From: a virus
Virus record (IMG/VR): IMGVR_UViG_3300009183_004753
Span: 1 to 58,713 of that record
Direction: 5' to 3' (one strand)
DNA: 58,713 bases
Shown: positions 1-58,713 of the stretch, piece after piece
Layout of the letters: every line of letters begins with the position of its first letter
How positions within the stretch are numbered: position 1 is the first letter of the stretch
The notes under the pieces: model-generated
Told to the model about the DNA's origin: nothing
Seen by the model: the letters and a program-made list of their open reading frames with translations, nothing else
The model's database searches: none
Program-made: the position numbers and the translations under genes

Positions 1-936
1 CGCATCTCCAGCGATGACTCAACTGCAATAACTGTGTTAGATGGGTTATCAGTGCATGGTGATATTGATGTAATTGGAGATATATCTGCTACTGGCAATG
101 TAACAGGTGCGGCAATAAGTGCTGTTGGCAATGTAACAGGTGGCAATTTGATAATACCAATTGGGGGGAAGATAAGAGGTAATTTCTCGACCTCAGTTGC
201 CGCAGGCAGAACAATATTCCAAACATCTGTTGCCAACAACGCTACTATACTTACTGCTATTCCCAATGGCACAGGCATCACTGCAGGATTGGTGGCATAC
301 AATACAAGCGACACAGTCAATTTTGTAAGCGGAGCAATCCTGGCAAACGCCACTGCTATTTCAATTAGATCTTCAAATGTTGGCAACACCGCGCCTCTAC
401 CAATATTGTTTGAAACCGGCAATGTAGTTCGGGCCACATTTGATGTTAATGGCAATGTTGGCATTGGCAACACCACACCTGTTGACACACTCAGCGTGGG
501 AGGCAATGCGTATGTGTCGGGTAATATAACAAGTGGTAACTTGGCAGCCACTAACCACACAGGAACCACAGTAAGTGTGTCGGGTAATGTCACAGGAGGT
601 AATTTGATTACTGTAGGACAAATTAAGAATACTGGATTAGAAGTGGTAGGTGTTAATTATGCAACCATAACTGCCAATGCTGCCACATCAAATCTAAGTG
701 CCACTATTTCTACTAACATATTGATTGCTAACAACACAGGGTACACACACACTGTAAATATGCCTACAAGCCCAGTTGACGGACAAGTGACACAATTTAC
801 AATTTTGGGCAACACAGTAACACTGTTAGTAGGAACAGGTACTGTTACTCCAAGTTTTGCAGGTAGCACCACTGCAGGTTCTGGGTACACATATGTGTAC
901 AGGAATACTGATACCACATGGTACAGATCAATCTGA
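1..936 (+). CDS. tail-fibre-like structural protein, 5'-truncated
   Basis: The frame is open from base 1 (no stop before the internal GTG at 34), so only the C-terminal part of a larger protein is present. The visible 311 residues are rich in Gly, Asn, Thr and Val and carry repeats of the type GNVTGG and SGNITSGN. They also contain a VGIGNTTP...LSVGGN segment typical of trimeric beta-structured phage tail fibres. No enzymatic motif is seen. It probably forms a host-contact fibre on the virion. It is followed by a second virion-type gene with a late-type promoter between them. Fibre assignment rests on composition and repeats, not on a specific domain match. Confidence 0.7.
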   Translation, partial: RISSDDSTAITVLDGLSVHGDIDVIGDISATGNVTGAAISAVGNVTGGNLIIPIGGKIRGNFSTSVAAGRTIFQTSVANNATILTAIPNGTGITAGLVAYNTSDTVNFVSGAILANATAISIRSSNVGNTAPLPILFETGNVVRATFDVNGNVGIGNTTPVDTLSVGGNAYVSGNITSGNLAATNHTGTTVSVSGNVTGGNLITVGQIKNTGLEVVGVNYATITANAATSNLSATISTNILIANNTGYTHTVNMPTSPVDGQVTQFTILGNTVTLLVGTGTVTPSFAGSTTAGSGYTYVYRNTDTTWYRSI

Positions 937-952
937 CCACGGTACAACCGCG

Positions 953-960
953 CTAAATAC
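953..960 (+). promoter_or_regulatory. late-type promoter octamer CTAAATAC
   Basis: CTAAATAC lies 22 bases before the ATG at 983, with an AGGA Shine-Dalgarno between them. It resembles the T4 late promoter TATAAATA and recurs upstream of other virion-type genes here. Confidence 0.55.
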
Positions 961-982
961 ACTAACAAATTAGGATAAACAA

Positions 983-1930
983 ATGTCATCAAACATTAAC
1001 CCAAACAACATCGACGGCGCATACCCTGTAGCCGGGCAAGATAACAATTCGCAAGGTTTTCGTGATAACTTCACCAACACCAAAACCAATTTTCAGTTTG
1101 CTGCCGACGAAATTAGCCAATTGCAATCTTACGCTGTGTTAAAGGCAGCACTTACAGGAACTGTGCTTGACAACAACATGAACGGATCTGTGCTGAGTAA
1201 TGCGCAATTACAAGACATGTCATTGACTCGTGTGGCATTGGGTACACTAAGTGGAAGTGTTGGTATCAACTATTCCGCTGGTCATTACCAAACTGTAACA
1301 ACTGCTGGCAGCATTAGTTTAGCATTCACTAACTTTTCTGCCGCAGGAACGTTGAGTTTTGTCACTGTACGAGTCACTGTGACAAGTACTGCACACACAT
1401 TGACGTTGCCGGCGCAAGTTGGAAATGCTAGTGCCAGCACCAGCATCTTGGGTATCGAAGGCATTGCCAGCAACATTATCACGTTTGCCGAAACAGGCAC
1501 ATACGAATTCCAATTCCACACAGATGACGGTGGCAACACTGTTTATCTAAGTGAGTTGACTCGTCCACGAAACTATTTCACTAATAAAATTACAGTGGCT
1601 GGCGGCATTACTGTGACCAATGGTGTAGTCGTTGTTGCTGGATCTGAAGATTTGGCAGCTTCAGCAGCCGCTAGTTTGACCGTACCAACCAGTTACTTCA
1701 CAACTGCCACTGCCGAAACAGCAACATTGGCAGCAGGTACAAATGGACAAATTAAAACATTTGCCATGTACGGAGACGGTGGTGACATGGTCATTACTGT
1801 GACCAACGCAGGATGGAAGTCCAGTGGCACCGGAACTATTACATTTAACACAATCGGCCAGGCATGTACTTTACAGTACATCAATTCAAAATGGTTCTGT
1901 GTCGGCAACAACGGAACAGTGTTTGCTTAA
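983..1930 (+). CDS. virion structural protein, fibre/baseplate-associated type
   Basis: 315 residues. The N terminus (SSNINPNNIDGAYPVAGQDN, then SQGFRDNF) is the type seen in putative structural proteins of marine T4-like phages. The rest is Thr/Ser/Val/Gly-rich beta-type sequence with no catalytic motif. An AGGA Shine-Dalgarno precedes the ATG, and a late-type octamer lies 22 bases upstream, as expected for a virion gene. It follows the truncated fibre gene and is closed by a hairpin at 1936-1959. Likely a fibre, fibre-attachment or decoration protein; the exact role cannot be told from sequence. Confidence 0.65.
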   Translation: MSSNINPNNIDGAYPVAGQDNNSQGFRDNFTNTKTNFQFAADEISQLQSYAVLKAALTGTVLDNNMNGSVLSNAQLQDMSLTRVALGTLSGSVGINYSAGHYQTVTTAGSISLAFTNFSAAGTLSFVTVRVTVTSTAHTLTLPAQVGNASASTSILGIEGIASNIITFAETGTYEFQFHTDDGGNTVYLSELTRPRNYFTNKITVAGGITVTNGVVVVAGSEDLAASAAASLTVPTSYFTTATAETATLAAGTNGQIKTFAMYGDGGDMVITVTNAGWKSSGTGTITFNTIGQACTLQYINSKWFCVGNNGTVFA

Positions 1931-1935
1931 CCAAA

Positions 1936-1959
1936 CAGGTTGATCTTTACATCAACCTG
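1936..1959. terminator. hairpin, possible terminator overlapping a promoter
   Basis: A perfect 9-bp stem (CAGGTTGAT / ATCAACCTG) with loop CTTTAC follows the stop at 1930. It lacks a T-tract. It overlaps the -35 and spacer of the promoter at 1940-1968. Confidence 0.5.
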
Positions 1960-1968
1960 CTGTACAAT
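1940..1968 (+). promoter_or_regulatory. sigma70-type promoter, leaderless geometry
   Basis: -35 TTGATC (1940-1945), 17-base spacer, -10 TACAAT (1963-1968). The ATG at 1975 is 6 bases after the -10, so the predicted transcription start falls on the start codon. No Shine-Dalgarno is present. Confidence 0.6.
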
Positions 1969-1974
1969 TAACGC

Positions 1975-2223
1975 ATGGAACATCCGTTAATACCCAGTGT
2001 AGACTCGTTGACCATTGACGAGCTGGGCGGTAAAATATCAGAACTCAACAAAAAAATGGGCATTGCTCTCCGTATGGGCAATACCGAACTGGTACGTCAA
2101 ATTCAAATGGCAATTGAAACGTATCAGACCAAATACACAGAAAAATCCACAGCTCTGTTCAACAAGCAAAACAACAAAGATGGATCAGGTCCCAACTTTG
2201 ATCAAATCATCGACATATCATGA
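1975..2223 (+). CDS. conserved-type small phage protein, unknown function
   Basis: 82 residues, acidic and helical, with a heptad-like middle (ISELNKKMGIALRMGNTELV). No known catalytic or metal site is visible. It starts at a predicted leaderless promoter and its stop overlaps the start of the next gene (ATGA), so the two are probably translated together. The sigma70-type promoter suggests expression before the structural genes. Function not recognised. Confidence 0.7.
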   Translation: MEHPLIPSVDSLTIDELGGKISELNKKMGIALRMGNTELVRQIQMAIETYQTKYTEKSTALFNKQNNKDGSGPNFDQIIDIS

Positions 2224-2831
2224 ACGTAAGATTACAATACTCCGTTGACTTCTTGGCAGGATGTTACTTTGATGGCACACTCAGAATGAACAACTACACT
2301 GTTCGTTTATGGATGATGACCACCACAATGGATGGCGAAAGTCATAATGTTGCGTTTGATCGCATCAAGTTCTTCATTGCCGACTCGTTAGATTCAAGTG
2401 TGTTTATCAATGGCAGCAACGAAGAGCAGTGTAAACTGTTGGCCAATGCTGGTGTTAAAATTACCACATTACCGGATGAACCAGTTGACCAACTGATTGG
2501 TATTATGCTATACTGCAAACTAAATGCCATTTGCGAGGATCGCATGGTTATTGGCGAAGTTGAAGTCAGTAGTGAACTCGGTGGCGGAGTAACTTACATG
2601 CACAGTGACGAAGAGCCCATTGGTCCTTATGATCAAAAGGGCTGGTGGCACGACGCCAACTTGATGCACTATAATAACAAGATATCCGAAACAGAAAACA
2701 TCATGAGTTTAGGCGCTATCTCATCCTGGAGAGAACTAGAATTACAATGGCCCGAAGACGACGCCCCTGTTTCTGAGGACACTGGTAACACTATTGTGTT
2801 TGTTAATTTTAATAAAGATGAAACAAAATAA
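2220..2831 (+). CDS. unknown protein, possibly a divergent T-fold (QueD/PTPS-like)
   Basis: 203 residues, translationally coupled to the gene before (ATGA). The order of a strand with NNYTVRLWM, an AFDRIKFFIADSLDSSVF segment and a final strand GEVEVSSELGGGVTY resembles 6-pyruvoyl-tetrahydropterin synthase/QueD T-fold proteins (GHNYxVxV, VDFxxLK, LDH, VxVxET). The HxH zinc ligands of that family are absent at the expected place, so activity as QueD is doubtful. The resemblance is by eye and weak. The C-terminal 50 residues are acidic. It could equally be an unrelated phage-specific protein. Confidence 0.55.
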   Translation: MNVRLQYSVDFLAGCYFDGTLRMNNYTVRLWMMTTTMDGESHNVAFDRIKFFIADSLDSSVFINGSNEEQCKLLANAGVKITTLPDEPVDQLIGIMLYCKLNAICEDRMVIGEVEVSSELGGGVTYMHSDEEPIGPYDQKGWWHDANLMHYNNKISETENIMSLGAISSWRELELQWPEDDAPVSEDTGNTIVFVNFNKDETK

Positions 2832-3327
2832 CGTTGGTGAGTTAATTTACACAGAAGAAGATGTATGCGATCTTGTAATGAAAGGTCACACGCCTGTGGA
2901 ACTCAGCGGAATGATTGTTGATTCCACTGTGGAATTAACATATCTAACTGAACTGTTGGATCCGGTGCCGCAGTGGTTTCTTGAGCAAGAACATATCAAT
3001 CCTGCAGAGTTCCATGCACAGCAACAGGCCGTATGGCACATGCCCGAGCAGTATCAGAGCATGGACATTGCGGCACATGTACTGGGATTGTGCAGTACAG
3101 AAGCAGAACTGCAACGTTGTGGCAAAGAGTTGCTACTGTATCAAGAACGTGATCTGTTTGACCTGCTACGTTTTATGGTGTATATAGTTGACACAATGAC
3201 TGAACACCGGATAATATGGGGTGTCGGACGTGGATCCAGTGTGGCCAGTTATGTACTGTACAAATTACAGGTACACCGAATCGACAGCATGTACTATAAT
3301 TTAGATGTGGAAGAGTTTCTACGTTAA
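2818..3327 (+). CDS. small protein with DNA polymerase III alpha-like segment
   Basis: 169 residues from the ATG at 2818, chosen over an in-frame ATG at 2794 because its product (MKQNNVGELIYTEEDV) looks native; it overlaps the previous gene by 14 bases. The C-terminal third contains GVGRGSSVASYVLYKL followed by HRIDSMYYNLDVEEFL. This matches the conserved GxGRGSxxxSLVAYLLGIT...DPL...FERFL stretch of bacterial C-family polymerase alpha subunits. The protein is far too short to be a polymerase and the catalytic Asp residues are not visible. It is therefore a domain relic or a repurposed module, in a genome that has its own B-family polymerase at 47732. Confidence 0.65.
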   Translation: MKQNNVGELIYTEEDVCDLVMKGHTPVELSGMIVDSTVELTYLTELLDPVPQWFLEQEHINPAEFHAQQQAVWHMPEQYQSMDIAAHVLGLCSTEAELQRCGKELLLYQERDLFDLLRFMVYIVDTMTEHRIIWGVGRGSSVASYVLYKLQVHRIDSMYYNLDVEEFLR

Positions 3328-3331
3328 ATAT
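3324..3331 (+). promoter_or_regulatory. late-type promoter octamer TTAAATAT
   Basis: TTAAATAT overlaps the preceding stop codon region and lies 23 bases before the ATG at 3355. An AAAGGAA Shine-Dalgarno lies in the leader, as in the other spaced late-type promoters. Confidence 0.5.
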
Positions 3332-3354
3332 ATGTATATTTCAAAGGAATAGTT

Positions 3355-3924
3355 ATGGCACAAAAAATATATAAATCGGCTATGGGGCGTGTGGTTGACA
3401 TCGGAGCACTGATGTTAGAAAACGAAAATGTCCGTGCAGTTGGCAACATGAATGTTAATGCTCGTGGTGACACACTGGACAGTGCTAACCGCGTGATTGA
3501 GTCCAAGACTAAACAGGTACAAAAACACTATCAGAAACAAAGCACAAACACATCAGCAATGGAGCCCACTACCAGCACAATAGTTGCCAAAAAACAACAG
3601 GCAGAAAAAGCCAAGATTAAGAAACGCAAAGAAAAGGTTGTAAGTGATTCAGTGTTGGATGTATACAATGATGAGCGGTTAGTATCTGTGCATGATAAGA
3701 CTCAGCCAGACCCTGTTGAAGTTGAAGAAATTCCAGAAATTGAATCATTAGAAGAACTTGCAGAACTAGAAGCTGTTGTTCCAGAACTAGCACAAGAACC
3801 CGCAAAAACTATTCCACGCGGCGGCCTGGCAGCTGCCATTGCCAAAGCACAAACAGTCAAACAAGAACTACTTACCACACCACGTCAAATGGCACAAAAC
3901 AAGCCAGGCGTCAACAAAATCTAA
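3355..3924 (+). CDS. conserved-type phage protein, probably virion-associated, unknown
   Basis: 189 residues. The N-terminal 60 residues (GRVVDIGALMLENENVRAVGNMNVNARG) are ordered-looking. The middle is Lys/Gln-rich and probably coiled. The C-terminal half is acidic with many VEEIPEIESLEELAELEAV-type repeats and a basic tail. No known domain. A late-type octamer and a good Shine-Dalgarno (AAAGGAA) precede it, which favours a structural or assembly role. It sits directly before the co-chaperonin-like gene. Confidence 0.65.
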   Translation: MAQKIYKSAMGRVVDIGALMLENENVRAVGNMNVNARGDTLDSANRVIESKTKQVQKHYQKQSTNTSAMEPTTSTIVAKKQQAEKAKIKKRKEKVVSDSVLDVYNDERLVSVHDKTQPDPVEVEEIPEIESLEELAELEAVVPELAQEPAKTIPRGGLAAAIAKAQTVKQELLTTPRQMAQNKPGVNKI

Positions 3925-3933
3925 GAGGAATCA

Positions 3934-4326
3934 ATGAACAAAGCCGCATTTGCACCATATAAATTATCAGCTGACAGTCTCGAGCCATTGAGAGATGCAG
4001 TGATTGTGAGAGACATGTCGTTTGACATGCGTCAAACATCCGCGGGTATTGTGTTATTAAACGACAACGGAACAGGACTAGGTATCCGTCCACGCTGGGC
4101 ACAGGTCTATGCGGTTGGCCCAGAGCAACAGGATGTTCGGCCCGGTGACTGGATCTGCGTGGCCCACGGTCGTTGGACACGTGGAATTGAAATTGACGAC
4201 AACGGTACTGAACGCACCATCCGACGAGTTGATCCCGGTGACATTTTACTAGTGTCAGATGAACAGCCGCAAGATGACACAATGAGCACAGCCGAACATG
4301 TGGAATCCAAGCATAGATTTGCATAA
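3934..4326 (+). CDS. GroES/gp31-like co-chaperonin
   Basis: 130 residues with the GroES beta-barrel pattern: EPLRDAVIVR near residues 18-27, a mobile-loop region (DMRQTSAGIVLLND), WAQVYAVGPE, then VRPGDWICVAHGRW and a final DPGDILLVSDE strand. T4 gp31 replaces GroES to fold the capsid protein in GroEL, and this protein probably acts the same way in the host cytoplasm. The mobile-loop GIVL tripeptide that contacts GroEL is present. An AGAGGAATC Shine-Dalgarno precedes the ATG and the stop overlaps the next gene's ATG. The tail after residue 110 is unstructured. Confidence 0.75.
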   Translation: MNKAAFAPYKLSADSLEPLRDAVIVRDMSFDMRQTSAGIVLLNDNGTGLGIRPRWAQVYAVGPEQQDVRPGDWICVAHGRWTRGIEIDDNGTERTIRRVDPGDILLVSDEQPQDDTMSTAEHVESKHRFA

Positions 4327-4805
4327 TGATTTTCAATCACATCAAAGAACTAAAAGCTCAAGGCAAAAAGATTGGTATCACTTTCAGTACCTTTGATATG
4401 TTGCATGCCGGGCATGTTGCTATGCTGAGTGAAGCAAAGAATCATTGTGATTATCTAATCTGTGGACTGCAAACAGATCCCACAATCGATCGCCCCGACA
4501 CCAAAAACAAACCTATTCAAAGTATTGTAGAACGTCAAATTCAATTGGCCGCTTGCCGTTATGTAGACGAAGTTGTTGTGTACCAAACTGAACAGGATCT
4601 AATTGACTTACTGTTAATTCTTCCTTTGGATGTGCGTATACTGGGTGTAGAATATCAAGACCAAGAGTTCACTGGAAGATACGAAGGCAGCGAACGAGGT
4701 ATCGAACTGGTGTTTAACGGTCGCGATCATTCTTTTTCATCAAGCAGTCTCCGCAAACGTGTGGCAGCTGCCGAAACATTTAAAGCATTAACTGCTCCAA
4801 ACTAG
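4326..4805 (+). CDS. cytidylyltransferase-like (GCT/ADP-heptose-synthase type) protein
   Basis: 159 residues. It carries the nucleotidylyltransferase signature near the N terminus (ITFSTFDMLHAGHVAML, with the HAGH box) and a closing FSSSSLRKR segment equivalent to the RTxGISTT-type loop. The family joins a CTP or ATP nucleotidyl group to a phosphorylated small molecule such as glycerol-3-phosphate or an amino-sugar phosphate. The length fits a single catalytic domain. Starts on the overlapping TAATG of the co-chaperonin gene. Substrate cannot be deduced. It is one of three HxGH nucleotidylyltransferases in the window. Confidence 0.8.
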   Translation: MIFNHIKELKAQGKKIGITFSTFDMLHAGHVAMLSEAKNHCDYLICGLQTDPTIDRPDTKNKPIQSIVERQIQLAACRYVDEVVVYQTEQDLIDLLLILPLDVRILGVEYQDQEFTGRYEGSERGIELVFNGRDHSFSSSSLRKRVAAAETFKALTAPN

Positions 4806-4834
4806 TAGACACACATCGCCACAGATGTTATAAT
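4806..4834 (+). promoter_or_regulatory. sigma70-type promoter for the clamp loader
   Basis: -35 TAGACA (4806-4811), 17-base spacer, -10 TATAAT (4829-4834). The predicted start of transcription lies just before the ATG of a short leader ORF at 4843. Confidence 0.6.
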
Positions 4835-4842
4835 TGTCAACA

Positions 4843-4869
4843 ATGAAACAACAAATTGCAATAACATGA
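4843..4869 (+). CDS. putative 8-codon leader peptide of the clamp-loader gene
   Basis: ATG AAA CAA CAA ATT GCA ATA, then ACA TGA. It begins 8 bases after the -10 element, without a Shine-Dalgarno. Its TGA overlaps the ATG of the clamp-loader gene (ATGA at 4866). The first ten bases (ATGAAACAAC) are the same as the first ten of the clamp-loader gene. Translation of the leader could couple ribosomes onto the main start. Expression is inferred from geometry only. Confidence 0.35.
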   Translation: MKQQIAIT

Positions 4870-5786
4870 AACAACTCTGGACAGAAAAATATAGACCAAA
4901 TGTAGTCAGCGATTATGTGTTTATTGATGATAACCATAAGCAACAAGTGGCAGCCTGGATTACAGACGGAACCATTCCGCATTTGATGTTTTCGGGCGGT
5001 CCTGGCACAGGAAAAACCACCTTGGCCAAAGTGTTGATCAACGAACTGGGCATAGACGAGTATGATGTACTGTATGCCAATGGTAGTAAAGAAGCACGTA
5101 AAGTTGAATGGGTTGACAAACTGATCAGTTTCTGTCAGACCATGCCATTTGGCAAGTTCAAGGTGGTACTGATTGACGAAGCAGACTACATGAATCCCAA
5201 CTCAGTGCAACCGGCCATGCGTAACTTGATGGAAGACTACAGTCACAGTGTGCGTTTTATTTTAACGTGCAACTATCCCAACAAGATTTTGCCGCCAATA
5301 CATAGTCGTTGTCAGCATATTGCTATTCCCAAAACTGATCACACAGAGTTCACTGCCCGGGCGGCCACTGTGTTGGTCACAGAAGGTGTGGAGTTTGACA
5401 TTGACACACTAGACAGCTATGTCAAAGCCACTTATCCGGATCTGCGCAAGTGTTTGAATCTGACACAGCAAAACAGTCAAACTGGCACACTGTTGGCACC
5501 CAGTGTAGGCGATAGGTCAGTGGGTGACTGGAAGTTGGACTGTGTAGGCCTGTTCAAAACAGGCCGGATCCGTGAAGCACGTACACTGCTGTGTCAACAA
5601 AGCACTCCGGAAGAAGCAGATGTCACATTCCGTTGGATGTACGACAATCTTGATCTGTGGAGCCAGGATGTTGAAAAACAAGACCAGGCAATTATCATTA
5701 TTCGTAATGGCATAGCCAACATTCCTTTGGTAGCAGATCAAGAAATTAATTTAAGTGCAACATTGATTGAATTGGCAAACTTATGA
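4866..5786 (+). CDS. 44: clamp loader large subunit, AAA+ ATPase (gp44-like)
   Basis: 306 residues of the replication factor C/gp44 family. Walker A is GPGTGKT at residues 45-51. Walker B is VVLIDEAD at about 100-107. The SRC arginine-finger motif follows in HSRCQHI. The N terminus MKQLWTEKYRPNVVSDYV is the typical RFC box I. With its small subunit it uses ATP to open the sliding clamp (gene at 51409) and load it on primer-template DNA for the polymerase at 47732. It has its own sigma70-type promoter at 4806-4834. The stop overlaps the next start by ATGA. Confidence 0.93.
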   Translation: MKQLWTEKYRPNVVSDYVFIDDNHKQQVAAWITDGTIPHLMFSGGPGTGKTTLAKVLINELGIDEYDVLYANGSKEARKVEWVDKLISFCQTMPFGKFKVVLIDEADYMNPNSVQPAMRNLMEDYSHSVRFILTCNYPNKILPPIHSRCQHIAIPKTDHTEFTARAATVLVTEGVEFDIDTLDSYVKATYPDLRKCLNLTQQNSQTGTLLAPSVGDRSVGDWKLDCVGLFKTGRIREARTLLCQQSTPEEADVTFRWMYDNLDLWSQDVEKQDQAIIIIRNGIANIPLVADQEINLSATLIELANL

Positions 5787-6055
5787 GATACCTGATCCTT
5801 ACCTACTATAAAAAAGCCAATGGTCAAACTGACGAAGTTATGACTGTGGCCACAAGATTAAAAACAAACGACATTCAAACTGCCAGTGTGATTTTAGATT
5901 TCAAACTGCTCCGAGTTGAAAAGTGCAGTATGAATGGTGTTCAAGTTCCTAGAGTTTGGGACACTGTTGTAAGTTATTATTACCAGCACTATGCCAATAT
6001 TATCGAACGCTTGTTCAATGAAAATGGCCATCCAATTGATATAAAATCAGACTAA
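5783..6055 (+). CDS. small conserved-type protein following gp44, unknown
   Basis: 90 residues, coupled to the clamp-loader gene by ATGA. It contains ILTYYKKANGQTDEVMTVAT and VVSYYYQHYANIIERLFNENG, with no recognised motif. It occupies the position where T4 has the clamp-loader small subunit gp62, but it is half that length and shows no visible similarity to gp62. A replication-linked role is only suggested by position. Confidence 0.7.
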   Translation: MRYLILTYYKKANGQTDEVMTVATRLKTNDIQTASVILDFKLLRVEKCSMNGVQVPRVWDTVVSYYYQHYANIIERLFNENGHPIDIKSD

Positions 6056-6056
6056 T

Positions 6057-6761
6057 ATGAAATTTCATCAAACCGAATCATTTAAAAATTTAAACAATTA
6101 TAAAGGCATGCGACTTAATTTTGAATTGTTGCTAATCTTTAAATTGATCAAATATTTTAAATTAAATAAAATTTTAGAGATAGGGTTTAGGCAAGGAAAA
6201 TCATTTGGTGCAATGATAGAAGCCACTAATGATGTTGGTGATCTAACCGCAGTTGACATTGTAATGGATCGAACATTGTATGATAAAATATATCATTGTA
6301 GTTCAATTATTAATAATAAAAAAATCAATTTAGTAACTATGCCAAGCTCAGACTTTGTTGACCATCCTGCCTCGTATGATTTTATCAATGTTGACGGTGA
6401 TCACACCATGCCGCAGGTGCTAGATGATATAATTATGTCATCCAAACTGATCAAACAAAATGGTATAATTATGGTTGACGATTATAGAGTACCCGATGTT
6501 AACATAGCAATTGATAAGTTTTTAACATTGAATACTGATTTTGTTCCATTTTTAATAGACGAACAGGCTATATTTTTTCATCATACATCACACAACGCTT
6601 CTGATTTTTTGGACATTGAATTGGAAAAGATATTTTCATCATTTGCTTCGTTGGACAATATTACATATAAATCATTTATAGTTAAAAAAATCAAATGTTT
6701 ACCAGCAGTAACAACACATGAGGATATCTTTTCATTAATCTGCCAACGCTACAATTTATAG
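6057..6761 (+). CDS. class I SAM-dependent methyltransferase
   Basis: 234 residues. Motif I is ILEIGFRQGKSFGAMI around residues 39-54. An acidic end-of-strand TAVDIV follows, then a YDFINVDGDHTMPQVLDDI segment and IIMVDDYRVPD. These are typical of the Methyltransf_24/CmcI-like group that often acts on small molecules or sugars. The gene is strikingly AT-rich compared with its neighbours (many Lys AAA, Asn AAT, Ile ATT and Leu TTA codons), which suggests recent acquisition. It sits between replication genes and a HAD phosphatase. Substrate unknown. Confidence 0.75.
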   Translation: MKFHQTESFKNLNNYKGMRLNFELLLIFKLIKYFKLNKILEIGFRQGKSFGAMIEATNDVGDLTAVDIVMDRTLYDKIYHCSSIINNKKINLVTMPSSDFVDHPASYDFINVDGDHTMPQVLDDIIMSSKLIKQNGIIMVDDYRVPDVNIAIDKFLTLNTDFVPFLIDEQAIFFHHTSHNASDFLDIELEKIFSSFASLDNITYKSFIVKKIKCLPAVTTHEDIFSLICQRYNL

Positions 6762-6774
6762 GTGTTTTTAACGG

Positions 6775-6803
6775 TTGACCATTAATTCCATTTCTAGTAT
6801 AAT
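6775..6803 (+). promoter_or_regulatory. sigma70-type promoter, leaderless geometry
   Basis: -35 TTGACC (6775-6780), 17-base spacer, -10 TATAAT (6798-6803), then exactly 6 bases to the ATG at 6810. No Shine-Dalgarno is present, so the mRNA is predicted to start on the start codon. Confidence 0.75.
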
Positions 6804-6809
6804 AATAAT

Positions 6810-7415
6810 ATGAAGAAATACAAAAATTTAGATAAAGTAATCTTAGCCGATTGTGATGGTGTGTTGTTAGATTGGGAATGGGCGTTTAATGTTTGGATGC
6901 AGGAACACGGATTTGAAGAAGTTCCGGGTAGTAAACTCAACTATGACATGTCAATGCGATATGGCATACCCAAAGAGCAGGTTAAAAAATTAATACGCTT
7001 GTTCAACGAATCGGCCGCAATTGGCTTTTTGCCTGCACTGCGTGATGCCATGTACTATGTTAAACGACTGCATGAAGAACACGGATTTAGATTTCACTGT
7101 ATCACCAGTTTGAGTCTAGATCCCAATGCACAAAAACTTCGTGAAATGAATCTAAACAAACTGTTTGGAACATCGGCATTTGAACGTATTGTGTGCTTGG
7201 ACACTGGAGCCGACAAAGATGAAGTGCTACAAGAATATGAAGGTACTGGGTGTTACTGGCTTGAAGACAAAATTGAAAATGCCGAAGCCGGATACCGCGC
7301 AGGATTAAGGAGCCTTCTGGTAGAGCACGGACATAACATGCACCACTACCATGAAGGCATCACAACTGTTAAAAACTGGAAAGAAATTTACCAGTTAATA
7401 ACTGATCAAGAGTAA
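6810..7415 (+). CDS. HAD-superfamily phosphatase (5'-nucleotidase-like)
   Basis: 201 residues. Motif I is ILADCDGVLLD with the two catalytic Asp at positions 14 and 16. Motif II is a CITSLS-type segment near residue 98, and motif III/IV is CYWLEDKIENAEAGYRAG. The layout resembles small phage and bacterial 5'(3')-deoxyribonucleotidases, which would tune nucleotide pools during replication. It is expressed from a strong sigma70-type promoter with leaderless geometry. The last 10 bases overlap the end of the convergent phoH gene. Substrate is inferred from family only. Confidence 0.8.
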   Translation: MKKYKNLDKVILADCDGVLLDWEWAFNVWMQEHGFEEVPGSKLNYDMSMRYGIPKEQVKKLIRLFNESAAIGFLPALRDAMYYVKRLHEEHGFRFHCITSLSLDPNAQKLREMNLNKLFGTSAFERIVCLDTGADKDEVLQEYEGTGCYWLEDKIENAEAGYRAGLRSLLVEHGHNMHHYHEGITTVKNWKEIYQLITDQE

Positions 7416-8137
7416 AGTTTTAACACTGAACCAATGATAGCATGACGTTGAACATCTCTTGCTTCCATTGGGCACACTGCAATACCCTCCACATCTTGAC
7501 GATCTAACTTGACACACAGATCCAGTAGGCCGTTGTTACTGCCCGGACGGTCAGTTTGTTCCACATCGCCTGTGACCACAATCTTACTGCCTACACCAAT
7601 GCGTGTCATCAGCATTTTCATCTGATTAGGCGTGGCGTTCTGCATTTCGTCAGCAATGATCCAACTGTGCTTGAACGTGCGCCCACGCATGAATGCCAAG
7701 GGTGATATTTCTATCAGTTGATTTTCAATCATGGCAGCTATGTCCTGTGGACGATAGGTCTCACGTAGCACATCTATCAGGGGTCTGGTCCAGGGTTCCA
7801 TTTTCTGGTTAAGGTCCCCGGGTAGGAATCCATGTGATTCATCCTCTACGCCCACCGCCGGGCGTGTTAATACTATACGTTCGCAGGTGCCTTCTTTAAG
7901 GGCTTTTACTGCGGCTTGCATGGCTAGATAGGTTTTGCCAGTGCCTGCCGGTCCTGCTGTTACTACGATGTGTTGGTGTTCATCCAACAACGCTAACACA
8001 AGTCGTTCTTGATTGCGAGTCCGTGGCACAAGTGCAATCGCTTTTGGGCGATGATACTGTTGTGCCTGGGAAAAATCAATTGTGTTTTCTACTTGTGCCA
8101 TACGTTTCTGTGCTTTTGCGGCTCTTTGTCTGCTCAA
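7406..8137 (-). CDS. phoH: PhoH-like ATPase
   Basis: 243 residues. Walker A is GPAGTGKT at residues 62-69. Other PhoH-family features are RIVLTRPAVGVEDESHGFLPGDLNQKM, a Walker B WIIADEMQNATPNQMKMLMTRIG, and KIVVTGDVEQTD. PhoH proteins are ATP-binding, RNA-helicase-related proteins very common in marine and freshwater phages; their role in infection is unclear. The start is TTG at 8137, supported by a GGAG Shine-Dalgarno seven bases upstream; the next in-frame ATG at 8101 has no such signal. It is on the opposite strand to its neighbours and has a late-type octamer upstream at 8189-8196. Confidence 0.92.
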   Translation of the reverse strand: MSRQRAAKAQKRMAQVENTIDFSQAQQYHRPKAIALVPRTRNQERLVLALLDEHQHIVVTAGPAGTGKTYLAMQAAVKALKEGTCERIVLTRPAVGVEDESHGFLPGDLNQKMEPWTRPLIDVLRETYRPQDIAAMIENQLIEISPLAFMRGRTFKHSWIIADEMQNATPNQMKMLMTRIGVGSKIVVTGDVEQTDRPGSNNGLLDLCVKLDRQDVEGIAVCPMEARDVQRHAIIGSVLKLYS

Positions 8138-8188
8138 GGTACTTCTCCAAAGTTGAGGGTTTTGTCTGACAGCAACATGCTGTCCTGA

Positions 8189-8196
8189 GTATTTAG
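8189..8196 (-). promoter_or_regulatory. late-type promoter octamer CTAAATAC (phoH side)
   Basis: On the minus strand the sequence reads CTAAATAC, 51 bases upstream of the phoH TTG start, in the divergent 8138-8313 intergenic region. The rest of that 176-base gap shows nothing else recognisable apart from the plus-strand octamer at 8301. Confidence 0.45.
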
Positions 8197-8300
8197 GCTA
8201 TAACTTTTTGAATTCTCTGGGCGGTTATAACGGACTTTTACGGCATAAGTATTAGGCTAACCGAGACACAATTCCAAAATACCCCACACAGTGTCAATGC

Positions 8301-8308
8301 CATAAATA
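8301..8308 (+). promoter_or_regulatory. late-type promoter octamer CATAAATA, leaderless geometry
   Basis: CATAAATA ends 5 bases before the ATG at 8314, with no Shine-Dalgarno between them. Confidence 0.45.
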
Positions 8309-8313
8309 ACTGT

Positions 8314-8904
8314 ATGGATTTAGCAGACGAAAAAGTATTCAAAGACGGTTCAGATTACTGGCAAGTGGCAGAGAACATCCGCGACATTTACATGTCAGAA
8401 GGAAGTTTGCTGACCTTGTTGGATTTTGAGCGTGTTATTGACGAACTAGACTTATACGCATTTCAAAACTGGGCGATCGGCGAACTAGTGGCTGGACCAG
8501 ACATTGGCAAATACACAGTGACTTGTGTGTTCATGTGGCCCGAAAAGCGCATGCCCGATCCACGTGGCGCACGTAGATTGCTGCCGTTTGACTGCACAGT
8601 AAAGTTCAAGAAAACCACAATGAAAGTGCCGGTAAAGATCGAAACACCCAGTGACTATCGTCCCGGCACACACAAAGCAAGAATAATGGAACAGAAGATT
8701 TGGCTGGTGGAAATTACCATGCCAAAGAGTCTGATGAGTGATATCCGCACAGGATCCATAGAACTGGAAGATCAAGACATTGATCTAGCAGACCTAGATG
8801 ATGCCTACGAACAAGACATTGATCAGGATGAATACCAAAATGACCAGCAAGCACAAAATGCACAAGACAACCTTTCCCAACAGCCTCAGCAACCTGCTGT
8901 CTGA
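8314..8904 (+). CDS. conserved-type phage protein, unknown
   Basis: 196 residues. The body is mixed alpha/beta with a basic central part (DPRGARRLLPFDCTVKFKKTTMKVPVKIETP). The C-terminal 50 residues are very acidic, then Gln/Asn-rich. No known domain is recognised. It begins directly after a late-type octamer without a Shine-Dalgarno. Its end overlaps the next gene by about 65 bases. Possibly a virion or assembly component, judged only from the promoter type. Confidence 0.65.
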   Translation: MDLADEKVFKDGSDYWQVAENIRDIYMSEGSLLTLLDFERVIDELDLYAFQNWAIGELVAGPDIGKYTVTCVFMWPEKRMPDPRGARRLLPFDCTVKFKKTTMKVPVKIETPSDYRPGTHKARIMEQKIWLVEITMPKSLMSDIRTGSIELEDQDIDLADLDDAYEQDIDQDEYQNDQQAQNAQDNLSQQPQQPAV

Positions 8905-9424
8905 AAGCCTTAATTACAAGGACCTAGAAGGCTTGATGAAGCCCACTATTCACGTTGACGAGTTTAGCAGTAAAATGGGCGACGATGACGACATTATTGT
9001 TGTGAGTTTCTTTGTGCGTGATCCACAAGCAGCCAAGGATCTAATGGCCTGGTTTGAAAAGGGCTATGACTTTGTGCTGGACGCAGACAAGAGCCCCGGA
9101 GAAGTCAAACCCAATCGTTACCTAGTATACGTGGAAATACGTCGTCGTAGCACAGCAGGTCAGCATGTAGAAACCTTATTGAATGATCTAAACACTTTAA
9201 CAGAGTATGAGCCAGATGACTGGACCATGCACTACAAAGGTGACTCTGTGCCGTTCAGCAGAGATACATTTGACAGTACAGTTCCCACCAGCCCCAAGGC
9301 CTACAGAGAACGCTACGAAAAAGATCTCAACGAAGTACGTGTGTCAGCCGGACTGCCTTACAAGCAGATCTATGAAACTGACGCAGAACTAAAATCCCTA
9401 CAAACAGCCGCCGGCCTGCGTTAA
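8840..9424 (+). CDS. conserved-type phage protein, unknown
   Basis: 194 residues from the ATG at 8840, chosen because an AGGA lies 11 bases upstream and because earlier in-frame ATGs code for an odd low-complexity basic run. Clear features are FSSKMGDDDDIIVVSFFVRD, then AAKDLMAWFEKGYDFVLDADKSPGEVKPNRYLVYVEI. This looks like an alpha/beta fold with no obvious catalytic site. It overlaps the preceding gene, so the two are probably co-translated. Function not recognised. Confidence 0.7.
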   Translation: MTSKHKMHKTTFPNSLSNLLSESLNYKDLEGLMKPTIHVDEFSSKMGDDDDIIVVSFFVRDPQAAKDLMAWFEKGYDFVLDADKSPGEVKPNRYLVYVEIRRRSTAGQHVETLLNDLNTLTEYEPDDWTMHYKGDSVPFSRDTFDSTVPTSPKAYRERYEKDLNEVRVSAGLPYKQIYETDAELKSLQTAAGLR

Positions 9425-9462
9425 TTTACGCCCTGCTCCGTAAAGTAGGTATATAACTACCT

Positions 9463-10185
9463 ATGAATTTAAAAAGTTTTGGTTGCAGTTTTATCTTTGG
9501 CACGGAACTAAGTGACGATGGACAAAACAATCGATACGCCCGATACGTCCGAGACAACGGCGTCTGGCGAGGTTGTCCTGTTGGCAGTCGACTAACATGG
9601 CCTGCACACCTGGCTACTCACCTTGGGTACAAATATCTAACTTATTCACGCCCTGGCAGCGGTAATCTGCAAATTGCAGAACGAGTGCTGTCACATTTGA
9701 CCACCAATGAACAGGCATTTTTTGTGATTGGGTGGACATACATAGATCGGTTTGATTACGTTGATGCTGCTACTTCCAATGGCTTCCCAGGTACACCATG
9801 GTCAACACTTATGCCAGTTGATACTACAGATATAGCAGCCGCATACTATAAAAACTTACATTCTGAAATACGAGATAAACTAACAACACTTATGAGTATC
9901 CGATTGGTTATTGATGCACTTAAACAAAAAAGTTGCCCATTTATAATGACCTACATAGATGATCTCATGTTTGATACTCAATGGAATACCTCTCCTGCAA
10001 TTACAGATTTACAAGACTATATTCGTCCACACATGACCACATTCGAAGGATTAAACTTTCAGGCATGGAGCAAAAAGAATGGACACGCTATAACTGATAT
10101 AGGGCATCCATTGGAATCAGCACATCGTGCCGCAGGCGAGTTAATGATCAAAGTTTTTGATACACAAAATACAATCGATCGTTAG
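9463..10185 (+). CDS. SGNH-hydrolase-like protein
   Basis: 240 residues. Block I is FGCSFIFGTEL, with a Ser in a GCSF version of GDSF, near residue 9. The second block is RPGSGNLQ near residue 64. A terminal D-x-x-H-like segment is DIGHPLESAHRAAGELM. These are the landmarks of SGNH/GDSL esterases, which remove or move acyl groups on sugars and lipids. A small hairpin (TAGGT/ACCTA) covers the region just before the ATG. The last 38 bases overlap the convergent methyltransferase gene. It is the first gene of an accessory island. Confidence 0.65.
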   Translation: MNLKSFGCSFIFGTELSDDGQNNRYARYVRDNGVWRGCPVGSRLTWPAHLATHLGYKYLTYSRPGSGNLQIAERVLSHLTTNEQAFFVIGWTYIDRFDYVDAATSNGFPGTPWSTLMPVDTTDIAAAYYKNLHSEIRDKLTTLMSIRLVIDALKQKSCPFIMTYIDDLMFDTQWNTSPAITDLQDYIRPHMTTFEGLNFQAWSKKNGHAITDIGHPLESAHRAAGELMIKVFDTQNTIDR

Positions 10186-10873
10186 CGTCTTTCTTGAACG
10201 TTTCCAGTCGAAGATTATACTTTTCAGCAAAGTCGTTTACTACTTCAAATGTCCAGGGAAATATTTCCACATAAGGACCTGTGCGGTGTGTGATGCCTGG
10301 GTTAGCACGTAAAAGGAACTTGCCATCTGTTTTTAACAAATCTACACAATGACTGAATCTAGCTTCAATTTCATCACGTGAGTTGAAGTTAATTGACCCC
10401 AGTGCCAAGATAACATCGTACTGATGTTTTACTCGGTACTCTAGAATGTCTACTTCATAGTCTGCGCAGTTATTATATGGATCAATACCAACCAGATTTG
10501 TGATACGGCCTTTGAATGGATGGTATCCGCAACCAACATCTAGCACACGTTCTGGGTTCAGCTTGTTGATTTCTTCTACCAGTTCCCAGCCCGAATGTTC
10601 GTATTCGCCGGTTCTGGGTTTCCATATTTCGCCAAAGAACCGTAGTATGTAACGCTCATTAAGATCATCCACAATACTTCTTACGGTACCTACATAATCG
10701 CAGGATAGACTTAGTTCTGCTTCCACAGCGTCCTTGAACTTGCGATAACGTGCAGGTGTCCAAGGCAGGGCCTGTACCTGAGTATCTGCATCAATTGTGA
10801 TATCGGCGTACTTGGGCAGGCTAAAAGAGTCCTGCAAATTTTTGCAGATTAGGTTAAAAATTTTGGTGTTCAT
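10148..10873 (-). CDS. class I SAM-dependent methyltransferase
   Basis: 241 residues from the ATG at 10873; an in-frame TTG at 10909 would add twelve hydrophobic residues and is less likely. Motif I is VLDVGCGYHPF, followed by LVGIDPYNNCADYEVDI and the motif IV-like YDVILALGSINF, then LKTDGKFLLRANPG. This is a complete Rossmann methyltransferase core with an extra N-terminal helical region. Substrate unknown. It is a minus-strand gene whose 3' end overlaps the tail of the SGNH gene by 38 bases, so both ends are under dual coding constraint. Confidence 0.8.
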   Translation of the reverse strand: MNTKIFNLICKNLQDSFSLPKYADITIDADTQVQALPWTPARYRKFKDAVEAELSLSCDYVGTVRSIVDDLNERYILRFFGEIWKPRTGEYEHSGWELVEEINKLNPERVLDVGCGYHPFKGRITNLVGIDPYNNCADYEVDILEYRVKHQYDVILALGSINFNSRDEIEARFSHCVDLLKTDGKFLLRANPGITHRTGPYVEIFPWTFEVVNDFAEKYNLRLETFKKDANDRLYFVYQKL

Positions 10874-10922
10874 AGAAAAATTTAATAAATAAAGTAGAAT
10901 TTTTAACAAACCAGCAAATTAT

Positions 10923-10951
10923 TTGCCAGGCGTTTAAAAATCAAGCATACT
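10923..10951 (+). promoter_or_regulatory. weak sigma70-type promoter before tctC
   Basis: -35 TTGCCA (10923-10928), 17-base spacer, -10 CATACT (10946-10951). An AAGGA Shine-Dalgarno follows before the ATG at 10966. Confidence 0.35.
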
Positions 10952-10965
10952 ATTTAAGGAACTAT

Positions 10966-11943
10966 ATGTCAATCAAAAAATTATTTGCTGTGCTATTATT
11001 AGCACCTGCCCTGGCGTTTGCTTGGGAACCCACAAAGCCTGTCACTGTGTATATTGGTAACACACCCGGTGCTGGCAATGAAATGGCCTTTCGGAAACTG
11101 GCTGATATTGTACAAAAATCCAACCCTAAATTTGTTTATGTTGTGCAGAACATACCCGGTGCTGATAGTGTCATTGCCAACAACCGGTTTTTGGAAGTGG
11201 CCAATGATGGCTACACCATCAACTTGCCCAGCCATATGTCAAGCTATGTGACAAATGATATCTGGGAAAAGTCGATTAAAAAGTACAACTACGACAGCTT
11301 CGTGGATGTGTTGACCATGGGCAAAAGCCCACTGGTATTAGTTGCCAGTCCTCGAAGCGGCATTAACACTCCGCAGGAGTTTGCAAAGTATATTCAATCA
11401 GGTAGAACAATCAACATTGCCATTGGTGGTGGCGCACATCGCACAGCGTTTGAATACTTGATGGACAAAGGTCGTGGCAACAAAGACACTGTAAAACCGA
11501 TCAAATTCAATGGTCCAATGCCAGCAGTGACCAGTGCCGCAAGCTATGACGGCAAAACAGGCACAGAATTTGCCATCATACCTATTGCAGTGGCCAAAGC
11601 ACTAGTAGATGCTGGTAAGGTCAAACCAATTGGATTCACTGGCACACAGAAAATGTCGCAGTTTCCCACGGTTCCATTGCTTAATACAATAGCACCAGGC
11701 ATCAATGTATATGCGGCCTGGTCAATTCAATTGCCGCCTGGCACAGATCGAGAAATTGTTGCCTGGTATCAACAACAATTTAGTCGTGCAGTTCGTTCAG
11801 CAGAATACAAAGAGTACACGGATGCCAATGTTATATTCTACGTGGAAGATGAATTAACTCCTGCAGGGCTAAAGCGTCACATGGACGATTTAAGAGCTGC
11901 CTTTATTCCTGTACTGAGTCGAATTGATTTAAATAAAGAATGA
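10966..11943 (+). CDS. tctC: TctC/Bug-family periplasmic substrate-binding protein
   Basis: 325 residues with a clear Sec signal peptide (two Lys, a hydrophobic run, then ALAFA before WEPTKPV). The mature part has family features: KPVTVYIGNTPGAGNEMAFR, NIPGADSVIANN, GGGAHRTAFEYL, and a final ADLRAAF-like helix. These proteins bind carboxylates or other small anions in the periplasm for tripartite tricarboxylate transporters. Length matches the family. No transporter membrane subunits are nearby, so it would have to work with host TctA/B or act as a ligand sink or sensor. It overlaps the next gene by ATGA. TctC genes are unusual in phages and point to a host rich in this family, such as Burkholderiales. 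Confidence 0.85.
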   Translation: MSIKKLFAVLLLAPALAFAWEPTKPVTVYIGNTPGAGNEMAFRKLADIVQKSNPKFVYVVQNIPGADSVIANNRFLEVANDGYTINLPSHMSSYVTNDIWEKSIKKYNYDSFVDVLTMGKSPLVLVASPRSGINTPQEFAKYIQSGRTINIAIGGGAHRTAFEYLMDKGRGNKDTVKPIKFNGPMPAVTSAASYDGKTGTEFAIIPIAVAKALVDAGKVKPIGFTGTQKMSQFPTVPLLNTIAPGINVYAAWSIQLPPGTDREIVAWYQQQFSRAVRSAEYKEYTDANVIFYVEDELTPAGLKRHMDDLRAAFIPVLSRIDLNKE

Positions 11944-12566
11944 AATATATCTTTGTGGCCGGTGCTCCGGGCTCAAAATGGAGCAGTGTAGTTAAAAATA
12001 TCTACTACAGTCCTGACATTGATCGGTCAGACTACAGAGATGAATGGACTTATTATCACGATGCGTCTGGCACTCGCGAACTCATGCACCTGGGTGCGTA
12101 TTTTGATCCGGGCATGGCCTCTGCATTGCCCGAGGATTTGACCACACTGACTAGATCTGAATTAGAAAAAATCTTTGCTGAACCATTTAAATTCAAAGAA
12201 TCTCATAGCACACGAATTATCAAAAGTCATGTGTTCTCAACGCATCTTGAGTATCTGCGAGAACAGTTTCCGGAGTCGCCCATTGTGTTGGTGCATCGCC
12301 CAGACGATGCTTGCCTGGGCTGGTGGGTCAAGTGCGGGCACTTTGACATAACATATCCCTCCTATGACATATATTATAAAAACTTAAAGACTATGGCCAC
12401 GATAATTAAACAACAGAATGTGGGAATTGTCAATGCTTCATTAAAGTACCCAGGACAACATCCGTTGACCAATCAACAGTTGGCACGAATGCTGGGTATA
12501 GCAGTACCGCCAAAGGAGTATGAACAAAGCTATGGCGCAAGCGACATAAGGGTAACAGTAATATGA
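11940..12566 (+). CDS. sulfotransferase-like P-loop protein
   Basis: 208 residues. The N-terminal strand and loop VAGAPGSKWSSVVKNIYY fits the 5'-phosphosulfate-binding loop of PAPS-dependent sulfotransferases. A later RIIKSHVFSTHLEYL and IVLVHRPDDACLGWW match the KxH and 3'-phosphate-binding (VxRxPxDxxxS) regions. Coupled by ATGA to tctC and to the next gene. Acceptor unknown. The family assignment is by motif and moderately sure. Confidence 0.65.
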   Translation: MKYIFVAGAPGSKWSSVVKNIYYSPDIDRSDYRDEWTYYHDASGTRELMHLGAYFDPGMASALPEDLTTLTRSELEKIFAEPFKFKESHSTRIIKSHVFSTHLEYLREQFPESPIVLVHRPDDACLGWWVKCGHFDITYPSYDIYYKNLKTMATIIKQQNVGIVNASLKYPGQHPLTNQQLARMLGIAVPPKEYEQSYGASDIRVTVI

Positions 12567-13225
12567 TAACAGAAGAATTTAAAAGCAGTTGGGATTTTAC
12601 CAAGAGCCGCAGTACATATCACTTTGATAGTACTGTAAAAGATGCACCGGAATCTGTGCTCACACACTTAGGGCACATTGAGCCTACTTGGCAAGCAGAC
12701 ATAGCAGACATTGTCAATCATTCTACACCAGCCACCTGGGAAACACGTGGCTACAAAGGAGAAGGCGTGCTGCCACCACGTGAAGATTTGCTTGCTGAAG
12801 AGTACGATGTCTCTCGTGTGGGTGCTGATCCCAAAATGATCATTACACACTTGAACTGGCAGATACCAGATTCACTGAAAGCAATTACTGCGGCATTTGG
12901 ACTAGATGACTGTATGGAACGCATACACATACAACAGCCAGGCGAAGTGTGGAATCTGCACATGGACAAACTGCAAAAATGGTCGCCTGAAGATCCCAGT
13001 CGTGTGGGCCGGTACTTTGTTCAACTAACAGACTGGCAACCTGGACAGTTCTGGGAGTACGGCAACTATCACTGGAATCAATGGTCAGCAGGAGATGTAT
13101 CAACTTTTGACTGGGCAAACATACCACACAGCACTGCCAATGCTGGCCATCATCCTCGGGTGACATTTCAATTAACTGGTGTTATTACAGATCAGACTCG
13201 CCGCTTCCTAGCATCTCTACAATGA
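12563..13225 (+). CDS. 2-oxoglutarate/Fe(II) oxygenase-like protein (Asp/Asn hydroxylase type)
   Basis: 220 residues. The cupin part reads RIHIQQPGEVWNLHMDK (HxD of the iron site), GRYFVQLTDWQPGQFWEYG and a distal PHSTANAGHHPRVTFQL (second His and 2OG-binding Arg). This order fits the double-stranded beta-helix hydroxylases. The substrate could be a protein side chain or a small molecule. Coupled by ATGA on both sides to the sulfotransferase-like gene and the following small gene. Confidence 0.65.
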   Translation: MITEEFKSSWDFTKSRSTYHFDSTVKDAPESVLTHLGHIEPTWQADIADIVNHSTPATWETRGYKGEGVLPPREDLLAEEYDVSRVGADPKMIITHLNWQIPDSLKAITAAFGLDDCMERIHIQQPGEVWNLHMDKLQKWSPEDPSRVGRYFVQLTDWQPGQFWEYGNYHWNQWSAGDVSTFDWANIPHSTANAGHHPRVTFQLTGVITDQTRRFLASLQ

Positions 13226-13446
13226 ACAAGTATCATGTTAGATTCAACACCAAGCACAACGGCAGTGAGTTAGTGTGGCGCATCTTTGAAAATGGTCAGG
13301 AGCATCTAGCCTCTGATGTTCGCATCATTGGAGAAACCTACACCGAATGCACAAACGAACACGGCGAAACAAAATGGAACATTGCTTGTAAAGGTCGAAT
13401 GGTCTGGGTTGATCAAGTTGCTGTAATTGTCACAGACAAAGACTAA
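13222..13446 (+). CDS. small conserved-type protein, unknown
   Basis: 74 residues, beginning MNKYHVRFNTKHNGSELVWRI and ending in a beta-rich stretch (VWVDQVAVIVTDKD). It has no recognisable motif. It resembles small single-domain proteins repeatedly seen in T4-like phage genomes. ATGA-coupled to the oxygenase gene. Confidence 0.65.
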   Translation: MNKYHVRFNTKHNGSELVWRIFENGQEHLASDVRIIGETYTECTNEHGETKWNIACKGRMVWVDQVAVIVTDKD

Positions 13447-13480
13447 CAATGAAAAAACACTTTTAAAAAGAATTGGATAG

Positions 13481-14266
13481 ATGACTAATTGGGCACTGCA
13501 ATATTCCGGCGGATCTGGTGGATTTCTATTGTTACATCTTTTGTTATTGTCGGACAAGTTTTACACTGCATTTGACAGAAATATACCACTGGCCCAACTA
13601 ATTCAAGAACACTGGAATATAAAATCTCCTGATCAATGGAAAAGCACTGAAATATGGCCAGATGCTCAAATCACACTAGACGCCCGGGTTGATTTTGATA
13701 AAATCTATTTTCAATGCAATCCATTTGAATACGATTACAACACTGTCTTGAAAGAATTAGTTTATAAAAAAATTGTTATCTATACAGATTACCAAAGCCA
13801 ATTGTTATTAGCTCATTATAAAAAAGCAAATTGGTATATTAGTGTCCCTGGGCAAGATTTAAAATATATTAAATTTAAAAAAGTTTTAAACAACTGGAAA
13901 GACCATTACGCCAATATAAAAGATCCATTGTGGCCAAAATGTCTCAGTGTCAGACATATCGATCGTCTACCTGAGAATATACAAAAAGAAATATTAGCAG
14001 ATCCGTATACTGAATATTTTTTAAATCTTACATATCAGGATCCTAGTGCGTATTTTAACAATGAACTGGTGCATGAACCTATGATACCCTATTTAGAATC
14101 AGCCGATGTGGCTGTTAAATTGCAAGATTTAGTTAACAGCAATGGAAAAATTTTAGAAACATTGTTCGACATACCTAAAATTAATAATAAACAACTGTTG
14201 TTGTTAAAAAAATGGAAACAACATCATACCAATGAGTTATTAATCAGCATAGGAATAACCCCATAA
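13481..14266 (+). CDS. unknown AT-rich accessory protein with Gly-rich N-terminal loop
   Basis: 261 residues. The N terminus ALQYSGGSGGFLLLHLLLL has a glycine-rich loop between a strand and a helix, like the P-loop-type start of the sulfotransferase-like proteins around it. The protein at 41695 starts similarly (IMYTGGQGGEFLSYLF), so the two may be a paralogous pair. The remainder is Lys/Asn/Tyr/Leu-rich with no further motif. The gene is AT-rich. A GGAT Shine-Dalgarno-like stretch precedes the ATG. A sulfotransferase-like role is a guess from the N terminus and context. Confidence 0.6.
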   Translation: MTNWALQYSGGSGGFLLLHLLLLSDKFYTAFDRNIPLAQLIQEHWNIKSPDQWKSTEIWPDAQITLDARVDFDKIYFQCNPFEYDYNTVLKELVYKKIVIYTDYQSQLLLAHYKKANWYISVPGQDLKYIKFKKVLNNWKDHYANIKDPLWPKCLSVRHIDRLPENIQKEILADPYTEYFLNLTYQDPSAYFNNELVHEPMIPYLESADVAVKLQDLVNSNGKILETLFDIPKINNKQLLLLKKWKQHHTNELLISIGITP

Positions 14267-14279
14267 TACTTTTAATAAA

Positions 14280-14909
14280 ATGTCAAAAACACTTTTAATT
14301 TTAACAGGCCCACAGGGATCTGGCAATCATTTATGGAGTAAAATATTTGCACAGCACCCTGATGTGTACGGATGGCATGCACTGTTGCATGAATACTGGA
14401 TAGGGCATGATCAAGAGCCCTTTGCTGAATACTGGGAAAATCCTGATTTACTCAAAGACTTTGACTGGAGCCGCTGTGATTACTTTGTCACCAGTGTCAG
14501 CACACCTTACATGTTCAATGGTGAACGCACAGTACCCGACATTGTGCGTTTTGCTGCCACTGCCATGGGCCTGGGTATCTGTGTAAAAATTGCTGTGATT
14601 GGACGAGATTGCAACATACTAAACTATCAACAAACTCGTGTGCGCGGCGAGCCCACTGTTGATATTGCACTTGCTGAATACAAAAAACTACGCACTTGGG
14701 ATCCGGTATTTTTAAGTTATGAATTATTGCACTTGTACCGAGAAGATTACCTGCGTCAGATTGCAAAGCAGTTGGAATTCCCAATGGATTTTACGCATCC
14801 GCAGTTAACAAATATTCTAGTAGATGATACCAACAGTAAATACTTTCACCCTGTGGCGCATCATGCCACAGATGATCTAGCACAACATGCTTCAAGGCAA
14901 TGGCGATAA
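14280..14909 (+). CDS. sulfotransferase-like P-loop protein
   Basis: 209 residues. It starts LLILTGPQGSGNHLWSKIF, a strand-loop-helix that could bind the 5'-phosphosulfate of PAPS. Later segments KIAVIGRDCNILNYQQTR resemble the 3'-phosphate-binding region. A nucleotide-kinase-like P-loop is a possible alternative, but no GxxxxGK[ST] lysine is present, which favours a sulfotransferase-like fold. The stop overlaps the next gene by 10 bases. Confidence 0.55.
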   Translation: MSKTLLILTGPQGSGNHLWSKIFAQHPDVYGWHALLHEYWIGHDQEPFAEYWENPDLLKDFDWSRCDYFVTSVSTPYMFNGERTVPDIVRFAATAMGLGICVKIAVIGRDCNILNYQQTRVRGEPTVDIALAEYKKLRTWDPVFLSYELLHLYREDYLRQIAKQLEFPMDFTHPQLTNILVDDTNSKYFHPVAHHATDDLAQHASRQWR

Positions 14910-15748
14910 TTCACCCAATTTTTCTGTCAGAATTATATTTGTCTACTTATGCTGATACACATTGGCACAACTCTGGTCTGGACAGTCCAGAGTTGTGTTC
15001 AAATCGTCAACATTATTTTTCATACCCGCATAAAGTTGAGTATTGTTATAATAGTCGAGGCTTCAGAGATGCAGAATGGCCTGATGATCTAGCCGATGTA
15101 ATATGGTGCGTCGGCGATAGCTTCACAGTGGGACTGGGAAGTCCGCGTGAACACACATGGCCTTATATACTACAGCAACGCTTGGGTCGGCGCACAATAA
15201 ATCTCAGCCTGGATGGAGCAAGCAATAATTGGATTGCCAGGATTGGATCTGCCATCCTAGCGGAATTCCCCAATGCGGTTATTGTGACCCAATGGAGTTT
15301 CCTACACAGAAGAGAGTTATCTGTGGAAGCATCGTTAAAAAAAGGATTCCCAGAGTTTTATAAAGCAGTAGCAGATCACAGTTGGCCGCTGTGCAATAAT
15401 TTAGATGATTTCAAAGAATTACCCGAATGGATAAAACAAGAAATAAAACAACTGCACAATTGGCCAGACTGCCTGACTACTAGTGAAAAGAGACGGGCAT
15501 ATTATATAAATTCCACAACCGAAGAGGATGTTGTTAATACTCAATTCTGCATACAACAACTTCAAGGCAATGTTGTGCATTCTGCTATTCCAAATTGGGC
15601 ACCACCCGGAATTGATTTAAACTATGATAATATAATATTAACCAAGCAGTTGGATCGTGCTCGCGACGACTTTCATTATGACATTCTTACTAGCAATTCC
15701 TTAATAGATCAAATTATTCCAGCCTTGGCATCGAATGCCAGGTACTAA
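14900..15748 (+). CDS. SGNH/GDSL-hydrolase-like protein
   Basis: 282 residues. The second-half signature is NSRGFRDAEWP, then VIWCVGDSFTVGLGSP with the nucleophilic Ser in GDSF near residue 76. NLSLDGASNNW follows as the Gly/Asn block and VTQWSF as block III-like. SGNH proteins of this form are common in phage accessory regions and may deacylate surface sugars. Start ATG has an AAGG upstream. The last 35 bases overlap the convergent sulfotransferase gene. A final catalytic DxxH is not obvious. Confidence 0.7.
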   Translation: MAIIHPIFLSELYLSTYADTHWHNSGLDSPELCSNRQHYFSYPHKVEYCYNSRGFRDAEWPDDLADVIWCVGDSFTVGLGSPREHTWPYILQQRLGRRTINLSLDGASNNWIARIGSAILAEFPNAVIVTQWSFLHRRELSVEASLKKGFPEFYKAVADHSWPLCNNLDDFKELPEWIKQEIKQLHNWPDCLTTSEKRRAYYINSTTEEDVVNTQFCIQQLQGNVVHSAIPNWAPPGIDLNYDNIILTKQLDRARDDFHYDILTSNSLIDQIIPALASNARY

Positions 15749-16841
15749 TTTCATCCAGTGCAATTTTCTTGATATCAGCATCTGTATAAAGATTGCCTAC
15801 TCCGCTTTGCTTGACCCAGTTATTGTATGCTTCTGCGCATTGATCAAAGTTGCGTATTAGTCGGCGTTTTTCCATCATGGTTTGCAATTTAATGGGAACA
15901 CCTGTGACCATTATTTTATGCTGAACTAACTCATTGATTGCTTTGTAACTGTCAATATACTTGCCGGTATGGTGTTGTAAAAACTGTTTATCACCGGCGC
16001 TTAGACTATTGAGAATTGCATTTCTAGTCAACACAGGTGCTAGATCTACACTGTCCAGCTGGTCCGTAGAGTCGAACGTGATTTTTAAGTTGTCAGGCGC
16101 AGGCAACTGCGCACTTATACCGCTTATGTCGCTGGCAAGATAATGACATCGATTCCAGTCTTGAAATTCAATGCCAAATGTGTCATGCCAGGATTTTGTT
16201 TGTTGTCCACCAAATATATCTAAACCTAATATATACTCTTCAATTTTAAGCATGTGTGTTTCGTATTCAAAATAGGAACTTACAGTAAAATGATCATTGA
16301 CCCACTGTAAATAATTAACATACTTGTTAAGATATGACAGCATTACATTTACATCAACGGTAATTCTATTTTGATATATGCCAGCAAATGCATCGATCTT
16401 TTCTTGGTGCGTATAAACATTTAACTTTTTTGAATGTCCTTGAATACACCAACTCAGTGCGTGTTCTAGTAGATTTTTTCGTTGAGCACTGATTATAAAA
16501 AAGTTATCGTTTAGGTATTGATAAAACGGTACTTGATTGGCCAATGAATCTTGTCGATTCACAATGTGATAATGTGCCAATCGTGCTGTCTTATAGTGAT
16601 CTGTACTGTGCAAGTGTTCAATTATTTCATTGAGTGTTTGATAATATCCCCAAGGGCGGTCAGTTGGTTTACCCAGCACTTCTTGATTGAACACAGGACT
16701 GTAGTATTTCATTAGCCCGTTTGTGAGTTCATGCAAATTGATTACAGGGCGATCGTACGTGTGCGATTGCATGTACACTGTGATCAGACGTTGCAATAGT
16801 GTGCTGCCAACTCGGTCCGGGGTTAAAATTAATACATTCAT
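15714..16841 (-). CDS. sulfotransferase family protein
   Basis: 375 residues. The N terminus MNVLILTPDRVGSTLLQRLI is a good 5'-phosphosulfate-binding loop (RxGSTLL) of PAPS-dependent sulfotransferases. PFYQYLNDNFFIISAQRKNLLEHALSW carries the xRKNxLE-type 3'-phosphate-binding segment. This is the clearest sulfotransferase in the window. It lies on the minus strand next to the divergent APS-kinase-fusion gene, only 23 bases away, which supports a functional link. Acceptor unknown. Confidence 0.8.
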   Translation of the reverse strand: MNVLILTPDRVGSTLLQRLITVYMQSHTYDRPVINLHELTNGLMKYYSPVFNQEVLGKPTDRPWGYYQTLNEIIEHLHSTDHYKTARLAHYHIVNRQDSLANQVPFYQYLNDNFFIISAQRKNLLEHALSWCIQGHSKKLNVYTHQEKIDAFAGIYQNRITVDVNVMLSYLNKYVNYLQWVNDHFTVSSYFEYETHMLKIEEYILGLDIFGGQQTKSWHDTFGIEFQDWNRCHYLASDISGISAQLPAPDNLKITFDSTDQLDSVDLAPVLTRNAILNSLSAGDKQFLQHHTGKYIDSYKAINELVQHKIMVTGVPIKLQTMMEKRRLIRNFDQCAEAYNNWVKQSGVGNLYTDADIKKIALDEISTWHSMPRLE

Positions 16842-16852
16842 GCAATTACTTA

Positions 16853-16860
16853 GTAAATAG
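16853..16860 (+). promoter_or_regulatory. possible late-type octamer GTAAATAG, leaderless geometry
   Basis: GTAAATAG ends 4 bases before the ATG at 16865; no Shine-Dalgarno is present. Weak match to the octamer, listed because the geometry repeats elsewhere. Confidence 0.3.
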
Positions 16861-16864
16861 CACT

Positions 16865-17659
16865 ATGACACAACGTATTTTAATCATGGGCTTACCAGGA
16901 GCCGGCAAAACATATCTGGCACAACACATTGTAGATCACTTACAAGCAGAAAAGAAACGGGTAGGTTGGCTCAACGCTGACGATGTACGTAAAAAGTACA
17001 ACGACTGGGACTTTAGCGAAGCAGGCCGTATTCGACAAAGTCTACGTATGAGAGAACTGGCAGACACAATGGCCGATGTTGATTATGTGATCTGCGACTT
17101 TGTTGCTCCATTGGTTGAGATGCGCAACAACTTCAAAGCAGACTGGACTGTGTGGGTTGATACCATTGACAAAGGTAGATACGAAGACACTAACCGGGCA
17201 TTTGTTCCTCCTGAACAGTATGATTTTAGAATCACAGAACAGCACAGTGAGAAATGGGGCGAGTTTATTGCCGCGCATATCTTAGACAACCGTCGTAGAC
17301 CGGTGTTTGACTGGCAAAAGGAAACTGTTGAACAACTTGGCAGATGGCAACCTTGGCATGCAGGTCACCGTGCGTTGTTTGACAGACTGATACAAAAAAC
17401 AGGGCAAGTATGCATTATGATTCGTGATTGTCAAGGATGGCAAGGTTCAAATCCATTTGCAATTGATCAGGTCAAAAACGCTATCAAACGAGATTTAGAC
17501 ATGATGTATCAAGGTCAATACGAAATACTGGTAGTTCCTAATATTACTCATATTGGATACGGTCGCGGAGTAGGCTACACAATGGCAGAAGAAAAATTCG
17601 ACGAATCTATTACAAACATATCCGGGACAGAGATCCGCAAAAGCCTGGGATTAAAGTAA
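16865..17659 (+). CDS. APS kinase-like / nucleotidylyltransferase fusion
   Basis: 264 residues from the ATG at 16865 (an upstream in-frame start would read through the divergent gene's start region). Residues 1-130 are an adenylylsulfate-kinase-like domain: Walker A GLPGAGKT, VGWLNADDVRKKYNDWDFS, and CDFVAPLVEMRNNF. Residues 140-264 are a nucleotidylyltransferase domain: GRWQPWHAGHRALF and a terminal NISGTEIRKSL, as in HxGH/ISSTxxR enzymes. APS kinase makes the sulfate donor PAPS. The second domain more resembles NadM or cytidylyltransferases than ATP sulfurylase (no QxRNPxHxxH). It sits among sulfotransferase-like genes, so PAPS supply is a reasonable inference. Confidence 0.8.
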   Translation: MTQRILIMGLPGAGKTYLAQHIVDHLQAEKKRVGWLNADDVRKKYNDWDFSEAGRIRQSLRMRELADTMADVDYVICDFVAPLVEMRNNFKADWTVWVDTIDKGRYEDTNRAFVPPEQYDFRITEQHSEKWGEFIAAHILDNRRRPVFDWQKETVEQLGRWQPWHAGHRALFDRLIQKTGQVCIMIRDCQGWQGSNPFAIDQVKNAIKRDLDMMYQGQYEILVVPNITHIGYGRGVGYTMAEEKFDESITNISGTEIRKSLGLK

Positions 17660-17689
17660 TTTCCTAAATCGCGCACTCTTTGTTGTTCG

Positions 17690-17697
17690 CTAAATAC
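17690..17697 (+). promoter_or_regulatory. late-type promoter octamer CTAAATAC (lysis region)
   Basis: CTAAATAC lies 19 bases before the ATG at 17717, with an AAGG Shine-Dalgarno between. It would drive the spanin/endolysin operon late. Confidence 0.55.
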
Positions 17698-17716
17698 TTC
17701 CATATAAGGTATACGT

Positions 17717-18190
17717 ATGTCGCAACTTGCATGGATGTTTAGTTTAATTCCAGATTTTATTTTTGTACTCATTGCCTGGGCCGCTGCTGTAGGCGGGGTT
17801 GGACTATTTTTAGCCAGCAAAGCAGTGCGTTGGATTCCCGGTATTGCACTGTACCGAACACCTGCTGAGTTAGCAGGCGTTGTGTTGTTGGTCATTGGTG
17901 CCTGGATGCTGGGCGGGCAAGCTGCCGATGCACGTTGGCAAGCAAAAGTTGTAGAAGTTGAAGCAAAGTTAAAAATTGCCGAAGAACAATCTGTTGTTGC
18001 CAACACAGAAATAGAAACCAAAACCCGAGAAACAATCAAATACATTCGTGGTCGCACAGAGATTGTTAAACAATATGTTGACCGCGAAGTGGTCAAGTAC
18101 GACACCAAGTTCATGCCAGGCGGCATTTGTGAAATACCTCGAGAATTTGTCAAGGCACACAATGATGCCGCAGAAGGACCTAAAAAATGA
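17717..18190 (+). CDS. inner-membrane spanin-like (Rz-like) protein
   Basis: 157 residues. Two or three hydrophobic segments fill residues 10-75. A charged, probably coiled-coil periplasmic part (KVVEVEAKLKIAEEQSVVANTEIETK) follows, ending FMPGGICEIPREFVKAHNDAAE, a tail typical of Rz-type i-spanins. I-spanins join an outer-membrane lipoprotein to fuse the two membranes at lysis; a lipoprotein gene follows at 18756 and the endolysin at 19034. The number of membrane segments is larger than in classical Rz. Coupled by ATGA to the next gene. Confidence 0.65.
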   Translation: MSQLAWMFSLIPDFIFVLIAWAAAVGGVGLFLASKAVRWIPGIALYRTPAELAGVVLLVIGAWMLGGQAADARWQAKVVEVEAKLKIAEEQSVVANTEIETKTRETIKYIRGRTEIVKQYVDREVVKYDTKFMPGGICEIPREFVKAHNDAAEGPKK

Positions 18191-18759
18191 GAGCTAATGA
18201 ATTTGTAACTGAAGAACCCAGAACAGCGGCCCCAAAGCCCGAAATAGTATCAGTACAGGACGATGGCAAAACGATCACAATTAAAGTACGCGGCCATGAC
18301 GGGGCTGTGCGAGCAATTGCAAATTCGAACCCAGCGGTGTTACAACAACAGTTGAATCTCAAATACGGGCTAAGACTGCCACACAGCATTGCTAAAAAGT
18401 TTGCAGGAATGCCAGCTGCAATGGCCGAAGATCAAGCAGACAATCCCGACAGTTGGCAGTCACAGGCAGCAGATGCCGAACGTGATGAAGAAACTGCTAA
18501 GATGGCTGCGCAAGATGCTGAGGCAGGTGGATTGGCAGAAGAACAACTAGACGAAAAAAGTACTAGCCAAGCACAGTTCCGCACAATGGCAGCAGCCGCA
18601 CACAATCCCAAGTTTGCCAAGAAAGTTGGCATCAGCCCGGATGTGGCTCGAGAATTCCACGGTGCTGATCGTAAACAAAATTATAAATCATTGCCCCGGA
18701 AAGCCGCAGAAGACGCATCCTGGGGAATGGCACCCGAAAGTCGAGGCTACAAGAAATGA
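18187..18759 (+). CDS. putative capsid-targeted internal protein
   Basis: 190 residues. It begins MRANEFVTEEP, which has the same pattern as the T4 internal-protein capsid-targeting peptide (QEFIxE, cleaved after Glu by the prohead protease). A second hydrophobic-Ala-Glu site is MAED at 79-82. The middle is Ala/Glu/Asp-rich, and the C-terminal third (FRTMAAAAHNPKFAKKVGI...FHGADRKQNYKSLP) is basic and ordered-looking. No enzymatic motif. It is placed inside the lysis operon between the two spanin genes, coupled by ATGA on both sides. Packaging in the virion is inference from the N terminus. Confidence 0.65.
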   Translation: MRANEFVTEEPRTAAPKPEIVSVQDDGKTITIKVRGHDGAVRAIANSNPAVLQQQLNLKYGLRLPHSIAKKFAGMPAAMAEDQADNPDSWQSQAADAERDEETAKMAAQDAEAGGLAEEQLDEKSTSQAQFRTMAAAAHNPKFAKKVGISPDVAREFHGADRKQNYKSLPRKAAEDASWGMAPESRGYKK

Positions 18760-19037
18760 TCAACAAACGTGTCGTAGCTAGTTTAGTCGTACTTGTGACA
18801 CTTGCAGGATGCTCAACCGCAGTACCAGTTACTGCACGGTTTCCAGAACCTCCTGGGCTAAACTCTTTAGAACGTTGCCCCAACTTGGAAAAATTAAAAG
18901 ATACACCTGTGCTGAGTGATGTTGCTAGAACAGTAACCATCAACTATGGCACCTACTATGAGTGCGCCGTAAAAGCAGATGCTTGGCAACAGTGGTATCA
19001 GATACAAAAAAATATATTTGAAGGAGCCGTTAAATGA
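18756..19037 (+). CDS. outer-membrane lipoprotein, o-spanin-like
   Basis: 93 residues with a lipoprotein signal: a hydrophobic run ending in the lipobox LAGC with the Cys at 19. The mature part is short, Pro-containing at first (ARFPEPPGLNSL), and has a pair of Cys. Its size, lipobox and position before the endolysin fit an Rz1-type o-spanin partner for the protein at 17717. It is longer and less Pro-rich than lambda Rz1. ATGA couples it to both neighbours. Confidence 0.65.
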   Translation: MINKRVVASLVVLVTLAGCSTAVPVTARFPEPPGLNSLERCPNLEKLKDTPVLSDVARTVTINYGTYYECAVKADAWQQWYQIQKNIFEGAVK

Positions 19038-19651
19038 GTAGCATACTAGCACTGGACCAACTAAAACAGATGGTCAAGAATCCCTACATTGATCATTGGC
19101 ACGACGCACTGGATCAGTTGTTAGATGATTACGAAATCAATACACCACTGCGTGTGGCGCACTTTATTGCACAGTGCGCACACGAGTCGGGCAACTTTGT
19201 GTTCATTAAAGAAAACTTAAACTACAAGGCCGCAAGTTTGATGACGGTGTTTAAAAAGTATTTCCCTACACCGGACTTGGCACAACAATATGCCAACAAA
19301 CCCGAGCGCATTGCCAACAGAGTATATGCTAATCGTATGGGCAATGGTGATGAAGCATCTGGCGACGGATTCCGCTATTGTGGACGTGGACTTATTCAGT
19401 TGACCGGCAAAGACAACTACACATTCTTTGCCGGAAGTTTAAATATCAGTGTGGAAGAGGCCGCAGAATACTTGGCCACCTTTGAAGGTGCCGCACAGAG
19501 TGCCTGCTGGTACTGGGAACAAAACAAACTAAATCGCTTTGCTGACGCAGACGATACCAAGGGGCTCACACGAGCCATCAACGGTGGCTACATTGGTCTA
19601 GAAGATCGAATCCAGCATACTGAACACGCATTACATATACTAGGAGCATAA
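19034..19651 (+). CDS. endolysin, glycoside hydrolase family 19
   Basis: 205 residues. GH19 landmarks are FIAQCAHESGNF with the catalytic Glu near residue 46, FIKENLNY, YANRMGNGDEASGDGFRYCGRGLIQLTGKDNY, and AINGG near the end. GH19 endolysins cut the peptidoglycan glycan strand. There is no signal peptide, so release depends on the holin at 21289. It ends the spanin/endolysin operon. Length is that of a single catalytic domain without a wall-binding module. Confidence 0.9.
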   Translation: MSSILALDQLKQMVKNPYIDHWHDALDQLLDDYEINTPLRVAHFIAQCAHESGNFVFIKENLNYKAASLMTVFKKYFPTPDLAQQYANKPERIANRVYANRMGNGDEASGDGFRYCGRGLIQLTGKDNYTFFAGSLNISVEEAAEYLATFEGAAQSACWYWEQNKLNRFADADDTKGLTRAINGGYIGLEDRIQHTEHALHILGA

Positions 19652-19653
19652 AT

Positions 19654-19773
19654 ATGTTAGAAACACTATTTTGGTTGGCATTAGGAGCATTTGTTGGATG
19701 GAATTTTCCGCAACCAGACTTTGCAAAACGCATACAGGCCCGCGTCATGGCCGCATTTCGAAAGGATCAATAA
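19654..19773 (+). CDS. 39-residue single-pass membrane protein
   Basis: A short ORF with ATG at 19654 and TAA at 19771. The first half (LETLFWLALGAFVGWNF) is one membrane segment and the second half (FAKRIQARVMAAFRKDQ) is a basic amphipathic tail. It lies between the endolysin and carbonic-anhydrase genes with only short gaps, and an AGGAG lies upstream within the preceding gene's end. Its position suggests a role in lysis or membrane function; unknown otherwise. Confidence 0.55.
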   Translation: MLETLFWLALGAFVGWNFPQPDFAKRIQARVMAAFRKDQ

Positions 19774-19774
19774 A

Positions 19775-20716
19775 ATGACAAAGACAAATTTTTTAGCAAC
19801 AATTATTTTGGCCTTGGCACCCGTGGTGTCCATGAGTCAAAGTCAAACACCAATTAATATCACAGCAGTTACTCCACAAGGCAGTCCTGCTCAGTTTACC
19901 AATTATAGTGGTCTGAATGCTACATTTACTTTTCAAACACAAAACACATTGAATAGTCCATTTTGTAATACCGGTGCAGGCGATATTTGTACCTTGCCAA
20001 CTGCAACGGCCGGGGTGAATGCATATCCCATTGCCAACACTCGCTGGGGAACATATAAACTTAATAACCCCAATGCAGGTTCATGTGCGCCTGGCATTAT
20101 GTTTGGCGGTGCTCAATACTGCTTGCTAGAGTTTCACTTTCATGGACCTGCAGAACACTGGGTCAACAACTCAGTAACTGATTTAGAAGTACACTTTGTC
20201 TATTTTAAACTGGCTGATTTTACAGGTCCTTATGGATTGTGTAATGCAGACAGTTTGTTGGTGTTGGGTCAGCGCATGGTTGGTAATGGCAATACAGCAA
20301 ACGCAGCCTGGACCACGGTGTTCAATGCAATACCGGCTGCCAATGCCAGCGGCGCAAATTCTGGACAGACCGTGAGTTTCAACATTGCAAGCATGATGGG
20401 CATGGCCAACTTTAACACAGCACCAAGCTATAGATACAGCGGTGGATTGACTGCACCAATTTCAATTGGTACATTAGGCGCCAACAGTACTTGTGTAGCA
20501 ACTACTAACCCTGCCAATGGTCGTCCATGGTGGGGCAATCCACAACGTCAACTGACTCAACAAGCATACCCACAAATTGTTTCTTGGGTGTTGTTTAGAC
20601 AACCAATACAGTTGTCTGTAGCACAGGTAGCACAATTTAAAACTGTGTTCCCTGATGGCAATGCTCGTGCTGTACAACCACAAGGTTCTACTGTTTATTT
20701 TGCCAATCCAAATTGA
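19775..20716 (+). CDS. secreted alpha-type carbonic anhydrase
   Basis: 313 residues from the ATG at 19775, with a signal peptide to about residue 21. The mature protein starts nearly at QTPINI, equal to QSPINI of alpha-carbonic anhydrases, so the usual N-terminal W-x-Y-G part is missing. The zinc site is complete: His121 and His123 in EFHFHGPAEH, and His140 in LEVHFV. YRYSGGLTAP follows with the Thr199 equivalent kept but Thr200 replaced by Ala. About 40 extra residues then separate this from SWVLFRQPIQLS. The C terminus has NARAVQPQGS. The enzyme interconverts CO2 and bicarbonate in the periplasm. It is very unusual in a phage. Confidence 0.9.
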   Translation: MTKTNFLATIILALAPVVSMSQSQTPINITAVTPQGSPAQFTNYSGLNATFTFQTQNTLNSPFCNTGAGDICTLPTATAGVNAYPIANTRWGTYKLNNPNAGSCAPGIMFGGAQYCLLEFHFHGPAEHWVNNSVTDLEVHFVYFKLADFTGPYGLCNADSLLVLGQRMVGNGNTANAAWTTVFNAIPAANASGANSGQTVSFNIASMMGMANFNTAPSYRYSGGLTAPISIGTLGANSTCVATTNPANGRPWWGNPQRQLTQQAYPQIVSWVLFRQPIQLSVAQVAQFKTVFPDGNARAVQPQGSTVYFANPN

Positions 20717-20736
20717 TATAAAAAAGAAAATTAAAA

Positions 20737-21273
20737 ATGATCGAAGAAAAGAAACCCTTATCACGCAGTGAACGTGAAGCTCAGATCAAAGACAAAGCCG
20801 GCCTGGTCATTGTGTTTATGGCCTTGTTCCTGGCAGCAAATACATATCTTGCCAATGGGTTTAGTAGCACAGCACAAACTAACCTGTTACAGGCCAGTAA
20901 CACATATGGTTTTTATCAGAGCAAAAGTATCAAACAAACTCTTGCTGAAGGACAATTAGAAGAAGCTAAGAAGGGCACTGATAAAGCTCGCATTGAGAAA
21001 CTGGAAGCCAAGATTGCTCGTTACGAAAGTGAACCGGCCACTGGCGAAGGCAAACGAGAACTGCTTGAAAAAGCACGGGCACAAGACGCCGCACGTGAAG
21101 AAGCCAGAGCACACAGTCCTTGGTTAACATTCTCCGGCATGTTGTTTCAACTGGCCATTGTACTGTTAAGTGCTAGTATTTTGTCGGTGAACAACCGGAT
21201 GTACCGGGCCAGTTTAGGTGTTGGTGCAGTTGGATTAGTGCTGATGGCCCAGGGCTATTGGTTGTGGTTTTAA
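20737..21273 (+). CDS. DUF4337-like membrane protein
   Basis: 178 residues. A basic N-terminal tail precedes a membrane segment near residues 22-42. A charged coiled-coil region follows (YGFYQSKSIKQTLAEGQLEEAKK...KIARYESEP). Two more membrane segments lie at about 130-150 and 158-178. This topology and the YxxKSIKQ stretch match the DUF4337 family of unknown function. It sits between the carbonic anhydrase and the holin, so an envelope or lysis-timing role is possible but unproven. Confidence 0.65.
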   Translation: MIEEKKPLSRSEREAQIKDKAGLVIVFMALFLAANTYLANGFSSTAQTNLLQASNTYGFYQSKSIKQTLAEGQLEEAKKGTDKARIEKLEAKIARYESEPATGEGKRELLEKARAQDAAREEARAHSPWLTFSGMLFQLAIVLLSASILSVNNRMYRASLGVGAVGLVLMAQGYWLWF

Positions 21274-21288
21274 TAACAAGGAGTTGGC

Positions 21289-21852
21289 ATGACACAAAAA
21301 ATAAGTGAGTCAGAAAAGAAAAAAGAAGATTGGATGAACTCTAAATGGCGTCCGGCCATGGGTTGGTTGTACATGTTTGTATGTTTCTTTGATTTTGTAC
21401 TTGCGCCCATCCTTTGGAGTCTAGTACAGGCCTTATACAAGGGCGGAATTAATTTGCAATGGCAACCACTGACGCTACAAGGCGCTGGATTGTTTCATAT
21501 TTCCATGGGTGCTGTGTTGGGTCTTGCCGCATATGGCAGAACACAAGAAAAACTAAATGGAGCAAACAATGGCGGAATCAACTTACCGCCAAATGTCGGT
21601 ACAACATATACGCCGCCGGGAGCAGTCACGCAGGCCGGGCCCGGTGCGTTTGGTGCACCAACAGCAACAACAGTTACCCAGTCCTGGGGAACAACACCCA
21701 TTGGTAGCGGGTTTGGAGGTTCATCCTCCGGCTTTGGCGCAGTACCGCCAGCACCAGCCGTATTCGGCAACGACTTTGGGGCACCAGTGGGTGTGACCAC
21801 AGGATTTGGCGGCAAGCCGGCGCCTGTAATTCCACCATTCCCAGAACGCTGA
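21289..21852 (+). CDS. holin-like membrane protein
   Basis: 187 residues with an AAGGAG Shine-Dalgarno. The first 85 residues hold KWRPAMGWLYMFVCFFDFVLAP and a second hydrophobic stretch GAGLFHISMGAVLGLAAYGRTQEK. This is the layout of the 3TM phage holin family (WxRPxxxW, then AAxGRT). The remaining 100 residues are Gly/Pro/Ala-rich and unusual for a holin (GGINLPPNVGTTYTPPG and similar). It would form the pore that releases the GH19 endolysin. The Gly-rich tail may face the cytoplasm. Stop and next start overlap. Confidence 0.75.
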   Translation: MTQKISESEKKKEDWMNSKWRPAMGWLYMFVCFFDFVLAPILWSLVQALYKGGINLQWQPLTLQGAGLFHISMGAVLGLAAYGRTQEKLNGANNGGINLPPNVGTTYTPPGAVTQAGPGAFGAPTATTVTQSWGTTPIGSGFGGSSSGFGAVPPAPAVFGNDFGAPVGVTTGFGGKPAPVIPPFPER

Positions 21853-22478
21853 TGCACATACAACTAGGCCAACGTCACATACACATAGTGCCACAACAGC
21901 CAGGCCATTTAAGTGGCATGTATGATAATGTGTTTTGGGAAGTTGAACTAGTTGATGCTCCTGATTGTTCGAATGAATTACTTCGCACAGACATCTGGGT
22001 TGATAATACAACATCAGCTATCGGCCACCAACGAAAACAGTGTCACGCAGATTGCAAGTCAGATATGTTGAAAGAAATATTACAGGTGCCTAGCCAACAA
22101 CGTGCAGAATTTCTTGGTGCTGCTGCTCAGGCAGATACGGATACAGGCAAGGCTTATTTTAGAAAGCTCTGGCACAGAGATCTTGATTCCTATGTCAATT
22201 CCACTCGTACCGTAACTGTTATAAATCATGATGCTCCGGGATTTGCAATGGGTACTCATTGTGACAACAATCATATTATTCTACAGATGATTGTTAATTT
22301 AACTGACAACGATACTGGAACCGAACTGTTTGATATCATTTCACCAGACCCCTACTACACAATGACCGGACAACGTAACAAAGGCATTATGTTTCTCAAC
22401 GGTGCAGGCACACTGCACAATATACGCAATATAAATAAAGACAGGTACACATTATACTCGGCTGTAATGATTGGATAA
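21852..22478 (+). CDS. 2OG-Fe(II) oxygenase-like protein
   Basis: 208 residues. The C-terminal half has INHDAPGFAMGTHCDNNHI with a HxD iron pair, IVNLTDNDTGTELFDI, and a distal GAGTLHNIRNINKDRYTLYSAV with the second His and an Arg for 2-oxoglutarate. This is the double-stranded beta-helix pattern of prolyl-hydroxylase-like oxygenases. It is coupled to the holin gene. Substrate unknown; four such oxygenases occur in the window. Confidence 0.65.
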   Translation: MHIQLGQRHIHIVPQQPGHLSGMYDNVFWEVELVDAPDCSNELLRTDIWVDNTTSAIGHQRKQCHADCKSDMLKEILQVPSQQRAEFLGAAAQADTDTGKAYFRKLWHRDLDSYVNSTRTVTVINHDAPGFAMGTHCDNNHIILQMIVNLTDNDTGTELFDIISPDPYYTMTGQRNKGIMFLNGAGTLHNIRNINKDRYTLYSAVMIG

Positions 22479-22495
22479 AATAAAGGAAAAACAAA

Positions 22496-22708
22496 ATGAA
22501 AAAAATCGTATTAGCATTAGCATTGGCCCTAGGTAGTCAATTTGCAGTGGCCGAAGAACCAAAAGAAAAAACACGAGTTTGTGTTGATGTCAAAGACAAA
22601 GAAGGCCGGGATGTAATTGATCCAAAAACCAAAAAAGTCAAACAAAACTGCAAAGAAGTCAAAGTACACAAGAAGCTAGAAGGACATGAAGTTCCTGTTA
22701 AGAAGTAA
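22496..22708 (+). CDS. small secreted Lys-rich protein with two cysteines
   Basis: 70 residues with a textbook signal peptide (MKKIVLALALALGSQFAVA). About 50 mature residues follow, very rich in Lys and Val, with two Cys about 25 residues apart that could pair in the periplasm. An AAAGGAAAA Shine-Dalgarno precedes the ATG. No family is recognised. It is followed by a terminator hairpin. Confidence 0.7.
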   Translation: MKKIVLALALALGSQFAVAEEPKEKTRVCVDVKDKEGRDVIDPKTKKVKQNCKEVKVHKKLEGHEVPVKK

Positions 22709-22737
22709 TTGACCCGACCCAATAAGTCCTGTATAAT
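22709..22737 (+). promoter_or_regulatory. sigma70-type promoter for dnaJ
   Basis: -35 TTGACC (22709-22714), 17-base spacer, -10 TATAAT (22732-22737). The predicted transcript starts at about 22744, inside the right arm of the terminator hairpin. Confidence 0.7.
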
Positions 22738-22757
22738 TAACTGTACAGGACTTTTTT
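22724..22757 (+). terminator. rho-independent terminator overlapping the dnaJ promoter
   Basis: A 10-bp stem (AAGTCCTGTA / TACAGGACTT), a 10-base loop and six T. It ends the upstream operon. The -10 of the next promoter lies across the left arm and loop. Confidence 0.75.
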
Positions 22758-22758
22758 C

Positions 22759-23535
22759 ATGATAGATTACTATTCAACGTTGGGTGTGAGCCGGACTGCC
22801 ACACAAGATGAAATCAAACGGGCTTTTCGTAAGTTGGCCAGCCAGCATCATCCAGACAAAGGCGGAGACACTGCTAAGTTCCAAGAAATACAAGCTGCCT
22901 ATGATACCTTAGGTGACAGTGCCAAACGACAACAGTACGACAACCCAAGGCCGCAGTTTAACAACTTTAACCAGCCAGGCGGACAACAGTTTGATTTTGA
23001 CACAATCTTTAATGTATTTGGTGCAAAATTTGGGCATCAACAAAGACAGCAACCAGCAGTTAGTCGTGCAAACTTAACTATTACGTTGGCAGATGTGGCA
23101 ACAGGTGGCAAACGTACAATCGGCATTGGCGCATCCACAGTAGAAATAGAAATTCCCATGGGTATCAACGATGGTGACAGTGTTCAGTACCGGGGCATTG
23201 GACCACACGGAAGTGATCTTGTGATAACTTTTAGAATTGCACCCAGTCCAACATGGGGCCGACAAGGATCAAACTTGTTAACCGAACATGAAGTAAACAT
23301 TTGGGATCTTATACTAGGCAGTGAAACCACAGTTAAAGACCTGCTCGGCAACGAAATAACTATCGTTGTGCCAAAAGACACACAGCCCGGTGCCAAGCTA
23401 CGCTTACGTGGCAGAGGATTGCCCGGGCGAACCGGGCCTGGGGATATGATTGTGCAAATACAAGCAGTCATTCCCAAAGACATACCACAGGATCTGTTGG
23501 ACATGATACAACAAAAACGAACAAGTATCACTTGA
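22759..23535 (+). CDS. dnaJ: DnaJ/CbpA-type co-chaperone
   Basis: 258 residues. The J domain fills residues 1-65 ([23 protein letters not shown]) and has the HPDKGGD loop. A short Gly/Gln/Phe-rich linker follows, then a DnaJ C-terminal substrate-binding domain (from about residue 95) with GxRGRGLPG near 215. There is no zinc-finger region, so it is type II (CbpA-like). It would recruit and stimulate host DnaK. Directly upstream of a phage ClpA gene, each with its own sigma70-type promoter, forming a proteostasis pair. Confidence 0.9.
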
Positions 23536-23560
23536 TATATAAAACAAATTGCTGTATAAT
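23532..23560 (+). promoter_or_regulatory. sigma70-type promoter for clpA
   Basis: -35 TTGATA (23532-23537, overlapping the dnaJ stop), 17-base spacer, -10 TATAAT (23555-23560). An AAAAGGAAC Shine-Dalgarno precedes the ATG at 23590. Confidence 0.7.
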
Positions 23561-23589
23561 AATATATACACGAACTATAAAAGGAACCG

Positions 23590-25878
23590 ATGCAAAATAA
23601 TCCTGAAATTGAAAAAATTGTCAACAATGCTGTGGCCATTGCAAAAGCTCACAATCATGCTTATGTGATAACCGAACATGTACTGATGGCAATGATTCAA
23701 CACGCACCATTTCGAGCATTGTTGGTGAAATATGGCACAGCCGTTGAACAGTTCGAAGGCGAACTAAGTGCATATATTCTAGCGCAGGTTAGTTTAATAA
23801 CCAGCAAAGAAGATGTTACACCTCGCAAAACCAATGGCCTTGAGCGCATGTTTAATCGTGCGCTGACACAGGTACTGTTTACCGGACGCAGATCAATCAC
23901 ATTGCTGGATCTGTACCTGGCCATGATGGCAGAAAATAACAGCCATGCACATTACTTTTTGTTGAAGTATGGCGTTCACAAAACTGAATTTGCTGAGTTC
24001 TATCAGAAAAATCATGCCTCTGCCTCTAAAGAGTTGAGCAATGAAACTGCAAACGAAATCCTGGATCAACACTGTACAAATCTAAGCAAACGAGCTGCCG
24101 ACGGACAATTAGAACCCATGATCGGCCGGGCCGCAGAACTGGAAGAAATGATCACTGTGTTGGCTCGCAAGTTCAAGGCCAACGTGCTGATGGTGGGCGA
24201 TCCTGGTGTGGGCAAAACTGCCATCATTGACGGACTAGCACAGGAGATCAACGCTGGCCGTGTTCCAGAGTTTCTTAAAGGTTCTGAAGTTTGGGGATTA
24301 GAGATTGGTTCGCTGTTGGCTGGCAGCAAATACCGTGGTGAGTTTGAAGAAAAGTTCAAAGACGTTATCTCTGCACTGGAAACTAAAAAGAACTGTGTGC
24401 TGTTTATCGACGAAGCGCACACCATGATGGGCGCAGGAACTTCGGGATCAAGCAGTTTAGACTTTGCCAACATGATCAAACCAGCAATTACCAAGGGCAA
24501 CATCAAGGTAATTGCGAGTACCACATGGGAAGAATACTACGAGAGCTTTGAAAAAGATCGTGCGCTGATGCGCAGATTCCACAGAGTCAATATTGGTGAG
24601 CCTGATTCAGCCACCACAGAGCAAATTCTAATTGGCATTAGCCCGCGTCTAGAAACATTCCACAATGTACTGATTGACACAGAAGCAATGACAGCGGCTG
24701 TGGAATTGAGTGGACGCTACATTCATGATCGTAAGAATCCTGACAAGTCAATCGACCTGTTGGATGGCGCCTGTGCTGGAGAGCGTGTGAAAGACCTGGG
24801 CACAGTTACCATCAACCGTGACATGATCATGGCGCAACTCAGTCGTGTTACCGGAGTTCCTTTAGATAGATTGCAAAACGAACGCAGTACCAAGGTTACC
24901 GAGCTGGAAGGTAACATCAAGCAGTTCTTATACGGGCAAGACCAAGCCATTGACACTGTGCTAGAACGTATCTACATCAACTTCTCCGGCATTGGCAATG
25001 CTAAAAAGCCTGTGGCCAGTTTCTTGTTCCTGGGTCCAACCGGCACAGGTAAAACAGAACTGGCCAAACTGCTGTCGCAAAATCTAGACATGCACCTGTT
25101 GAAATATGACATGAGTGAGTTCCAAGAGAAGCACAGCATTGCCAGTTTGATTGGTGCCCCTCCTGGATACGTGGGCTTTGATGACGGCAACGTGGGCGGC
25201 GGCAAGTTGATCAGCGACATTTCCAAGCACCCGTTCAGTATCCTGTTGTTTGACGAAATTGAAAAGGCACACCCAGATGTGGTCAACATCATGTTGCAGA
25301 TGCTGGATGAAGCCCGGATCACTGGCAGCAGTGGCAAGTCAGTGGATGTCAAGAACTGTATCATTATTATGACCAGTAACCTAGGTGCCAGAGACAATGA
25401 AAACAACAACATCGGCTTTGGTCAGTCGTTAGAAAAGACCGGCGAAGAAGACCGTGCTATGAAAGAGTTCTTCAAGCCGGAACTGCGCAATCGCATTGAC
25501 AAGGTGTGCAAATTCAACAAGTTAGACAAGCTAGCCATCAAGAAGATTGTGGTCAAGTTCACAGCAGAGTTACAAGAAACACTGTTGAACAAGAACATTC
25601 GTCTTACATTTGCTGAAGATGTGATCGACATGCTGGCAGACAAAGGCTACGATCCCAAGATGGGTGCTCGTCCATTGGGTCGTAAGATTGACGAACTGAT
25701 CCGTGTACCACTCAGTAAGCGTATCTTGTTTGATCAAATTGCTGACTGTGCAATTCATGCCAGTATGGTCAATGATACAGTGGAATTCACAACCACATCA
25801 TTGCTGACTGTGCCTGGCCCAGGCGTCAACGACGAAGGATACATTGTAATTGATCAATTTACACCCAACATTCAATAA
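23590..25878 (+). CDS. clpA: ClpA-like AAA+ unfoldase
   Basis: 762 residues, close to bacterial ClpA length. It has an N-terminal Clp repeat domain (residues 1-140). The first AAA+ module has Walker A GDPGVGKT at 203-210 and LFIDEAHTMMGAG. The second has Walker A GPTGTGKT at about 482-489, LLFDEIEKAHPD, and arginine-finger region FKPELRNRID. An IGF tripeptide at 608-610 lies where ClpA carries its ClpP-docking IGL loop. It lacks the long middle coiled coil of ClpB. It could redirect host ClpP proteolysis; no clpP or clpS is in the window. Confidence 0.92.
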   Translation: MQNNPEIEKIVNNAVAIAKAHNHAYVITEHVLMAMIQHAPFRALLVKYGTAVEQFEGELSAYILAQVSLITSKEDVTPRKTNGLERMFNRALTQVLFTGRRSITLLDLYLAMMAENNSHAHYFLLKYGVHKTEFAEFYQKNHASASKELSNETANEILDQHCTNLSKRAADGQLEPMIGRAAELEEMITVLARKFKANVLMVGDPGVGKTAIIDGLAQEINAGRVPEFLKGSEVWGLEIGSLLAGSKYRGEFEEKFKDVISALETKKNCVLFIDEAHTMMGAGTSGSSSLDFANMIKPAITKGNIKVIASTTWEEYYESFEKDRALMRRFHRVNIGEPDSATTEQILIGISPRLETFHNVLIDTEAMTAAVELSGRYIHDRKNPDKSIDLLDGACAGERVKDLGTVTINRDMIMAQLSRVTGVPLDRLQNERSTKVTELEGNIKQFLYGQDQAIDTVLERIYINFSGIGNAKKPVASFLFLGPTGTGKTELAKLLSQNLDMHLLKYDMSEFQEKHSIASLIGAPPGYVGFDDGNVGGGKLISDISKHPFSILLFDEIEKAHPDVVNIMLQMLDEARITGSSGKSVDVKNCIIIMTSNLGARDNENNNIGFGQSLEKTGEEDRAMKEFFKPELRNRIDKVCKFNKLDKLAIKKIVVKFTAELQETLLNKNIRLTFAEDVIDMLADKGYDPKMGARPLGRKIDELIRVPLSKRILFDQIADCAIHASMVNDTVEFTTTSLLTVPGPGVNDEGYIVIDQFTPNIQ

Positions 25879-26524
25879 TGTCAGTAAAGATCGGTTGTTT
25901 TACGATCAATACCGATACTGCATGACAGGTGAACTGCGTGAAGCAGGTTGTATGCGCAAACTTGATCATGCCGCAATTGATCATGTTGTGTCAGTGCGCA
26001 AAGAATGGACAGGTCGATTACATGATTACTATTCTTCAAATCGTGCTATCACAGATGATGTAGTAAAAAATTTACACAACATGTGTGACGTGTTGATCAA
26101 TACTAAACGGCAGCATAAATTAATAATAGAGCATGGCCAAATACGTGTGTACGCCAATGAGCCCGAACTGTTCACAGAGATAATTGATCATGTACCAGGC
26201 CTTAAATATCCAGCATACACACAGGCTGTGATTGATCGCCCCAGAGACTCTATTCGTCTTAAAGAATCTGCATACTCACATCGTACATACTTGCGATCAG
26301 TTGTGCTAAACGATCAACAAAAACGATCAATTGGTCAACTACTAAGGAATCAAGAAGGTATCAGATTAAGTCCTGGATTAAAGTCCTGGGCATCAACTAT
26401 CAGCTGGCGCGGCTGGACTGAATCGTATTACTTTGTGGATCACACGGATACAGGCTGGATGACCATGTTGAGTTTGGTATATCCTGGCCTGATAAAAAAC
26501 ACAATTCAAATCATAAAAGCATAA
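25850..26524 (+). CDS. conserved-type phage protein, unknown
   Basis: 224 residues from a TTG start at 25850 with AAGGA nine bases upstream, inside the end of clpA. The N-terminal FNNVSKDRLFYDQYRYC looks native; the first in-frame ATG would remove it. Many basic residues and Arg/Tyr pairs run through the protein, and the end reads WTESYYFVDHTDTGWMTMLSLVYPG. No known family recognised. It could bind nucleic acid, from its basic character only. Confidence 0.6.
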   Translation: MINLHPTFNNVSKDRLFYDQYRYCMTGELREAGCMRKLDHAAIDHVVSVRKEWTGRLHDYYSSNRAITDDVVKNLHNMCDVLINTKRQHKLIIEHGQIRVYANEPELFTEIIDHVPGLKYPAYTQAVIDRPRDSIRLKESAYSHRTYLRSVVLNDQQKRSIGQLLRNQEGIRLSPGLKSWASTISWRGWTESYYFVDHTDTGWMTMLSLVYPGLIKNTIQIIKA

Positions 26525-26534
26525 GTAATACACT

Positions 26535-26699
26535 ATGGCAAAAATACACGAAGAAATAGTTGTGATCAAACTATCAAAATTGGTCCGAGATACAGATGCT
26601 GGCACCGAAATTGCCACAGCTGACATTGTTACAGCCCTACAAAGCGTGGCAGAAGAACTGGCTGGCACAGGTGTTGTGGTAGAAGCGGAACGAGCATAA
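26535..26699 (+). CDS. 54-residue conserved-type protein, unknown
   Basis: ATG at 26535, TAA at 26697. The sequence begins MAKIHEEIVVIKLSKLVRD, then DTDAGTEIATADIVTALQSVAEELA and GTGVVVEAERA. It is acidic, with one probable beta-hairpin and a helix. The stop is two bases before the next ATG, so it belongs to the 26.5-27.5 kb operon. No function recognised. Confidence 0.65.
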   Translation: MAKIHEEIVVIKLSKLVRDTDAGTEIATADIVTALQSVAEELAGTGVVVEAERA

Positions 26700-26700
26700 C

Positions 26701-27084
26701 ATGACTATCACAACGTTGACATTACTAAGCGACCTAGTGACCGGCACACCCAGCGGCAACTACGATGGTAGCACTGTTGACTTTGAAAGCGATCCTGTTA
26801 AAGCAGTGGGCTACTATCAAGGGCAAGGCAGTTTAGAAACTGTGTTTATCACTGTGGAAAACTTTCCGGGTAAAATAACCCTGCAAGCCACACTGGATTT
26901 TGATCCTGCTGATGCCAACTGGTTTACAGTGTTTGAATATGGTGATGGATCTACGCCTGCAACTGACTTTAGATATCCGGTTAATTTGACCGGTAATTTT
27001 TCCTGGTTAAAAGCAGTGGTAACCAGCTTTGAAGAATACGAAAGCGGACTGGCTTACATCAACAGTGTGACAGTTTCGTACTAA
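26701..27084 (+). CDS. small beta-rich, probable virion protein
   Basis: 127 residues, Thr/Gly/Val/Phe-rich, with LATLDFDPADANWFTVFEYG-type beta strands, no Cys and no catalytic motif. The pattern is that of a jelly-roll or Ig-like domain found in phage minor structural proteins. It lies in tandem with another small beta-rich protein at 27094. Confidence 0.55.
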   Translation: MTITTLTLLSDLVTGTPSGNYDGSTVDFESDPVKAVGYYQGQGSLETVFITVENFPGKITLQATLDFDPADANWFTVFEYGDGSTPATDFRYPVNLTGNFSWLKAVVTSFEEYESGLAYINSVTVSY

Positions 27085-27093
27085 GGAATAATT

Positions 27094-27528
27094 ATGGATA
27101 AAATAACAGTCTCTTTTGACCTCACCTCCTCTGACTATGCCGCCGTGCTGGGATTTGAAGTGTTGCTTGATGATGTTTTGCTACTTTCAATTGATCACGT
27201 GACAGAACCAATGCCTGTGAGTTTAGAAATTCTCGATGATGAAACTGAGCACGAGTTTAAGTTTGTAATGAAAAACAAAACTCCGGAGCACACAGTTGTA
27301 GATGACAATGGTAATATTACCAAAGACGCAATGTTGTCCATTGCTAACGTAGCATTTGATGACATTGAACTGGGTCAGGTGTTTGTTGACCAAAGTGTGT
27401 ACCATCACAGTTTTAACGGATCACAAGCACCTATCGAAGACAAATTCTTTGGAGATATGGGCTGTAATGGTCATGTTAGTTTACCGTTTACAACACCAAT
27501 TTACCTGTGGTTGCTAGAAAACATGTAA
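27094..27528 (+). CDS. small beta-rich protein, possible structural component
   Basis: 144 residues: KITVSFDLTSSDYAAVLGFEVLLDDVLLLS, several alternating hydrophobic strands, and an ending GHVSLPFTTPIYLWLLENM. The sequence suggests a carbohydrate-binding or Ig-like beta sandwich. The AAGGAAT Shine-Dalgarno is good. No specific family recognised. Confidence 0.6.
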   Translation: MDKITVSFDLTSSDYAAVLGFEVLLDDVLLLSIDHVTEPMPVSLEILDDETEHEFKFVMKNKTPEHTVVDDNGNITKDAMLSIANVAFDDIELGQVFVDQSVYHHSFNGSQAPIEDKFFGDMGCNGHVSLPFTTPIYLWLLENM

Positions 27529-27529
27529 G

Positions 27530-27537
27530 CATAAATA
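27530..27537 (+). promoter_or_regulatory. late-type octamer CATAAATA, leaderless geometry
   Basis: CATAAATA ends 7 bases before the ATG at 27545; there is no Shine-Dalgarno. The TATAAT at 27541-27546 overlaps the start codon and cannot serve this gene. Confidence 0.4.
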
Positions 27538-27544
27538 TGCTATA

Positions 27545-28300
27545 ATGAATTATCTAGTAATTTACCCAGGACGTTTTCACCCATTCCACAAAGGTCACAA
27601 GGCCAGTTATGATTGGCTGAACAAACAGTTTAGCAACGACAGTGTTTTTATTGCCACCAGTGGTGTACAAGCACCTGTTACAAGTCCGTTCAGTTATTCC
27701 GACAAAGTAATGATGATGACCAAACTGGGCATTCCTGCTGGTCGCATTGTCAACGTAAAAAATCCATATCAAGCTGTTGAAATTACCAGTGCTGTTCCCG
27801 ATGAAGAAAAGGCCAACACAGTATTGGTGTTTGCTGTGAGTGCTAAAGATGCAGAACGTTTTAATTTTGCTCCTAAAAAAGATGGCACCCCTGGGTATCT
27901 ACAACCATTGCCTAAAAATAAAAAGTCAATAAAGCCCATGACCAAACACGGCTACGTTGTGATCACTCCCACTATCAACTTTCGAGTAAATGGCGTAGAT
28001 GCCAACTCTGCATCCGAAATACGCAAAATGTATCTCAAAGGCAACGACCGTGACAAAGATCAAGTGATTGCTGATTTATATGGTCAACCAGATTTGGCAA
28101 TTCGCGCAGTGTTTGATAAGAAATTGGGCATTTCGGAACAGGCCCAAAACTATATTCGCGAAGCCAGGCAATTTGGCAATGTCAAGGTTGTGGAATGGCT
28201 GGAGAATGTGTTACAATTAGAAAAACAAGTAAACAGCGTCCACGCTGATTTCGCACACATCAACCCTGATTACATAGACGAAAAAACATATAATCGATAA
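27545..28300 (+). CDS. HxGH nucleotidylyltransferase-like protein
   Basis: 251 residues. The N terminus YLVIYPGRFHPFHKGHKASYDWL is the GRFxPxHxGH signature of NadM/FAD-synthetase/cytidylyltransferase enzymes. Later NSASEIRKMYLKG matches the ISSTxIR loop. The last 70 residues form an extra helical part. The family transfers AMP or CMP to a phosphorylated acceptor. It is the third such enzyme in the window (with 4326 and the C-terminal domain at 16865). An NAD or nucleotide-sugar role is possible. Confidence 0.75.
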   Translation: MNYLVIYPGRFHPFHKGHKASYDWLNKQFSNDSVFIATSGVQAPVTSPFSYSDKVMMMTKLGIPAGRIVNVKNPYQAVEITSAVPDEEKANTVLVFAVSAKDAERFNFAPKKDGTPGYLQPLPKNKKSIKPMTKHGYVVITPTINFRVNGVDANSASEIRKMYLKGNDRDKDQVIADLYGQPDLAIRAVFDKKLGISEQAQNYIREARQFGNVKVVEWLENVLQLEKQVNSVHADFAHINPDYIDEKTYNR

Positions 28301-28317
28301 TACTTGGAGTACGGAGT

Positions 28318-29172
28318 ATGAAGATAGCAGTAGCCAGTGACGTCCACCTAGAATTCGGTGACTTAGACCTAACCAACAACAACAACGCAGAAGTATTAAT
28401 TCTGTCTGGAGATATTCTTGTGGCCAAGGATATCACACAACGTGACCCCAACGGAATTATGGGACCAGAATACCGCAGTAATCGTTATCACGATTTTATG
28501 CAAAGATGTTCTGCACAGTTTCCACATGTGATTTACATCATGGGCAATCACGAGCATTACAACGGCAACTTTGCCACTACAGAAACGCACTTAAAGAATG
28601 TGCTTGGGTACTTGCCCAACGTGTATCTGTTGGAAAAAGAAATTAAGGTCATTGACAATATCACGTTTATTGGCGGCACACTGTGGACAGACATGAACAA
28701 CGGTGATGGAATAACGCTGTATCACATGAAGAGTATGATGAATGACTTCCGTTGTGTTGCCAACAGCACAGCCCCGGTACACTTTAAAACACAACAAGGC
28801 GAATTCAAAACTCGTGTTGGCAAATTTAGTCCCGAAGATGCCATGGAAGAACATGTAAAATTCCGAGGCTATATTCAACAAATCATCGAAGGCAACCCAG
28901 CCCAAAAGTTTGTGGTTTGTGGGCATCACAGTCCCAGCAAATTGAGCACACATCCACGCTATGCAGATGATGTGATCATGAACGGTGGCTACAGTAGTGA
29001 TATGAATGATTATATCCTGGATCATCCGCAAATTAAACTGTGGACACACGGGCATACACATCACCCATTTGATTACCGGATTGGTTCTACACGTATCGTG
29101 TGTAACCCACGTGGGTATGTTGGCTACGAAGATCGTGCTGACGAATTTGAATTAATCACCGTAGAAATTTAA
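28318..29172 (+). CDS. calcineurin-like metallophosphoesterase
   Basis: 284 residues. Metal motifs are ASDVHLEFGD (DxH), LILSGDIL (GD), IMGNHEHYNG (GNHE), and CGHHSPS and THGHTHHP (GHxH). The full set of the two-metal site is present. The family includes nucleases and phosphodiesterases. A GGAGT Shine-Dalgarno precedes the ATG. Substrate unknown; in phages such enzymes may process nucleic-acid ends or nucleotides. Confidence 0.85.
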   Translation: MKIAVASDVHLEFGDLDLTNNNNAEVLILSGDILVAKDITQRDPNGIMGPEYRSNRYHDFMQRCSAQFPHVIYIMGNHEHYNGNFATTETHLKNVLGYLPNVYLLEKEIKVIDNITFIGGTLWTDMNNGDGITLYHMKSMMNDFRCVANSTAPVHFKTQQGEFKTRVGKFSPEDAMEEHVKFRGYIQQIIEGNPAQKFVVCGHHSPSKLSTHPRYADDVIMNGGYSSDMNDYILDHPQIKLWTHGHTHHPFDYRIGSTRIVCNPRGYVGYEDRADEFELITVEI

Positions 29173-29191
29173 CCTGGGTAGGCAACTGGTA

Positions 29192-29199
29192 GTAAATAT
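29192..29199 (+). promoter_or_regulatory. late-type octamer GTAAATAT
   Basis: GTAAATAT lies 23 bases before the ATG at 29223, with a TTAAGGAAA Shine-Dalgarno in the leader. Confidence 0.45.
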
Positions 29200-29222
29200 C
29201 TGACTAACTTTTTAAGGAAAAC

Positions 29223-30125
29223 ATGGCTGAAGAACAAAACGTAACAGGCAAAATGCCAGATGTTGTGCCCACAACAGAAATTCCATCAACACCACAACAG
29301 GTGGGTGGGCAACAACAGATACAAGTAAACATTGATTACTTAAAAACCACAAGAGTTCACATTTGTATGCCATGTTACGGCGGTATGTTGACTGAGTCAA
29401 CATTTATGAGCTACATCAAATGGTCAAACACAGCCCGCCAACTAGGCATTGACTGGACCATGGAAACACTCACAAACGAAAGTTTGATCAGTCGTGCTCG
29501 CAACACCATGGTGGCCAAGTTTTTGGCCAACCCTGACTCAACACACTTGATGTTTGTAGATGCTGATATTGGCTGGGAGCCATGGCACCTGTTGGTCATG
29601 TTGAACCGTGACGTGGACGTTATTGGCGGATTGTACCCAATGAAAAGCCTGCCAATCAAGTGGTGTGTGAATGGATTTGATGGTGCCGAAGAAGGTGCAG
29701 ATGGCCTGCAAGAAGTTAGTAAAACAGGCACAGGTTTCTTCTTGGTCAAGCGGCATGTGTTTGACAAGTTAAATGCACACCCTGCAACCAAGCCGTTTAT
29801 CAACGACATTGGCTTGCCAGTGGAACTTAATCCCTATATGAAAACCTACTTTGACACAGCAGTGCGTGAAAATCGCTACTATTCAGAAGACTGGACATTC
29901 TGTGAAAACTGGCGTGACCTAGGTGGTCGTGTCTGGGTTGACAAACGTGTGTTACTACGTCACACTGGCACATACACATTTGCACATGAAACACAAGAGA
30001 AACTGATCACTGATGTTACACCAATGGTTGAAGCACGACAAGTTGCCGCTAGAGCCGCTGCCGTGCCTGCGCCAGCTGAAACCAAAGTGTTGGCATCAAA
30101 CAAAAAAGCCAGCAAAAAGAAATAA
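29223..30125 (+). CDS. glycosyltransferase family 2-like (GT-A) protein
   Basis: 300 residues. A disordered Thr/Gln/Pro-rich N-terminal 35 residues is followed by VHICMPCYGGMLTES, LISRARNTMVAKFL, and the acidic metal-binding LMFVDADIGWEPW (DxD-type). A later TGTGFFLVKRHVF and SEDWTFCENWRDLGG correspond to the acceptor-binding (ED) region. The last 35 residues are Ala/Lys-rich. A cytosolic enzyme that probably glycosylates a virion component or phage DNA; target unknown. A strong terminator follows. Confidence 0.75.
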   Translation: MAEEQNVTGKMPDVVPTTEIPSTPQQVGGQQQIQVNIDYLKTTRVHICMPCYGGMLTESTFMSYIKWSNTARQLGIDWTMETLTNESLISRARNTMVAKFLANPDSTHLMFVDADIGWEPWHLLVMLNRDVDVIGGLYPMKSLPIKWCVNGFDGAEEGADGLQEVSKTGTGFFLVKRHVFDKLNAHPATKPFINDIGLPVELNPYMKTYFDTAVRENRYYSEDWTFCENWRDLGGRVWVDKRVLLRHTGTYTFAHETQEKLITDVTPMVEARQVAARAAAVPAPAETKVLASNKKASKKK

Positions 30126-30150
30126 ACTGCTAGTTTAATTCCGATTCCAA

Positions 30151-30175
30151 AAGCCACTTTGCCCAGTGGCTTTTT
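30151..30175 (+). terminator. rho-independent terminator
   Basis: An 8-bp stem AAGCCACT / AGTGGCTT with loop TTGCCC and a T-tract, 25 bases after the glycosyltransferase stop. Confidence 0.8.
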
Positions 30176-30183
30176 CATTTGCG

Positions 30184-30191
30184 CTAAATAT
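30184..30191 (+). promoter_or_regulatory. late-type octamer CTAAATAT, leaderless geometry
   Basis: CTAAATAT ends 7 bases before the ATG at 30199, right after the terminator. No Shine-Dalgarno is present. Confidence 0.55.
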
Positions 30192-30198
30192 TACAATC

Positions 30199-33100
30199 AT
30201 GAATATTTCTGAACTAGATTCCTACAACCTTGCTGATGCTGTTAAATTTAATGAACAGTTGAACCCACGTATCTGGCAGGGCAATAAAATGCGCCCACAG
30301 GTGCGGGCCACGCTGTTAAAAATTGCTGAAGACTTTAAACAAAGTTTGGGGATTGGCGATTTGAACGTCAAAGACATCACCTTGTCCGGCAGCAATGCTG
30401 GTTACACATATACTCCACATAGTGACATAGATCTACACCTGGTGGTGGACCTACCCGAAGCAGATGTGAGTGAAGTGTATCGCGAGTTGTTTGATGCTAA
30501 AAAGTTTCAGTACAACGAAACACACAATATCAAAATTGGTGGCTACGATGTAGAACTCTATGTGGAAAACGCCAACAAATCGGCAGTGAGTCAAGGCATA
30601 TTCAGTGTGCTGAATAACGACTGGATCAACATTCCACTGAAAAAACGTTCTACAATAAACGACACTGCGGTCAAGAGCAAGTACGATGTGATCAAGCATC
30701 GCATTGAATCAGCAGTGAAATCTGGCAGTCTAAAACGACTGACCAACACTGCTGCCAAGATTAAAAAGATGCGTCAAGCCGGACTTGATCAGCACGGTGA
30801 ACTGGGTCCAGAAAACATTGCGTACAAGATGTTGCGTTCACAAGGTGTTATACAACAACTGTATGATGCCAGAACCAAGGCCAAAGATCGAGCACTGAGT
30901 CTTAAAGAACGGTCTATTGAAATTGATAAACCATTTAAATTCACCTACGGATTCAAAGCCACAGAAGATGTTGGTGCTTCATGGGATGGAGTAAGTCCCA
31001 CAACACAGATGTTCTTGAATGAAGAACCCAAGTCAGATGAAGATATACTCACAGACTTTGTGGAGTTTTGTGTTGCAGAACTAGAGATTGAACAGATGCC
31101 ACGTGTTCGCCTGCGTAAAGATCCGCAGTGGCCTGTGCGGCACAAGACGTTTGGTCGCTACAACGACAATGAAAAAATGTTAGAAGTGGCCTGGGGTCAA
31201 CGACACATCATGGATGTGTTGCGCACAGTGGCACATGAACTCACACACAAGCATCAACACGAACGTGATGGCAGTGATATGGGATCTGACGCAGGTGAAA
31301 CTGGCAGTCCTTACGAAAACGAAGCCAATGCTCGTGCCGGTGTACTCATGCGTGACTATGCCAAACTGCACCCGGAACATTTTGCCGCCGGCCAAACAGA
31401 TGATTTAGCAGAAGCATCAGGATACATCCCCACAAAGAAGCAGGCAAAGGACCCACGCTTTAGCATGGCCTTGACTCGAGATGTACGTCCAGGTGCGGTG
31501 GGTAAGGAAGCAAACAAACTAGGACTAAAGACTGACAATCAAGGACATCCAGGATTGTTAATGACTGGTTTGGCCAATGCACTGCGTGAGTTTAAAGAAA
31601 CTGGGCAGATGCCGCTGATATACGAAGATGAGTTGTTTGAAATCAACATGAGCACAGGTAGCTTACGTCGCGAAGCTGCCAAGACCGGCGCTATTGCTGG
31701 CATGGAATTTGAAATGATTGTGCCCAATGTGGAAGGTGGCGACGATGATGGCCAACAGGAACCTGATTATGAGTATGACGAAGGTGTTAGTAGTATCCAA
31801 GACGCATATGACTTCTTCTACGACGGTGATTACAACAGCCGAGGTGATGTTACTCGACTGCGTGAGAAGATGCAAAATGAATATTACGAATGGCTAGGTG
31901 AGTCGTTTGATACTCGTTGGGACGGTGACGAGTCAGAGTTTGTGTACAACTACCTTAAAGAAAACGCCAGTGCAGATGAAATTGCAGAAATACTAAGCAC
32001 AGAACCCGACGCAGACGGTGAATACCCAGAGCCTGATAAACAGGCATATCGCGATGCCACAGAAAAAGTTGTCGAAGAAAGCTACGGCAACTACTGGTAT
32101 GATGCAGCACGTGAAAGTGCGCAGGAAGATTTTAATCAGAATGCAGACCTAGAATCAGAATGGTTAGAAGATCGAGACTTGAACCGCATGTCAGACATTG
32201 AAAATGAATACAACATGAGTTGGCCGCACTGGCAGTCAATGGGCAATGGTGGCGAAGCCAGCATCGAAGATGTTGCCCAAGAGTTTGAAAATGCCATAGA
32301 CCGTCCTGTTCAAGCCAGCGGTAACTATCACTCCGGCGGCGTGCGAAGACCCAGCCCAACAGCACAGCACTATCTAGTAGAACCTGATGGCAGTTTAGAA
32401 GCCAATGACAGCGATGATGTAGGCCTAGAGTTTGTAAGTCCACCTTTGCCTATTGACGATATATTAAGTGACTTGAACAAAGTCAAGGCCTGGGCCAAAC
32501 AATACGGATGCTACACCAACGATTCAACAGGCCTACACATCAACATCTCAGTGCCGGACTACAGTAGAGAAAACTTGGACTTTGTTAAACTAGCTCTGTT
32601 AATGGGCGACGAGTATGTGCTGGACAACTTTGGTCGTGCTGGCAATACCTACGCTAAATCAGCAATGAAATTAGTACGCGATCAAGTGCGCACTAAACCC
32701 GACGAAGCTGAACGTTTGTTGGATAAAATGAAAGGCAACCTGGACAGTTTGGCAAGCAAGGCCATACACTCGGGCGTGACCAGCAAGTACACCAGTATCA
32801 ACACCAAGGACGGACATATTGAATTCCGCTCACCCGGTGGTGACTGGTTAGATGACAACTTTGACAAGATTGAAAACACATTATTGCGTTTTACAGTGGC
32901 CATGAGTGCGGCTCTAAATCCAGAAATGTATCGCGAAGAATACCTGAAGAAACTGTACAAGTTGTTGACACAGGACAACAAGGGTTCTGACACCATCAAG
33001 TACTTCAGTGAATATGTAGCAGGCAAGATTCCTGCAGCCGCACTGCGTAGTTTTGTTAAGCAGGCACAGTTGGAACGCAAGTTGAAGAAAGATCCAACAG

Positions 33101-33930
33101 GCGGTGAAAAATATTGGTGGAGTGTTCGTAGTCCTGGCAATAGCAATGCTGGTATAGAAGTTGTTGCCTCATCTAAAGAAGAAGCAATTGAAAAAGCCAT
33201 TGGTGGTTATCCAAGTTGGGCTAACTATCGAAGTTCGTTGGTTGCCAAGCCAATGCGTCCATATGAACAATCTGCAAAAACTGTTCGCTACGAAATCTAC
33301 AACAAACAGACTGGCAACTCAGTAGAGGATGCCGATGGAATTACCAATGATGAAGAGGCATTGGTTCGTCTCAATGATTATATTGAACACGGTCCGCATA
33401 GCCTACAACGAGGCCAGGCCACTGCTATGTTTGGTATACGTACTACCGGTGGAGTTGGAATTGTTGATATAGACATGCCAATAGCCCAGGGTCGTGCTGC
33501 CACAAGCCCAACTGGACAGTGGAAAATGATTGACGGATTAAATCGTGAATTATATCGTTTCCGTCCTGCAGAAAACACAAGAACAAGAGCCAATTACTTG
33601 GCAAGAGTATGGGCAGAAACACATAACTTTGACGGTAACTATCAAGTTGATCCAGTGGAAGAAAACGATGTGGTGCCGCAACCGGACGTGATCCCGCTAC
33701 AGCAACCAACACCCGTTCCAGGCAGTACCGCAGACCTAGCACAACGCCGAGCACAAGGTGGCGAGTTTACCGGTGCTTGGAAGATTGTAGATTCTGATGG
33801 TAATGAACTGCATAGATTTTCCGGCATAGGCAATCAACAGCGTGACGCTAATCGTGTGGCCACACAGTGGTTGACCGACAATGGCTACAGCTATGGCACA
33901 GATGTCACTGTGCTACCAATAGTGAGTTAA
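30199..33930 (+). CDS. giant nucleotidyltransferase / metallopeptidase / amidoligase fusion
   Basis: 1243 residues from the ATG at 30199. Domain 1 (residues 1-235) is a Pol-beta-type nucleotidyltransferase: GSN at 64-66 and DxD at 76/78 in PHSDIDLHLVVD. Domain 2 (about 270-400) is a gluzincin-like metallopeptidase: HELTH at 346-350 and Glu375 in ENEANARAG. The junction DLAEASGYIPTKKQAKDPRF (near 405) is a hydrophobic-Ala-Glu site. Domain 3 (about 495-980) resembles amidoligase/ATP-grasp-like proteins: GMEFEM at 501-506, TGLHINIS at 777-784, EFRSPGGDW near 875. Two C-terminal repeats start at GQWKMIDG (1106) and GAWKIVDS (1192). Likely a virion-packaged, injected enzyme. Confidence 0.8.
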   Translation: MNISELDSYNLADAVKFNEQLNPRIWQGNKMRPQVRATLLKIAEDFKQSLGIGDLNVKDITLSGSNAGYTYTPHSDIDLHLVVDLPEADVSEVYRELFDAKKFQYNETHNIKIGGYDVELYVENANKSAVSQGIFSVLNNDWINIPLKKRSTINDTAVKSKYDVIKHRIESAVKSGSLKRLTNTAAKIKKMRQAGLDQHGELGPENIAYKMLRSQGVIQQLYDARTKAKDRALSLKERSIEIDKPFKFTYGFKATEDVGASWDGVSPTTQMFLNEEPKSDEDILTDFVEFCVAELEIEQMPRVRLRKDPQWPVRHKTFGRYNDNEKMLEVAWGQRHIMDVLRTVAHELTHKHQHERDGSDMGSDAGETGSPYENEANARAGVLMRDYAKLHPEHFAAGQTDDLAEASGYIPTKKQAKDPRFSMALTRDVRPGAVGKEANKLGLKTDNQGHPGLLMTGLANALREFKETGQMPLIYEDELFEINMSTGSLRREAAKTGAIAGMEFEMIVPNVEGGDDDGQQEPDYEYDEGVSSIQDAYDFFYDGDYNSRGDVTRLREKMQNEYYEWLGESFDTRWDGDESEFVYNYLKENASADEIAEILSTEPDADGEYPEPDKQAYRDATEKVVEESYGNYWYDAARESAQEDFNQNADLESEWLEDRDLNRMSDIENEYNMSWPHWQSMGNGGEASIEDVAQEFENAIDRPVQASGNYHSGGVRRPSPTAQHYLVEPDGSLEANDSDDVGLEFVSPPLPIDDILSDLNKVKAWAKQYGCYTNDSTGLHINISVPDYSRENLDFVKLALLMGDEYVLDNFGRAGNTYAKSAMKLVRDQVRTKPDEAERLLDKMKGNLDSLASKAIHSGVTSKYTSINTKDGHIEFRSPGGDWLDDNFDKIENTLLRFTVAMSAALNPEMYREEYLKKLYKLLTQDNKGSDTIKYFSEYVAGKIPAAALRSFVKQAQLERKLKKDPTGGEKYWWSVRSPGNSNAGIEVVASSKEEAIEKAIGGYPSWANYRSSLVAKPMRPYEQSAKTVRYEIYNKQTGNSVEDADGITNDEEALVRLNDYIEHGPHSLQRGQATAMFGIRTTGGVGIVDIDMPIAQGRAATSPTGQWKMIDGLNRELYRFRPAENTRTRANYLARVWAETHNFDGNYQVDPVEENDVVPQPDVIPLQQPTPVPGSTADLAQRRAQGGEFTGAWKIVDSDGNELHRFSGIGNQQRDANRVATQWLTDNGYSYGTDVTVLPIVS
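33515..33918 (+). repeat. tandem C-terminal domain repeat in the giant fusion
   Basis: Two similar units of about 50 residues (G-W-K-hydrophobic-(I/V)-D-x-x-x-x-E-L-x-R-F ... A-N-x-x-A-x-x-W) start near codons 1106 and 1192 and are joined by a Pro-rich acidic linker. This is a protein-level repeat; DNA identity is low. Confidence 0.6.
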
Positions 33931-33931
33931 C

Positions 33932-34918
33932 ATGCGAGCCAGTGAATTTTTAATCGAATATAGAGATAGACTATTACAATATGTCAAGAGTCTGTTGCCC
34001 ACTTGGCCTGAATATGTTCTCAAAGATTGGTTGGTGCCCAACAAAGGTGACTTTAGTAATTTACCAGATACTGAACTTAAAAATGGTATAATGGAAAAAT
34101 TAAAAGGACAAGGTCTTTCTCCGAGTACTAAATGGCAACTTGTACCCGATATGAAGTTTACAATGGACATGTTTGAGCCAATGACTACACAGCGATTGGT
34201 TGGTCGTGCAGGTGGCAAAAGTGATTTAGGCATGAAAATTCCAAAGGATGCCGAACGACACGCTACACAAGCCGCCCTGGCACAACAGCAAGGCGGTGTG
34301 CGTAAAGAACCTGTGCTACTAATAAAAACAGCCAATGGATATGAACTATTAGAAGGTTGGCATAGAACAATACAGCACTTTGCTCGGTATCCTAATGGAT
34401 ATACAGGCCCTGCGTATGTGGCAGTGGCACAAGGTCAGCAAGGTGTGGCGGAAGGCTCGGAACATTACAATGGCATTGAAATCTCCATGGAAAAGGAAGA
34501 TGATGAAATTATGGTAAAGGCAATAATGCCAGGCGGTCGCGAACTTGGACATGTATTATTTGTACAAGAGGGTGATTACTTAATGCCACAAGATTTAGAA
34601 GTTGATGAACGCTATCAAGGCCAAGGCATTGCCGCCACAATGTACGACTATATAAAAAGCAAAGGATACAAGATACGCCGCAGTGGTCAACAAACAGATG
34701 CAGGTGCAGGCTTCTGGGACAAACATCGTCCTGAGCAAAACGTTTGGGAAAACTTTGCGGATGGCAAAAATCCTGGACGCAAAGGCTTGAGCAAGCGAGT
34801 GGGAATTCCTAAAAAAGCCACCTTGGGCAAACTGGAAAAGATTGCAAAGTCCAGCACAGGCGAACGCCGCAGGATGGCACAGTGGCAACTAAATATGAGA
34901 CGAGGTAAGAAAAAATGA
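33932..34918 (+). CDS. putative capsid-targeted mosaic protein with ParB-like and GNAT domains
   Basis: 328 residues. The N terminus MRASEFLIEYR fits the T4-like capsid-targeting pattern with a LIE cleavage site. Residues 90-165 contain LLIKTANGYELLEGWHRTIQHF, like the ParB/Srx-type (GxHR) fold, with EGWHR at 141-145. A QGVAEG junction (172-175 for VAEG) separates it from residues 176-280. That part has the GNAT acetyltransferase acetyl-CoA loop ERYQGQGIAATMYDYIKSKG (QGQGI at 229-233). The tail is basic (RRMAQWQLNMRRGKKK). Coupled to the next gene by ATGA. Confidence 0.7.
   Translation: MRASEFLIEYRDRLLQYVKSLLPTWPEYVLKDWLVPNKGDFSNLPDTELKNGIMEKLKGQGLSPSTKWQLVPDMKFTMDMFEPMTTQRLVGRAGGKSDLGMKIPKDAERHATQAALAQQQGGVRKEPVLLIKTANGYELLEGWHRTIQHFARYPNGYTGPAYVAVAQGQQGVAEGSEHYNGIEISMEKEDDEIMVKAIMPGGRELGHVLFVQEGDYLMPQDLEVDERYQGQGIAATMYDYIKSKGYKIRRSGQQTDAGAGFWDKHRPEQNVWENFADGKNPGRKGLSKRVGIPKKATLGKLEKIAKSSTGERRRMAQWQLNMRRGKKK
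34438..34454 (+). repeat. 17-base direct repeat coding QGVAE, copy 1
   Basis: GCAAGGTGTGGCGGAAG, identical to 35223-35239 in the next gene. It encodes the QGVAE junction between domains. Confidence 0.85.
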
Positions 34919-35652
34919 GATCAAGTGAATTCGTATTTGAAAAGTGGAGCGAAAAATACAAAAGCAGTATTAACTGTAGCCACCCTCGAGGCTTTTCACA
35001 AAAAGCACACTGTGCCGGTAAAAACAAACAGAATGAATCAGTTGAGATGGAAATGGTGTGCGAAGATTGTGGCATGTGTGAAACACATGGCAATGTAAAT
35101 GAAATTAAAAAAGGTGCTAAAGACTCAAATGGCTATACCCGTTGCTGGCCTGGCAAACATGCTGAAGGCACCAAAAAGGGCAAGAATGGCGGACAAGTTC
35201 GCAACTGTGTGCCCAATGAATCGCAAGGTGTGGCGGAAGAATTATCAAAAGAGTTTGATCTTATTGAAAGTATCATCGAAGGTATTGCTGAGCACAATGG
35301 TGTAGATGCCGAAACAGTATGGGAGGACCTAGAAAGCCTGACTGAAGATGAACTGTATGCGTTTGCTGTGACTTCGCAACTGAACGAAGACTGGCAAAAG
35401 GCCAACAAGCGAGACAAGACCGATGGCATGAGCCAAAAGGCTGTGAATGCTTATCGCAGAGAGAATCCCGGATCGAAACTAAAGACTGCTGTGACCACTA
35501 AACCTTCGAAGCTAAAGAAAGGCTCTAAAGCCTCCAAGCGCAGATCAAGCTATTGCTCACGCAGCCGTGGACAAATGAAAATGCATAGTATCTCATGTGC
35601 CAAAACTCCAGACAAAGCCATCTGCAAAGCACGACGTCGTTGGAACTGCTGA
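34915..35652 (+). CDS. putative capsid-targeted Cys-rich mosaic protein
   Basis: 245 residues. N terminus MRSSEFVFEKW (targeting-peptide pattern). Residues 18-40 carry NCSHPRGFSQKAHCAGK, followed by CEDCGMCETHG and a TRCWPGKHAEGTKKGK stretch. QGVAE ends at residue 108. The middle is acidic and helical. The final 80 residues (DGMSQKAVNAYRRENPGSKLKTAVT ... SSYCSRSRGQMKMHSISCAKTPDKAICKARRRWNC) are very basic with four Cys, like a small nucleic-acid-binding module repeated in T4-like marine phages. Zinc binding is possible. Function unknown. Confidence 0.65.
   Translation: MRSSEFVFEKWSEKYKSSINCSHPRGFSQKAHCAGKNKQNESVEMEMVCEDCGMCETHGNVNEIKKGAKDSNGYTRCWPGKHAEGTKKGKNGGQVRNCVPNESQGVAEELSKEFDLIESIIEGIAEHNGVDAETVWEDLESLTEDELYAFAVTSQLNEDWQKANKRDKTDGMSQKAVNAYRRENPGSKLKTAVTTKPSKLKKGSKASKRRSSYCSRSRGQMKMHSISCAKTPDKAICKARRRWNC
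35223..35239 (+). repeat. 17-base direct repeat coding QGVAE, copy 2
   Basis: Identical to 34438-34454 and in the same reading frame relative to the protein, 785 bases downstream. Confidence 0.85.
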
Positions 35653-35840
35653 TGAAGGTCAAAGAAGTCGTTAAAAGTGCAAAGCAATGGACTGCCAAGG
35701 TGCGTGTTCAGAATCCTGGATATGTGGGCTGGGTCGATGCAGTGGTCTGGGCTCCTAACACTCATGTGGCCAGACAAATGATCAAAGCACAGTACCGAAT
35801 TGAAGATTGGCACGTGGGCTCAATCAAAGAACTGCGTTAA
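35652..35840 (+). CDS. 62-residue basic protein, unknown
   Basis: Starts on the TGATG overlap with the previous gene. The sequence MKVKEVVKSAKQWTAKVRVQN, then VGWVDAVVWAPNTHVARQMIKAQY looks like a small alpha/beta domain. It ends by a 4-base tail-to-tail overlap with the desaturase gene. No family recognised. Confidence 0.65.
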   Translation: MKVKEVVKSAKQWTAKVRVQNPGYVGWVDAVVWAPNTHVARQMIKAQYRIEDWHVGSIKELR

Positions 35841-36541
35841 CTACGTAAGCGAGCCAGTCCTACTAGTCTAAATACACCAAGCCACATCCATCCTGCATCA
35901 AATTCAAACCAACGACGACTCAGTCTAGGGTTAGCAGGATCCAGATGATGGTTATTATGCAGGCATTCCCCACCAACAACAATATCCCAAGGCACAATGT
36001 TTCTGCTGTGATCTTTAGTTTCGCCATTTCTATATCCCCACCAATGTCCAATGCCGTTGATAACTCCGGCCGCCCACCAAGGTATCCATGCCATTTGTAT
36101 ACCCCAAATCAGCACTCCCCACACACCAAACAACGCAACATCGATCGCAAGCATTAATAAGATGCCTAGTCTGCTGTGGCGAGTGTAAACGTTGCGTTCA
36201 ATCCAGTCATCCGGTGTGCCTGCGCCATACTGTGCAACCATCTCTGCGTCTCGGCTGGCTGAGTGATACAGGCCTGCACCTTTAAACAATACACGCCCAA
36301 TTCCGTATACGTGTGGGCTGTGCGGATCACCTTCTGCATCACTGAATCTGTGATGCTTGCGATGGATAGCTACCCATTGCTTTGTAACCATGCCTGTGGT
36401 GAGCCATAGCCAGGCTCGCATGAAGTGTTCCAGTACAGGAGTAAAAACGATACCGCGATGTGCTTGGCCACGGTGTAGGTACAATGTAACACAGATTATG
36501 GTAATGTGTGTGACTATTAAGGTATAGATAAGTTCTGTCAT
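35837..36541 (-). CDS. membrane fatty-acid (acyl-CoA delta-9 type) desaturase
   Basis: 234 residues from the ATG at 36541. It has the three histidine boxes of the integral-membrane desaturases: HRGQAH at 23-28, HRKHH at 60-64 and HNNHH near residue 203. Four hydrophobic segments surround them. The enzyme introduces a cis double bond in acyl chains using O2 and a host electron donor. It would raise membrane fluidity during infection. It is shorter than host desaturases (about 300) but has all boxes. It is on the minus strand, with a TTAAATAC octamer 3 bases before the ATG. Confidence 0.88.
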   Translation of the reverse strand: MTELIYTLIVTHITIICVTLYLHRGQAHRGIVFTPVLEHFMRAWLWLTTGMVTKQWVAIHRKHHRFSDAEGDPHSPHVYGIGRVLFKGAGLYHSASRDAEMVAQYGAGTPDDWIERNVYTRHSRLGILLMLAIDVALFGVWGVLIWGIQMAWIPWWAAGVINGIGHWWGYRNGETKDHSRNIVPWDIVVGGECLHNNHHLDPANPRLSRRWFEFDAGWMWLGVFRLVGLARLRS

Positions 36542-36544
36542 AGT

Positions 36545-36552
36545 GTATTTAA
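36545..36552 (-). promoter_or_regulatory. late-type octamer TTAAATAC, leaderless geometry
   Basis: On the minus strand TTAAATAC ends 3 bases before the desaturase ATG (36541). No Shine-Dalgarno is present. It mirrors the plus-strand octamer at 36599. Confidence 0.5.
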
Positions 36553-36598
36553 GTAAAACTATTGCCAAATTGCTAATTTAACTATACAGTTAACGGCA

Positions 36599-36606
36599 CT
36601 AAATAC
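36599..36606 (+). promoter_or_regulatory. late-type octamer CTAAATAC, leaderless geometry
   Basis: CTAAATAC ends 3 bases before the ATG at 36610. No Shine-Dalgarno is present. Confidence 0.55.
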
Positions 36607-36609
36607 AGC

Positions 36610-36891
36610 ATGAAACAGTTTATTCGTGTGCTATGTGACGTTGATTGTGCTTGGGCAGGTACTGAGCCAGTGTATCGCGTTTATGTTGATGACGAATTAT
36701 TTGCTGAAAGAACCTGGCGCTGGCAAGATGTGTATCTAGAAGAAATGATACAGATCGAAGCAGAGCCGGGAGAATATGTAATCAGTTATGAACTTGTTGA
36801 TTCTCCCGGTGCCACGCTACGTGTGTCAAACATGCGTGTGGATTATGGTCCCGGAAGAATTAAAGGAAATCTACTAAAGATACTCACATGA
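36610..36891 (+). CDS. small beta-sandwich-like virion protein, unknown
   Basis: 93 residues, all beta in appearance (FIRVLCDVDCAWAGTEPVYRVYVDDEL, then PGEYVISYELVDSPGATLRVSNMRVDYG). No catalytic residues. It resembles small carbohydrate-binding-like or decoration proteins. It is expressed from a late-type octamer with leaderless geometry. The stop overlaps the next ATG. Confidence 0.6.
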   Translation: MKQFIRVLCDVDCAWAGTEPVYRVYVDDELFAERTWRWQDVYLEEMIQIEAEPGEYVISYELVDSPGATLRVSNMRVDYGPGRIKGNLLKILT

Positions 36892-37088
36892 GAGCTCAGG
36901 AATTTATCAAAGAAAATGCGTCAGTTGGTGCCACCAGTTCCGGCAGCGTTGCCACAGTGGCCATGCCCATGGGTGGCATGCAGTCAAGAAATCCCGATAG
37001 TTTCTTTTCTGGTAAATATACAAATGACCCTTTTCCCAACACACCGAAAAGTATGAGAAAGAAAGCAAGGAAAACAAATGTTAAGTGA
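36888..37088 (+). CDS. putative capsid-targeted small internal protein
   Basis: 66 residues, starting MRAQEFIKENAS, which is the closest match in the window to the T4 internal-protein leader (xQEFIxE, I-x-E cleavage site). The rest is Ser/Gly/Met-rich then basic (KSMRKKARKTNVK), like small T4 IP proteins that are packaged and injected. ATGA overlap with the previous gene; its end overlaps the start of the Dps gene by 11 bases. Confidence 0.65.
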   Translation: MRAQEFIKENASVGATSSGSVATVAMPMGGMQSRNPDSFFSGKYTNDPFPNTPKSMRKKARKTNVK

Positions 37089-37518
37089 TTTACTAAAGAC
37101 CTATTTGGCCAGTACATTTTCGTACTATTTGAAGGCACACTATTTTCATTGGAATGTGGAAGGACCTGACTTTGGTGAATTACATGAATTCTTTTCCAAC
37201 ATCTACGAAGATGCCTATTCAGCTGTGGATCCCATTGCTGAGTACATCCGTACCACAGAAGAATATGCTCCTGGCAGTCTCAGCCGCTTTTTAGAACTAA
37301 CACAAGTACCAGATCAAACCAAAGTGCCACGTGCTCGTTTGATGCTGGAAGAATTACTCGCAGACACCCAAATAATGATCAACCTTAGCCGCCAAGTTTT
37401 CGAAGCCAGTGCTGCCGAAGGTCGTGAAGACATTGCAAACTTTGCCGCAGAACGCCAAAGCCAACACGGCAAGTATCAGTGGCAACTGAAAAGTTACTTG
37501 AAGGACGCGAGGGCATAA
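37078..37518 (+). CDS. dps: Dps-like ferritin-fold protein
   Basis: 146 residues with the Dps core. The N-terminal helix has LKAHYFHWNVEGPDFGELHEFFSNIYEDAYSAVDPIAEYIRT, in which the ferroxidase-site HxxxW and D/E residues are present. A conserved middle and a C-terminal helix with QSQHGKYQWQLKSYL follow. Dps dodecamers bind DNA and oxidise and store iron. Here the gene lies between capsid-targeted-type genes and starts inside the previous one, so packaging with the genome or protection of DNA against host oxidants are both possible. Length slightly below bacterial Dps (about 160). Confidence 0.9.
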   Translation: MLSDLLKTYLASTFSYYLKAHYFHWNVEGPDFGELHEFFSNIYEDAYSAVDPIAEYIRTTEEYAPGSLSRFLELTQVPDQTKVPRARLMLEELLADTQIMINLSRQVFEASAAEGREDIANFAAERQSQHGKYQWQLKSYLKDARA

Positions 37519-37519
37519 C

Positions 37520-38218
37520 ATGGATGAAATTTACACGATAATGCAGAGACTTGCATTGATTGAAAGCACTATCACACCAGATAATGTTACCAAGGGATTG
37601 AACGCACAACAAAAATCTGTGCCGCAGATGCCTGCACTGTTTAAAATGCCTGATCAAGGTCCTGTGTTGGGTGGCGATCCTGATAAGAAAGCCTCCAGTG
37701 CTGGTTACATGGTTGGCTCCAATGAAAGTGAAGAACCTGAGCAGGATGCACTGGAAGAAGAAGTGGCCAGTGAAGACAAGCTGGACCGAGTTAAAAAGTC
37801 ATTTGCCGATTACCTTGACAGCATTTCCGACGAAAAGAAAGACAGTGACTTAAAAGACCGGGTCCGAGTAGATCGTGACATCAGCAAGCGGCCTGCGAAA
37901 GATGCCAGCATCATTGCCAAACAAGTTGTAGGTGTTGCAGAAGATCCCACAGAAGAAGATCCCATTGTACAAATGCCCACAACCCCGGTACAAGAACCTA
38001 CCTATGCTGAATCAGCGCCGGTTAAAACCGTTGCACTAGAAGACGGTCGTTCATGTGAAATACACGGAGACGAACGTGCGGGATTTGAAATTCGACACGC
38101 GGGCCGTTCATTGAAGAGTCGCTTTAAGAACTTGGACCAAGCACAGATGGCACTGGAAATGTACCAGGCTAGACAACGCCGACAAGACGAATCAGCCGAC
38201 TACGTAGAGGAAGCATAA
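37520..38218 (+). CDS. acidic, low-complexity virion-type protein, unknown
   Basis: 232 residues, Glu/Asp/Lys-rich, with a GVAED junction ending at Glu141. Residues 165-220 form an ordered part (VKTVALEDGRSCEIHGDERAGFEIRHAGR, then SRFKNLDQAQMALEMYQARQR). It could be a scaffolding-like or internal protein. No enzymatic motif. TAATG coupling to the next gene. Confidence 0.6.
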   Translation: MDEIYTIMQRLALIESTITPDNVTKGLNAQQKSVPQMPALFKMPDQGPVLGGDPDKKASSAGYMVGSNESEEPEQDALEEEVASEDKLDRVKKSFADYLDSISDEKKDSDLKDRVRVDRDISKRPAKDASIIAKQVVGVAEDPTEEDPIVQMPTTPVQEPTYAESAPVKTVALEDGRSCEIHGDERAGFEIRHAGRSLKSRFKNLDQAQMALEMYQARQRRQDESADYVEEA

Positions 38219-40980
38219 TGAACCTAAATGACCTATATGAAATGAGAGACTCACGTGACGCATACGAACGTGATGTTGATAACAGCCAAGCGGGTATGGG
38301 CAAGCAGTCTCGTTCGGACGTCACAGGCGAGGAAGAACCCAGCGGTGTTTTTACTGTTGTGATCAACGGTAAACCTTGGAAAACTGGCTCGAGCAATGAA
38401 ATGTTTGCTCTTGCCAGTCGTGTTGCCGACAAGCACTCTGACAAAAAAGTTGCTGTTAAATGGCCCACAGGTGAATTAAACACAGTTAAATCACGTGATG
38501 TAACCGAAGGTTATCATAATTCTAAAACAATAATCACTGAAGCGTTAATTACACAAAAATTATGGGAAAATGCTGGCCGTAAGTTGATGGAAGCACAGTT
38601 AACTGCTGACCAAATTAATCAAATCTTTCAACAGGTAGAACAAGGTGCCACTGCCGCAGGCGGTAATCGTACCTTGATTGGTAAAGGCAAAGATGCTGCC
38701 GAAGCTGTTAACAAAGCCTGGGAAGATTTAAAGACCAAAGTACAGAACTCAGGACCTATCAAAGGTGTTGATGCCATGTATGACCAAGCCGCTGAGAAAC
38801 TAAAGCAAGCAACAGGCGGTGATCAAGGCGTGATGAAATACGTTCAAAAGTATCGTGACTTTGCCAAGGCACATCCTGTGGCACAGAGTTTAATTTACGC
38901 AGCCCTGATTGCTGCCGCTGGTATTACGGGTGTGGCACCCGGTGGTGCTGCCGTACTGGGATTGTTCAAGTTAGTAGACAAGTTGTTGCAAGGTGAGAAG
39001 TTCTCCAGTGCCGCTTACTCAGGTGCCAAAACAGGCGCAATGGCTTATGGTGCTGCCAAGGTTGGCGACTATATTAAAGGGCAAATGGCAGCAAAAGCCG
39101 ACCCTGGTATGGCATATAAACCCGACGTCAGGACACCCACTGCTGGCCAAGGTGCTGGTCAATCATATGATGCAGGCGGAACATTTGCTTCAACTGCAGA
39201 AAATCCCGGTGTTCGTAGATTGGCCAATTGGGCTGTTAAAAACTTTGACCAAAACACTTACGATTATGTTCCCAAGGGCATGGACGTTTTTGTTTATGAT
39301 AAGGCCGGCAACTTGGTACAATCAATAACATCCGATGGTAGCATGCGACGGGCAGGCATCTATACAGGAAAACAAATGTTAGATGTTATGAAAAAATCTG
39401 CAGGAGTATATGAATCTATCAATTTGTCAGAAAGTCAAATCTTTTTATTGATAGGAAAGATTGTTGAACGCCAACATAAAATTGATGAAGGTATCATGGA
39501 TACCATCAAAGGGGCCGCAGGCAAAGCTGTTGACTGGGCCAAGACCAAAGGCACCAATTTAACAACTAAAGTCACTGCTGACAAACTATTACAAGCATGG
39601 AAGAAGGCAGGTAGTCCAACTGACAGTGAGGCTGTGGCCAAAATAATTCAATCTGCAGGCATACCGTCTGATTCTATTAAACAAGTCTATGGTACAATGA
39701 AGATACCTTTTGCAGGTGAACCTGGCGCCGCTGCCGCACCTGCACCTGCTGCTAACCAAGCGGCAGGTGGAATACCTGCAGTTCCGGCCAAACCTGCGGC
39801 AACAGCACAAACGCCTGCGGCAGCTCCTGCACCGGCAGCTAAACCAGCAACTCCTCAAGCAACATCTACTACAGCAGGTGCACCGTCTAAGGTTACCTAC
39901 GGTGGATTGTTGGCACCGAAGAAATCTGCTGCGCCTGTTGCAGACTTTAGTAAAACTGGTTTCTCAGGTTACCAGACTGCCACAGCAAAGCAACCAGCAA
40001 AGCAACCAAGCATGGCAGAAGGCCATACAGAAGTTAAAGATAAAGAAGGTAAAGTTGTAAGTTGGAAAGACGACTCAGAATGGCACCCAGCTGAAAAAAA
40101 CAAGCAAGGTCAGCCCAAAGATCCACGTGGCGTAGTCACACACCTGAGTGATGTTGCTCGTCGTAAAACTGCTGCCCAGCAAGACATGGCAGAAGCCGAA
40201 GTAGACAGCGACGGATACTCTGTTGACCACGCTGACTCCGGCGAGTACGATTACGAAGGTGATCAAGCTAGAGATCAGATGAACACCATTGTACGTGCGG
40301 CTCGCAGACTTGACGGCCTGTTGGATGACAACGAGAACATGCCAGAGTGGGTGCAGATGAAAGTTACCCTGGCTGCTGACTATCTTGACACAGCAGCTGA
40401 CTACATTGAATCCAATCAAGAACCCGAACTAGAAGAAGGTTGGAAAGAAAAATTAGGTGGTGCGGCACTGGCAGGTGCACTGGCACTGGGTGCAGGCGGA
40501 GCACAAGCCAGAGTTATGCCCGGAGATGATCCTGGCGTCAACCGCTTAACAGGCAAACCAATTGCCACACAACAGGCAACTGATACTGCACCAACTCAAT
40601 CAACGTCTTCAATTAGCGTTGCAAAATCCCAGGCACAGTATGATGTTGATACTCAGACACTAACATACAAGGGCAAACAATACAAATGGAACTCTGATGC
40701 CCAGGCCACCGGACAAGGCGAAGTTGTTACTGCGCCGTCAATGGCTGTTGGATCTAGAAGCATGGGCTCAACCAAAGTAGAACTAAACCCAAACGGAACC
40801 TACACCAAAGTGCCTGCTAATGAATCTCAAGAAAAAGTTGGCAACATGGATGCCGACAAGTTTGATTCAGCCATGGCACGTCTTAAACAGTTGGCAGGCG
40901 CAGGTCCATTAAAGACTGTGTATGATCCTACTAAACGTGTGTACCGAAACATTCCTGTAGCAGTGCAACCTCAAAAATGA
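38218..40980 (+). CDS. large putative internal/virion protein, membrane-active region
   Basis: 920 residues. The N terminus MNLNDLYEMRDSRDAYERD is a looser version of the targeting peptide. Residues 120-290 are helical with a hydrophobic Ala/Gly-rich stretch (AQSLIYAALIAAAGITGVAPGGAAVLGLFKLV) that could insert in a membrane. A long Ala/Pro/Gln-rich linker lies at 500-600. Hydrophobic-Ala-Glu junctions are MAEG (599-602) and MAEA (657-660). A second hydrophobic Ala/Gly stretch lies near 745-760. It could be a genome-ejection or injected protein. No enzyme motif recognised. Confidence 0.6.
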   Translation: MNLNDLYEMRDSRDAYERDVDNSQAGMGKQSRSDVTGEEEPSGVFTVVINGKPWKTGSSNEMFALASRVADKHSDKKVAVKWPTGELNTVKSRDVTEGYHNSKTIITEALITQKLWENAGRKLMEAQLTADQINQIFQQVEQGATAAGGNRTLIGKGKDAAEAVNKAWEDLKTKVQNSGPIKGVDAMYDQAAEKLKQATGGDQGVMKYVQKYRDFAKAHPVAQSLIYAALIAAAGITGVAPGGAAVLGLFKLVDKLLQGEKFSSAAYSGAKTGAMAYGAAKVGDYIKGQMAAKADPGMAYKPDVRTPTAGQGAGQSYDAGGTFASTAENPGVRRLANWAVKNFDQNTYDYVPKGMDVFVYDKAGNLVQSITSDGSMRRAGIYTGKQMLDVMKKSAGVYESINLSESQIFLLIGKIVERQHKIDEGIMDTIKGAAGKAVDWAKTKGTNLTTKVTADKLLQAWKKAGSPTDSEAVAKIIQSAGIPSDSIKQVYGTMKIPFAGEPGAAAAPAPAANQAAGGIPAVPAKPAATAQTPAAAPAPAAKPATPQATSTTAGAPSKVTYGGLLAPKKSAAPVADFSKTGFSGYQTATAKQPAKQPSMAEGHTEVKDKEGKVVSWKDDSEWHPAEKNKQGQPKDPRGVVTHLSDVARRKTAAQQDMAEAEVDSDGYSVDHADSGEYDYEGDQARDQMNTIVRAARRLDGLLDDNENMPEWVQMKVTLAADYLDTAADYIESNQEPELEEGWKEKLGGAALAGALALGAGGAQARVMPGDDPGVNRLTGKPIATQQATDTAPTQSTSSISVAKSQAQYDVDTQTLTYKGKQYKWNSDAQATGQGEVVTAPSMAVGSRSMGSTKVELNPNGTYTKVPANESQEKVGNMDADKFDSAMARLKQLAGAGPLKTVYDPTKRVYRNIPVAVQPQK

Positions 40981-41054
40981 ACACAAACGAATATCCTGTA
41001 TATCCCGAAGATGACGGATACGATCGTTTCCGCAATCCCTACTCACCAGTATAA
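40977..41054 (+). CDS. 25-residue coupled micro-ORF
   Basis: ATG at 40977 overlaps the preceding TGA (ATGA), and its TAA overlaps the next ATG (TAATG). The peptide is acidic and Tyr/Pro-rich (MNTNEYPVYPEDDGYDRFRN and five more). Perfect double coupling suggests it is translated. Function unknown. Confidence 0.55.
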   Translation: MNTNEYPVYPEDDGYDRFRNPYSPV

Positions 41055-41686
41055 TGCTGTTAAGTGACTTCAGAATCAAGAACTTAGACAAACTAGATAA
41101 TATTCTAGTGGATCTCTGCAGTGAAATTGTTCGAGCCAAACTTGACCACACTGACCTAGGCATGGTGGCTGCCGCAGTGTTAGATCCCGACGACAATTGT
41201 GTAAGTGCTATAAACTATCCTGCAGAGGATGGTTCACGTGTGCATGCCGAACGTGCGGCCATGGATGCTTACCTGGAACAGTTTGGCAGCATTCCTGAAG
41301 GCAGTATCATAATCACAACACTGAGTCCTTGTACAGAAGACATGCCAGATCGTCATGGCGAAAGTTGTACAGACTTGATCAATCGATCTGGTGTACACAA
41401 AGTGTATGCAGGCTATGCAGATCCATCACAGGACGAAGTGCGTAAAAAGTTTCACGTTAAGACCACAACCAACCCACGCATCCGACAACTGTGTAAAGCG
41501 TTTGCTGATACCTTTTTAAAAGATCACTTAGACGAACTATCATTCTTAGGATCGCAGTGTACCAAAGACTGCTCAGGACATCGTGCTGGATATGAATGGT
41601 CAAAGCGCAAAGGTCTAAAGCAGGGCAACTCACCCTGGTCACCAAGTTTTAACAAAGGTGCCGCACTGGCGGTTGCTGGCAAATAA
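41054..41686 (+). CDS. cytidine/deoxycytidylate-deaminase-like protein with Cys-rich tail
   Basis: 210 residues. The deaminase zinc site is VHAERAAMDAYL (HAE) and LSPCTEDMPDRHGESC (PC and a later C). After about residue 175 a separate tail follows: CTKDCSGHRAGYEWSKRKG and SPSFNKGAALA. That module is familiar as a small basic tail on various phage proteins. The N terminus MLLSDFRIKN loosely resembles the targeting peptide. It may edit nucleotides (dCMP to dUMP) or nucleic acids; the longer SPC-to-C spacing (about 12) suggests a non-standard substrate. Starts by TAATG. Confidence 0.7.
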   Translation: MLLSDFRIKNLDKLDNILVDLCSEIVRAKLDHTDLGMVAAAVLDPDDNCVSAINYPAEDGSRVHAERAAMDAYLEQFGSIPEGSIIITTLSPCTEDMPDRHGESCTDLINRSGVHKVYAGYADPSQDEVRKKFHVKTTTNPRIRQLCKAFADTFLKDHLDELSFLGSQCTKDCSGHRAGYEWSKRKGLKQGNSPWSPSFNKGAALAVAGK

Positions 41687-41694
41687 TGTTGTAA

Positions 41695-42555
41695 ATGATT
41701 TGCACACAGCCCAACAAATTACAGTTGATAATGTACACCGGCGGGCAAGGCGGAGAGTTTTTAAGTTATCTTTTTAACCAGCATCAAGAGTGTGCTGCCA
41801 CTGATATACGACAATTACCAAATAACAAATATGCCGCAGTAAGTCTCAAAGAACACGCCCAGTGGAAAATTGATTCTAACGGCAGTGATCAATTATTATT
41901 TGTACCTGTACATCCTAATCTGTCTCCTACGCTGAATGAAATTGTATATGCCAGGCAGGCAAATTTGTTTATTGCAGATGTTTCTACAAAGTATTACTTT
42001 TATTATCAGACTCTTTTTTTACTTAAAACTACATACTTTAAACTTGATATTAATACTCCTAGTGGAATTAAAACATCACTGTTAGAAAACAATGCCTGGG
42101 ACAATTTTAAACAAGCAATTAACAGAAATTTTTATTACTGGTACGAAGCAGAAACATTTTTACTCACTGGTAACGTGCCTAATTTTTTAACTCATTTATC
42201 AATGACGCTGGACTCTTGGGAAGAAATCAATGTTGATGCAACTGACAGCAGAAGAACCAGCGTCTACACAGGATATTTAACATTGGGCAACACCAAGGTG
42301 TTTGATGTAGATGAATTGTACTTTGGCAATACAAAACAAGCATACACAGACCTATGTGCAATTATGGGTATCTCTTCCAACTTTAAATTTTTAGATCTAA
42401 TACATACCTATCGCTTGGCCAACATTTATATAATACAAAAATATAGCAAAACTAATTTTGATGATTTTATAAATCTTGATATAGAGTCTCTAAAAAACAC
42501 AGTGTATCAAACAATAGTTAAATATCACAATGAACCTCTGATCACACTACCTTAG
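41695..42555 (+). CDS. unknown AT-rich accessory protein, sulfotransferase-like N terminus
   Basis: 286 residues. It starts with a strand and Gly-rich loop LIMYTGGQGGEFLSYLF, as in the protein at 13481. The rest is AT-rich with Asn/Tyr/Phe/Lys-rich sequence and no clear second motif. A PAPS- or nucleotide-binding fold is possible; not certain. It precedes the tRNA-like structure and the radical SAM gene. Confidence 0.55.
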   Translation: MICTQPNKLQLIMYTGGQGGEFLSYLFNQHQECAATDIRQLPNNKYAAVSLKEHAQWKIDSNGSDQLLFVPVHPNLSPTLNEIVYARQANLFIADVSTKYYFYYQTLFLLKTTYFKLDINTPSGIKTSLLENNAWDNFKQAINRNFYYWYEAETFLLTGNVPNFLTHLSMTLDSWEEINVDATDSRRTSVYTGYLTLGNTKVFDVDELYFGNTKQAYTDLCAIMGISSNFKFLDLIHTYRLANIYIIQKYSKTNFDDFINLDIESLKNTVYQTIVKYHNEPLITLP

Positions 42556-42630
42556 GACCAGTACTTGTTACTGACTCAAGTGTGAGGCGGCTGCTGCCTT
42601 GGACGGCCCGATTCGCTACCGGGAATCCTA
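42553..42630 (+). ncRNA. tRNA-like cloverleaf, degenerate
   Basis: In the 95-base gap the sequence folds as a cloverleaf. Acceptor TAGGACC/AATCCTA pairs 5 of 7. A hairpin ACTTG/CAAGT stands at the D-arm position. GAGGC/GCCTT encloses a 7-base loop GGCTGCT, which would read CTG. CCCGA/CCGGG encloses TTCGCTA. The loop before the anticodon has G instead of U33, T-loop A58 is replaced, and the D-loop lacks GG. It is probably a decayed tRNA or a mimic, not a functional tRNA. Confidence 0.25.
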
Positions 42631-42638
42631 AAGTGAGC

Positions 42639-42644
42639 TATAAT
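42639..42644 (+). promoter_or_regulatory. -10 element TATAAT, leaderless geometry
   Basis: TATAAT ends 6 bases before the ATG at 42651, the same spacing as at 1975 and 6810. No good -35 is seen and no Shine-Dalgarno is present. Confidence 0.4.
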
Positions 42645-42650
42645 ACTACT

Positions 42651-43718
42651 ATGATCACAATCAATAATGTTAAAGAGATACACCTAGAACTCACAACACT
42701 TTGCAACGCACGATGCCCGTTGTGTGTGAGGAATGCCAATGGATACCCACACAATTTTGGATATCCTGAAACATCTTTATCGTTGGAACAAGTTAAACAG
42801 ATATTTTCTGTTGATTTTATTCGTCAATTACGGCTCATTGACTTTTGCGGCAACTTTGGTGACTTTGTGATGGCACCAGACGCTGTGGAAATTGTCGAGT
42901 GGTTCCGCAGTGTTAATCCTTCCACCAGAATCACAATCAATACCAATGGCAGTGCCAGAGATCGAGAATTCTGGACACGCATTGGTCAGTGCAATGTGGA
43001 AGTGATATTTGATTTAGACGGACTTGAAGATACTCATGCCATGTATAGAGTAGATACCAACTGGCAAAACATCATTCGTAATGCACAGACTGTGATAGCC
43101 ACAGGCAGCCGTGCTATATGGAAGATGATCAAATTTCAGCACAACCTGCATCAGATCGAAGCATGTCGTGAACTGGCTCTAGACCTGGGGTTTTATAGAT
43201 TTGATCTCACTGATCACGGCAGAGACTACGGACCTGCGTTTGATCGACAAGGAAATCTAACTCGTATGTTGGGTATCGTTGACGACCGTAACCAACCTCG
43301 CACCATTGATCAAATTGTACAATGGCAACACCATACAACTCCACGGCTGCCACCAGATGAAAAAGAAACACTGGATTGTTACAGCAACCGCAGTGAAACT
43401 ATTTTTATTGCTGCCAATGGAGAAGTGTATCCTTGCTGTTATCTTGGTGCATTCCCCCGAACATTTAAAGACGGACCTTGGTACGATCTGGTGCATACAC
43501 AACTAAAAACCATTGTGGACCATATCAACAACAATGCACTTGAAATAGGGATTGAAGCCGCAACAGAATGGTTTAATCAAATTGAAGAACGTTGGAAAAT
43601 AGAAAAATACAAGGATGGCAGATTAATATTGTGTGATTCTCATTGTGGTAGAAAGTATCAACACTGGGAAAGACAAGTACTAAACGACAAGAAAGTAGCA
43701 AATGGAACAATGGGTTAA
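42651..43718 (+). CDS. radical SAM enzyme with C-terminal Cys cluster
   Basis: 355 residues from the ATG at 42651, taken because the start lies 6 bases after TATAAT and the upstream in-frame extension is tRNA-like sequence. The [4Fe-4S] motif LTTLCNARCPLC has Cys18, Cys22 and Cys25. A SPASM/twitch-like cluster follows near the C terminus (DCYSNRSETIFIAANGEVYPCCYLGAF) plus LCDSHCGRK. This form is common in peptide or protein-modifying and in carbohydrate radical SAM enzymes. Substrate unknown. Followed directly by two oxygenase genes. Confidence 0.8.
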   Translation: MITINNVKEIHLELTTLCNARCPLCVRNANGYPHNFGYPETSLSLEQVKQIFSVDFIRQLRLIDFCGNFGDFVMAPDAVEIVEWFRSVNPSTRITINTNGSARDREFWTRIGQCNVEVIFDLDGLEDTHAMYRVDTNWQNIIRNAQTVIATGSRAIWKMIKFQHNLHQIEACRELALDLGFYRFDLTDHGRDYGPAFDRQGNLTRMLGIVDDRNQPRTIDQIVQWQHHTTPRLPPDEKETLDCYSNRSETIFIAANGEVYPCCYLGAFPRTFKDGPWYDLVHTQLKTIVDHINNNALEIGIEAATEWFNQIEERWKIEKYKDGRLILCDSHCGRKYQHWERQVLNDKKVANGTMG

Positions 43719-44424
43719 CGAGTTTTTAGATCAACACAACGACAAAAACACATTTGAGTTGTTGCCGCTGCCCGACGGAGATGTGCATTTTCAAGCTGAT
43801 TGGATTTTAAAACACAGCCAGGCACCGTGGTTAGAAATTCTTGGCATTGATGCTCCGTATGCGGAAATGTGTCGCGAAGCACAGTCATTGCGAGACATGT
43901 TTGTATTCCATCGCGGCGAAGAAGCAGGTATGAAGGGCTGGCGCAGTTTGGCTGTACATGGCATAAGTGCTACGATGACTAATGTTCCGCAGACATATGG
44001 ACTAGATCCAGACCAAGTAAAATACGACTGGACAGAAATACAAGATCAGTGCCCTGTCACAGTGAAGTTTTTTAAAGAAGTATTTCCGTACAATCAGTAT
44101 CAACGACTACGATACATGCTGGTAGAACCCGGGGGATACATTGCGCCGCATAGCGACAATGTAAACAACACACCCGGGGCCGCTGTAAATATTTCTCTAA
44201 ACAATCCTGAGGGTTGCAGACTGACCAACATACACGGCACTGTGCCTTTTAGAAACAACGGCAGTATATTTTTGTTCAACAACCACTATCGTCATGCAGT
44301 ACATAACAACAGCAACACTGATCGATTCCATATGATTGTACACGGCGCCTGGCGCAATCCAGAGTGGAATCACCTGGTTGTAAACAGCTACAAAGAGGCA
44401 TTAAAAAATGGTCGAAACATTTAA
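43702..44424 (+). CDS. Asp/Asn beta-hydroxylase-like 2OG-Fe(II) oxygenase
   Basis: 240 residues. The core is LRYMLVEPGGYIAPHSDN (HxD), AVNISLNNPEGCRL, and NGSIFLFNNHYRHAVHNNSNTDRFHMIVHG (distal His and Arg). This order matches the aspartyl/asparaginyl beta-hydroxylase family. It overlaps the radical SAM gene by 17 bases and the next oxygenase by 17 bases, so the three form a tight operon. Substrate unknown. Confidence 0.75.
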   Translation: MEQWVNEFLDQHNDKNTFELLPLPDGDVHFQADWILKHSQAPWLEILGIDAPYAEMCREAQSLRDMFVFHRGEEAGMKGWRSLAVHGISATMTNVPQTYGLDPDQVKYDWTEIQDQCPVTVKFFKEVFPYNQYQRLRYMLVEPGGYIAPHSDNVNNTPGAAVNISLNNPEGCRLTNIHGTVPFRNNGSIFLFNNHYRHAVHNNSNTDRFHMIVHGAWRNPEWNHLVVNSYKEALKNGRNI

Positions 44425-45073
44425 AAACGCACTGACTGACGACGACATTGCGTGGTTTAAATCTGACCTGGCTGCACTGATTGATGTTGATCCAGTAGAT
44501 CGTCCCTACAGTGTTGAAGATTCACTGCGTATCTATGGACAAGAAATTACAAACATTGATCGCAGACACATATTGCAGCCAGGCGACGAAGCTTTTCGAA
44601 GAATGGGTGATATTTTATATCGATACGTTCCACGCGGCACATTCTTTTACATGGCCTATCAGCGACAATACCTACCGCATCAACTGCATGTTGACGGTGT
44701 ATACCCTACTACAGATCTAAATTATGCCAAAAGTGCAATCATTCCTCTAGATGAAAATATCAATGGAGTGTTTAAAACTGTAGTATGGAATCGAGCATTC
44801 TTGACCAATGATGACTTACAACAATACTTCAGAAAATTTATTGCTGACAACAGTGAATTTCCTGTGATAAGCACTGTGAGTGAGACTCAGGAAGTTGATC
44901 ATTGCTGGGCAGGAACTCCATCCATTGTGGACACCTGGCTGTTGGACGGTGTGTACAATTACCAGCTGGGGTCAATTGGCATGTTCGATCGCACACACGT
45001 ACATTGCAGTTCCAACTGGGTACAGCATCGTTTGGTTGATCACAAAGATATTATACTACTGCACATTGGGTAA
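44408..45073 (+). CDS. 2OG-Fe(II) oxygenase-like protein
   Basis: 221 residues. FFYMAYQRQYLPHQLHVDG carries a HxD, and the end MFDRTHVHCSSNWVQHRLVDHKDIILLHIG supplies a distal His and a candidate Arg/Lys. This suggests a second beta-helix oxygenase beside the first. Its last 18 bases overlap the convergent gene at 45056. Substrate unknown. Confidence 0.6.
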   Translation: MVETFKNALTDDDIAWFKSDLAALIDVDPVDRPYSVEDSLRIYGQEITNIDRRHILQPGDEAFRRMGDILYRYVPRGTFFYMAYQRQYLPHQLHVDGVYPTTDLNYAKSAIIPLDENINGVFKTVVWNRAFLTNDDLQQYFRKFIADNSEFPVISTVSETQEVDHCWAGTPSIVDTWLLDGVYNYQLGSIGMFDRTHVHCSSNWVQHRLVDHKDIILLHIG

Positions 45074-46426
45074 CATGTGTTTAAGAGAACCTTGGTTCTC
45101 TAACAGAATAGACTGTACAGTATTGGCAGCAAGTTCGTTGATAAAGTTCTGAGTCTTGTTCAACGCCCAGGCCCGAGTTTTAAAAAACATCAAATAGTCC
45201 ATGACAAATGCATTGCTGGTCCACAAATAAGATCCCAATGCAGATTGATTGGTAATCTTTAGTATTTTTTCAGTGGCATCAGCATCCATAAGGTCAAGGT
45301 GTACAAATGTGTGTGTCATACCACAGTACTTGATCCATCTTTGGTGAAAATCAGCTCTTGTTAATCCGGCATTGTTCAAGAACCAATCTATGTTGCTGGC
45401 GATTGACTGATGACTGTGATACATAGGCCCATAGTCTGGATGTGCTGATTGAAATTTGTGCCAGACACTTTCAAACACATCAAAATCACCGTTCCACTCT
45501 GCCAGCAGATACTGCTGCCACTCTATTGCTGCCTGGCTGATATCAAATAGATACACACTAGTGTTGGCAACAAAATTATCATTGCCAGTTATGCAGGCAG
45601 GTTTAAGGCCGCCACATACACCAACAAAACAATCAAGCGGCTGCTGTTTCATCTCTTGCGGATCAATCAACGTTTCAGTATTCAACACATAATAACCACT
45701 GTCTAAGTTTTTGGTAATTTGCCGCATGGCAAATCCAAACCACCAAAGTGCTTCATCTTTGGGCTCGTGATTTTTATCAGCAATGAGTTTTACAATATCG
45801 TCGTGGCCATGATCAGGATAGCAATAGTTTTTCTTCTGTCTGATTTCATTGGGAATATTAGTTATACGATGCCCGGCACGAATAAACTCAGCAATGACAT
45901 TGATGCCAGTGTATTGATAGTCGCTGGCGTATTCTACTAGCTCTTCTGAATCAGGTGCCACCCACCCAGGCGTATAGTCATCGTGTGCATTGTTTGTATC
46001 ACGATGTGTTTTGCGTGTGACAAACGTGACAGGTCCCGACTGTTCTTCAAATGCAGGTTGCCCAATGGCTGTCCATGCCCGTAAATCAAGTGCAAACCAT
46101 TGCGGGTGTAAATGATAGTAGCCGCCGCGGTCTAATATGTGACAGGCCATTGGCGAGTTTTCTGCTTGGGCATGTTCGATTGTGTCAATTACTAATGTTT
46201 GATTTTGTAAGAAGTTTCCAGCGGCAACCACGCCGGCCCACTCGTACCCTTGCTCAGCAAGTTTTTTTAATTCTTCGGTGAGTGTTTTTGTTTGATACAG
46301 ATTAAACTGATATCGGCCGCACAATTTAAACTCAGTCAAGTCAATCAAGTTTTGTGCAATATCAGCACATTCAGGTTTTAAATTGTCGTACAGTACTACT
46401 GCAATGTTTGGAAAGTCTTTGTTCAT
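45056..46426 (-). CDS. possible glycosyltransferase/methyltransferase-like bifunctional protein
   Basis: 456 residues on the minus strand. The N-terminal 200 residues (IAVVLYDNLKPECAD, GYEWAGVVAAGNFLQ, MACHILDRGGYYHLHPQWFALDLRAW) have a GT-A-like look. The C-terminal half holds CFVGVCGGLKPACITG, VYLFDISQAAIEW, FVHLDLMD and LWTSNAFVMDYLMF, which together resemble a Rossmann methyltransferase. Neither assignment is certain. It is a two-part protein next to oxygenases and a radical SAM gene, suggesting a modification cluster. The ATG at 46426 is two bases from the stop of the upstream gene. Confidence 0.55.
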   Translation of the reverse strand: MNKDFPNIAVVLYDNLKPECADIAQNLIDLTEFKLCGRYQFNLYQTKTLTEELKKLAEQGYEWAGVVAAGNFLQNQTLVIDTIEHAQAENSPMACHILDRGGYYHLHPQWFALDLRAWTAIGQPAFEEQSGPVTFVTRKTHRDTNNAHDDYTPGWVAPDSEELVEYASDYQYTGINVIAEFIRAGHRITNIPNEIRQKKNYCYPDHGHDDIVKLIADKNHEPKDEALWWFGFAMRQITKNLDSGYYVLNTETLIDPQEMKQQPLDCFVGVCGGLKPACITGNDNFVANTSVYLFDISQAAIEWQQYLLAEWNGDFDVFESVWHKFQSAHPDYGPMYHSHQSIASNIDWFLNNAGLTRADFHQRWIKYCGMTHTFVHLDLMDADATEKILKITNQSALGSYLWTSNAFVMDYLMFFKTRAWALNKTQNFINELAANTVQSILLENQGSLKHMLPNVQ

Positions 46427-46428
46427 GA

Positions 46429-47310
46429 TTAGGTAATAAGTTGGTATCCAGTGATCTGGATGTTTGGAGTATTTCTCATGTACTCAAGTGTGGACAGATT
46501 GTCAATTCTACCCGGAATACAAAATCCAGTATGATCTAATATTCGTTGTAAACTGTATCCTAGCGTTGCTAGGTCAGGTCGATTTGCATGGTACCACTCA
46601 GTGAGCGCGGCATCCACATCATCAGGCCACGGCGCTGGCCCCCAGTGAGTACCATTGAAATTGTTGAGATGTAATTTCCAATTAAGGCTGATACGATCAA
46701 TCATTTTACAGGTTTGCAACAACATAGAATTATCATTGTGCATCATGCAAAAGAATGGTTCTTTGCCCACATACGGGTAATCTAACTGTACTTCGCCAGG
46801 TTTGATTACTCTTGCAAATTTTACAGGCTCGGGCATTTGATTGTCGGTTGGGCCATTAATAAAATAACTAATGTTAGCAAACGACCGTCCTGTAAAATTA
46901 TAATCAAGAGGTGCTTCGGTAGTTTCTAAACTGTGCAGGCAACAATGCAATTCGTCAACTAATTTTATTTGTTCGTTATCAAGTCCGGCATATTTGTTAA
47001 TTCCTGCTGTTACTTCTAGATCTTTATGCATTGAATTAAAATGCAACTGGTTAGACTCGTAATGTTCCGGCCCGGCTTGAATATTGTACATGGACCAATC
47101 TACTGTATTGGTATTACGTGCTTCTTCGATTAGTTTTATAAAATGATTAATTGTGTATTTGGTAAAGTCTGTAACGACAGGCACTGCCCGAACTGGATCT
47201 TGTTTGGTAATTTCTACATGTTGATTAAAGAACTGTTCGCCAATCGGGGTATCGTAAATATCGATATTAAAATCAACTGCTTGATTTATTTCTACATATA
47301 TTTTTGGCAT
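46429..47310 (-). CDS. unknown protein, first gene of a minus-strand pair
   Basis: 293 residues from the ATG at 47310; an in-frame TTG at 47340 is less likely. Acidic, Asn/Tyr/His-rich, with LDYPYVGKEPFFCMMHNDNSMLLQTC, an EPVKFARVIKPGEVQL stretch and a Trp-rich GTHWGPAPWPDDVD. No family recognised. On the minus strand AATAAATA lies 5 bases before the ATG. It is followed two bases later by the gene ending at 45056, forming an operon. Confidence 0.6.
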   Translation of the reverse strand: MPKIYVEINQAVDFNIDIYDTPIGEQFFNQHVEITKQDPVRAVPVVTDFTKYTINHFIKLIEEARNTNTVDWSMYNIQAGPEHYESNQLHFNSMHKDLEVTAGINKYAGLDNEQIKLVDELHCCLHSLETTEAPLDYNFTGRSFANISYFINGPTDNQMPEPVKFARVIKPGEVQLDYPYVGKEPFFCMMHNDNSMLLQTCKMIDRISLNWKLHLNNFNGTHWGPAPWPDDVDAALTEWYHANRPDLATLGYSLQRILDHTGFCIPGRIDNLSTLEYMRNTPNIQITGYQLIT

Positions 47311-47315
47311 GTAGA

Positions 47316-47323
47316 TATTTATT
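47316..47323 (-). promoter_or_regulatory. late-type octamer AATAAATA, leaderless geometry
   Basis: On the minus strand AATAAATA ends 5 bases before the ATG at 47310, with no Shine-Dalgarno. Confidence 0.4.
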
Positions 47324-47347
47324 TGGTAATCTTGAGTCAAACAATAT

Positions 47348-47376
47348 TTGACTTTGCGCTAGAACAAGTATATAAT
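47348..47376 (+). promoter_or_regulatory. sigma70-type promoter for dsbA
   Basis: -35 TTGACT (47348-47353), 17-base spacer, -10 TATAAT (47371-47376). A strong AAGGAG Shine-Dalgarno follows, 7 bases before the ATG at 47396. Confidence 0.75.
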
Positions 47377-47395
47377 AGAAAACAAGGAGCATTTT

Positions 47396-47659
47396 ATGTC
47401 ACAACCCAAACTATTCAGCGGCGATCAAAAGATCAAACTCACTCAAATTATCAACGAGGGCATGCAGGTCATGCATGAAATTGACACACTGCAAGGCGGC
47501 CTCACTGATACTGTTAAAGCCATTGCGGAAGAACTTGAAGTCAAGCCATCCACACTAAAAAAAGCAATTCGTATTGCGCACAAAGCAAGCCTGACACAAG
47601 CCAATCAAGAACATGAAGATCTTAACACTATTTTAGAAACCGTTGGCAAAACTCTATAA
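47396..47659 (+). CDS. dsbA: DsbA-like double-stranded DNA-binding protein
   Basis: 87 residues. The helical pattern FSGDQKIKLTQIINEG, LTDTVKAIAEELEVKPSTLKKAIRIAHKA with a helix-turn-helix-like turn, and a final helical tail resembles T4 DsbA, which binds DNA near late promoters and supports late transcription. It has nothing to do with the disulfide-bond enzyme of the same name. Strong promoter and Shine-Dalgarno. It is directly upstream of the DNA polymerase gene. Similarity is to fold pattern and position, so the assignment is moderate. Confidence 0.65.
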   Translation: MSQPKLFSGDQKIKLTQIINEGMQVMHEIDTLQGGLTDTVKAIAEELEVKPSTLKKAIRIAHKASLTQANQEHEDLNTILETVGKTL

Positions 47660-47662
47660 GTA

Positions 47663-47697
47663 CTGTTTTACAACAGCGAGTCGTTCCCGTAAGGAAC
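47663..47697 (+). promoter_or_regulatory. two hairpins in the polymerase leader, candidate translational operator
   Basis: CTGTT/AACAG with loop TTAC (47663-47676), then GTTCC/GGAAC with loop CGTAA (47683-47697). The second holds the AAGGAA Shine-Dalgarno of a short ORF at 47698. T4 and RB69 polymerase bind a hairpin in their own leader; this could be the counterpart. Confidence 0.4.
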
Positions 47698-47745
47698 ATG
47701 AATCACGGCTTACCGGCCATAAACGGAGACTATGAGTTATATTGA
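47698..47745 (+). CDS. putative 15-codon leader ORF overlapping DNA polymerase start
   Basis: ATG at 47698 with AAGGAA just upstream; the peptide MNHGLPAINGDYELY ends at a TGA 14 bases inside the polymerase gene, in another frame. Its NGDY codons contain the CGGAG Shine-Dalgarno of the polymerase. Translation is inferred. Confidence 0.3.
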   Translation: MNHGLPAINGDYELY

Positions 47746-50389
47746 CGCCTTATACGATCGCGAACGCGATAGAATTCACGTTGTAGAACGCCGAGACGGC
47801 GTGAGGAAATACCAAGAGTATCCTGCCAACTACATCTTTTACTTTGACGACCCACGTGGTAAGTTCCAAAGCATTTACGGCACACCTGTGAGTCGTTTCA
47901 GCACACGCAACAACAAAGAATTCCGCAAGGAAGTTCGCATGCACTCCGGCAAACAATTGTATGAGAGTGATATCAATCCCATCTTTCGTTGCCTGGAAGA
48001 AAACTACAAAGACCAAGACGCACCAGAACTCAATGTTGCATTTTTTGACATTGAAGTAGACTTTGACAAAGAGCGAGGGTTCTCGCCTGTGGATGATCCG
48101 TTCAATCCTATCACTGCAATCTCAGTCTACCTAAACTGGCTGGATCAATTGGTCACACTGGCAGTTCCGCCTCGTGGGTTAAGTTGGGAAACTGCACAAG
48201 ACCTTGTGAAGGACTTTGAAAACACCATGCTGTTTGAACGAGAAGAGGATATGATCAAAACATTCCTGGACTTGATTGAAGATGCAGATGTGCTGAGTGG
48301 GTGGAACTCAGAGGGCTACGATATTCCATACACTGTGAATCGTTGTACTCGTGTGCTGAGCAAAGACGACACTCGTAAATTCTGCCTGTGGGGACAACTG
48401 CCCAAGATGCGCATGTTCGAACGCTTTGGCAGTGAGAATCAAACTTATGATCTAGTGGGTCGTGTGCATATGGACTATATGCAACTGTATCGCAAGTACA
48501 CATATGAAGAACGGCACAGCTACAGTTTAGATGCCATTGGCGAATACGAACTAGATGAACGCAAGACACAGTTCGAAGGCACCTTGGATGCTTTGTACAA
48601 TCAACACTTTAAAAAGTTTATTGAATATAACAGACAAGATACGCTGTTGTTGCATAAACTGGATCGTAAACTACAGTTCTTAAGCCTGGCCAGCGAACTG
48701 GCACATGCCAACACAGTGCTACTACAAACCACAATGGGTGCTGTGGCAGTGACTGAGCAGGCCATTATCAATGAAGCACACGAACGTGGCATGGTGGTGC
48801 CAAATCGCAAACAACGTCTCACAGACGACGACACGCAGGCTGCAGGTGCGTATGTTGCGTATCCTAAGAAAGGCCTGCATGACTGGATTGGATCTGTTGA
48901 CATCAACAGCCTGTATCCATCGGCTATTCGTGCTATGAATATGGGACCAGAAACAGTAGTAGGACAACTGCGTCCTATCATGACTGATCACTACATCAAA
49001 GAAAAGATAGACAAGGGTGCAAGTTTTGCAGCCGCATGGGAGGGTCTGTTTGGCAGCTTGGAATACACTGCTGTGATGGAACAGCAACGTGGTACAGAGA
49101 TCACCATTGACTGGCAGGATGGCACAGAAAGCACACACAGTGCCGCAGAGATCTGGACCATTATGTTTGACAGCAACCAGCCTTGGATCATGAGTGCTAA
49201 TGGAACTATCCTTACATATGAGAAGAAGGGTATCATTCCTGGCTTGCTGGAACGCTGGTATTCGGAACGTAAAGAACTGCAGGCCAAGAAAAAAACAGCC
49301 AAAGATAAAAAAGAAGAAGCATTCTGGGACAAGCGGCAACTGGTCAAGAAGATTAACTTGAACAGCCTGTATGGTGCTATTTTGAATAGTGGCTGTAGAT
49401 TCTTTGATCATCGCATTGGACAAAGCACTACACTAACTGGTCGTGCCATTGCCCGGCATATGGATGCACACATTAATGAGTGTATCACAGGTGTGTATGA
49501 TCACACAGGTGAAGCCATTATCTATGGTGACACAGACTCCTGCTACTTCACTGCTTGGCCGGTGTTGAAGAAAGAAGTGGCAGAAGGTCGCATGCAGTGG
49601 TCAAAAGAAACTTGCATCCAACTGTATGATTCTGTTGCTGAACAGGTTAATGAGAGTTTTCCGGGGTTTATGGAACAGGCATTCCATTGTCCACGTGAAA
49701 TGGGTGCGCTGATTGCGGCCGGCCGAGAACTGGTAGCAGATCGTGGCCTGTTTATCACAAAGAAACGCTATGCTGTAAACATCATCGACTTAGAAGGCAA
49801 GAGACTGGATGTAGACGGCAAGAAGGGCAAGACCAAGGCCATGGGCTTGGATCTGAAACGATCAGACACACCTAAAGTTATTCAAGACTTTTTGTTAGAA
49901 ATTCTAAATAGTACACTGCATGGTGCCACACGTGAATCTATCATTGAACGTATTCGTGAATTCAAGTATGAGTTTATGGAACGGCCAGGTTGGGAAAAAG
50001 GTAGTCCCAAGCGTGTGAACAACTTGACCAAGTATGGCGCAGAAGAAGCCAGACTGGGCAAAGCAAATATGCCAGGCCATGTGCGAGCTGCCATGAACTG
50101 GAACAACATGCGTAAGATGAACGGTGACAACTACAGTATGCAAATTGTTGATGGTATGAAAACTATTGTGTGCAAACTTAAAAGCAATGCTCTTGGCTGG
50201 ACCAGCATTGGCTATCCCACAGATGAGCAACGACTGCCTGCATGGTTTACAGAACTGCCGTTTGATGATGGATTGATGGAGGCAACTGTTGTGGATCAAA
50301 AGATTGATAACTTGCTGGGTGTGTTGGATTGGGACTTGGCCAGTGCCACCAACACAGAGAATACATTCCAAACATTATTTGAATGGTGA
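47732..50389 (+). CDS. 43: family B DNA polymerase (gp43-like)
   Basis: 885 residues. The proofreading exonuclease is at the N terminus (Exo I FFDIEVDF near residue 108; Exo II-like SGWNSEGYDIPY near 190). Polymerase motif A is DINSLYPSAIRAMNMGPET starting at Asp390. Motif B is KINLNSLYGAILN, and motif C is YGDTDS at 598-603. This is the replicative polymerase of T4-type phages, acting with the clamp at 51409 and loader at 4866. A CGGAG Shine-Dalgarno lies 4 bases before the ATG within a leader ORF. Complete in the window. No intein or split is seen. Confidence 0.97.
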   Translation: MSYIDALYDRERDRIHVVERRDGVRKYQEYPANYIFYFDDPRGKFQSIYGTPVSRFSTRNNKEFRKEVRMHSGKQLYESDINPIFRCLEENYKDQDAPELNVAFFDIEVDFDKERGFSPVDDPFNPITAISVYLNWLDQLVTLAVPPRGLSWETAQDLVKDFENTMLFEREEDMIKTFLDLIEDADVLSGWNSEGYDIPYTVNRCTRVLSKDDTRKFCLWGQLPKMRMFERFGSENQTYDLVGRVHMDYMQLYRKYTYEERHSYSLDAIGEYELDERKTQFEGTLDALYNQHFKKFIEYNRQDTLLLHKLDRKLQFLSLASELAHANTVLLQTTMGAVAVTEQAIINEAHERGMVVPNRKQRLTDDDTQAAGAYVAYPKKGLHDWIGSVDINSLYPSAIRAMNMGPETVVGQLRPIMTDHYIKEKIDKGASFAAAWEGLFGSLEYTAVMEQQRGTEITIDWQDGTESTHSAAEIWTIMFDSNQPWIMSANGTILTYEKKGIIPGLLERWYSERKELQAKKKTAKDKKEEAFWDKRQLVKKINLNSLYGAILNSGCRFFDHRIGQSTTLTGRAIARHMDAHINECITGVYDHTGEAIIYGDTDSCYFTAWPVLKKEVAEGRMQWSKETCIQLYDSVAEQVNESFPGFMEQAFHCPREMGALIAAGRELVADRGLFITKKRYAVNIIDLEGKRLDVDGKKGKTKAMGLDLKRSDTPKVIQDFLLEILNSTLHGATRESIIERIREFKYEFMERPGWEKGSPKRVNNLTKYGAEEARLGKANMPGHVRAAMNWNNMRKMNGDNYSMQIVDGMKTIVCKLKSNALGWTSIGYPTDEQRLPAWFTELPFDDGLMEATVVDQKIDNLLGVLDWDLASATNTENTFQTLFEW

Positions 50390-50392
50390 TCT

Positions 50393-51358
50393 ATGAAACT
50401 CAGTGAATTAGTTGCGTACCGTAACCACTTGTTAGAATTTGATGTTAACAACATCCAATATACTGCACGACATAAACTAGAAGAAATAGTGTACGGTGTA
50501 CAGAATAGTGTGATACAGCCACGTGCGTTTACGCAAACTCTTAAAGAAGATCAAACTCGTGTGGTAAATGCGTTTGACCATTTTGCGTCTACCTTAAACG
50601 AATTAACAAATGAGTTAGACACCATGATCGAGACGGCTGAAAAAATACAGTACGCCGAAAGCACCAGGTTGTACACTGAAGAAATGGCACGATATGGTCG
50701 ACTTGACGAGCCTACAAATAAAAAAGTCAATCAGCACATTCTAGATCGTCGTATGCCAATGACTGCGGATGTACAACAGATGATTTCTAATCGTATCAAA
50801 AGTTATGTTGATTGGAAGTACCCAGGATTAATTATCCGTCCTGGGGTCGAAACTTTTATACATGATTTAGTAGCTTTGGATCCGCTGTACATTGTTGATC
50901 ACAGTGCAGAACTATTGCAACCTGCATTGGTTGCGTTTCCTGAAGAATACCGCCGCAGGCTACGAATGTACGAGCAAGATCCATGCTCGGCTGACGTGCT
51001 GGCCACAATGCCCAACAATCAATTTGGATTGTGCCTGGCATTTAACTTTTTTGAGTTTACTCCAATTGAAGTGCTAGAACAATACTTGAAAAATATTTTT
51101 AACAAGTTACGCCCAGGGGGCATATTAGCAATGACATTCAACGATTGCGATCGAGCACACTGTGTTGCGTTAGTTGAAAAGAATTTCTGCTTCTATACTC
51201 CGGGACAACGAGTTAAGGCAACTGCAAAATCAATTGGATATAAACAAATGTTCAGTTGGACAGACGCAGGTAATCTAACTTGGTTAGAATTACGAAAACC
51301 TGGCGAACTTGAAAGCATCCGTGGTGGACAGACTTTGGCAAAAATAGTTAACAAATAA
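50393..51358 (+). CDS. helical protein with methyltransferase-like C-terminal part
   Basis: 321 residues. N terminus MKLSELVAYRNHLLEFD, loosely like the capsid-targeting pattern (LLE). Residues 60-150 are a charged helical/coiled-coil region. From about residue 200, FGLCLAFNFFEFTPIEVLEQYLKNIFNKLRPGGILAMTFNDC looks like motifs IV-VI of a SAM methyltransferase. A clear motif I (GxGxG) is not found, so catalysis is doubtful. It lies three bases after the polymerase gene and is probably co-transcribed. Confidence 0.6.
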   Translation: MKLSELVAYRNHLLEFDVNNIQYTARHKLEEIVYGVQNSVIQPRAFTQTLKEDQTRVVNAFDHFASTLNELTNELDTMIETAEKIQYAESTRLYTEEMARYGRLDEPTNKKVNQHILDRRMPMTADVQQMISNRIKSYVDWKYPGLIIRPGVETFIHDLVALDPLYIVDHSAELLQPALVAFPEEYRRRLRMYEQDPCSADVLATMPNNQFGLCLAFNFFEFTPIEVLEQYLKNIFNKLRPGGILAMTFNDCDRAHCVALVEKNFCFYTPGQRVKATAKSIGYKQMFSWTDAGNLTWLELRKPGELESIRGGQTLAKIVNK

Positions 51359-51359
51359 C

Positions 51360-51388
51360 TTGCAAAATCTAAATAAACCATATACAAT
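51360..51388 (+). promoter_or_regulatory. sigma70-type promoter for the sliding clamp
   Basis: -35 TTGCAA (51360-51365), 17-base spacer, -10 TACAAT (51383-51388). A late-like CTAAATAA lies in the spacer (51369-51376). An ATAGGAG Shine-Dalgarno precedes the ATG at 51409. Confidence 0.6.
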
Positions 51389-51408
51389 ACACAATAGGAG
51401 AATTAAAC

Positions 51409-52131
51409 ATGAGAGATCATTTATTAGACTTGGTTGAACACACACTTGATTTGGGTGTGATCGATTTGGTAAAAATTACAGGCACAGAAGAAGACACAGT
51501 TATTTCCGGGCTGGCAGAAGATAGGTCTGTGGTAGTTGAAGGCAAGTTTGCTAACCCAGTGCCAGACTTCGTTGGCAACTTTGGTATGCCTAACTTGAGC
51601 AAACTAAAAATCTTGTTGAACTTACAAGAGTATCGTGAGGATGCCAAACTCAGTATCACACGTCGCACTACAGGCGAGCCTGACGGCATTAATTTTGAAA
51701 ACAAGCTAGGTGACTTTAAAAACAGTTATCGCTTTATGGCCAGTGAGATTGTGAATGAGAAACTTAAGACTGTTAAGTTTAAAGGAGTTAACTGGCACAT
51801 TGAATTTGAGCCAACCAATGCCAGCATCATGCGTCTAAAGATGCAGGCACAGGCCAACAGTGAAGAAACAAACTTCCAGGCAAAAACAGAAAATGGCAAT
51901 TTAATGTTTTTCTTTGGTGACCATTCAACACATGCAGGCAACTTTGTGTTCCAGCCTGGTATCACTGGTCAATTGAAACGTGCGTGGTCATGGCCCATCA
52001 AAACATTCATTTCCATCATGGATCTCACCGGTGACAAAGTTGTGAAGATCAGTGACGATGGTGCCGCAATGATTACAGTGGACTCTGGACTGGCTGTTTA
52101 CAACTATATCTTACCAGCACAGAGCAAGTAA
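51409..52131 (+). CDS. 45: sliding clamp (gp45-like)
   Basis: 240 residues, close to T4 gp45 (228). Two repeated clamp folds show: an N-terminal one with EDTVISGLAEDRSVVVEGKF, and LSKLKILLNLQEYREDAKLSI. The C-terminal one has a IVNEKLKTVKFKGVNWHIEF segment, then LKRAWSWPIKTFISIMDLTGDKVVKISDDGAAMITVDSG. It would form a trimeric ring on DNA, giving processivity and, in T4, activating late transcription. It sits downstream of polymerase with its own promoter. The stop overlaps the next start. Confidence 0.88.
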   Translation: MRDHLLDLVEHTLDLGVIDLVKITGTEEDTVISGLAEDRSVVVEGKFANPVPDFVGNFGMPNLSKLKILLNLQEYREDAKLSITRRTTGEPDGINFENKLGDFKNSYRFMASEIVNEKLKTVKFKGVNWHIEFEPTNASIMRLKMQAQANSEETNFQAKTENGNLMFFFGDHSTHAGNFVFQPGITGQLKRAWSWPIKTFISIMDLTGDKVVKISDDGAAMITVDSGLAVYNYILPAQSK

Positions 52132-52340
52132 TGGAAACTAAAAAACGCACAGTGGTCAGGATGCTGACTTATCGTCTGACTGCATGGCTATTTACAATCT
52201 TTTGGACTTATATGTTCACAGGCAACATTGCCAATGCCACAGGTTTTGCTACTGCACTACATATTCTTTTAAGTGTTGACTATTACATACATGAACGAAT
52301 CTGGCTCAAAATCAAATGGGGCAGAATTGACTCAAGATAA
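52131..52340 (+). CDS. DUF2061-like small membrane protein
   Basis: 69 residues. The start KKRTVVRMLTYRLTAWLFTIFWTYMFTG and a second hydrophobic stretch ATALHILLSVDYYIHERIWLKIKWG match the DUF2061 family of small membrane proteins of unknown function. It overlaps the clamp gene by one base (TAATG) and overlaps the following gene by 50 bases. Confidence 0.7.
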   Translation: METKKRTVVRMLTYRLTAWLFTIFWTYMFTGNIANATGFATALHILLSVDYYIHERIWLKIKWGRIDSR

Positions 52341-53895
52341 TCTCACTGCCAAGCAGAATGACTATGCTGTGTTCTTGCCTGCTATATCTGGCTTCTATGC
52401 CACGTTCATAGGCAAACAACGTGATCCAGTTAATGGACCTTATATAGAACCTGCACGTATGCCACAGGGCATGCCGGATATGGAACAGATGAATTGGCTC
52501 AACAGTCAAACAGGTCTGTTCCCATACCGGTGGAGCCTGTATTCAGGCGGCCATGCCAACTTGGACTTAAACAAACCGGACTGGTCTGAAGATATGGTTC
52601 GCAATCGTGAGCCCGGCACAGTGATCTTAGGTGACTCTGGTGGATTCCAGATTGCTAAAGGCTTGTGGGAAGGTGACTGGAAAGCCAACTCAGGTTGTGC
52701 CAAAGCACAGAAGAAACGTGATGCTGTGCTTAAATGGTTGGATGGTGTGTCTGATTACGGCATGATCTTGGATATTCCAACCTGGGTTATTCACGATAAA
52801 AAAGCCAGTGCCGCTTGTCAGATTACTACACTGCAAGAAGCAGTTGACGCTACCAAGTATAACAACGATTACTTTATGAAACACCGCAAAGGTGTTAAAA
52901 ATGGCGGTGCCAAGTTCTTAAACGTGTTGCAAGGTGCCAATCATGCTGATGCAGATCGTTGGTACGACATGATGAAAGAGTATTGTGATCCTGCAAAATA
53001 TCCCGACACACACTTCAATGGGTGGTCAATGGGCGGACAGAACATGTGCGATGTGCACCTGGTGCTACGACGATTGGTGGCACTGCGACATGATAACCTA
53101 CTACAACCAGGTGTTCATGATTGGATGCACTTCTTGGGCACAAGCAAGTTGGAATGGGCTGTGTTGCTCACCGTGATTCAAAGGGCAGTACGTAAATATG
53201 TGAATCCACAATTTACTATCAGCTTTGATTGTGCCAGCCCATTCCTTGCCACAGCCAACGGTCAAGTGTACCACGAGATTGTGTTGCCGCACAACGGCAA
53301 GTGGAGTTACAGAATGAATCCTATTGTGGATGACAAGAAGTACGCTGCCGACACACGCCCATTTAGTCAAGGCGTTGTAGCAGATGGATTGGTTGATACG
53401 TTTGAAGACAGTCCTATCAGTCGGCATTTGCAAATGAAAGATATTTGCTACTACCGACCCGGTGACCTAAATAAAATTGGCAAAGAAGGCAAGACCAGTT
53501 GGGACAGTTTCAGCTATGCATTGCTGATGGGCCATAATGTTTGGTTGCATTTGGAATCAGTGCAACGTGCCAATCGTGAGTTTGATGCTGGCAACAGGCC
53601 CAGGATGATGTGGGACACATGCGGTGACCACACTAAATTTGAGGACATTGTAGAAGCAATCTTTGCCACTGCCGATCGTGCAGAAGCAGAAGCTATCATC
53701 GAGCAGTATGATCGTTACTGGATGGATATTGTGGGCACACGTGGCTTCAAAGGTAAAAAGGCCAAAAACGCACACACTCAATTTAATAGTCTGTTCGAAA
53801 CTGTTGACACAGATACAGAAGATAGTGTACAATTAGATGAAGAGGAATTGTCTGTAGATAATTTGGATAAACTTGAACAGGAACAATCTAAATGA
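52291..53895 (+). CDS. dpdA: DpdA-like tRNA-guanine transglycosylase homologue (DNA 7-deazaguanine insertion)
   Basis: 534 residues from the ATG at 52291, preferred over an upstream in-frame GTG. The TGT-barrel signature is VILGDSGGFQIAKG with Asp115. FNGWSMGGQNM, FLGTSKLEWAVLL and FDCASPFLATANG follow. DpdA proteins exchange guanine in DNA for a 7-deazaguanine such as preQ0. This shields phage DNA from restriction. FolE, the first enzyme for the 7-deazaguanine precursor, is at 58111. Usual TGTs act on tRNA; the longer length and phage context favour DpdA. The C-terminal 40 residues are acidic. Confidence 0.75.
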   Translation: MNESGSKSNGAELTQDNLTAKQNDYAVFLPAISGFYATFIGKQRDPVNGPYIEPARMPQGMPDMEQMNWLNSQTGLFPYRWSLYSGGHANLDLNKPDWSEDMVRNREPGTVILGDSGGFQIAKGLWEGDWKANSGCAKAQKKRDAVLKWLDGVSDYGMILDIPTWVIHDKKASAACQITTLQEAVDATKYNNDYFMKHRKGVKNGGAKFLNVLQGANHADADRWYDMMKEYCDPAKYPDTHFNGWSMGGQNMCDVHLVLRRLVALRHDNLLQPGVHDWMHFLGTSKLEWAVLLTVIQRAVRKYVNPQFTISFDCASPFLATANGQVYHEIVLPHNGKWSYRMNPIVDDKKYAADTRPFSQGVVADGLVDTFEDSPISRHLQMKDICYYRPGDLNKIGKEGKTSWDSFSYALLMGHNVWLHLESVQRANREFDAGNRPRMMWDTCGDHTKFEDIVEAIFATADRAEAEAIIEQYDRYWMDIVGTRGFKGKKAKNAHTQFNSLFETVDTDTEDSVQLDEEELSVDNLDKLEQEQSK

Positions 53896-54428
53896 ATAGA
53901 GAAGGACACGAAAATGTTAAGTTTTTCACAGGTGTAGAAGTAGAACATACTCCTGCCTATGACAAGAAAACATTATTTGTAGTAGGGTTACAGCCAGTCA
54001 GTGAAATTCAAGATTGGATAGATGATTTTGCCGCCTATGAAGATGCCGCACAGCACATTGAGCACATTTACTTTGGTGCCAATCAGAGCTTTCCTAATCT
54101 AAAAGTCAATGACGGTGCTGAGTGGGCCAAGTGGGAAACTATGATTTACCACTTCCTAGATCGAGACTATGTCTGCACATTAGATGTAGATGTGTCAAGT
54201 GTCGAAGGTTTAGTCGAAGGCGGATTTTGTGAACGTCACAACTTCATTCCGATGATTTCAGTAAAATTACCCTATGTACAACTGCTAGGATACAATGCTA
54301 CAATCAAGTTAGACGATAAAGATTTTTCAGCCACCAACCCCGGTGTTTGGTGCCATAGTTTGCATACGTTACAAAATCGAAACAAATTCACTCCATGGTC
54401 TAAATACACAAAGGACAAAACAATATGA
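53892..54428 (+). CDS. conserved-type phage protein, unknown, next to dpdA
   Basis: 178 residues, coupled by ATGA to dpdA. VKFFTGVEVEHTPAYDKKTLFVVGLQPVSEIQDW, IEHIYFGANQSFPNL, and a late MISVKLPYVQLLGYNATIKLDDKDF look like a compact alpha/beta protein. No catalytic signature recognised. Position suggests a link to the modification genes. Confidence 0.65.
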   Translation: MNREGHENVKFFTGVEVEHTPAYDKKTLFVVGLQPVSEIQDWIDDFAAYEDAAQHIEHIYFGANQSFPNLKVNDGAEWAKWETMIYHFLDRDYVCTLDVDVSSVEGLVEGGFCERHNFIPMISVKLPYVQLLGYNATIKLDDKDFSATNPGVWCHSLHTLQNRNKFTPWSKYTKDKTI

Positions 54429-54883
54429 CACAACGAGAACAAGCACTAGCAGAGCAGGCTATTAGAATTATGGGTAGTGCGGAACGTAAAATTTGGGTCA
54501 CGTTCCGCAAAGAAGGGATCCACAAATATCCCGCGGCAGCAACAGACCCTTCATTAGCAACAGGAGATGAATATGATGTATCGTTTTTGGGCTATCCTCA
54601 TCGCCATATTTTTCATTTCAGGGTTTGGATTGACGTATTCCACAACGACCGAGATGTGGAATTTATACAATTCAAGCGATGGCTCGAAAAACTGTATTCT
54701 AGCAACCAAGGTGTATTGTCGCTAGATTACAAAAGTTGTGAAATGATCAGCGATGATCTGTACTTACAAATTGCCGCACGTTACCCCGACCGTGCAGTCT
54801 GGATCGAAGTGGCCGAAGATGGCGAGAACGGCGCTTTGATCAAATATGAAATTTCTCGTCCTAGTCTTAACATTAAAATTTAA
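54425..54883 (+). CDS. conserved-type phage protein, unknown
   Basis: 152 residues, ATGA-coupled to the gene before. EQAIRIMGSAERKIWVTFRKEGIHKYPAA, VSFLGYPHRHIFHFRVWIDVFHNDRDVEFIQFKRWL and SLDYKSCEMISDDLYLQIAARYP are distinctive, with several His. No family with a known function is recognised. Confidence 0.65.
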   Translation: MTQREQALAEQAIRIMGSAERKIWVTFRKEGIHKYPAAATDPSLATGDEYDVSFLGYPHRHIFHFRVWIDVFHNDRDVEFIQFKRWLEKLYSSNQGVLSLDYKSCEMISDDLYLQIAARYPDRAVWIEVAEDGENGALIKYEISRPSLNIKI

Positions 54884-54894
54884 AAGGATTTACC

Positions 54895-55116
54895 ATGGGT
54901 AAACAAGCAGTGTATTCTAACCCCAAGGCCCAGGCCGCGCAGGATGAGCTGGATCGTTTTCTAGACTTCTGCCGCGATTTTGGATATCGCTTTAACGAAG
55001 CAGACTTGTATAACTTCAAGAGTTATGCATGGCAACAATACAACAAGTTTTCACAGGGCAAGAATGCTCGTGACATGTGGGCCGAGGATGCTCGTCGTTT
55101 GAATAGACCTATCTAA
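54895..55116 (+). CDS. 73-residue helical protein, unknown
   Basis: Helical and charged: AQAAQDELDRFLDFCRDFGYRFNEADLYNFKSYAWQQYNKF. An AAAGGAT Shine-Dalgarno precedes the ATG. It lies one base before the glycosyltransferase gene. Function unknown. Confidence 0.65.
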   Translation: MGKQAVYSNPKAQAAQDELDRFLDFCRDFGYRFNEADLYNFKSYAWQQYNKFSQGKNARDMWAEDARRLNRPI

Positions 55117-55117
55117 C

Positions 55118-56320
55118 ATGAGAAAACTATACTACATGGGCCTAGAAAGTTACGAAGCCCGTTACACACTACAACTTACAGAATGGAACCGACGTGTGTT
55201 TGACCGTAGAGGTCTTGACGTGGTTTACGTTCCTGGTACAACTATTGATAACAGCCAAGCAATCAGCGTAGGCCAAGTGCTGGACGCACACGGACGCAGT
55301 TACTTTGGCATGAGTCAGATGATGAACTTGGTTCAGATGATGCGTCGAGGTGAAGTTACTGGGGAAGATGTTATCTACTTTGAAGACATGTTTCAACCTG
55401 GCATCGAGTCCTTGCCATATATATTTGATCAGATTCCTGCTGACCAGCGTCCCAGGGTATATGTACGCTGTCTAGCCCAGAGTATTGATCCCGATGACTT
55501 TGTGCATGTATGGGGCATGGCCAAGTGGATGGGCCTGTACGAACACATGGTCAATGAGTTTGTCACCGGAGTTCTCGCCACAAACGAAGAGATGGTTGCT
55601 CACATGCGCATTGCCGGATGGCGTGCTCCTATATACAATATTAGTGGCTTGGCATTTGGTAAAGAAGAAGTGCTAGAGCGCATCGGTGGTGCAGAGAATA
55701 TCCGACCATTTGGTGAACGCAAACGTCGTGTAGGATTTGCCGCACGATTTGACCAAGAGAAGCAACCAGACTTCTACATGGACTTGATTGAAATGTATGG
55801 CCAGTTGACCAAAGAACCGTGCGAGTTTGCCATCTTCTCTGGTGGTCCTTTACGCAGTAACAACCCCAAGTATCTTGAACGTGCTAGAATGTACGAACAA
55901 GAAGGCAAGTTAAAAATTTATGATAATCTAAGCAAAAATGACTACTATAATCTTGTTAATGATACTCGGGTGCTATTCAATTGTGCTTTACAAGACTGGG
56001 TATCCAATACTGTTTCTGAAGCCGATACTCTTGGGTGTAATGTGTTATATCCTGCTTATCGTAGTTTCCCCGAGACATTCGCTAATGACCCTAATAGGCT
56101 CTACGTGCCTTGGAGCATAGATGATGCCTATCACAAGATGCAAAACTTATTGCGCGATCCGCATCACAACATGGGCTTGATTTCAGATTGGAACGACGGC
56201 ACCATTGATCGCGTTATTGACGTCATGACCGGACAAGGCGAGCAATGGAATCGTGCAGGCAATCGTTATCGCGACCATACTGCACACGAAAAATATCAAG
56301 TGAGAAGAATAGAAGAATGA
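55118..56320 (+). CDS. GT-B-type glycosyltransferase
   Basis: 400 residues. The N-terminal half has EWNRRVFDRRGLDVVYVPG and a FEDMFQPGIESLPYIF stretch. The C-terminal half has the second Rossmann: RRVGFAARFDQEKQPDFYMDLIEMY, EFAIFSGGPLRS, IYDNLSKNDYYNLVNDTRVLFNCALQDWVSNTVSEADTLGCNVLYPAYRSFPE. This is the family 1/4 arrangement, with the acidic end (SNTVSEAD) replacing the usual ExGxxxxE motif. It could glycosylate DNA bases, virion proteins or a capsule-like sugar. Followed by epimerase and aminotransferase genes. Confidence 0.7.
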   Translation: MRKLYYMGLESYEARYTLQLTEWNRRVFDRRGLDVVYVPGTTIDNSQAISVGQVLDAHGRSYFGMSQMMNLVQMMRRGEVTGEDVIYFEDMFQPGIESLPYIFDQIPADQRPRVYVRCLAQSIDPDDFVHVWGMAKWMGLYEHMVNEFVTGVLATNEEMVAHMRIAGWRAPIYNISGLAFGKEEVLERIGGAENIRPFGERKRRVGFAARFDQEKQPDFYMDLIEMYGQLTKEPCEFAIFSGGPLRSNNPKYLERARMYEQEGKLKIYDNLSKNDYYNLVNDTRVLFNCALQDWVSNTVSEADTLGCNVLYPAYRSFPETFANDPNRLYVPWSIDDAYHKMQNLLRDPHHNMGLISDWNDGTIDRVIDVMTGQGEQWNRAGNRYRDHTAHEKYQVRRIEE

Positions 56321-56514
56321 CGCCTCGGGAACAAAGTTTCTGCTATCTCAAGCAGTATATTTGTGCTCAAACAACCGCTCCTTGGATTGCCAAAATGAAC
56401 GACGTAGAAGATCGGGCTCGTTGTGCGTTACAGCACTTGGGTGGCATGGCAGGAGATTGGTATCCGTATCGTCATGAATGCCAGTACTATTATCCACAAA
56501 GGAAACAAGAATGA
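56317..56514 (+). CDS. 65-residue Cys/His-containing protein, unknown
   Basis: From the ATG at 56317, ATGA-coupled to the glycosyltransferase and ATGA-coupled to the epimerase. It contains REQSFCYLKQYICAQ, DRARCALQHLG and PYRHECQYYYPQ, with three Cys and two His that could bind a metal. No family recognised. Confidence 0.6.
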   Translation: MTPREQSFCYLKQYICAQTTAPWIAKMNDVEDRARCALQHLGGMAGDWYPYRHECQYYYPQRKQE

Positions 56515-57455
56515 ATGTAGTAGTCACCGGCTCAGCCGGATACATTGGCGGGCAAGTTGCCTTGCAGTTGAAAGACGCAGGGCATACAGTTTTGGGCATT
56601 GACCGTAGACCTTTGCAGCCACATCAAAAAGGTCTACTTGATAGTTTTGTACTGGCAGACTTTGATAGTGATACAGCATTTAAAAAGTTATTAAACGTGC
56701 GGCCTGATGCCATTGTGCATTGTGCAGGCACCAGTCTGGTTGGCCCTAGCATTAAGAATCCAAGTGAGTACTACTTTAACAATGTGGCCAAGACACTGGA
56801 GTTGATTACTTTCATAACACGGGCCATGCCTCGGACTAGAATTATCTTTAGTTCTAGTGCGGCAACCTATGGTGAACCTGTGATGAATCCCATCTGCGAA
56901 GTGGATCCAACCGAGCCAGTCAGTCCATATGGACAAAGTAAACTGATGATTGACATGATGTTAGAATCGTATCGCCGGGCATACGGGCTTGACTATGTTA
57001 GTTTCCGCTACTTTAACGCATGTGGTGCGGATCCCCGAGCCAGACACGGACAAGAACCCGGCGCTACACACATCATTGCTCGAGTGTTAGAAAGTATTAG
57101 AGATGATCAAGAGTTCACACTTTACGGTGATAACTATCCTACCGCAGATGGCACTTGCATTCGAGACTATGTACACGTGGATGATATTGCTCGTGCTCAT
57201 GTGTTGGCGTTGGATCAAACAATTCCTGCAGGCATTTACAATCTTGGGTCAAACACAGGCACTAGTAATCGTGAAATTATTGCGGCAGCCGAACGTATCA
57301 CAGGTAAGACATTAAAGTTTACAATAGGAGAACAACGTGTGGGCGATCCTCCTATGCTGACAGCCAGTGCAGATAAGTTTAATGCTGTGGCCGGTACATG
57401 GCAATTGCATAATTTAGATGACATGATTCGTCATGCCTGGGCCTGGTATGTTTGA
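56511..57455 (+). CDS. NAD-dependent nucleotide-sugar epimerase (GalE-like)
   Basis: 314 residues from the ATG at 56511, ATGA-coupled to the previous gene. The NAD-binding loop GSAGYIGG is at 7-14. Ser residues occur in IIFSSSAATYGEP, and the catalytic Tyr140-xxx-Lys144 in PYGQSK. RYFNACGADP and CIRDYVHVDDIARAHVLAL are typical of GalE-like UDP-sugar 4-epimerases. It converts UDP-Glc/UDP-Gal or N-acetyl forms. It would supply a sugar for the glycosyltransferase upstream. Confidence 0.9.
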   Translation: MNVVVTGSAGYIGGQVALQLKDAGHTVLGIDRRPLQPHQKGLLDSFVLADFDSDTAFKKLLNVRPDAIVHCAGTSLVGPSIKNPSEYYFNNVAKTLELITFITRAMPRTRIIFSSSAATYGEPVMNPICEVDPTEPVSPYGQSKLMIDMMLESYRRAYGLDYVSFRYFNACGADPRARHGQEPGATHIIARVLESIRDDQEFTLYGDNYPTADGTCIRDYVHVDDIARAHVLALDQTIPAGIYNLGSNTGTSNREIIAAAERITGKTLKFTIGEQRVGDPPMLTASADKFNAVAGTWQLHNLDDMIRHAWAWYV

Positions 57456-58044
57456 TAAAATTCTACAATTTGAACAAGCACTAGCAGAGTTTACTGGTGC
57501 CCCATATGTGGTCATGACCGATTGCTGTACACACGCCATTGAACTGTGCTTACGTTACGACCAAGTTACAGAGTGTAGGTTTACTCCGTACACTTACTTG
57601 AGCATCCCAATGACCATGCACAAGCTGGGCATCAAATACAAACTACTAGACCACGAATGGCAACGCTGGGTCGGTGAATACCCATTTCTCGAAACACGTA
57701 TCTGGGATTCAGCACGTAGACTTGAAAAGGACATGTACCGCGAAGGTACAATGCAATGTTTGAGTTTTGGGCATGGCAAACCTTTGCAGATCGGACGTGG
57801 CGGAGCAATCTTGCTAGATGATGTTGTTGCATACGATACCATGTTGGCTCAAAGGTACGATGGTAGAGATTTGACTATTACGCCATGGGAATCGCAACAG
57901 GTGTTCCGAGTGGGGTATCATTACAAACCCACAATCGAAGAAGCTGTACAAGGACTTGCACTACTCGAAGGTGTCAAACAAAATCGGCCCGTGCCAATAC
58001 CGGTTGATTACCCAGATTGCAGAAAAATAACTATTGTTCCTTGA
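57448..58044 (+). CDS. DegT/DnrJ/EryC1-like aminotransferase, short form
   Basis: 198 residues from the ATG at 57448. FTGAPYVVMTDCCTHAIELCL, VTECRFTPYTYLSIPMTMHKLG and the PLP-lysine region MQCLSFGHGKPLQIGRGGAI belong to the sugar aminotransferase family. The full enzyme is about 370 residues; this one lacks most of the C-terminal domain, so it may be a truncated or specialised version. It overlaps the epimerase gene by 8 bases and could aminate a keto-sugar made upstream. A following sigma70-type promoter belongs to folE. Confidence 0.75.
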   Translation: MFDKILQFEQALAEFTGAPYVVMTDCCTHAIELCLRYDQVTECRFTPYTYLSIPMTMHKLGIKYKLLDHEWQRWVGEYPFLETRIWDSARRLEKDMYREGTMQCLSFGHGKPLQIGRGGAILLDDVVAYDTMLAQRYDGRDLTITPWESQQVFRVGYHYKPTIEEAVQGLALLEGVKQNRPVPIPVDYPDCRKITIVP

Positions 58045-58069
58045 CACTGACCTAAATACCCTGTATAAT
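58041..58069 (+). promoter_or_regulatory. consensus sigma70 promoter for folE
   Basis: -35 TTGACA (58041-58046), 17-base spacer, -10 TATAAT (58064-58069); both hexamers match the consensus. An ATG at 58076 lies exactly 6 bases after the -10. Confidence 0.8.
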
Positions 58070-58075
58070 AACACA

Positions 58076-58114
58076 ATGGCAATCCACTGCCTTAACATCG
58101 GAGACTATGATTGA
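58076..58114 (+). CDS. putative 12-codon leader peptide of folE
   Basis: MAIHCLNIGDYD, starting 6 bases after the -10 (leaderless position) and ending at a TGA that overlaps the TTG start of folE. It contains the shared 12-base string CGGAGACTATGA (58099-58110). Confidence 0.35.
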   Translation: MAIHCLNIGDYD

Positions 58115-58713
58115 AAAAAGAATTTGCACCAGATCCAGTATTTCACTCGGATACTAAAAAGAAGTTTATACCAGACCGCCTGGACCACAATGCCACAGAG
58201 CCATCCCCAATTACCACAGCAACTGAAATTATGTCAGACAAAGATTACCAAGAAGGTTACCTAGGCGATGCCATTCGCTTTAAGATGAAACGTGACAACA
58301 AACGTTTCTGGGCAGGCGATAATATCAGTGACTACCTGCACGAAGGTGATCGAGAACGACTAATTGACGAAGCCTCAGAAGCATTTGAGACAGTGCTGGA
58401 TCGGTTGTTGATCGATCGTGAAACAGATCCCAACTCAAAAGGCACAGCAAGACGTTTGGCCAAAATGTACTTTAATGAAATAATGGCAGGAAGATATGAA
58501 CCAGAACCAGATGCAACCGCTTTCCCTAATGACTCAGCGGATCGATATGAAGGAATGCTTGTGGTGCGTAGTGAGCTTCGCAGTATGTGCAGTCATCACC
58601 ACCAACCTGTCAGTGGCGTTGCTTATATCGGGATTATTGCCGCTCAAAAGCTCATTGGCCTTAGCAAGTACACTCGTATTGCTCAGTGGTGTGCTCGTCG
58701 TGGCACACTACAA
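58111..58713 (+). CDS. folE: GTP cyclohydrolase I, 3'-truncated
   Basis: 201 codons, open at the right end. The TTG at 58111, just after an in-frame TGA, has GGAG seven bases upstream. The ATG at 58107 is out of frame unless the A6 run (58114-58119) should be A5. The N-terminal 90 residues are variable; the catalytic part begins near residue 120. SMCSHHHQP carries the zinc Cys and His, followed by GLSKYTRIAQWCARRGTLQ. GTP cyclohydrolase I opens GTP to dihydroneopterin triphosphate, the first step to folate and to 7-deazaguanine. With dpdA it suggests phage-made preQ0-type DNA bases. Confidence 0.9.
   Translation, partial: MKKEFAPDPVFHSDTKKKFIPDRLDHNATEPSPITTATEIMSDKDYQEGYLGDAIRFKMKRDNKRFWAGDNISDYLHEGDRERLIDEASEAFETVLDRLLIDRETDPNSKGTARRLAKMYFNEIMAGRYEPEPDATAFPNDSADRYEGMLVVRSELRSMCSHHHQPVSGVAYIGIIAAQKLIGLSKYTRIAQWCARRGTLQ

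Follow-up and report, generated by a model that had tools for sequence, protein, structure and literature searches.

Tagged proteins of the window

The window, meaning the whole stretch of viral DNA analysed here (58,713 nt), encodes four proteins that begin with a common short peptide. The first-pass annotation described these N termini as MRA or MRS, any residue, EF, a hydrophobic residue, any residue and Glu, and this is exactly what we find, each time at an ATG start. A slash marks a predicted cut throughout.

18187..18213, + strand: tag 1, MRANEFVTE/, ATG start
33932..33958, + strand: tag 2, MRASEFLIE/, ATG start
34915..34941, + strand: tag 3, MRSSEFVFE/, ATG start
36888..36914, + strand: tag 4, MRAQEFIKE/, ATG start

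The consensus of these strict tags is MR[AS]xEF[LIV]xE, and the pattern matches the window DNA 4 times while the reversed pattern matches 0 times. As the annotation also held, the carriers are otherwise unrelated (pairwise BLASTP among the four bodies behind the tags gives E 0.078 or worse). None of the PHROGs matches of the four proteins is in a family named internal protein.

The motif is short, which favors chance agreement among the four N termini, but the counts rule this out and we give it practically no weight. The same phage species has a 346.9-kb record, G001, whose 478 predicted genes (106,087 five-residue windows) contain 12 EF[LIVM]xE strings. Of these, 6 lie exactly at residue 5, where 2,000 shuffles placed 0.10 on average and never more than 2. 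At least 243 tagged ORFs were collected from relatives and from contigs picked by pattern, and their post-tag bodies form 92 families unrelated by BLAST; 64 of these are singletons, and distant homology could merge some. The loci were chosen because they match the tag pattern or resemble proteins of the window (loci L001-L014 omitted; the pattern search yielded at least 120 stretches), so tag frequencies are not population estimates. ORFs in relatives were read stop to stop and their start codons inferred. The set of tagged proteins varies between relatives. The four strict tags are not a chance agreement.

The six residue-5 tags of G001 are the four of the window and two more at G001 247028 and 247396. 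This pair adjoins tail genes and need not be cargo.

The proteins and modules discussed below are these:

18187..18759, + strand: tagged protein of 190 aa, predicted cargo (tag 1 and predicted internal sites)
30199..33930, + strand: 1243-aa multidomain protein, start MNISELDS... (Pfam and hydrophobic-x-Glu strings)
33959..34453, + strand: module D1 of protein 33932, ends QGVAE/ (weak ParB-like structural matches; BLAST contexts)
34454..34750, + strand: GNAT-like acetyltransferase module of 33932, ends NVWE/ (below the Pfam cut-off; fold)
34751..34918, + strand: NFADGK module of 33932, including the stop codon (contexts)
34915..35652, + strand: tagged protein of 245 aa, predicted cargo (tag 3, KWSEKYK module, DUF6321-bearing module)
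36888..37088, + strand: tagged 66-aa protein with a capsid-junction arm, NASVGATSSGSVATV (local alignment, phrog_17311)
38218..40980, + strand: 920-aa probable cargo polyprotein, start MNLNDLYE/ (second-class start)
41054..41686, + strand: deaminase; DHLDE/ precedes its C-terminal module (module also in tagged proteins)

Protein 18187 has two predicted internal sites, AAMAE/DQADN at residue 81 and EQLDE/KSTSQ at residue 123. In cultured phages 30 records match part of it, every place among the matches listed falling within query residues 116-177, and its C-terminal domain is common to 121Q gp51 (annotated as a structural protein) and 201phi2-1 gp383; these two carry no tag, so the shared domain is weak support at most. 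In 34915 QGVAE/ stands at residue 108, and the DUF6321-bearing module follows immediately on SQLNE/ at residue 158. The GNAT identity of the second module of 33932 falls below the Pfam cut-off and is supported by the fold in a predicted model of 33932; in a PDB fold search with this model no entry reached E 0.001. Low-confidence stretches of this AlphaFold model at 167-174 and 267-284 hold the predicted sites E174 and E273; further such stretches (1-5, 38-40, 96-104) lie away from the predicted internal sites. Few modules reach a named enzyme family above the curated cut-off. Pfam searches on ten tagged relatives gave a single match above it (ParB_N) and 4 of the 10 were matchless.

The annotation also listed looser versions of the tag at 30199, 38218, 41054 and 50393, and here only 38218 is plausible as a tag-like start. 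Its MNLNDLYE resembles a second class of start that is seen on a small protein of the head cassette and also on proteins with QGVAE junctions, and its relative in another record (G006) is fused to an 18187 homologue under a single EF-type tag, MKFNEFINE. Neither 30199 nor 41054 (start MLLSDFRI...) bears a convincing tag, yet each has modules in common with tagged proteins. In 30199 Pfam places an amidoligase above the cut-off and NTP_transf_2 and an M78-type peptidase below it, and the strings FLNE/ and DELFE/ stand before two domains. For 50393 (MKLSELVA...) no support was found.

Hydrophobic-x-Glu at module borders

The bodies that follow tags also recur inside other proteins. This brings out a stronger point that the first-pass annotation did not make, namely that the cleavage half of the tag is found again where internal modules meet. 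Contexts of one module group that have the same 8 residues upstream were counted once, which gives 142 internal contexts from 125 ORFs. Glu stands directly before the body in 134 of them (background 6.4%) and [LIVMFY]-x-Glu in 121 (background 1.9%). Since NFADGK contexts are over-represented the count was redone without this module, which leaves the motif at 65 of 78 contexts. As a control, untagged genes gave Glu in 30 and hydrophobic-x-Glu in 9 of 289 contexts when queries starting MR or MK were excluded; with all queries the numbers are 58 and 29 in 356 contexts, a control contaminated because some queries, such as MKTKEFTTE/GWSQK, were tagged proteins. A few internal contexts are doubtful; one of them, VRAQEFIAE, probably represents a tag that uses a different start codon. 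Six of the 24 module groups have no internal context with the motif (four of these have one context, one has two and one has three).

Single modules behave the same way. The contexts of D1, gathered by BLAST since a regex search for it gave none, are N-terminal in 20 cases and internal in 22, with hydrophobic-x-Glu directly before the module in 41 of the 42 and shifted by one residue in the other. Glu precedes the NFADGK module in 70/70 contexts and [LIVMF]xE in 61/70. The string QGVAE occurs 79 times, before different modules, while four permutations of it and the reversed string occur 0-2 times each. It is important to realize that many hydrophobic-x-Glu strings lie inside apparent domains, as at residues 55, 82, 141, 213 and 226 of 33932, which means that a cut site cannot be called from the motif by itself.

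What the internal sites lack is the EF box. F is at P4 in 2 of the 142 and EF is present in 1; P1 is Glu in the 134 already counted, P4-P6 are intermediate, and P7-P12 carry 0.17-0.32 bits. P3 is L or I in 56 and V in 49 of the 142, against the L/I-x-E described for T4 gp21 in passages of PMC9026906. The same passages report that in T4 IPIII targeting depends mainly on residues 4 and 7, and processing on residues 8 and 10. Internal sites with the hydrophobic-x-Glu and without EF appear to reflect this same split between targeting and processing, and they make the tagged genes look like genes for capsid-cargo polyproteins.

Head protease, capsid junction and cultured relatives

The first-pass annotation looked to a prohead protease outside the window, and one is present: Peptidase_S77 (PF03420, the T4 gp21 family) is found in G001 at 204405-205052 with E 1.5e-25, in the head cassette with the portal and major capsid genes. 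Within the 58,713 nt of the window neither PF03420 nor PF04586 (S78 protease) has a match. Nine tag-bearing records of 250 kb or more, picked by length from match lists, were examined and all nine have the family. Among the 29 uncultured records inspected, 13 showed no protease, and none of these 13 exceeds 215 kb. In G001 more than 140 kb separates the head cassette from the four tagged genes of the window.

The tagged protein 36888 reads FIKE/NASVGATSSGS, which parallels YLKE/NASAGSTAAGN in the major capsid protein. The local score is 65 where the best of 500 shuffles reaches 48, and phrog_17311 matches both proteins. The capsid protein thus seems to carry the same type of cleavage junction, its cut position being presumed, and the post-tag arm of 36888 appears to copy this presumed maturation junction.

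Cultured phages show no DNA similarity to 23590-45000 and no protein match to 36888, 33932 or the G001 247028 and 247396 proteins. Five cultured relatives have the protease (5/5) and none has the exact tag pattern (0/5). In cultured phages the first module of 34915 bears a tag of cyanophage type, for example MKSFKQFQE/SWSNKYKKSIDC in Bellamy gp122. A homologous tagged enzyme family, T4-GC190, is reported in virions of cyanophage S-SM1 (proteome in PMC3037559), and the corresponding account for S-PM2 virions is that T4-GC190 was not detected. The GC190 homologue of Bellamy is without a tag as annotated.

Probable internal head cargo and its alternatives

The annotation compared the tag with T4 IPI-IPIII as if all three began with QEFIxE. 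This holds for IPII and IPIII (MKTYQEFIAE); IPI begins MKTFKEFTSTTTP and lacks EF-hydrophobic-x-Glu. The larger claim, a portable T4-type capsid-targeting tag with a gp21-type site, finds support in several sequence tests that are independent of one another.

We believe the four proteins are probably internal head cargo of a T4-superfamily jumbo phage, marked by a two-part tag, with the polyproteins among them split by the protease. The tag, its statistics, the junction rule, the protease gene and the copy of the capsid junction are read directly in the DNA, and from them we infer packaging, cutting, ejection and module function. By analogy with T4 IPIII the EF box would dock the protein on the prohead core, and during head maturation the gp21-family protease of the phage would cut the tag off after hydrophobic-x-Glu. 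Since this motif, often as QGVAE/, stands before most recognised modules, the precursor would be a polyprotein that the same protease separates in the head into stand-alone modules (GNAT-like, ParB-like, DUF6321, NFADGK and others). These could then be ejected with the DNA, and the cargo is probably delivered into the host cell.

The tag could target proteins to the prohead and be cut off while the internal motifs are only scars of gene fusion and multidomain cargo stays whole. Fusing a tagged gene behind another would leave hydrophobic-x-Glu before the body, and the motif is common by chance (1.9% of positions) and often inside domains. A scar should retain EF too, however, and EF is found at 1 of 142 internal sites; QGVAE recurs 79 times before different modules, and 134 of 142 contexts retain the P1 Glu while P7-P12 carry little information (0.17-0.32 bits). 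We regard scars as unlikely. A somewhat smaller chance goes to the tagged proteins being core or scaffold like T4 gp67/gp68, cut and expelled at maturation and without a role in the host. That gp21 cuts T4 core proteins into several pieces (passages of PMC9026906), that 36888 is short and resembles a capsid arm, and that the small head-cassette protein has a related start all fit this idea, but some carriers have enzyme-like domains (amidoligase and ParB_N above the Pfam cut-off, GNAT below it with fold support), the window's genes lie more than 140 kb from the G001 head cassette, and relatives do not all tag the same proteins.

It is very improbable that the EF box has only a superficial likeness to the T4 peptide and is really some other N-terminal signal, directing proteins to a membrane, to degradation or to another complex. 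Even in T4 the IPI protein does not follow the motif, but the tag matches MKTYQEFIAE of IPII and IPIII, the capsid junction is copied in 36888, the protease is in all nine long tag-bearing records, and tagged T4-GC190 is reported in S-SM1 virions.

We hold with some reserve, though we think it the better bet, that many members of the T4 superfamily, whether cultured cyanophages or uncultured jumbo phages, code for capsid-cargo polyproteins with effector modules shuffled at such sites. One targeting box would load a string of modules, from which individual effectors would be released by cutting within the prohead, and recombination would shuffle interchangeable modules at the head-protease sites. 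It is difficult to learn from sequence what else phages inject along with their DNA. If modules are shuffled at these sites, the injected arsenal of an uncultured phage would become readable from its genome: a two-part rule, the EF box for the N terminus and hydrophobic-x-Glu for the borders, would yield from sequence alone a list of the proteins likely to be packaged and of the pieces into which they mature, and a listing of this kind would extend to uncultured jumbo phages.

Mullaney and Black reportedly treated the T4 internal proteins, their capsid targeting sequence and gp21 processing in 1996. Passages of PMC9026906, PMC5694885 and PMC3012670 cover the same ground, and the first describes the internal proteins as not highly conserved. 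As in T4 IPII and IPIII, a peptide of about 10 residues ending in EF-hydrophobic-x-Glu sits on diverse proteins, and the same-species genome has a gp21-family protease. Unlike T4 the tag begins MRAx instead of MKTYQ, the set is much larger (92 post-tag families among those collected), carriers are multi-module with a protease-type site before modules, and one tagged protein copies the capsid junction. In phiKZ and SPN3US a gp21-related protease also processes head proteins, including ejection proteins, after short Glu-ending motifs, and the diverged paralogues gp53/gp54 have near-identical N-termini; those propeptides are mostly long and the motifs of A-x-E or S-x-E type, and no module-border rule is described in the passages of PMC5694885 used here. 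In P1 an N-terminal signal loads the large internal protein DarB, Dar proteins are ejected with the DNA and DarA is cut by the prohead protease (passages of PMC9024508 and PMC12810830), but Dar N-termini are without consensus according to PMC9024508, and the lineage and head are different.

The polyvalent proteins of Iyer et al. 2017 (PMC5512222) are multidomain phage proteins with disparate domains, such as GNATs, ParB-like DNases, NTases, kinases and ARTs, and are predicted to be packaged and injected. For those proteins, processing is proposed to be done by an embedded zincin-like peptidase. In the present phage the N terminus is a T4-type targeting tag and the borders match the specificity of the head maturation protease, which would offer an alternative answer to how such proteins are separated. 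Among the open-access PMC papers listed we recognised none on targeting tags combined with polyvalent proteins or head-protease sites at module borders, which is not proof of absence. Pfam finds no zincin-like metallopeptidase in the four tagged proteins, and 30199 has a weak M78 match (E 0.0045, below the cut-off). A multidomain make-up is not shown for 36888. Several disparate domains in one chain are found in 33932 (D1, the GNAT fold and NFADGK) and in 30199 (amidoligase, with the NTase and M78 below the cut-off).

The tag and the phage that carries it

The window, a 58.7-kb viral record, comes from a jumbo phage of the T4 superfamily. In the cultured phages searched, the nearest relatives of its DNA polymerase are in Sinorhizobium phage Phosso (51%) and, next, Agrobacterium phage Atu_ph07 (47%). 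A longer IMG/VR record, G001 (346,856 bp; 478 genes predicted with a simple ORF procedure), encodes a DNA polymerase 100% identical to that of the window over all 885 residues and repeats the four tag sites with order and spacing unchanged, so we regard the two records as one species.

The first-pass annotation had claimed four strict MRA/MRS-x-EF-hydrophobic-x-E N termini on otherwise unrelated proteins. All four are present at ATG codons, and the bodies (the protein after the tag) bear out the rest of the claim, since no convincing similarity was found between any two of the four (best E 0.078).

Exact tags, by gene start
18187: MRANEFVTE, ATG start
33932: MRASEFLIE, ATG start
34915: MRSSEFVFE, ATG start
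36888: MRAQEFIKE, ATG start
G001 247028: MRAHEFLIE
G001 247396: MRAREFLRE

The string EF[LIVM]xE occurs 12 times in the 106,087 five-residue windows of G001. Six of the 12 begin exactly at protein residue 5, and these are the six listed. Per-protein shuffling of the G001 genes (2,000 runs) placed the string at that residue 0.10 times on average and never more than twice, against the 6 observed. A further start at G001 244274, MKHFKEYLAE, resembles the T4 form. Scanning viral contigs for ATG-MRA-x-EFI-x-E gave at least 120 stretches. The 375 loci L015-L389 (4.07 Mb) hold 244 tagged ORFs, and the 243 whose body was long enough to test form 92 BLAST families, with 64 singletons.

Two adjoining tagged genes at G001 247028-247782 (L144:28-782) lie downstream of tail genes and have a common C-terminal end, SPVKGF[RK]GYPR. 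In 8 of 17 records of one examined set, paired tags are spaced by 358 to 422 bp, so such pairs may form a conserved part of the virion instead of being cargo.

Predicted cuts at module borders

Bodies were also sought elsewhere than behind a tag. Each query was the 60-residue stretch behind a tag, and matches counted in other ORFs if they lay 25 or more residues from the start with no tag directly before; the residue preceding the body is outside the query. This gave 142 distinct contexts in 125 ORFs and 24 module groups. Glu precedes the internal body in 134/142 and hydrophobic-x-Glu (h-x-E, here [LIVMFY]-x-Glu) in 121/142, against a background in the same proteins of 6.4% of positions following Glu and 1.9% following h-x-E. 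Leaving out NFADGK, the last module of 33932, which was enriched by one scan, the counts are 70/78 and 65/78. The same procedure on untagged genes found Glu in 30/289 and h-x-E in 9/289; this control excludes queries starting MR or MK, several of which are tags missed by the filter, and with them the figures are 58/356 and 29/356. At least one h-x-E context was found in 18 of the 24 module groups and none in 6.

Individual modules follow the same rule. NFADGK stands behind the tag MRAQEFVTE/ in locus L034 (a slash marks the predicted cut) and elsewhere behind NVWE/, QGVAE/, SMTE/ or IMSE/, with Glu before it in 70/70 contexts and [LIVMF]xE in 61/70. D1, the first module of 33932, has 20 contexts behind an N-terminal tag and 22 behind an internal site; the border is exact in 41 of the 42 and one residue off in the remaining context. 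The ORF set contains QGVAE 79 times, against 0 to 2 for each of four permutations and the reversed string. Among ORFs of at least 250 aa, a tag of one class or the other opens 22 of 38 collapsed QGVAE ORFs, compared with 114 of 1,506 others.

Predicted cuts in window proteins
18187: EFVTE/, AAMAE/DQADN, EQLDE/KSTSQ
33932: EFLIE/, QGVAE/GSEHY at residue 174, QNVWE/NFADG at 273
34915: EFVFE/, QGVAE/ at 108, SQLNE/DWQK at 158

A body similar to that after AAMAE/ of 18187 sits directly behind the tag MRAREFIIE in L122. When 33932 was modelled with AlphaFold (mean pLDDT 70.9, 23 sequences), confidence was low over the stretches 1-5, 38-40, 96-104, 167-174 and 267-284; both predicted internal sites fall within the last two, and 38-40 and 96-104 lie within D1. 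PDB Foldseek of this model gave no match at E 0.001 or better. Its middle module looks similar to GNAT acetyltransferases (PDB Foldseek E 3.1e-3 at best, probability 1.00; Pfam match below cut-off). In BFVD the model has weak matches to ParB-like proteins. The h-x-E motif is by itself insufficient to define a cut, and other such strings, inside apparent domains, are probably not used.

Counting back from the predicted cut, the 142 internal sites have E at P1 in 134 and V, L, I or M at P3 in 49, 41, 18 and 12. The EF box is not kept (F at P4 in 2/142, EF in 1/142). PMC9026906 reports from suppressed amber mutants that targeting of T4 IPIII depends mainly on residues 4 and 7 and processing on 8 and 10, and that gp21 cleaves after L/I-x-E. 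IPIII starts MKTYQEFIAE, which puts F at residue 7, I at 8 and E at 10. Thus the sequences here show the division seen in IPIII, with a targeting residue confined to the N terminus and processing residues at both N terminus and borders. They differ from T4 in the frequent V at P3; 56/142 combine a P1 Glu with L or I at P3.

Protease, capsid junction and proposed mechanism

The first-pass annotation had staked its idea on a prohead protease in the complete genome, and the longer record has one: PF03420 (Peptidase_S77, T4 gp21) matches once in G001, at E 1.5e-25.

Head cassette of G001
Portal: phrog_213
73-aa protein, start MILNELYQRE
Acidic 255-aa protein without PHROGs match
Protease: phrog_207
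366-aa protein: phrog_10922, function unknown; scaffold assigned from position
Major capsid protein: phrog_138

We searched PF03420 in 29 uncultured records picked by length from hit lists and found it in 3/7, 11/17 and 2/5 of three batches; the 13 records without a match are each at most 215 kb. Protease and exact tag occur together in all nine examined records of at least 250 kb (G001, G002, G009-G013, G015, G025). The exact tag is absent from 4/17 records of one set, those four chosen via NFADGK. Five cultured relatives all have the protease, yet none has an exact tag-pattern match. One of the cultured phages, Phosso, may have a further variant of the tag: MRASELFEFW opens the gene that follows its S77 protease (L010, 2073).

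The G001 capsid protein reads ...NTRKYLKE/NASAGSTAAGNIATLN... at the point where the propeptide of T4 gp23 would come off (the position of the cut is presumed), and window protein 36888 reads MRAQEFIKE/NASVGATSSGSVATVAM. Over this junction stretch phrog_17311 matches both proteins (E 3.7e-6 and 3.2e-4). The best match of 36888 among the other 477 G001 genes is the capsid protein (local score 65; 500 shuffles gave at most 48). In relatives the capsid-type arm sits behind other tags, among them MRAAEFVKE/DASGGSTSAGS and MRANEFILE/TTTSGSVATV. Sequence suggests that this module is able to act as a leading segment. QGVAE ORFs of 548 and 794 aa open with an apparent copy of it, e.g. MRFNQIVE/NTTAGSVATVAQPM.

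Two other genes lie close by:
37078-37518: untagged protein of Ferritin/Dps type (Pfam Ferritin E 4.6e-20), directly downstream of the 36888 gene
35837-36568, minus strand, inside the tag cluster: membrane protein whose N terminus may be desaturase-like

Tag, position, carrier diversity, protease, capsid-junction copy and border rule can be read from sequence. By inference from T4, the proteins would dock on the prohead core and then lose the tag; our own proposal is that the same protease would separate the modules inside the prohead. Ejection into the host and the role of each module are the least certain steps. Given the modules that look like enzymes and the precedents in T4, effector roles are likely, although most modules are without a named family. 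As described in PMC9026906, IPI acts against a restriction enzyme and Alt is an ADP-ribosyltransferase. We regard the tag as a variant of the T4 capsid targeting sequence. For the multidomain carriers, polyvalent proteins are the nearest existing concept; PMC5512222 likens these to polyproteins and proposes that embedded metallopeptidases process them. Within the portions of the open-access literature consulted, we found none joining a T4-type tag with polyvalent proteins or noting head-protease sites at module borders.

Cultured phages and looser starts

Cyanomyophages have the first module of 34915 behind a T4-type peptide of their own:
Bellamy gp122: MKSFKQFQE/SWSNKYKKSIDC
SynMITS9220M01_096: MKTFKQFQE/GWSNKYKKSIDC
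S-SM2_108: MKTLKQFLKE...EEFRE/SWSNKYKKSIDC

A tagged nucleotidyltransferase in L230, MKITEFLTE/APNKTAVV, is homologous to cyanophage cluster T4-GC190. Four of six records examined in that cluster have annotated starts with a tag (S-ShM2 MKKFSTFISE/A, S-SSM7 VKSFGQFLTE/A, syn9 MKKFSAFLSE/A, P-SSM4 MKKFSAFLKE/A); Bellamy as annotated is without one, and the S-PRM1 start, VSFFKKVRTILE, is looser. The S-SM1 member starts MKKFSAFLNE/A. Sullivan et al. 2010 (PMC3037559) report that purified virions of S-SM1 contained T4-GC190, whereas in S-PM2 it was not detected.

The looser tag versions that had been proposed fare unevenly. Protein 38218 (920 aa, start MNLNDLYE) belongs to a second start class, also found on several QGVAE proteins and on small head-cassette proteins (MILNELYQRE in G001; MKLVELFE, MLDEIFE and MLKDIFE in relatives). 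A link to the T4 Alt N terminus is possible. In record G006 (L176, start 15933, minus strand) one 680-aa ORF merges homologues of 18187 and 38218 under the tag MKFNEFINE, the 38218-like part preceding the last residues of the 18187-like part. The start of 30199 is not tag-like, and 50393 is without support. Protein 30199 has an amidoligase domain, and its NTP_transf_2 and M78-like matches fall just short or short of their cut-offs; starts among relatives of its amidoligase region include MKLYDFLTE and MRYREFELTE. The C-terminal module of 41054 is part of tagged proteins in L107 and L109. Elsewhere in the window, 10966-11943 has a signal-peptide-like start and the look of what we take to be a substrate-binding protein.
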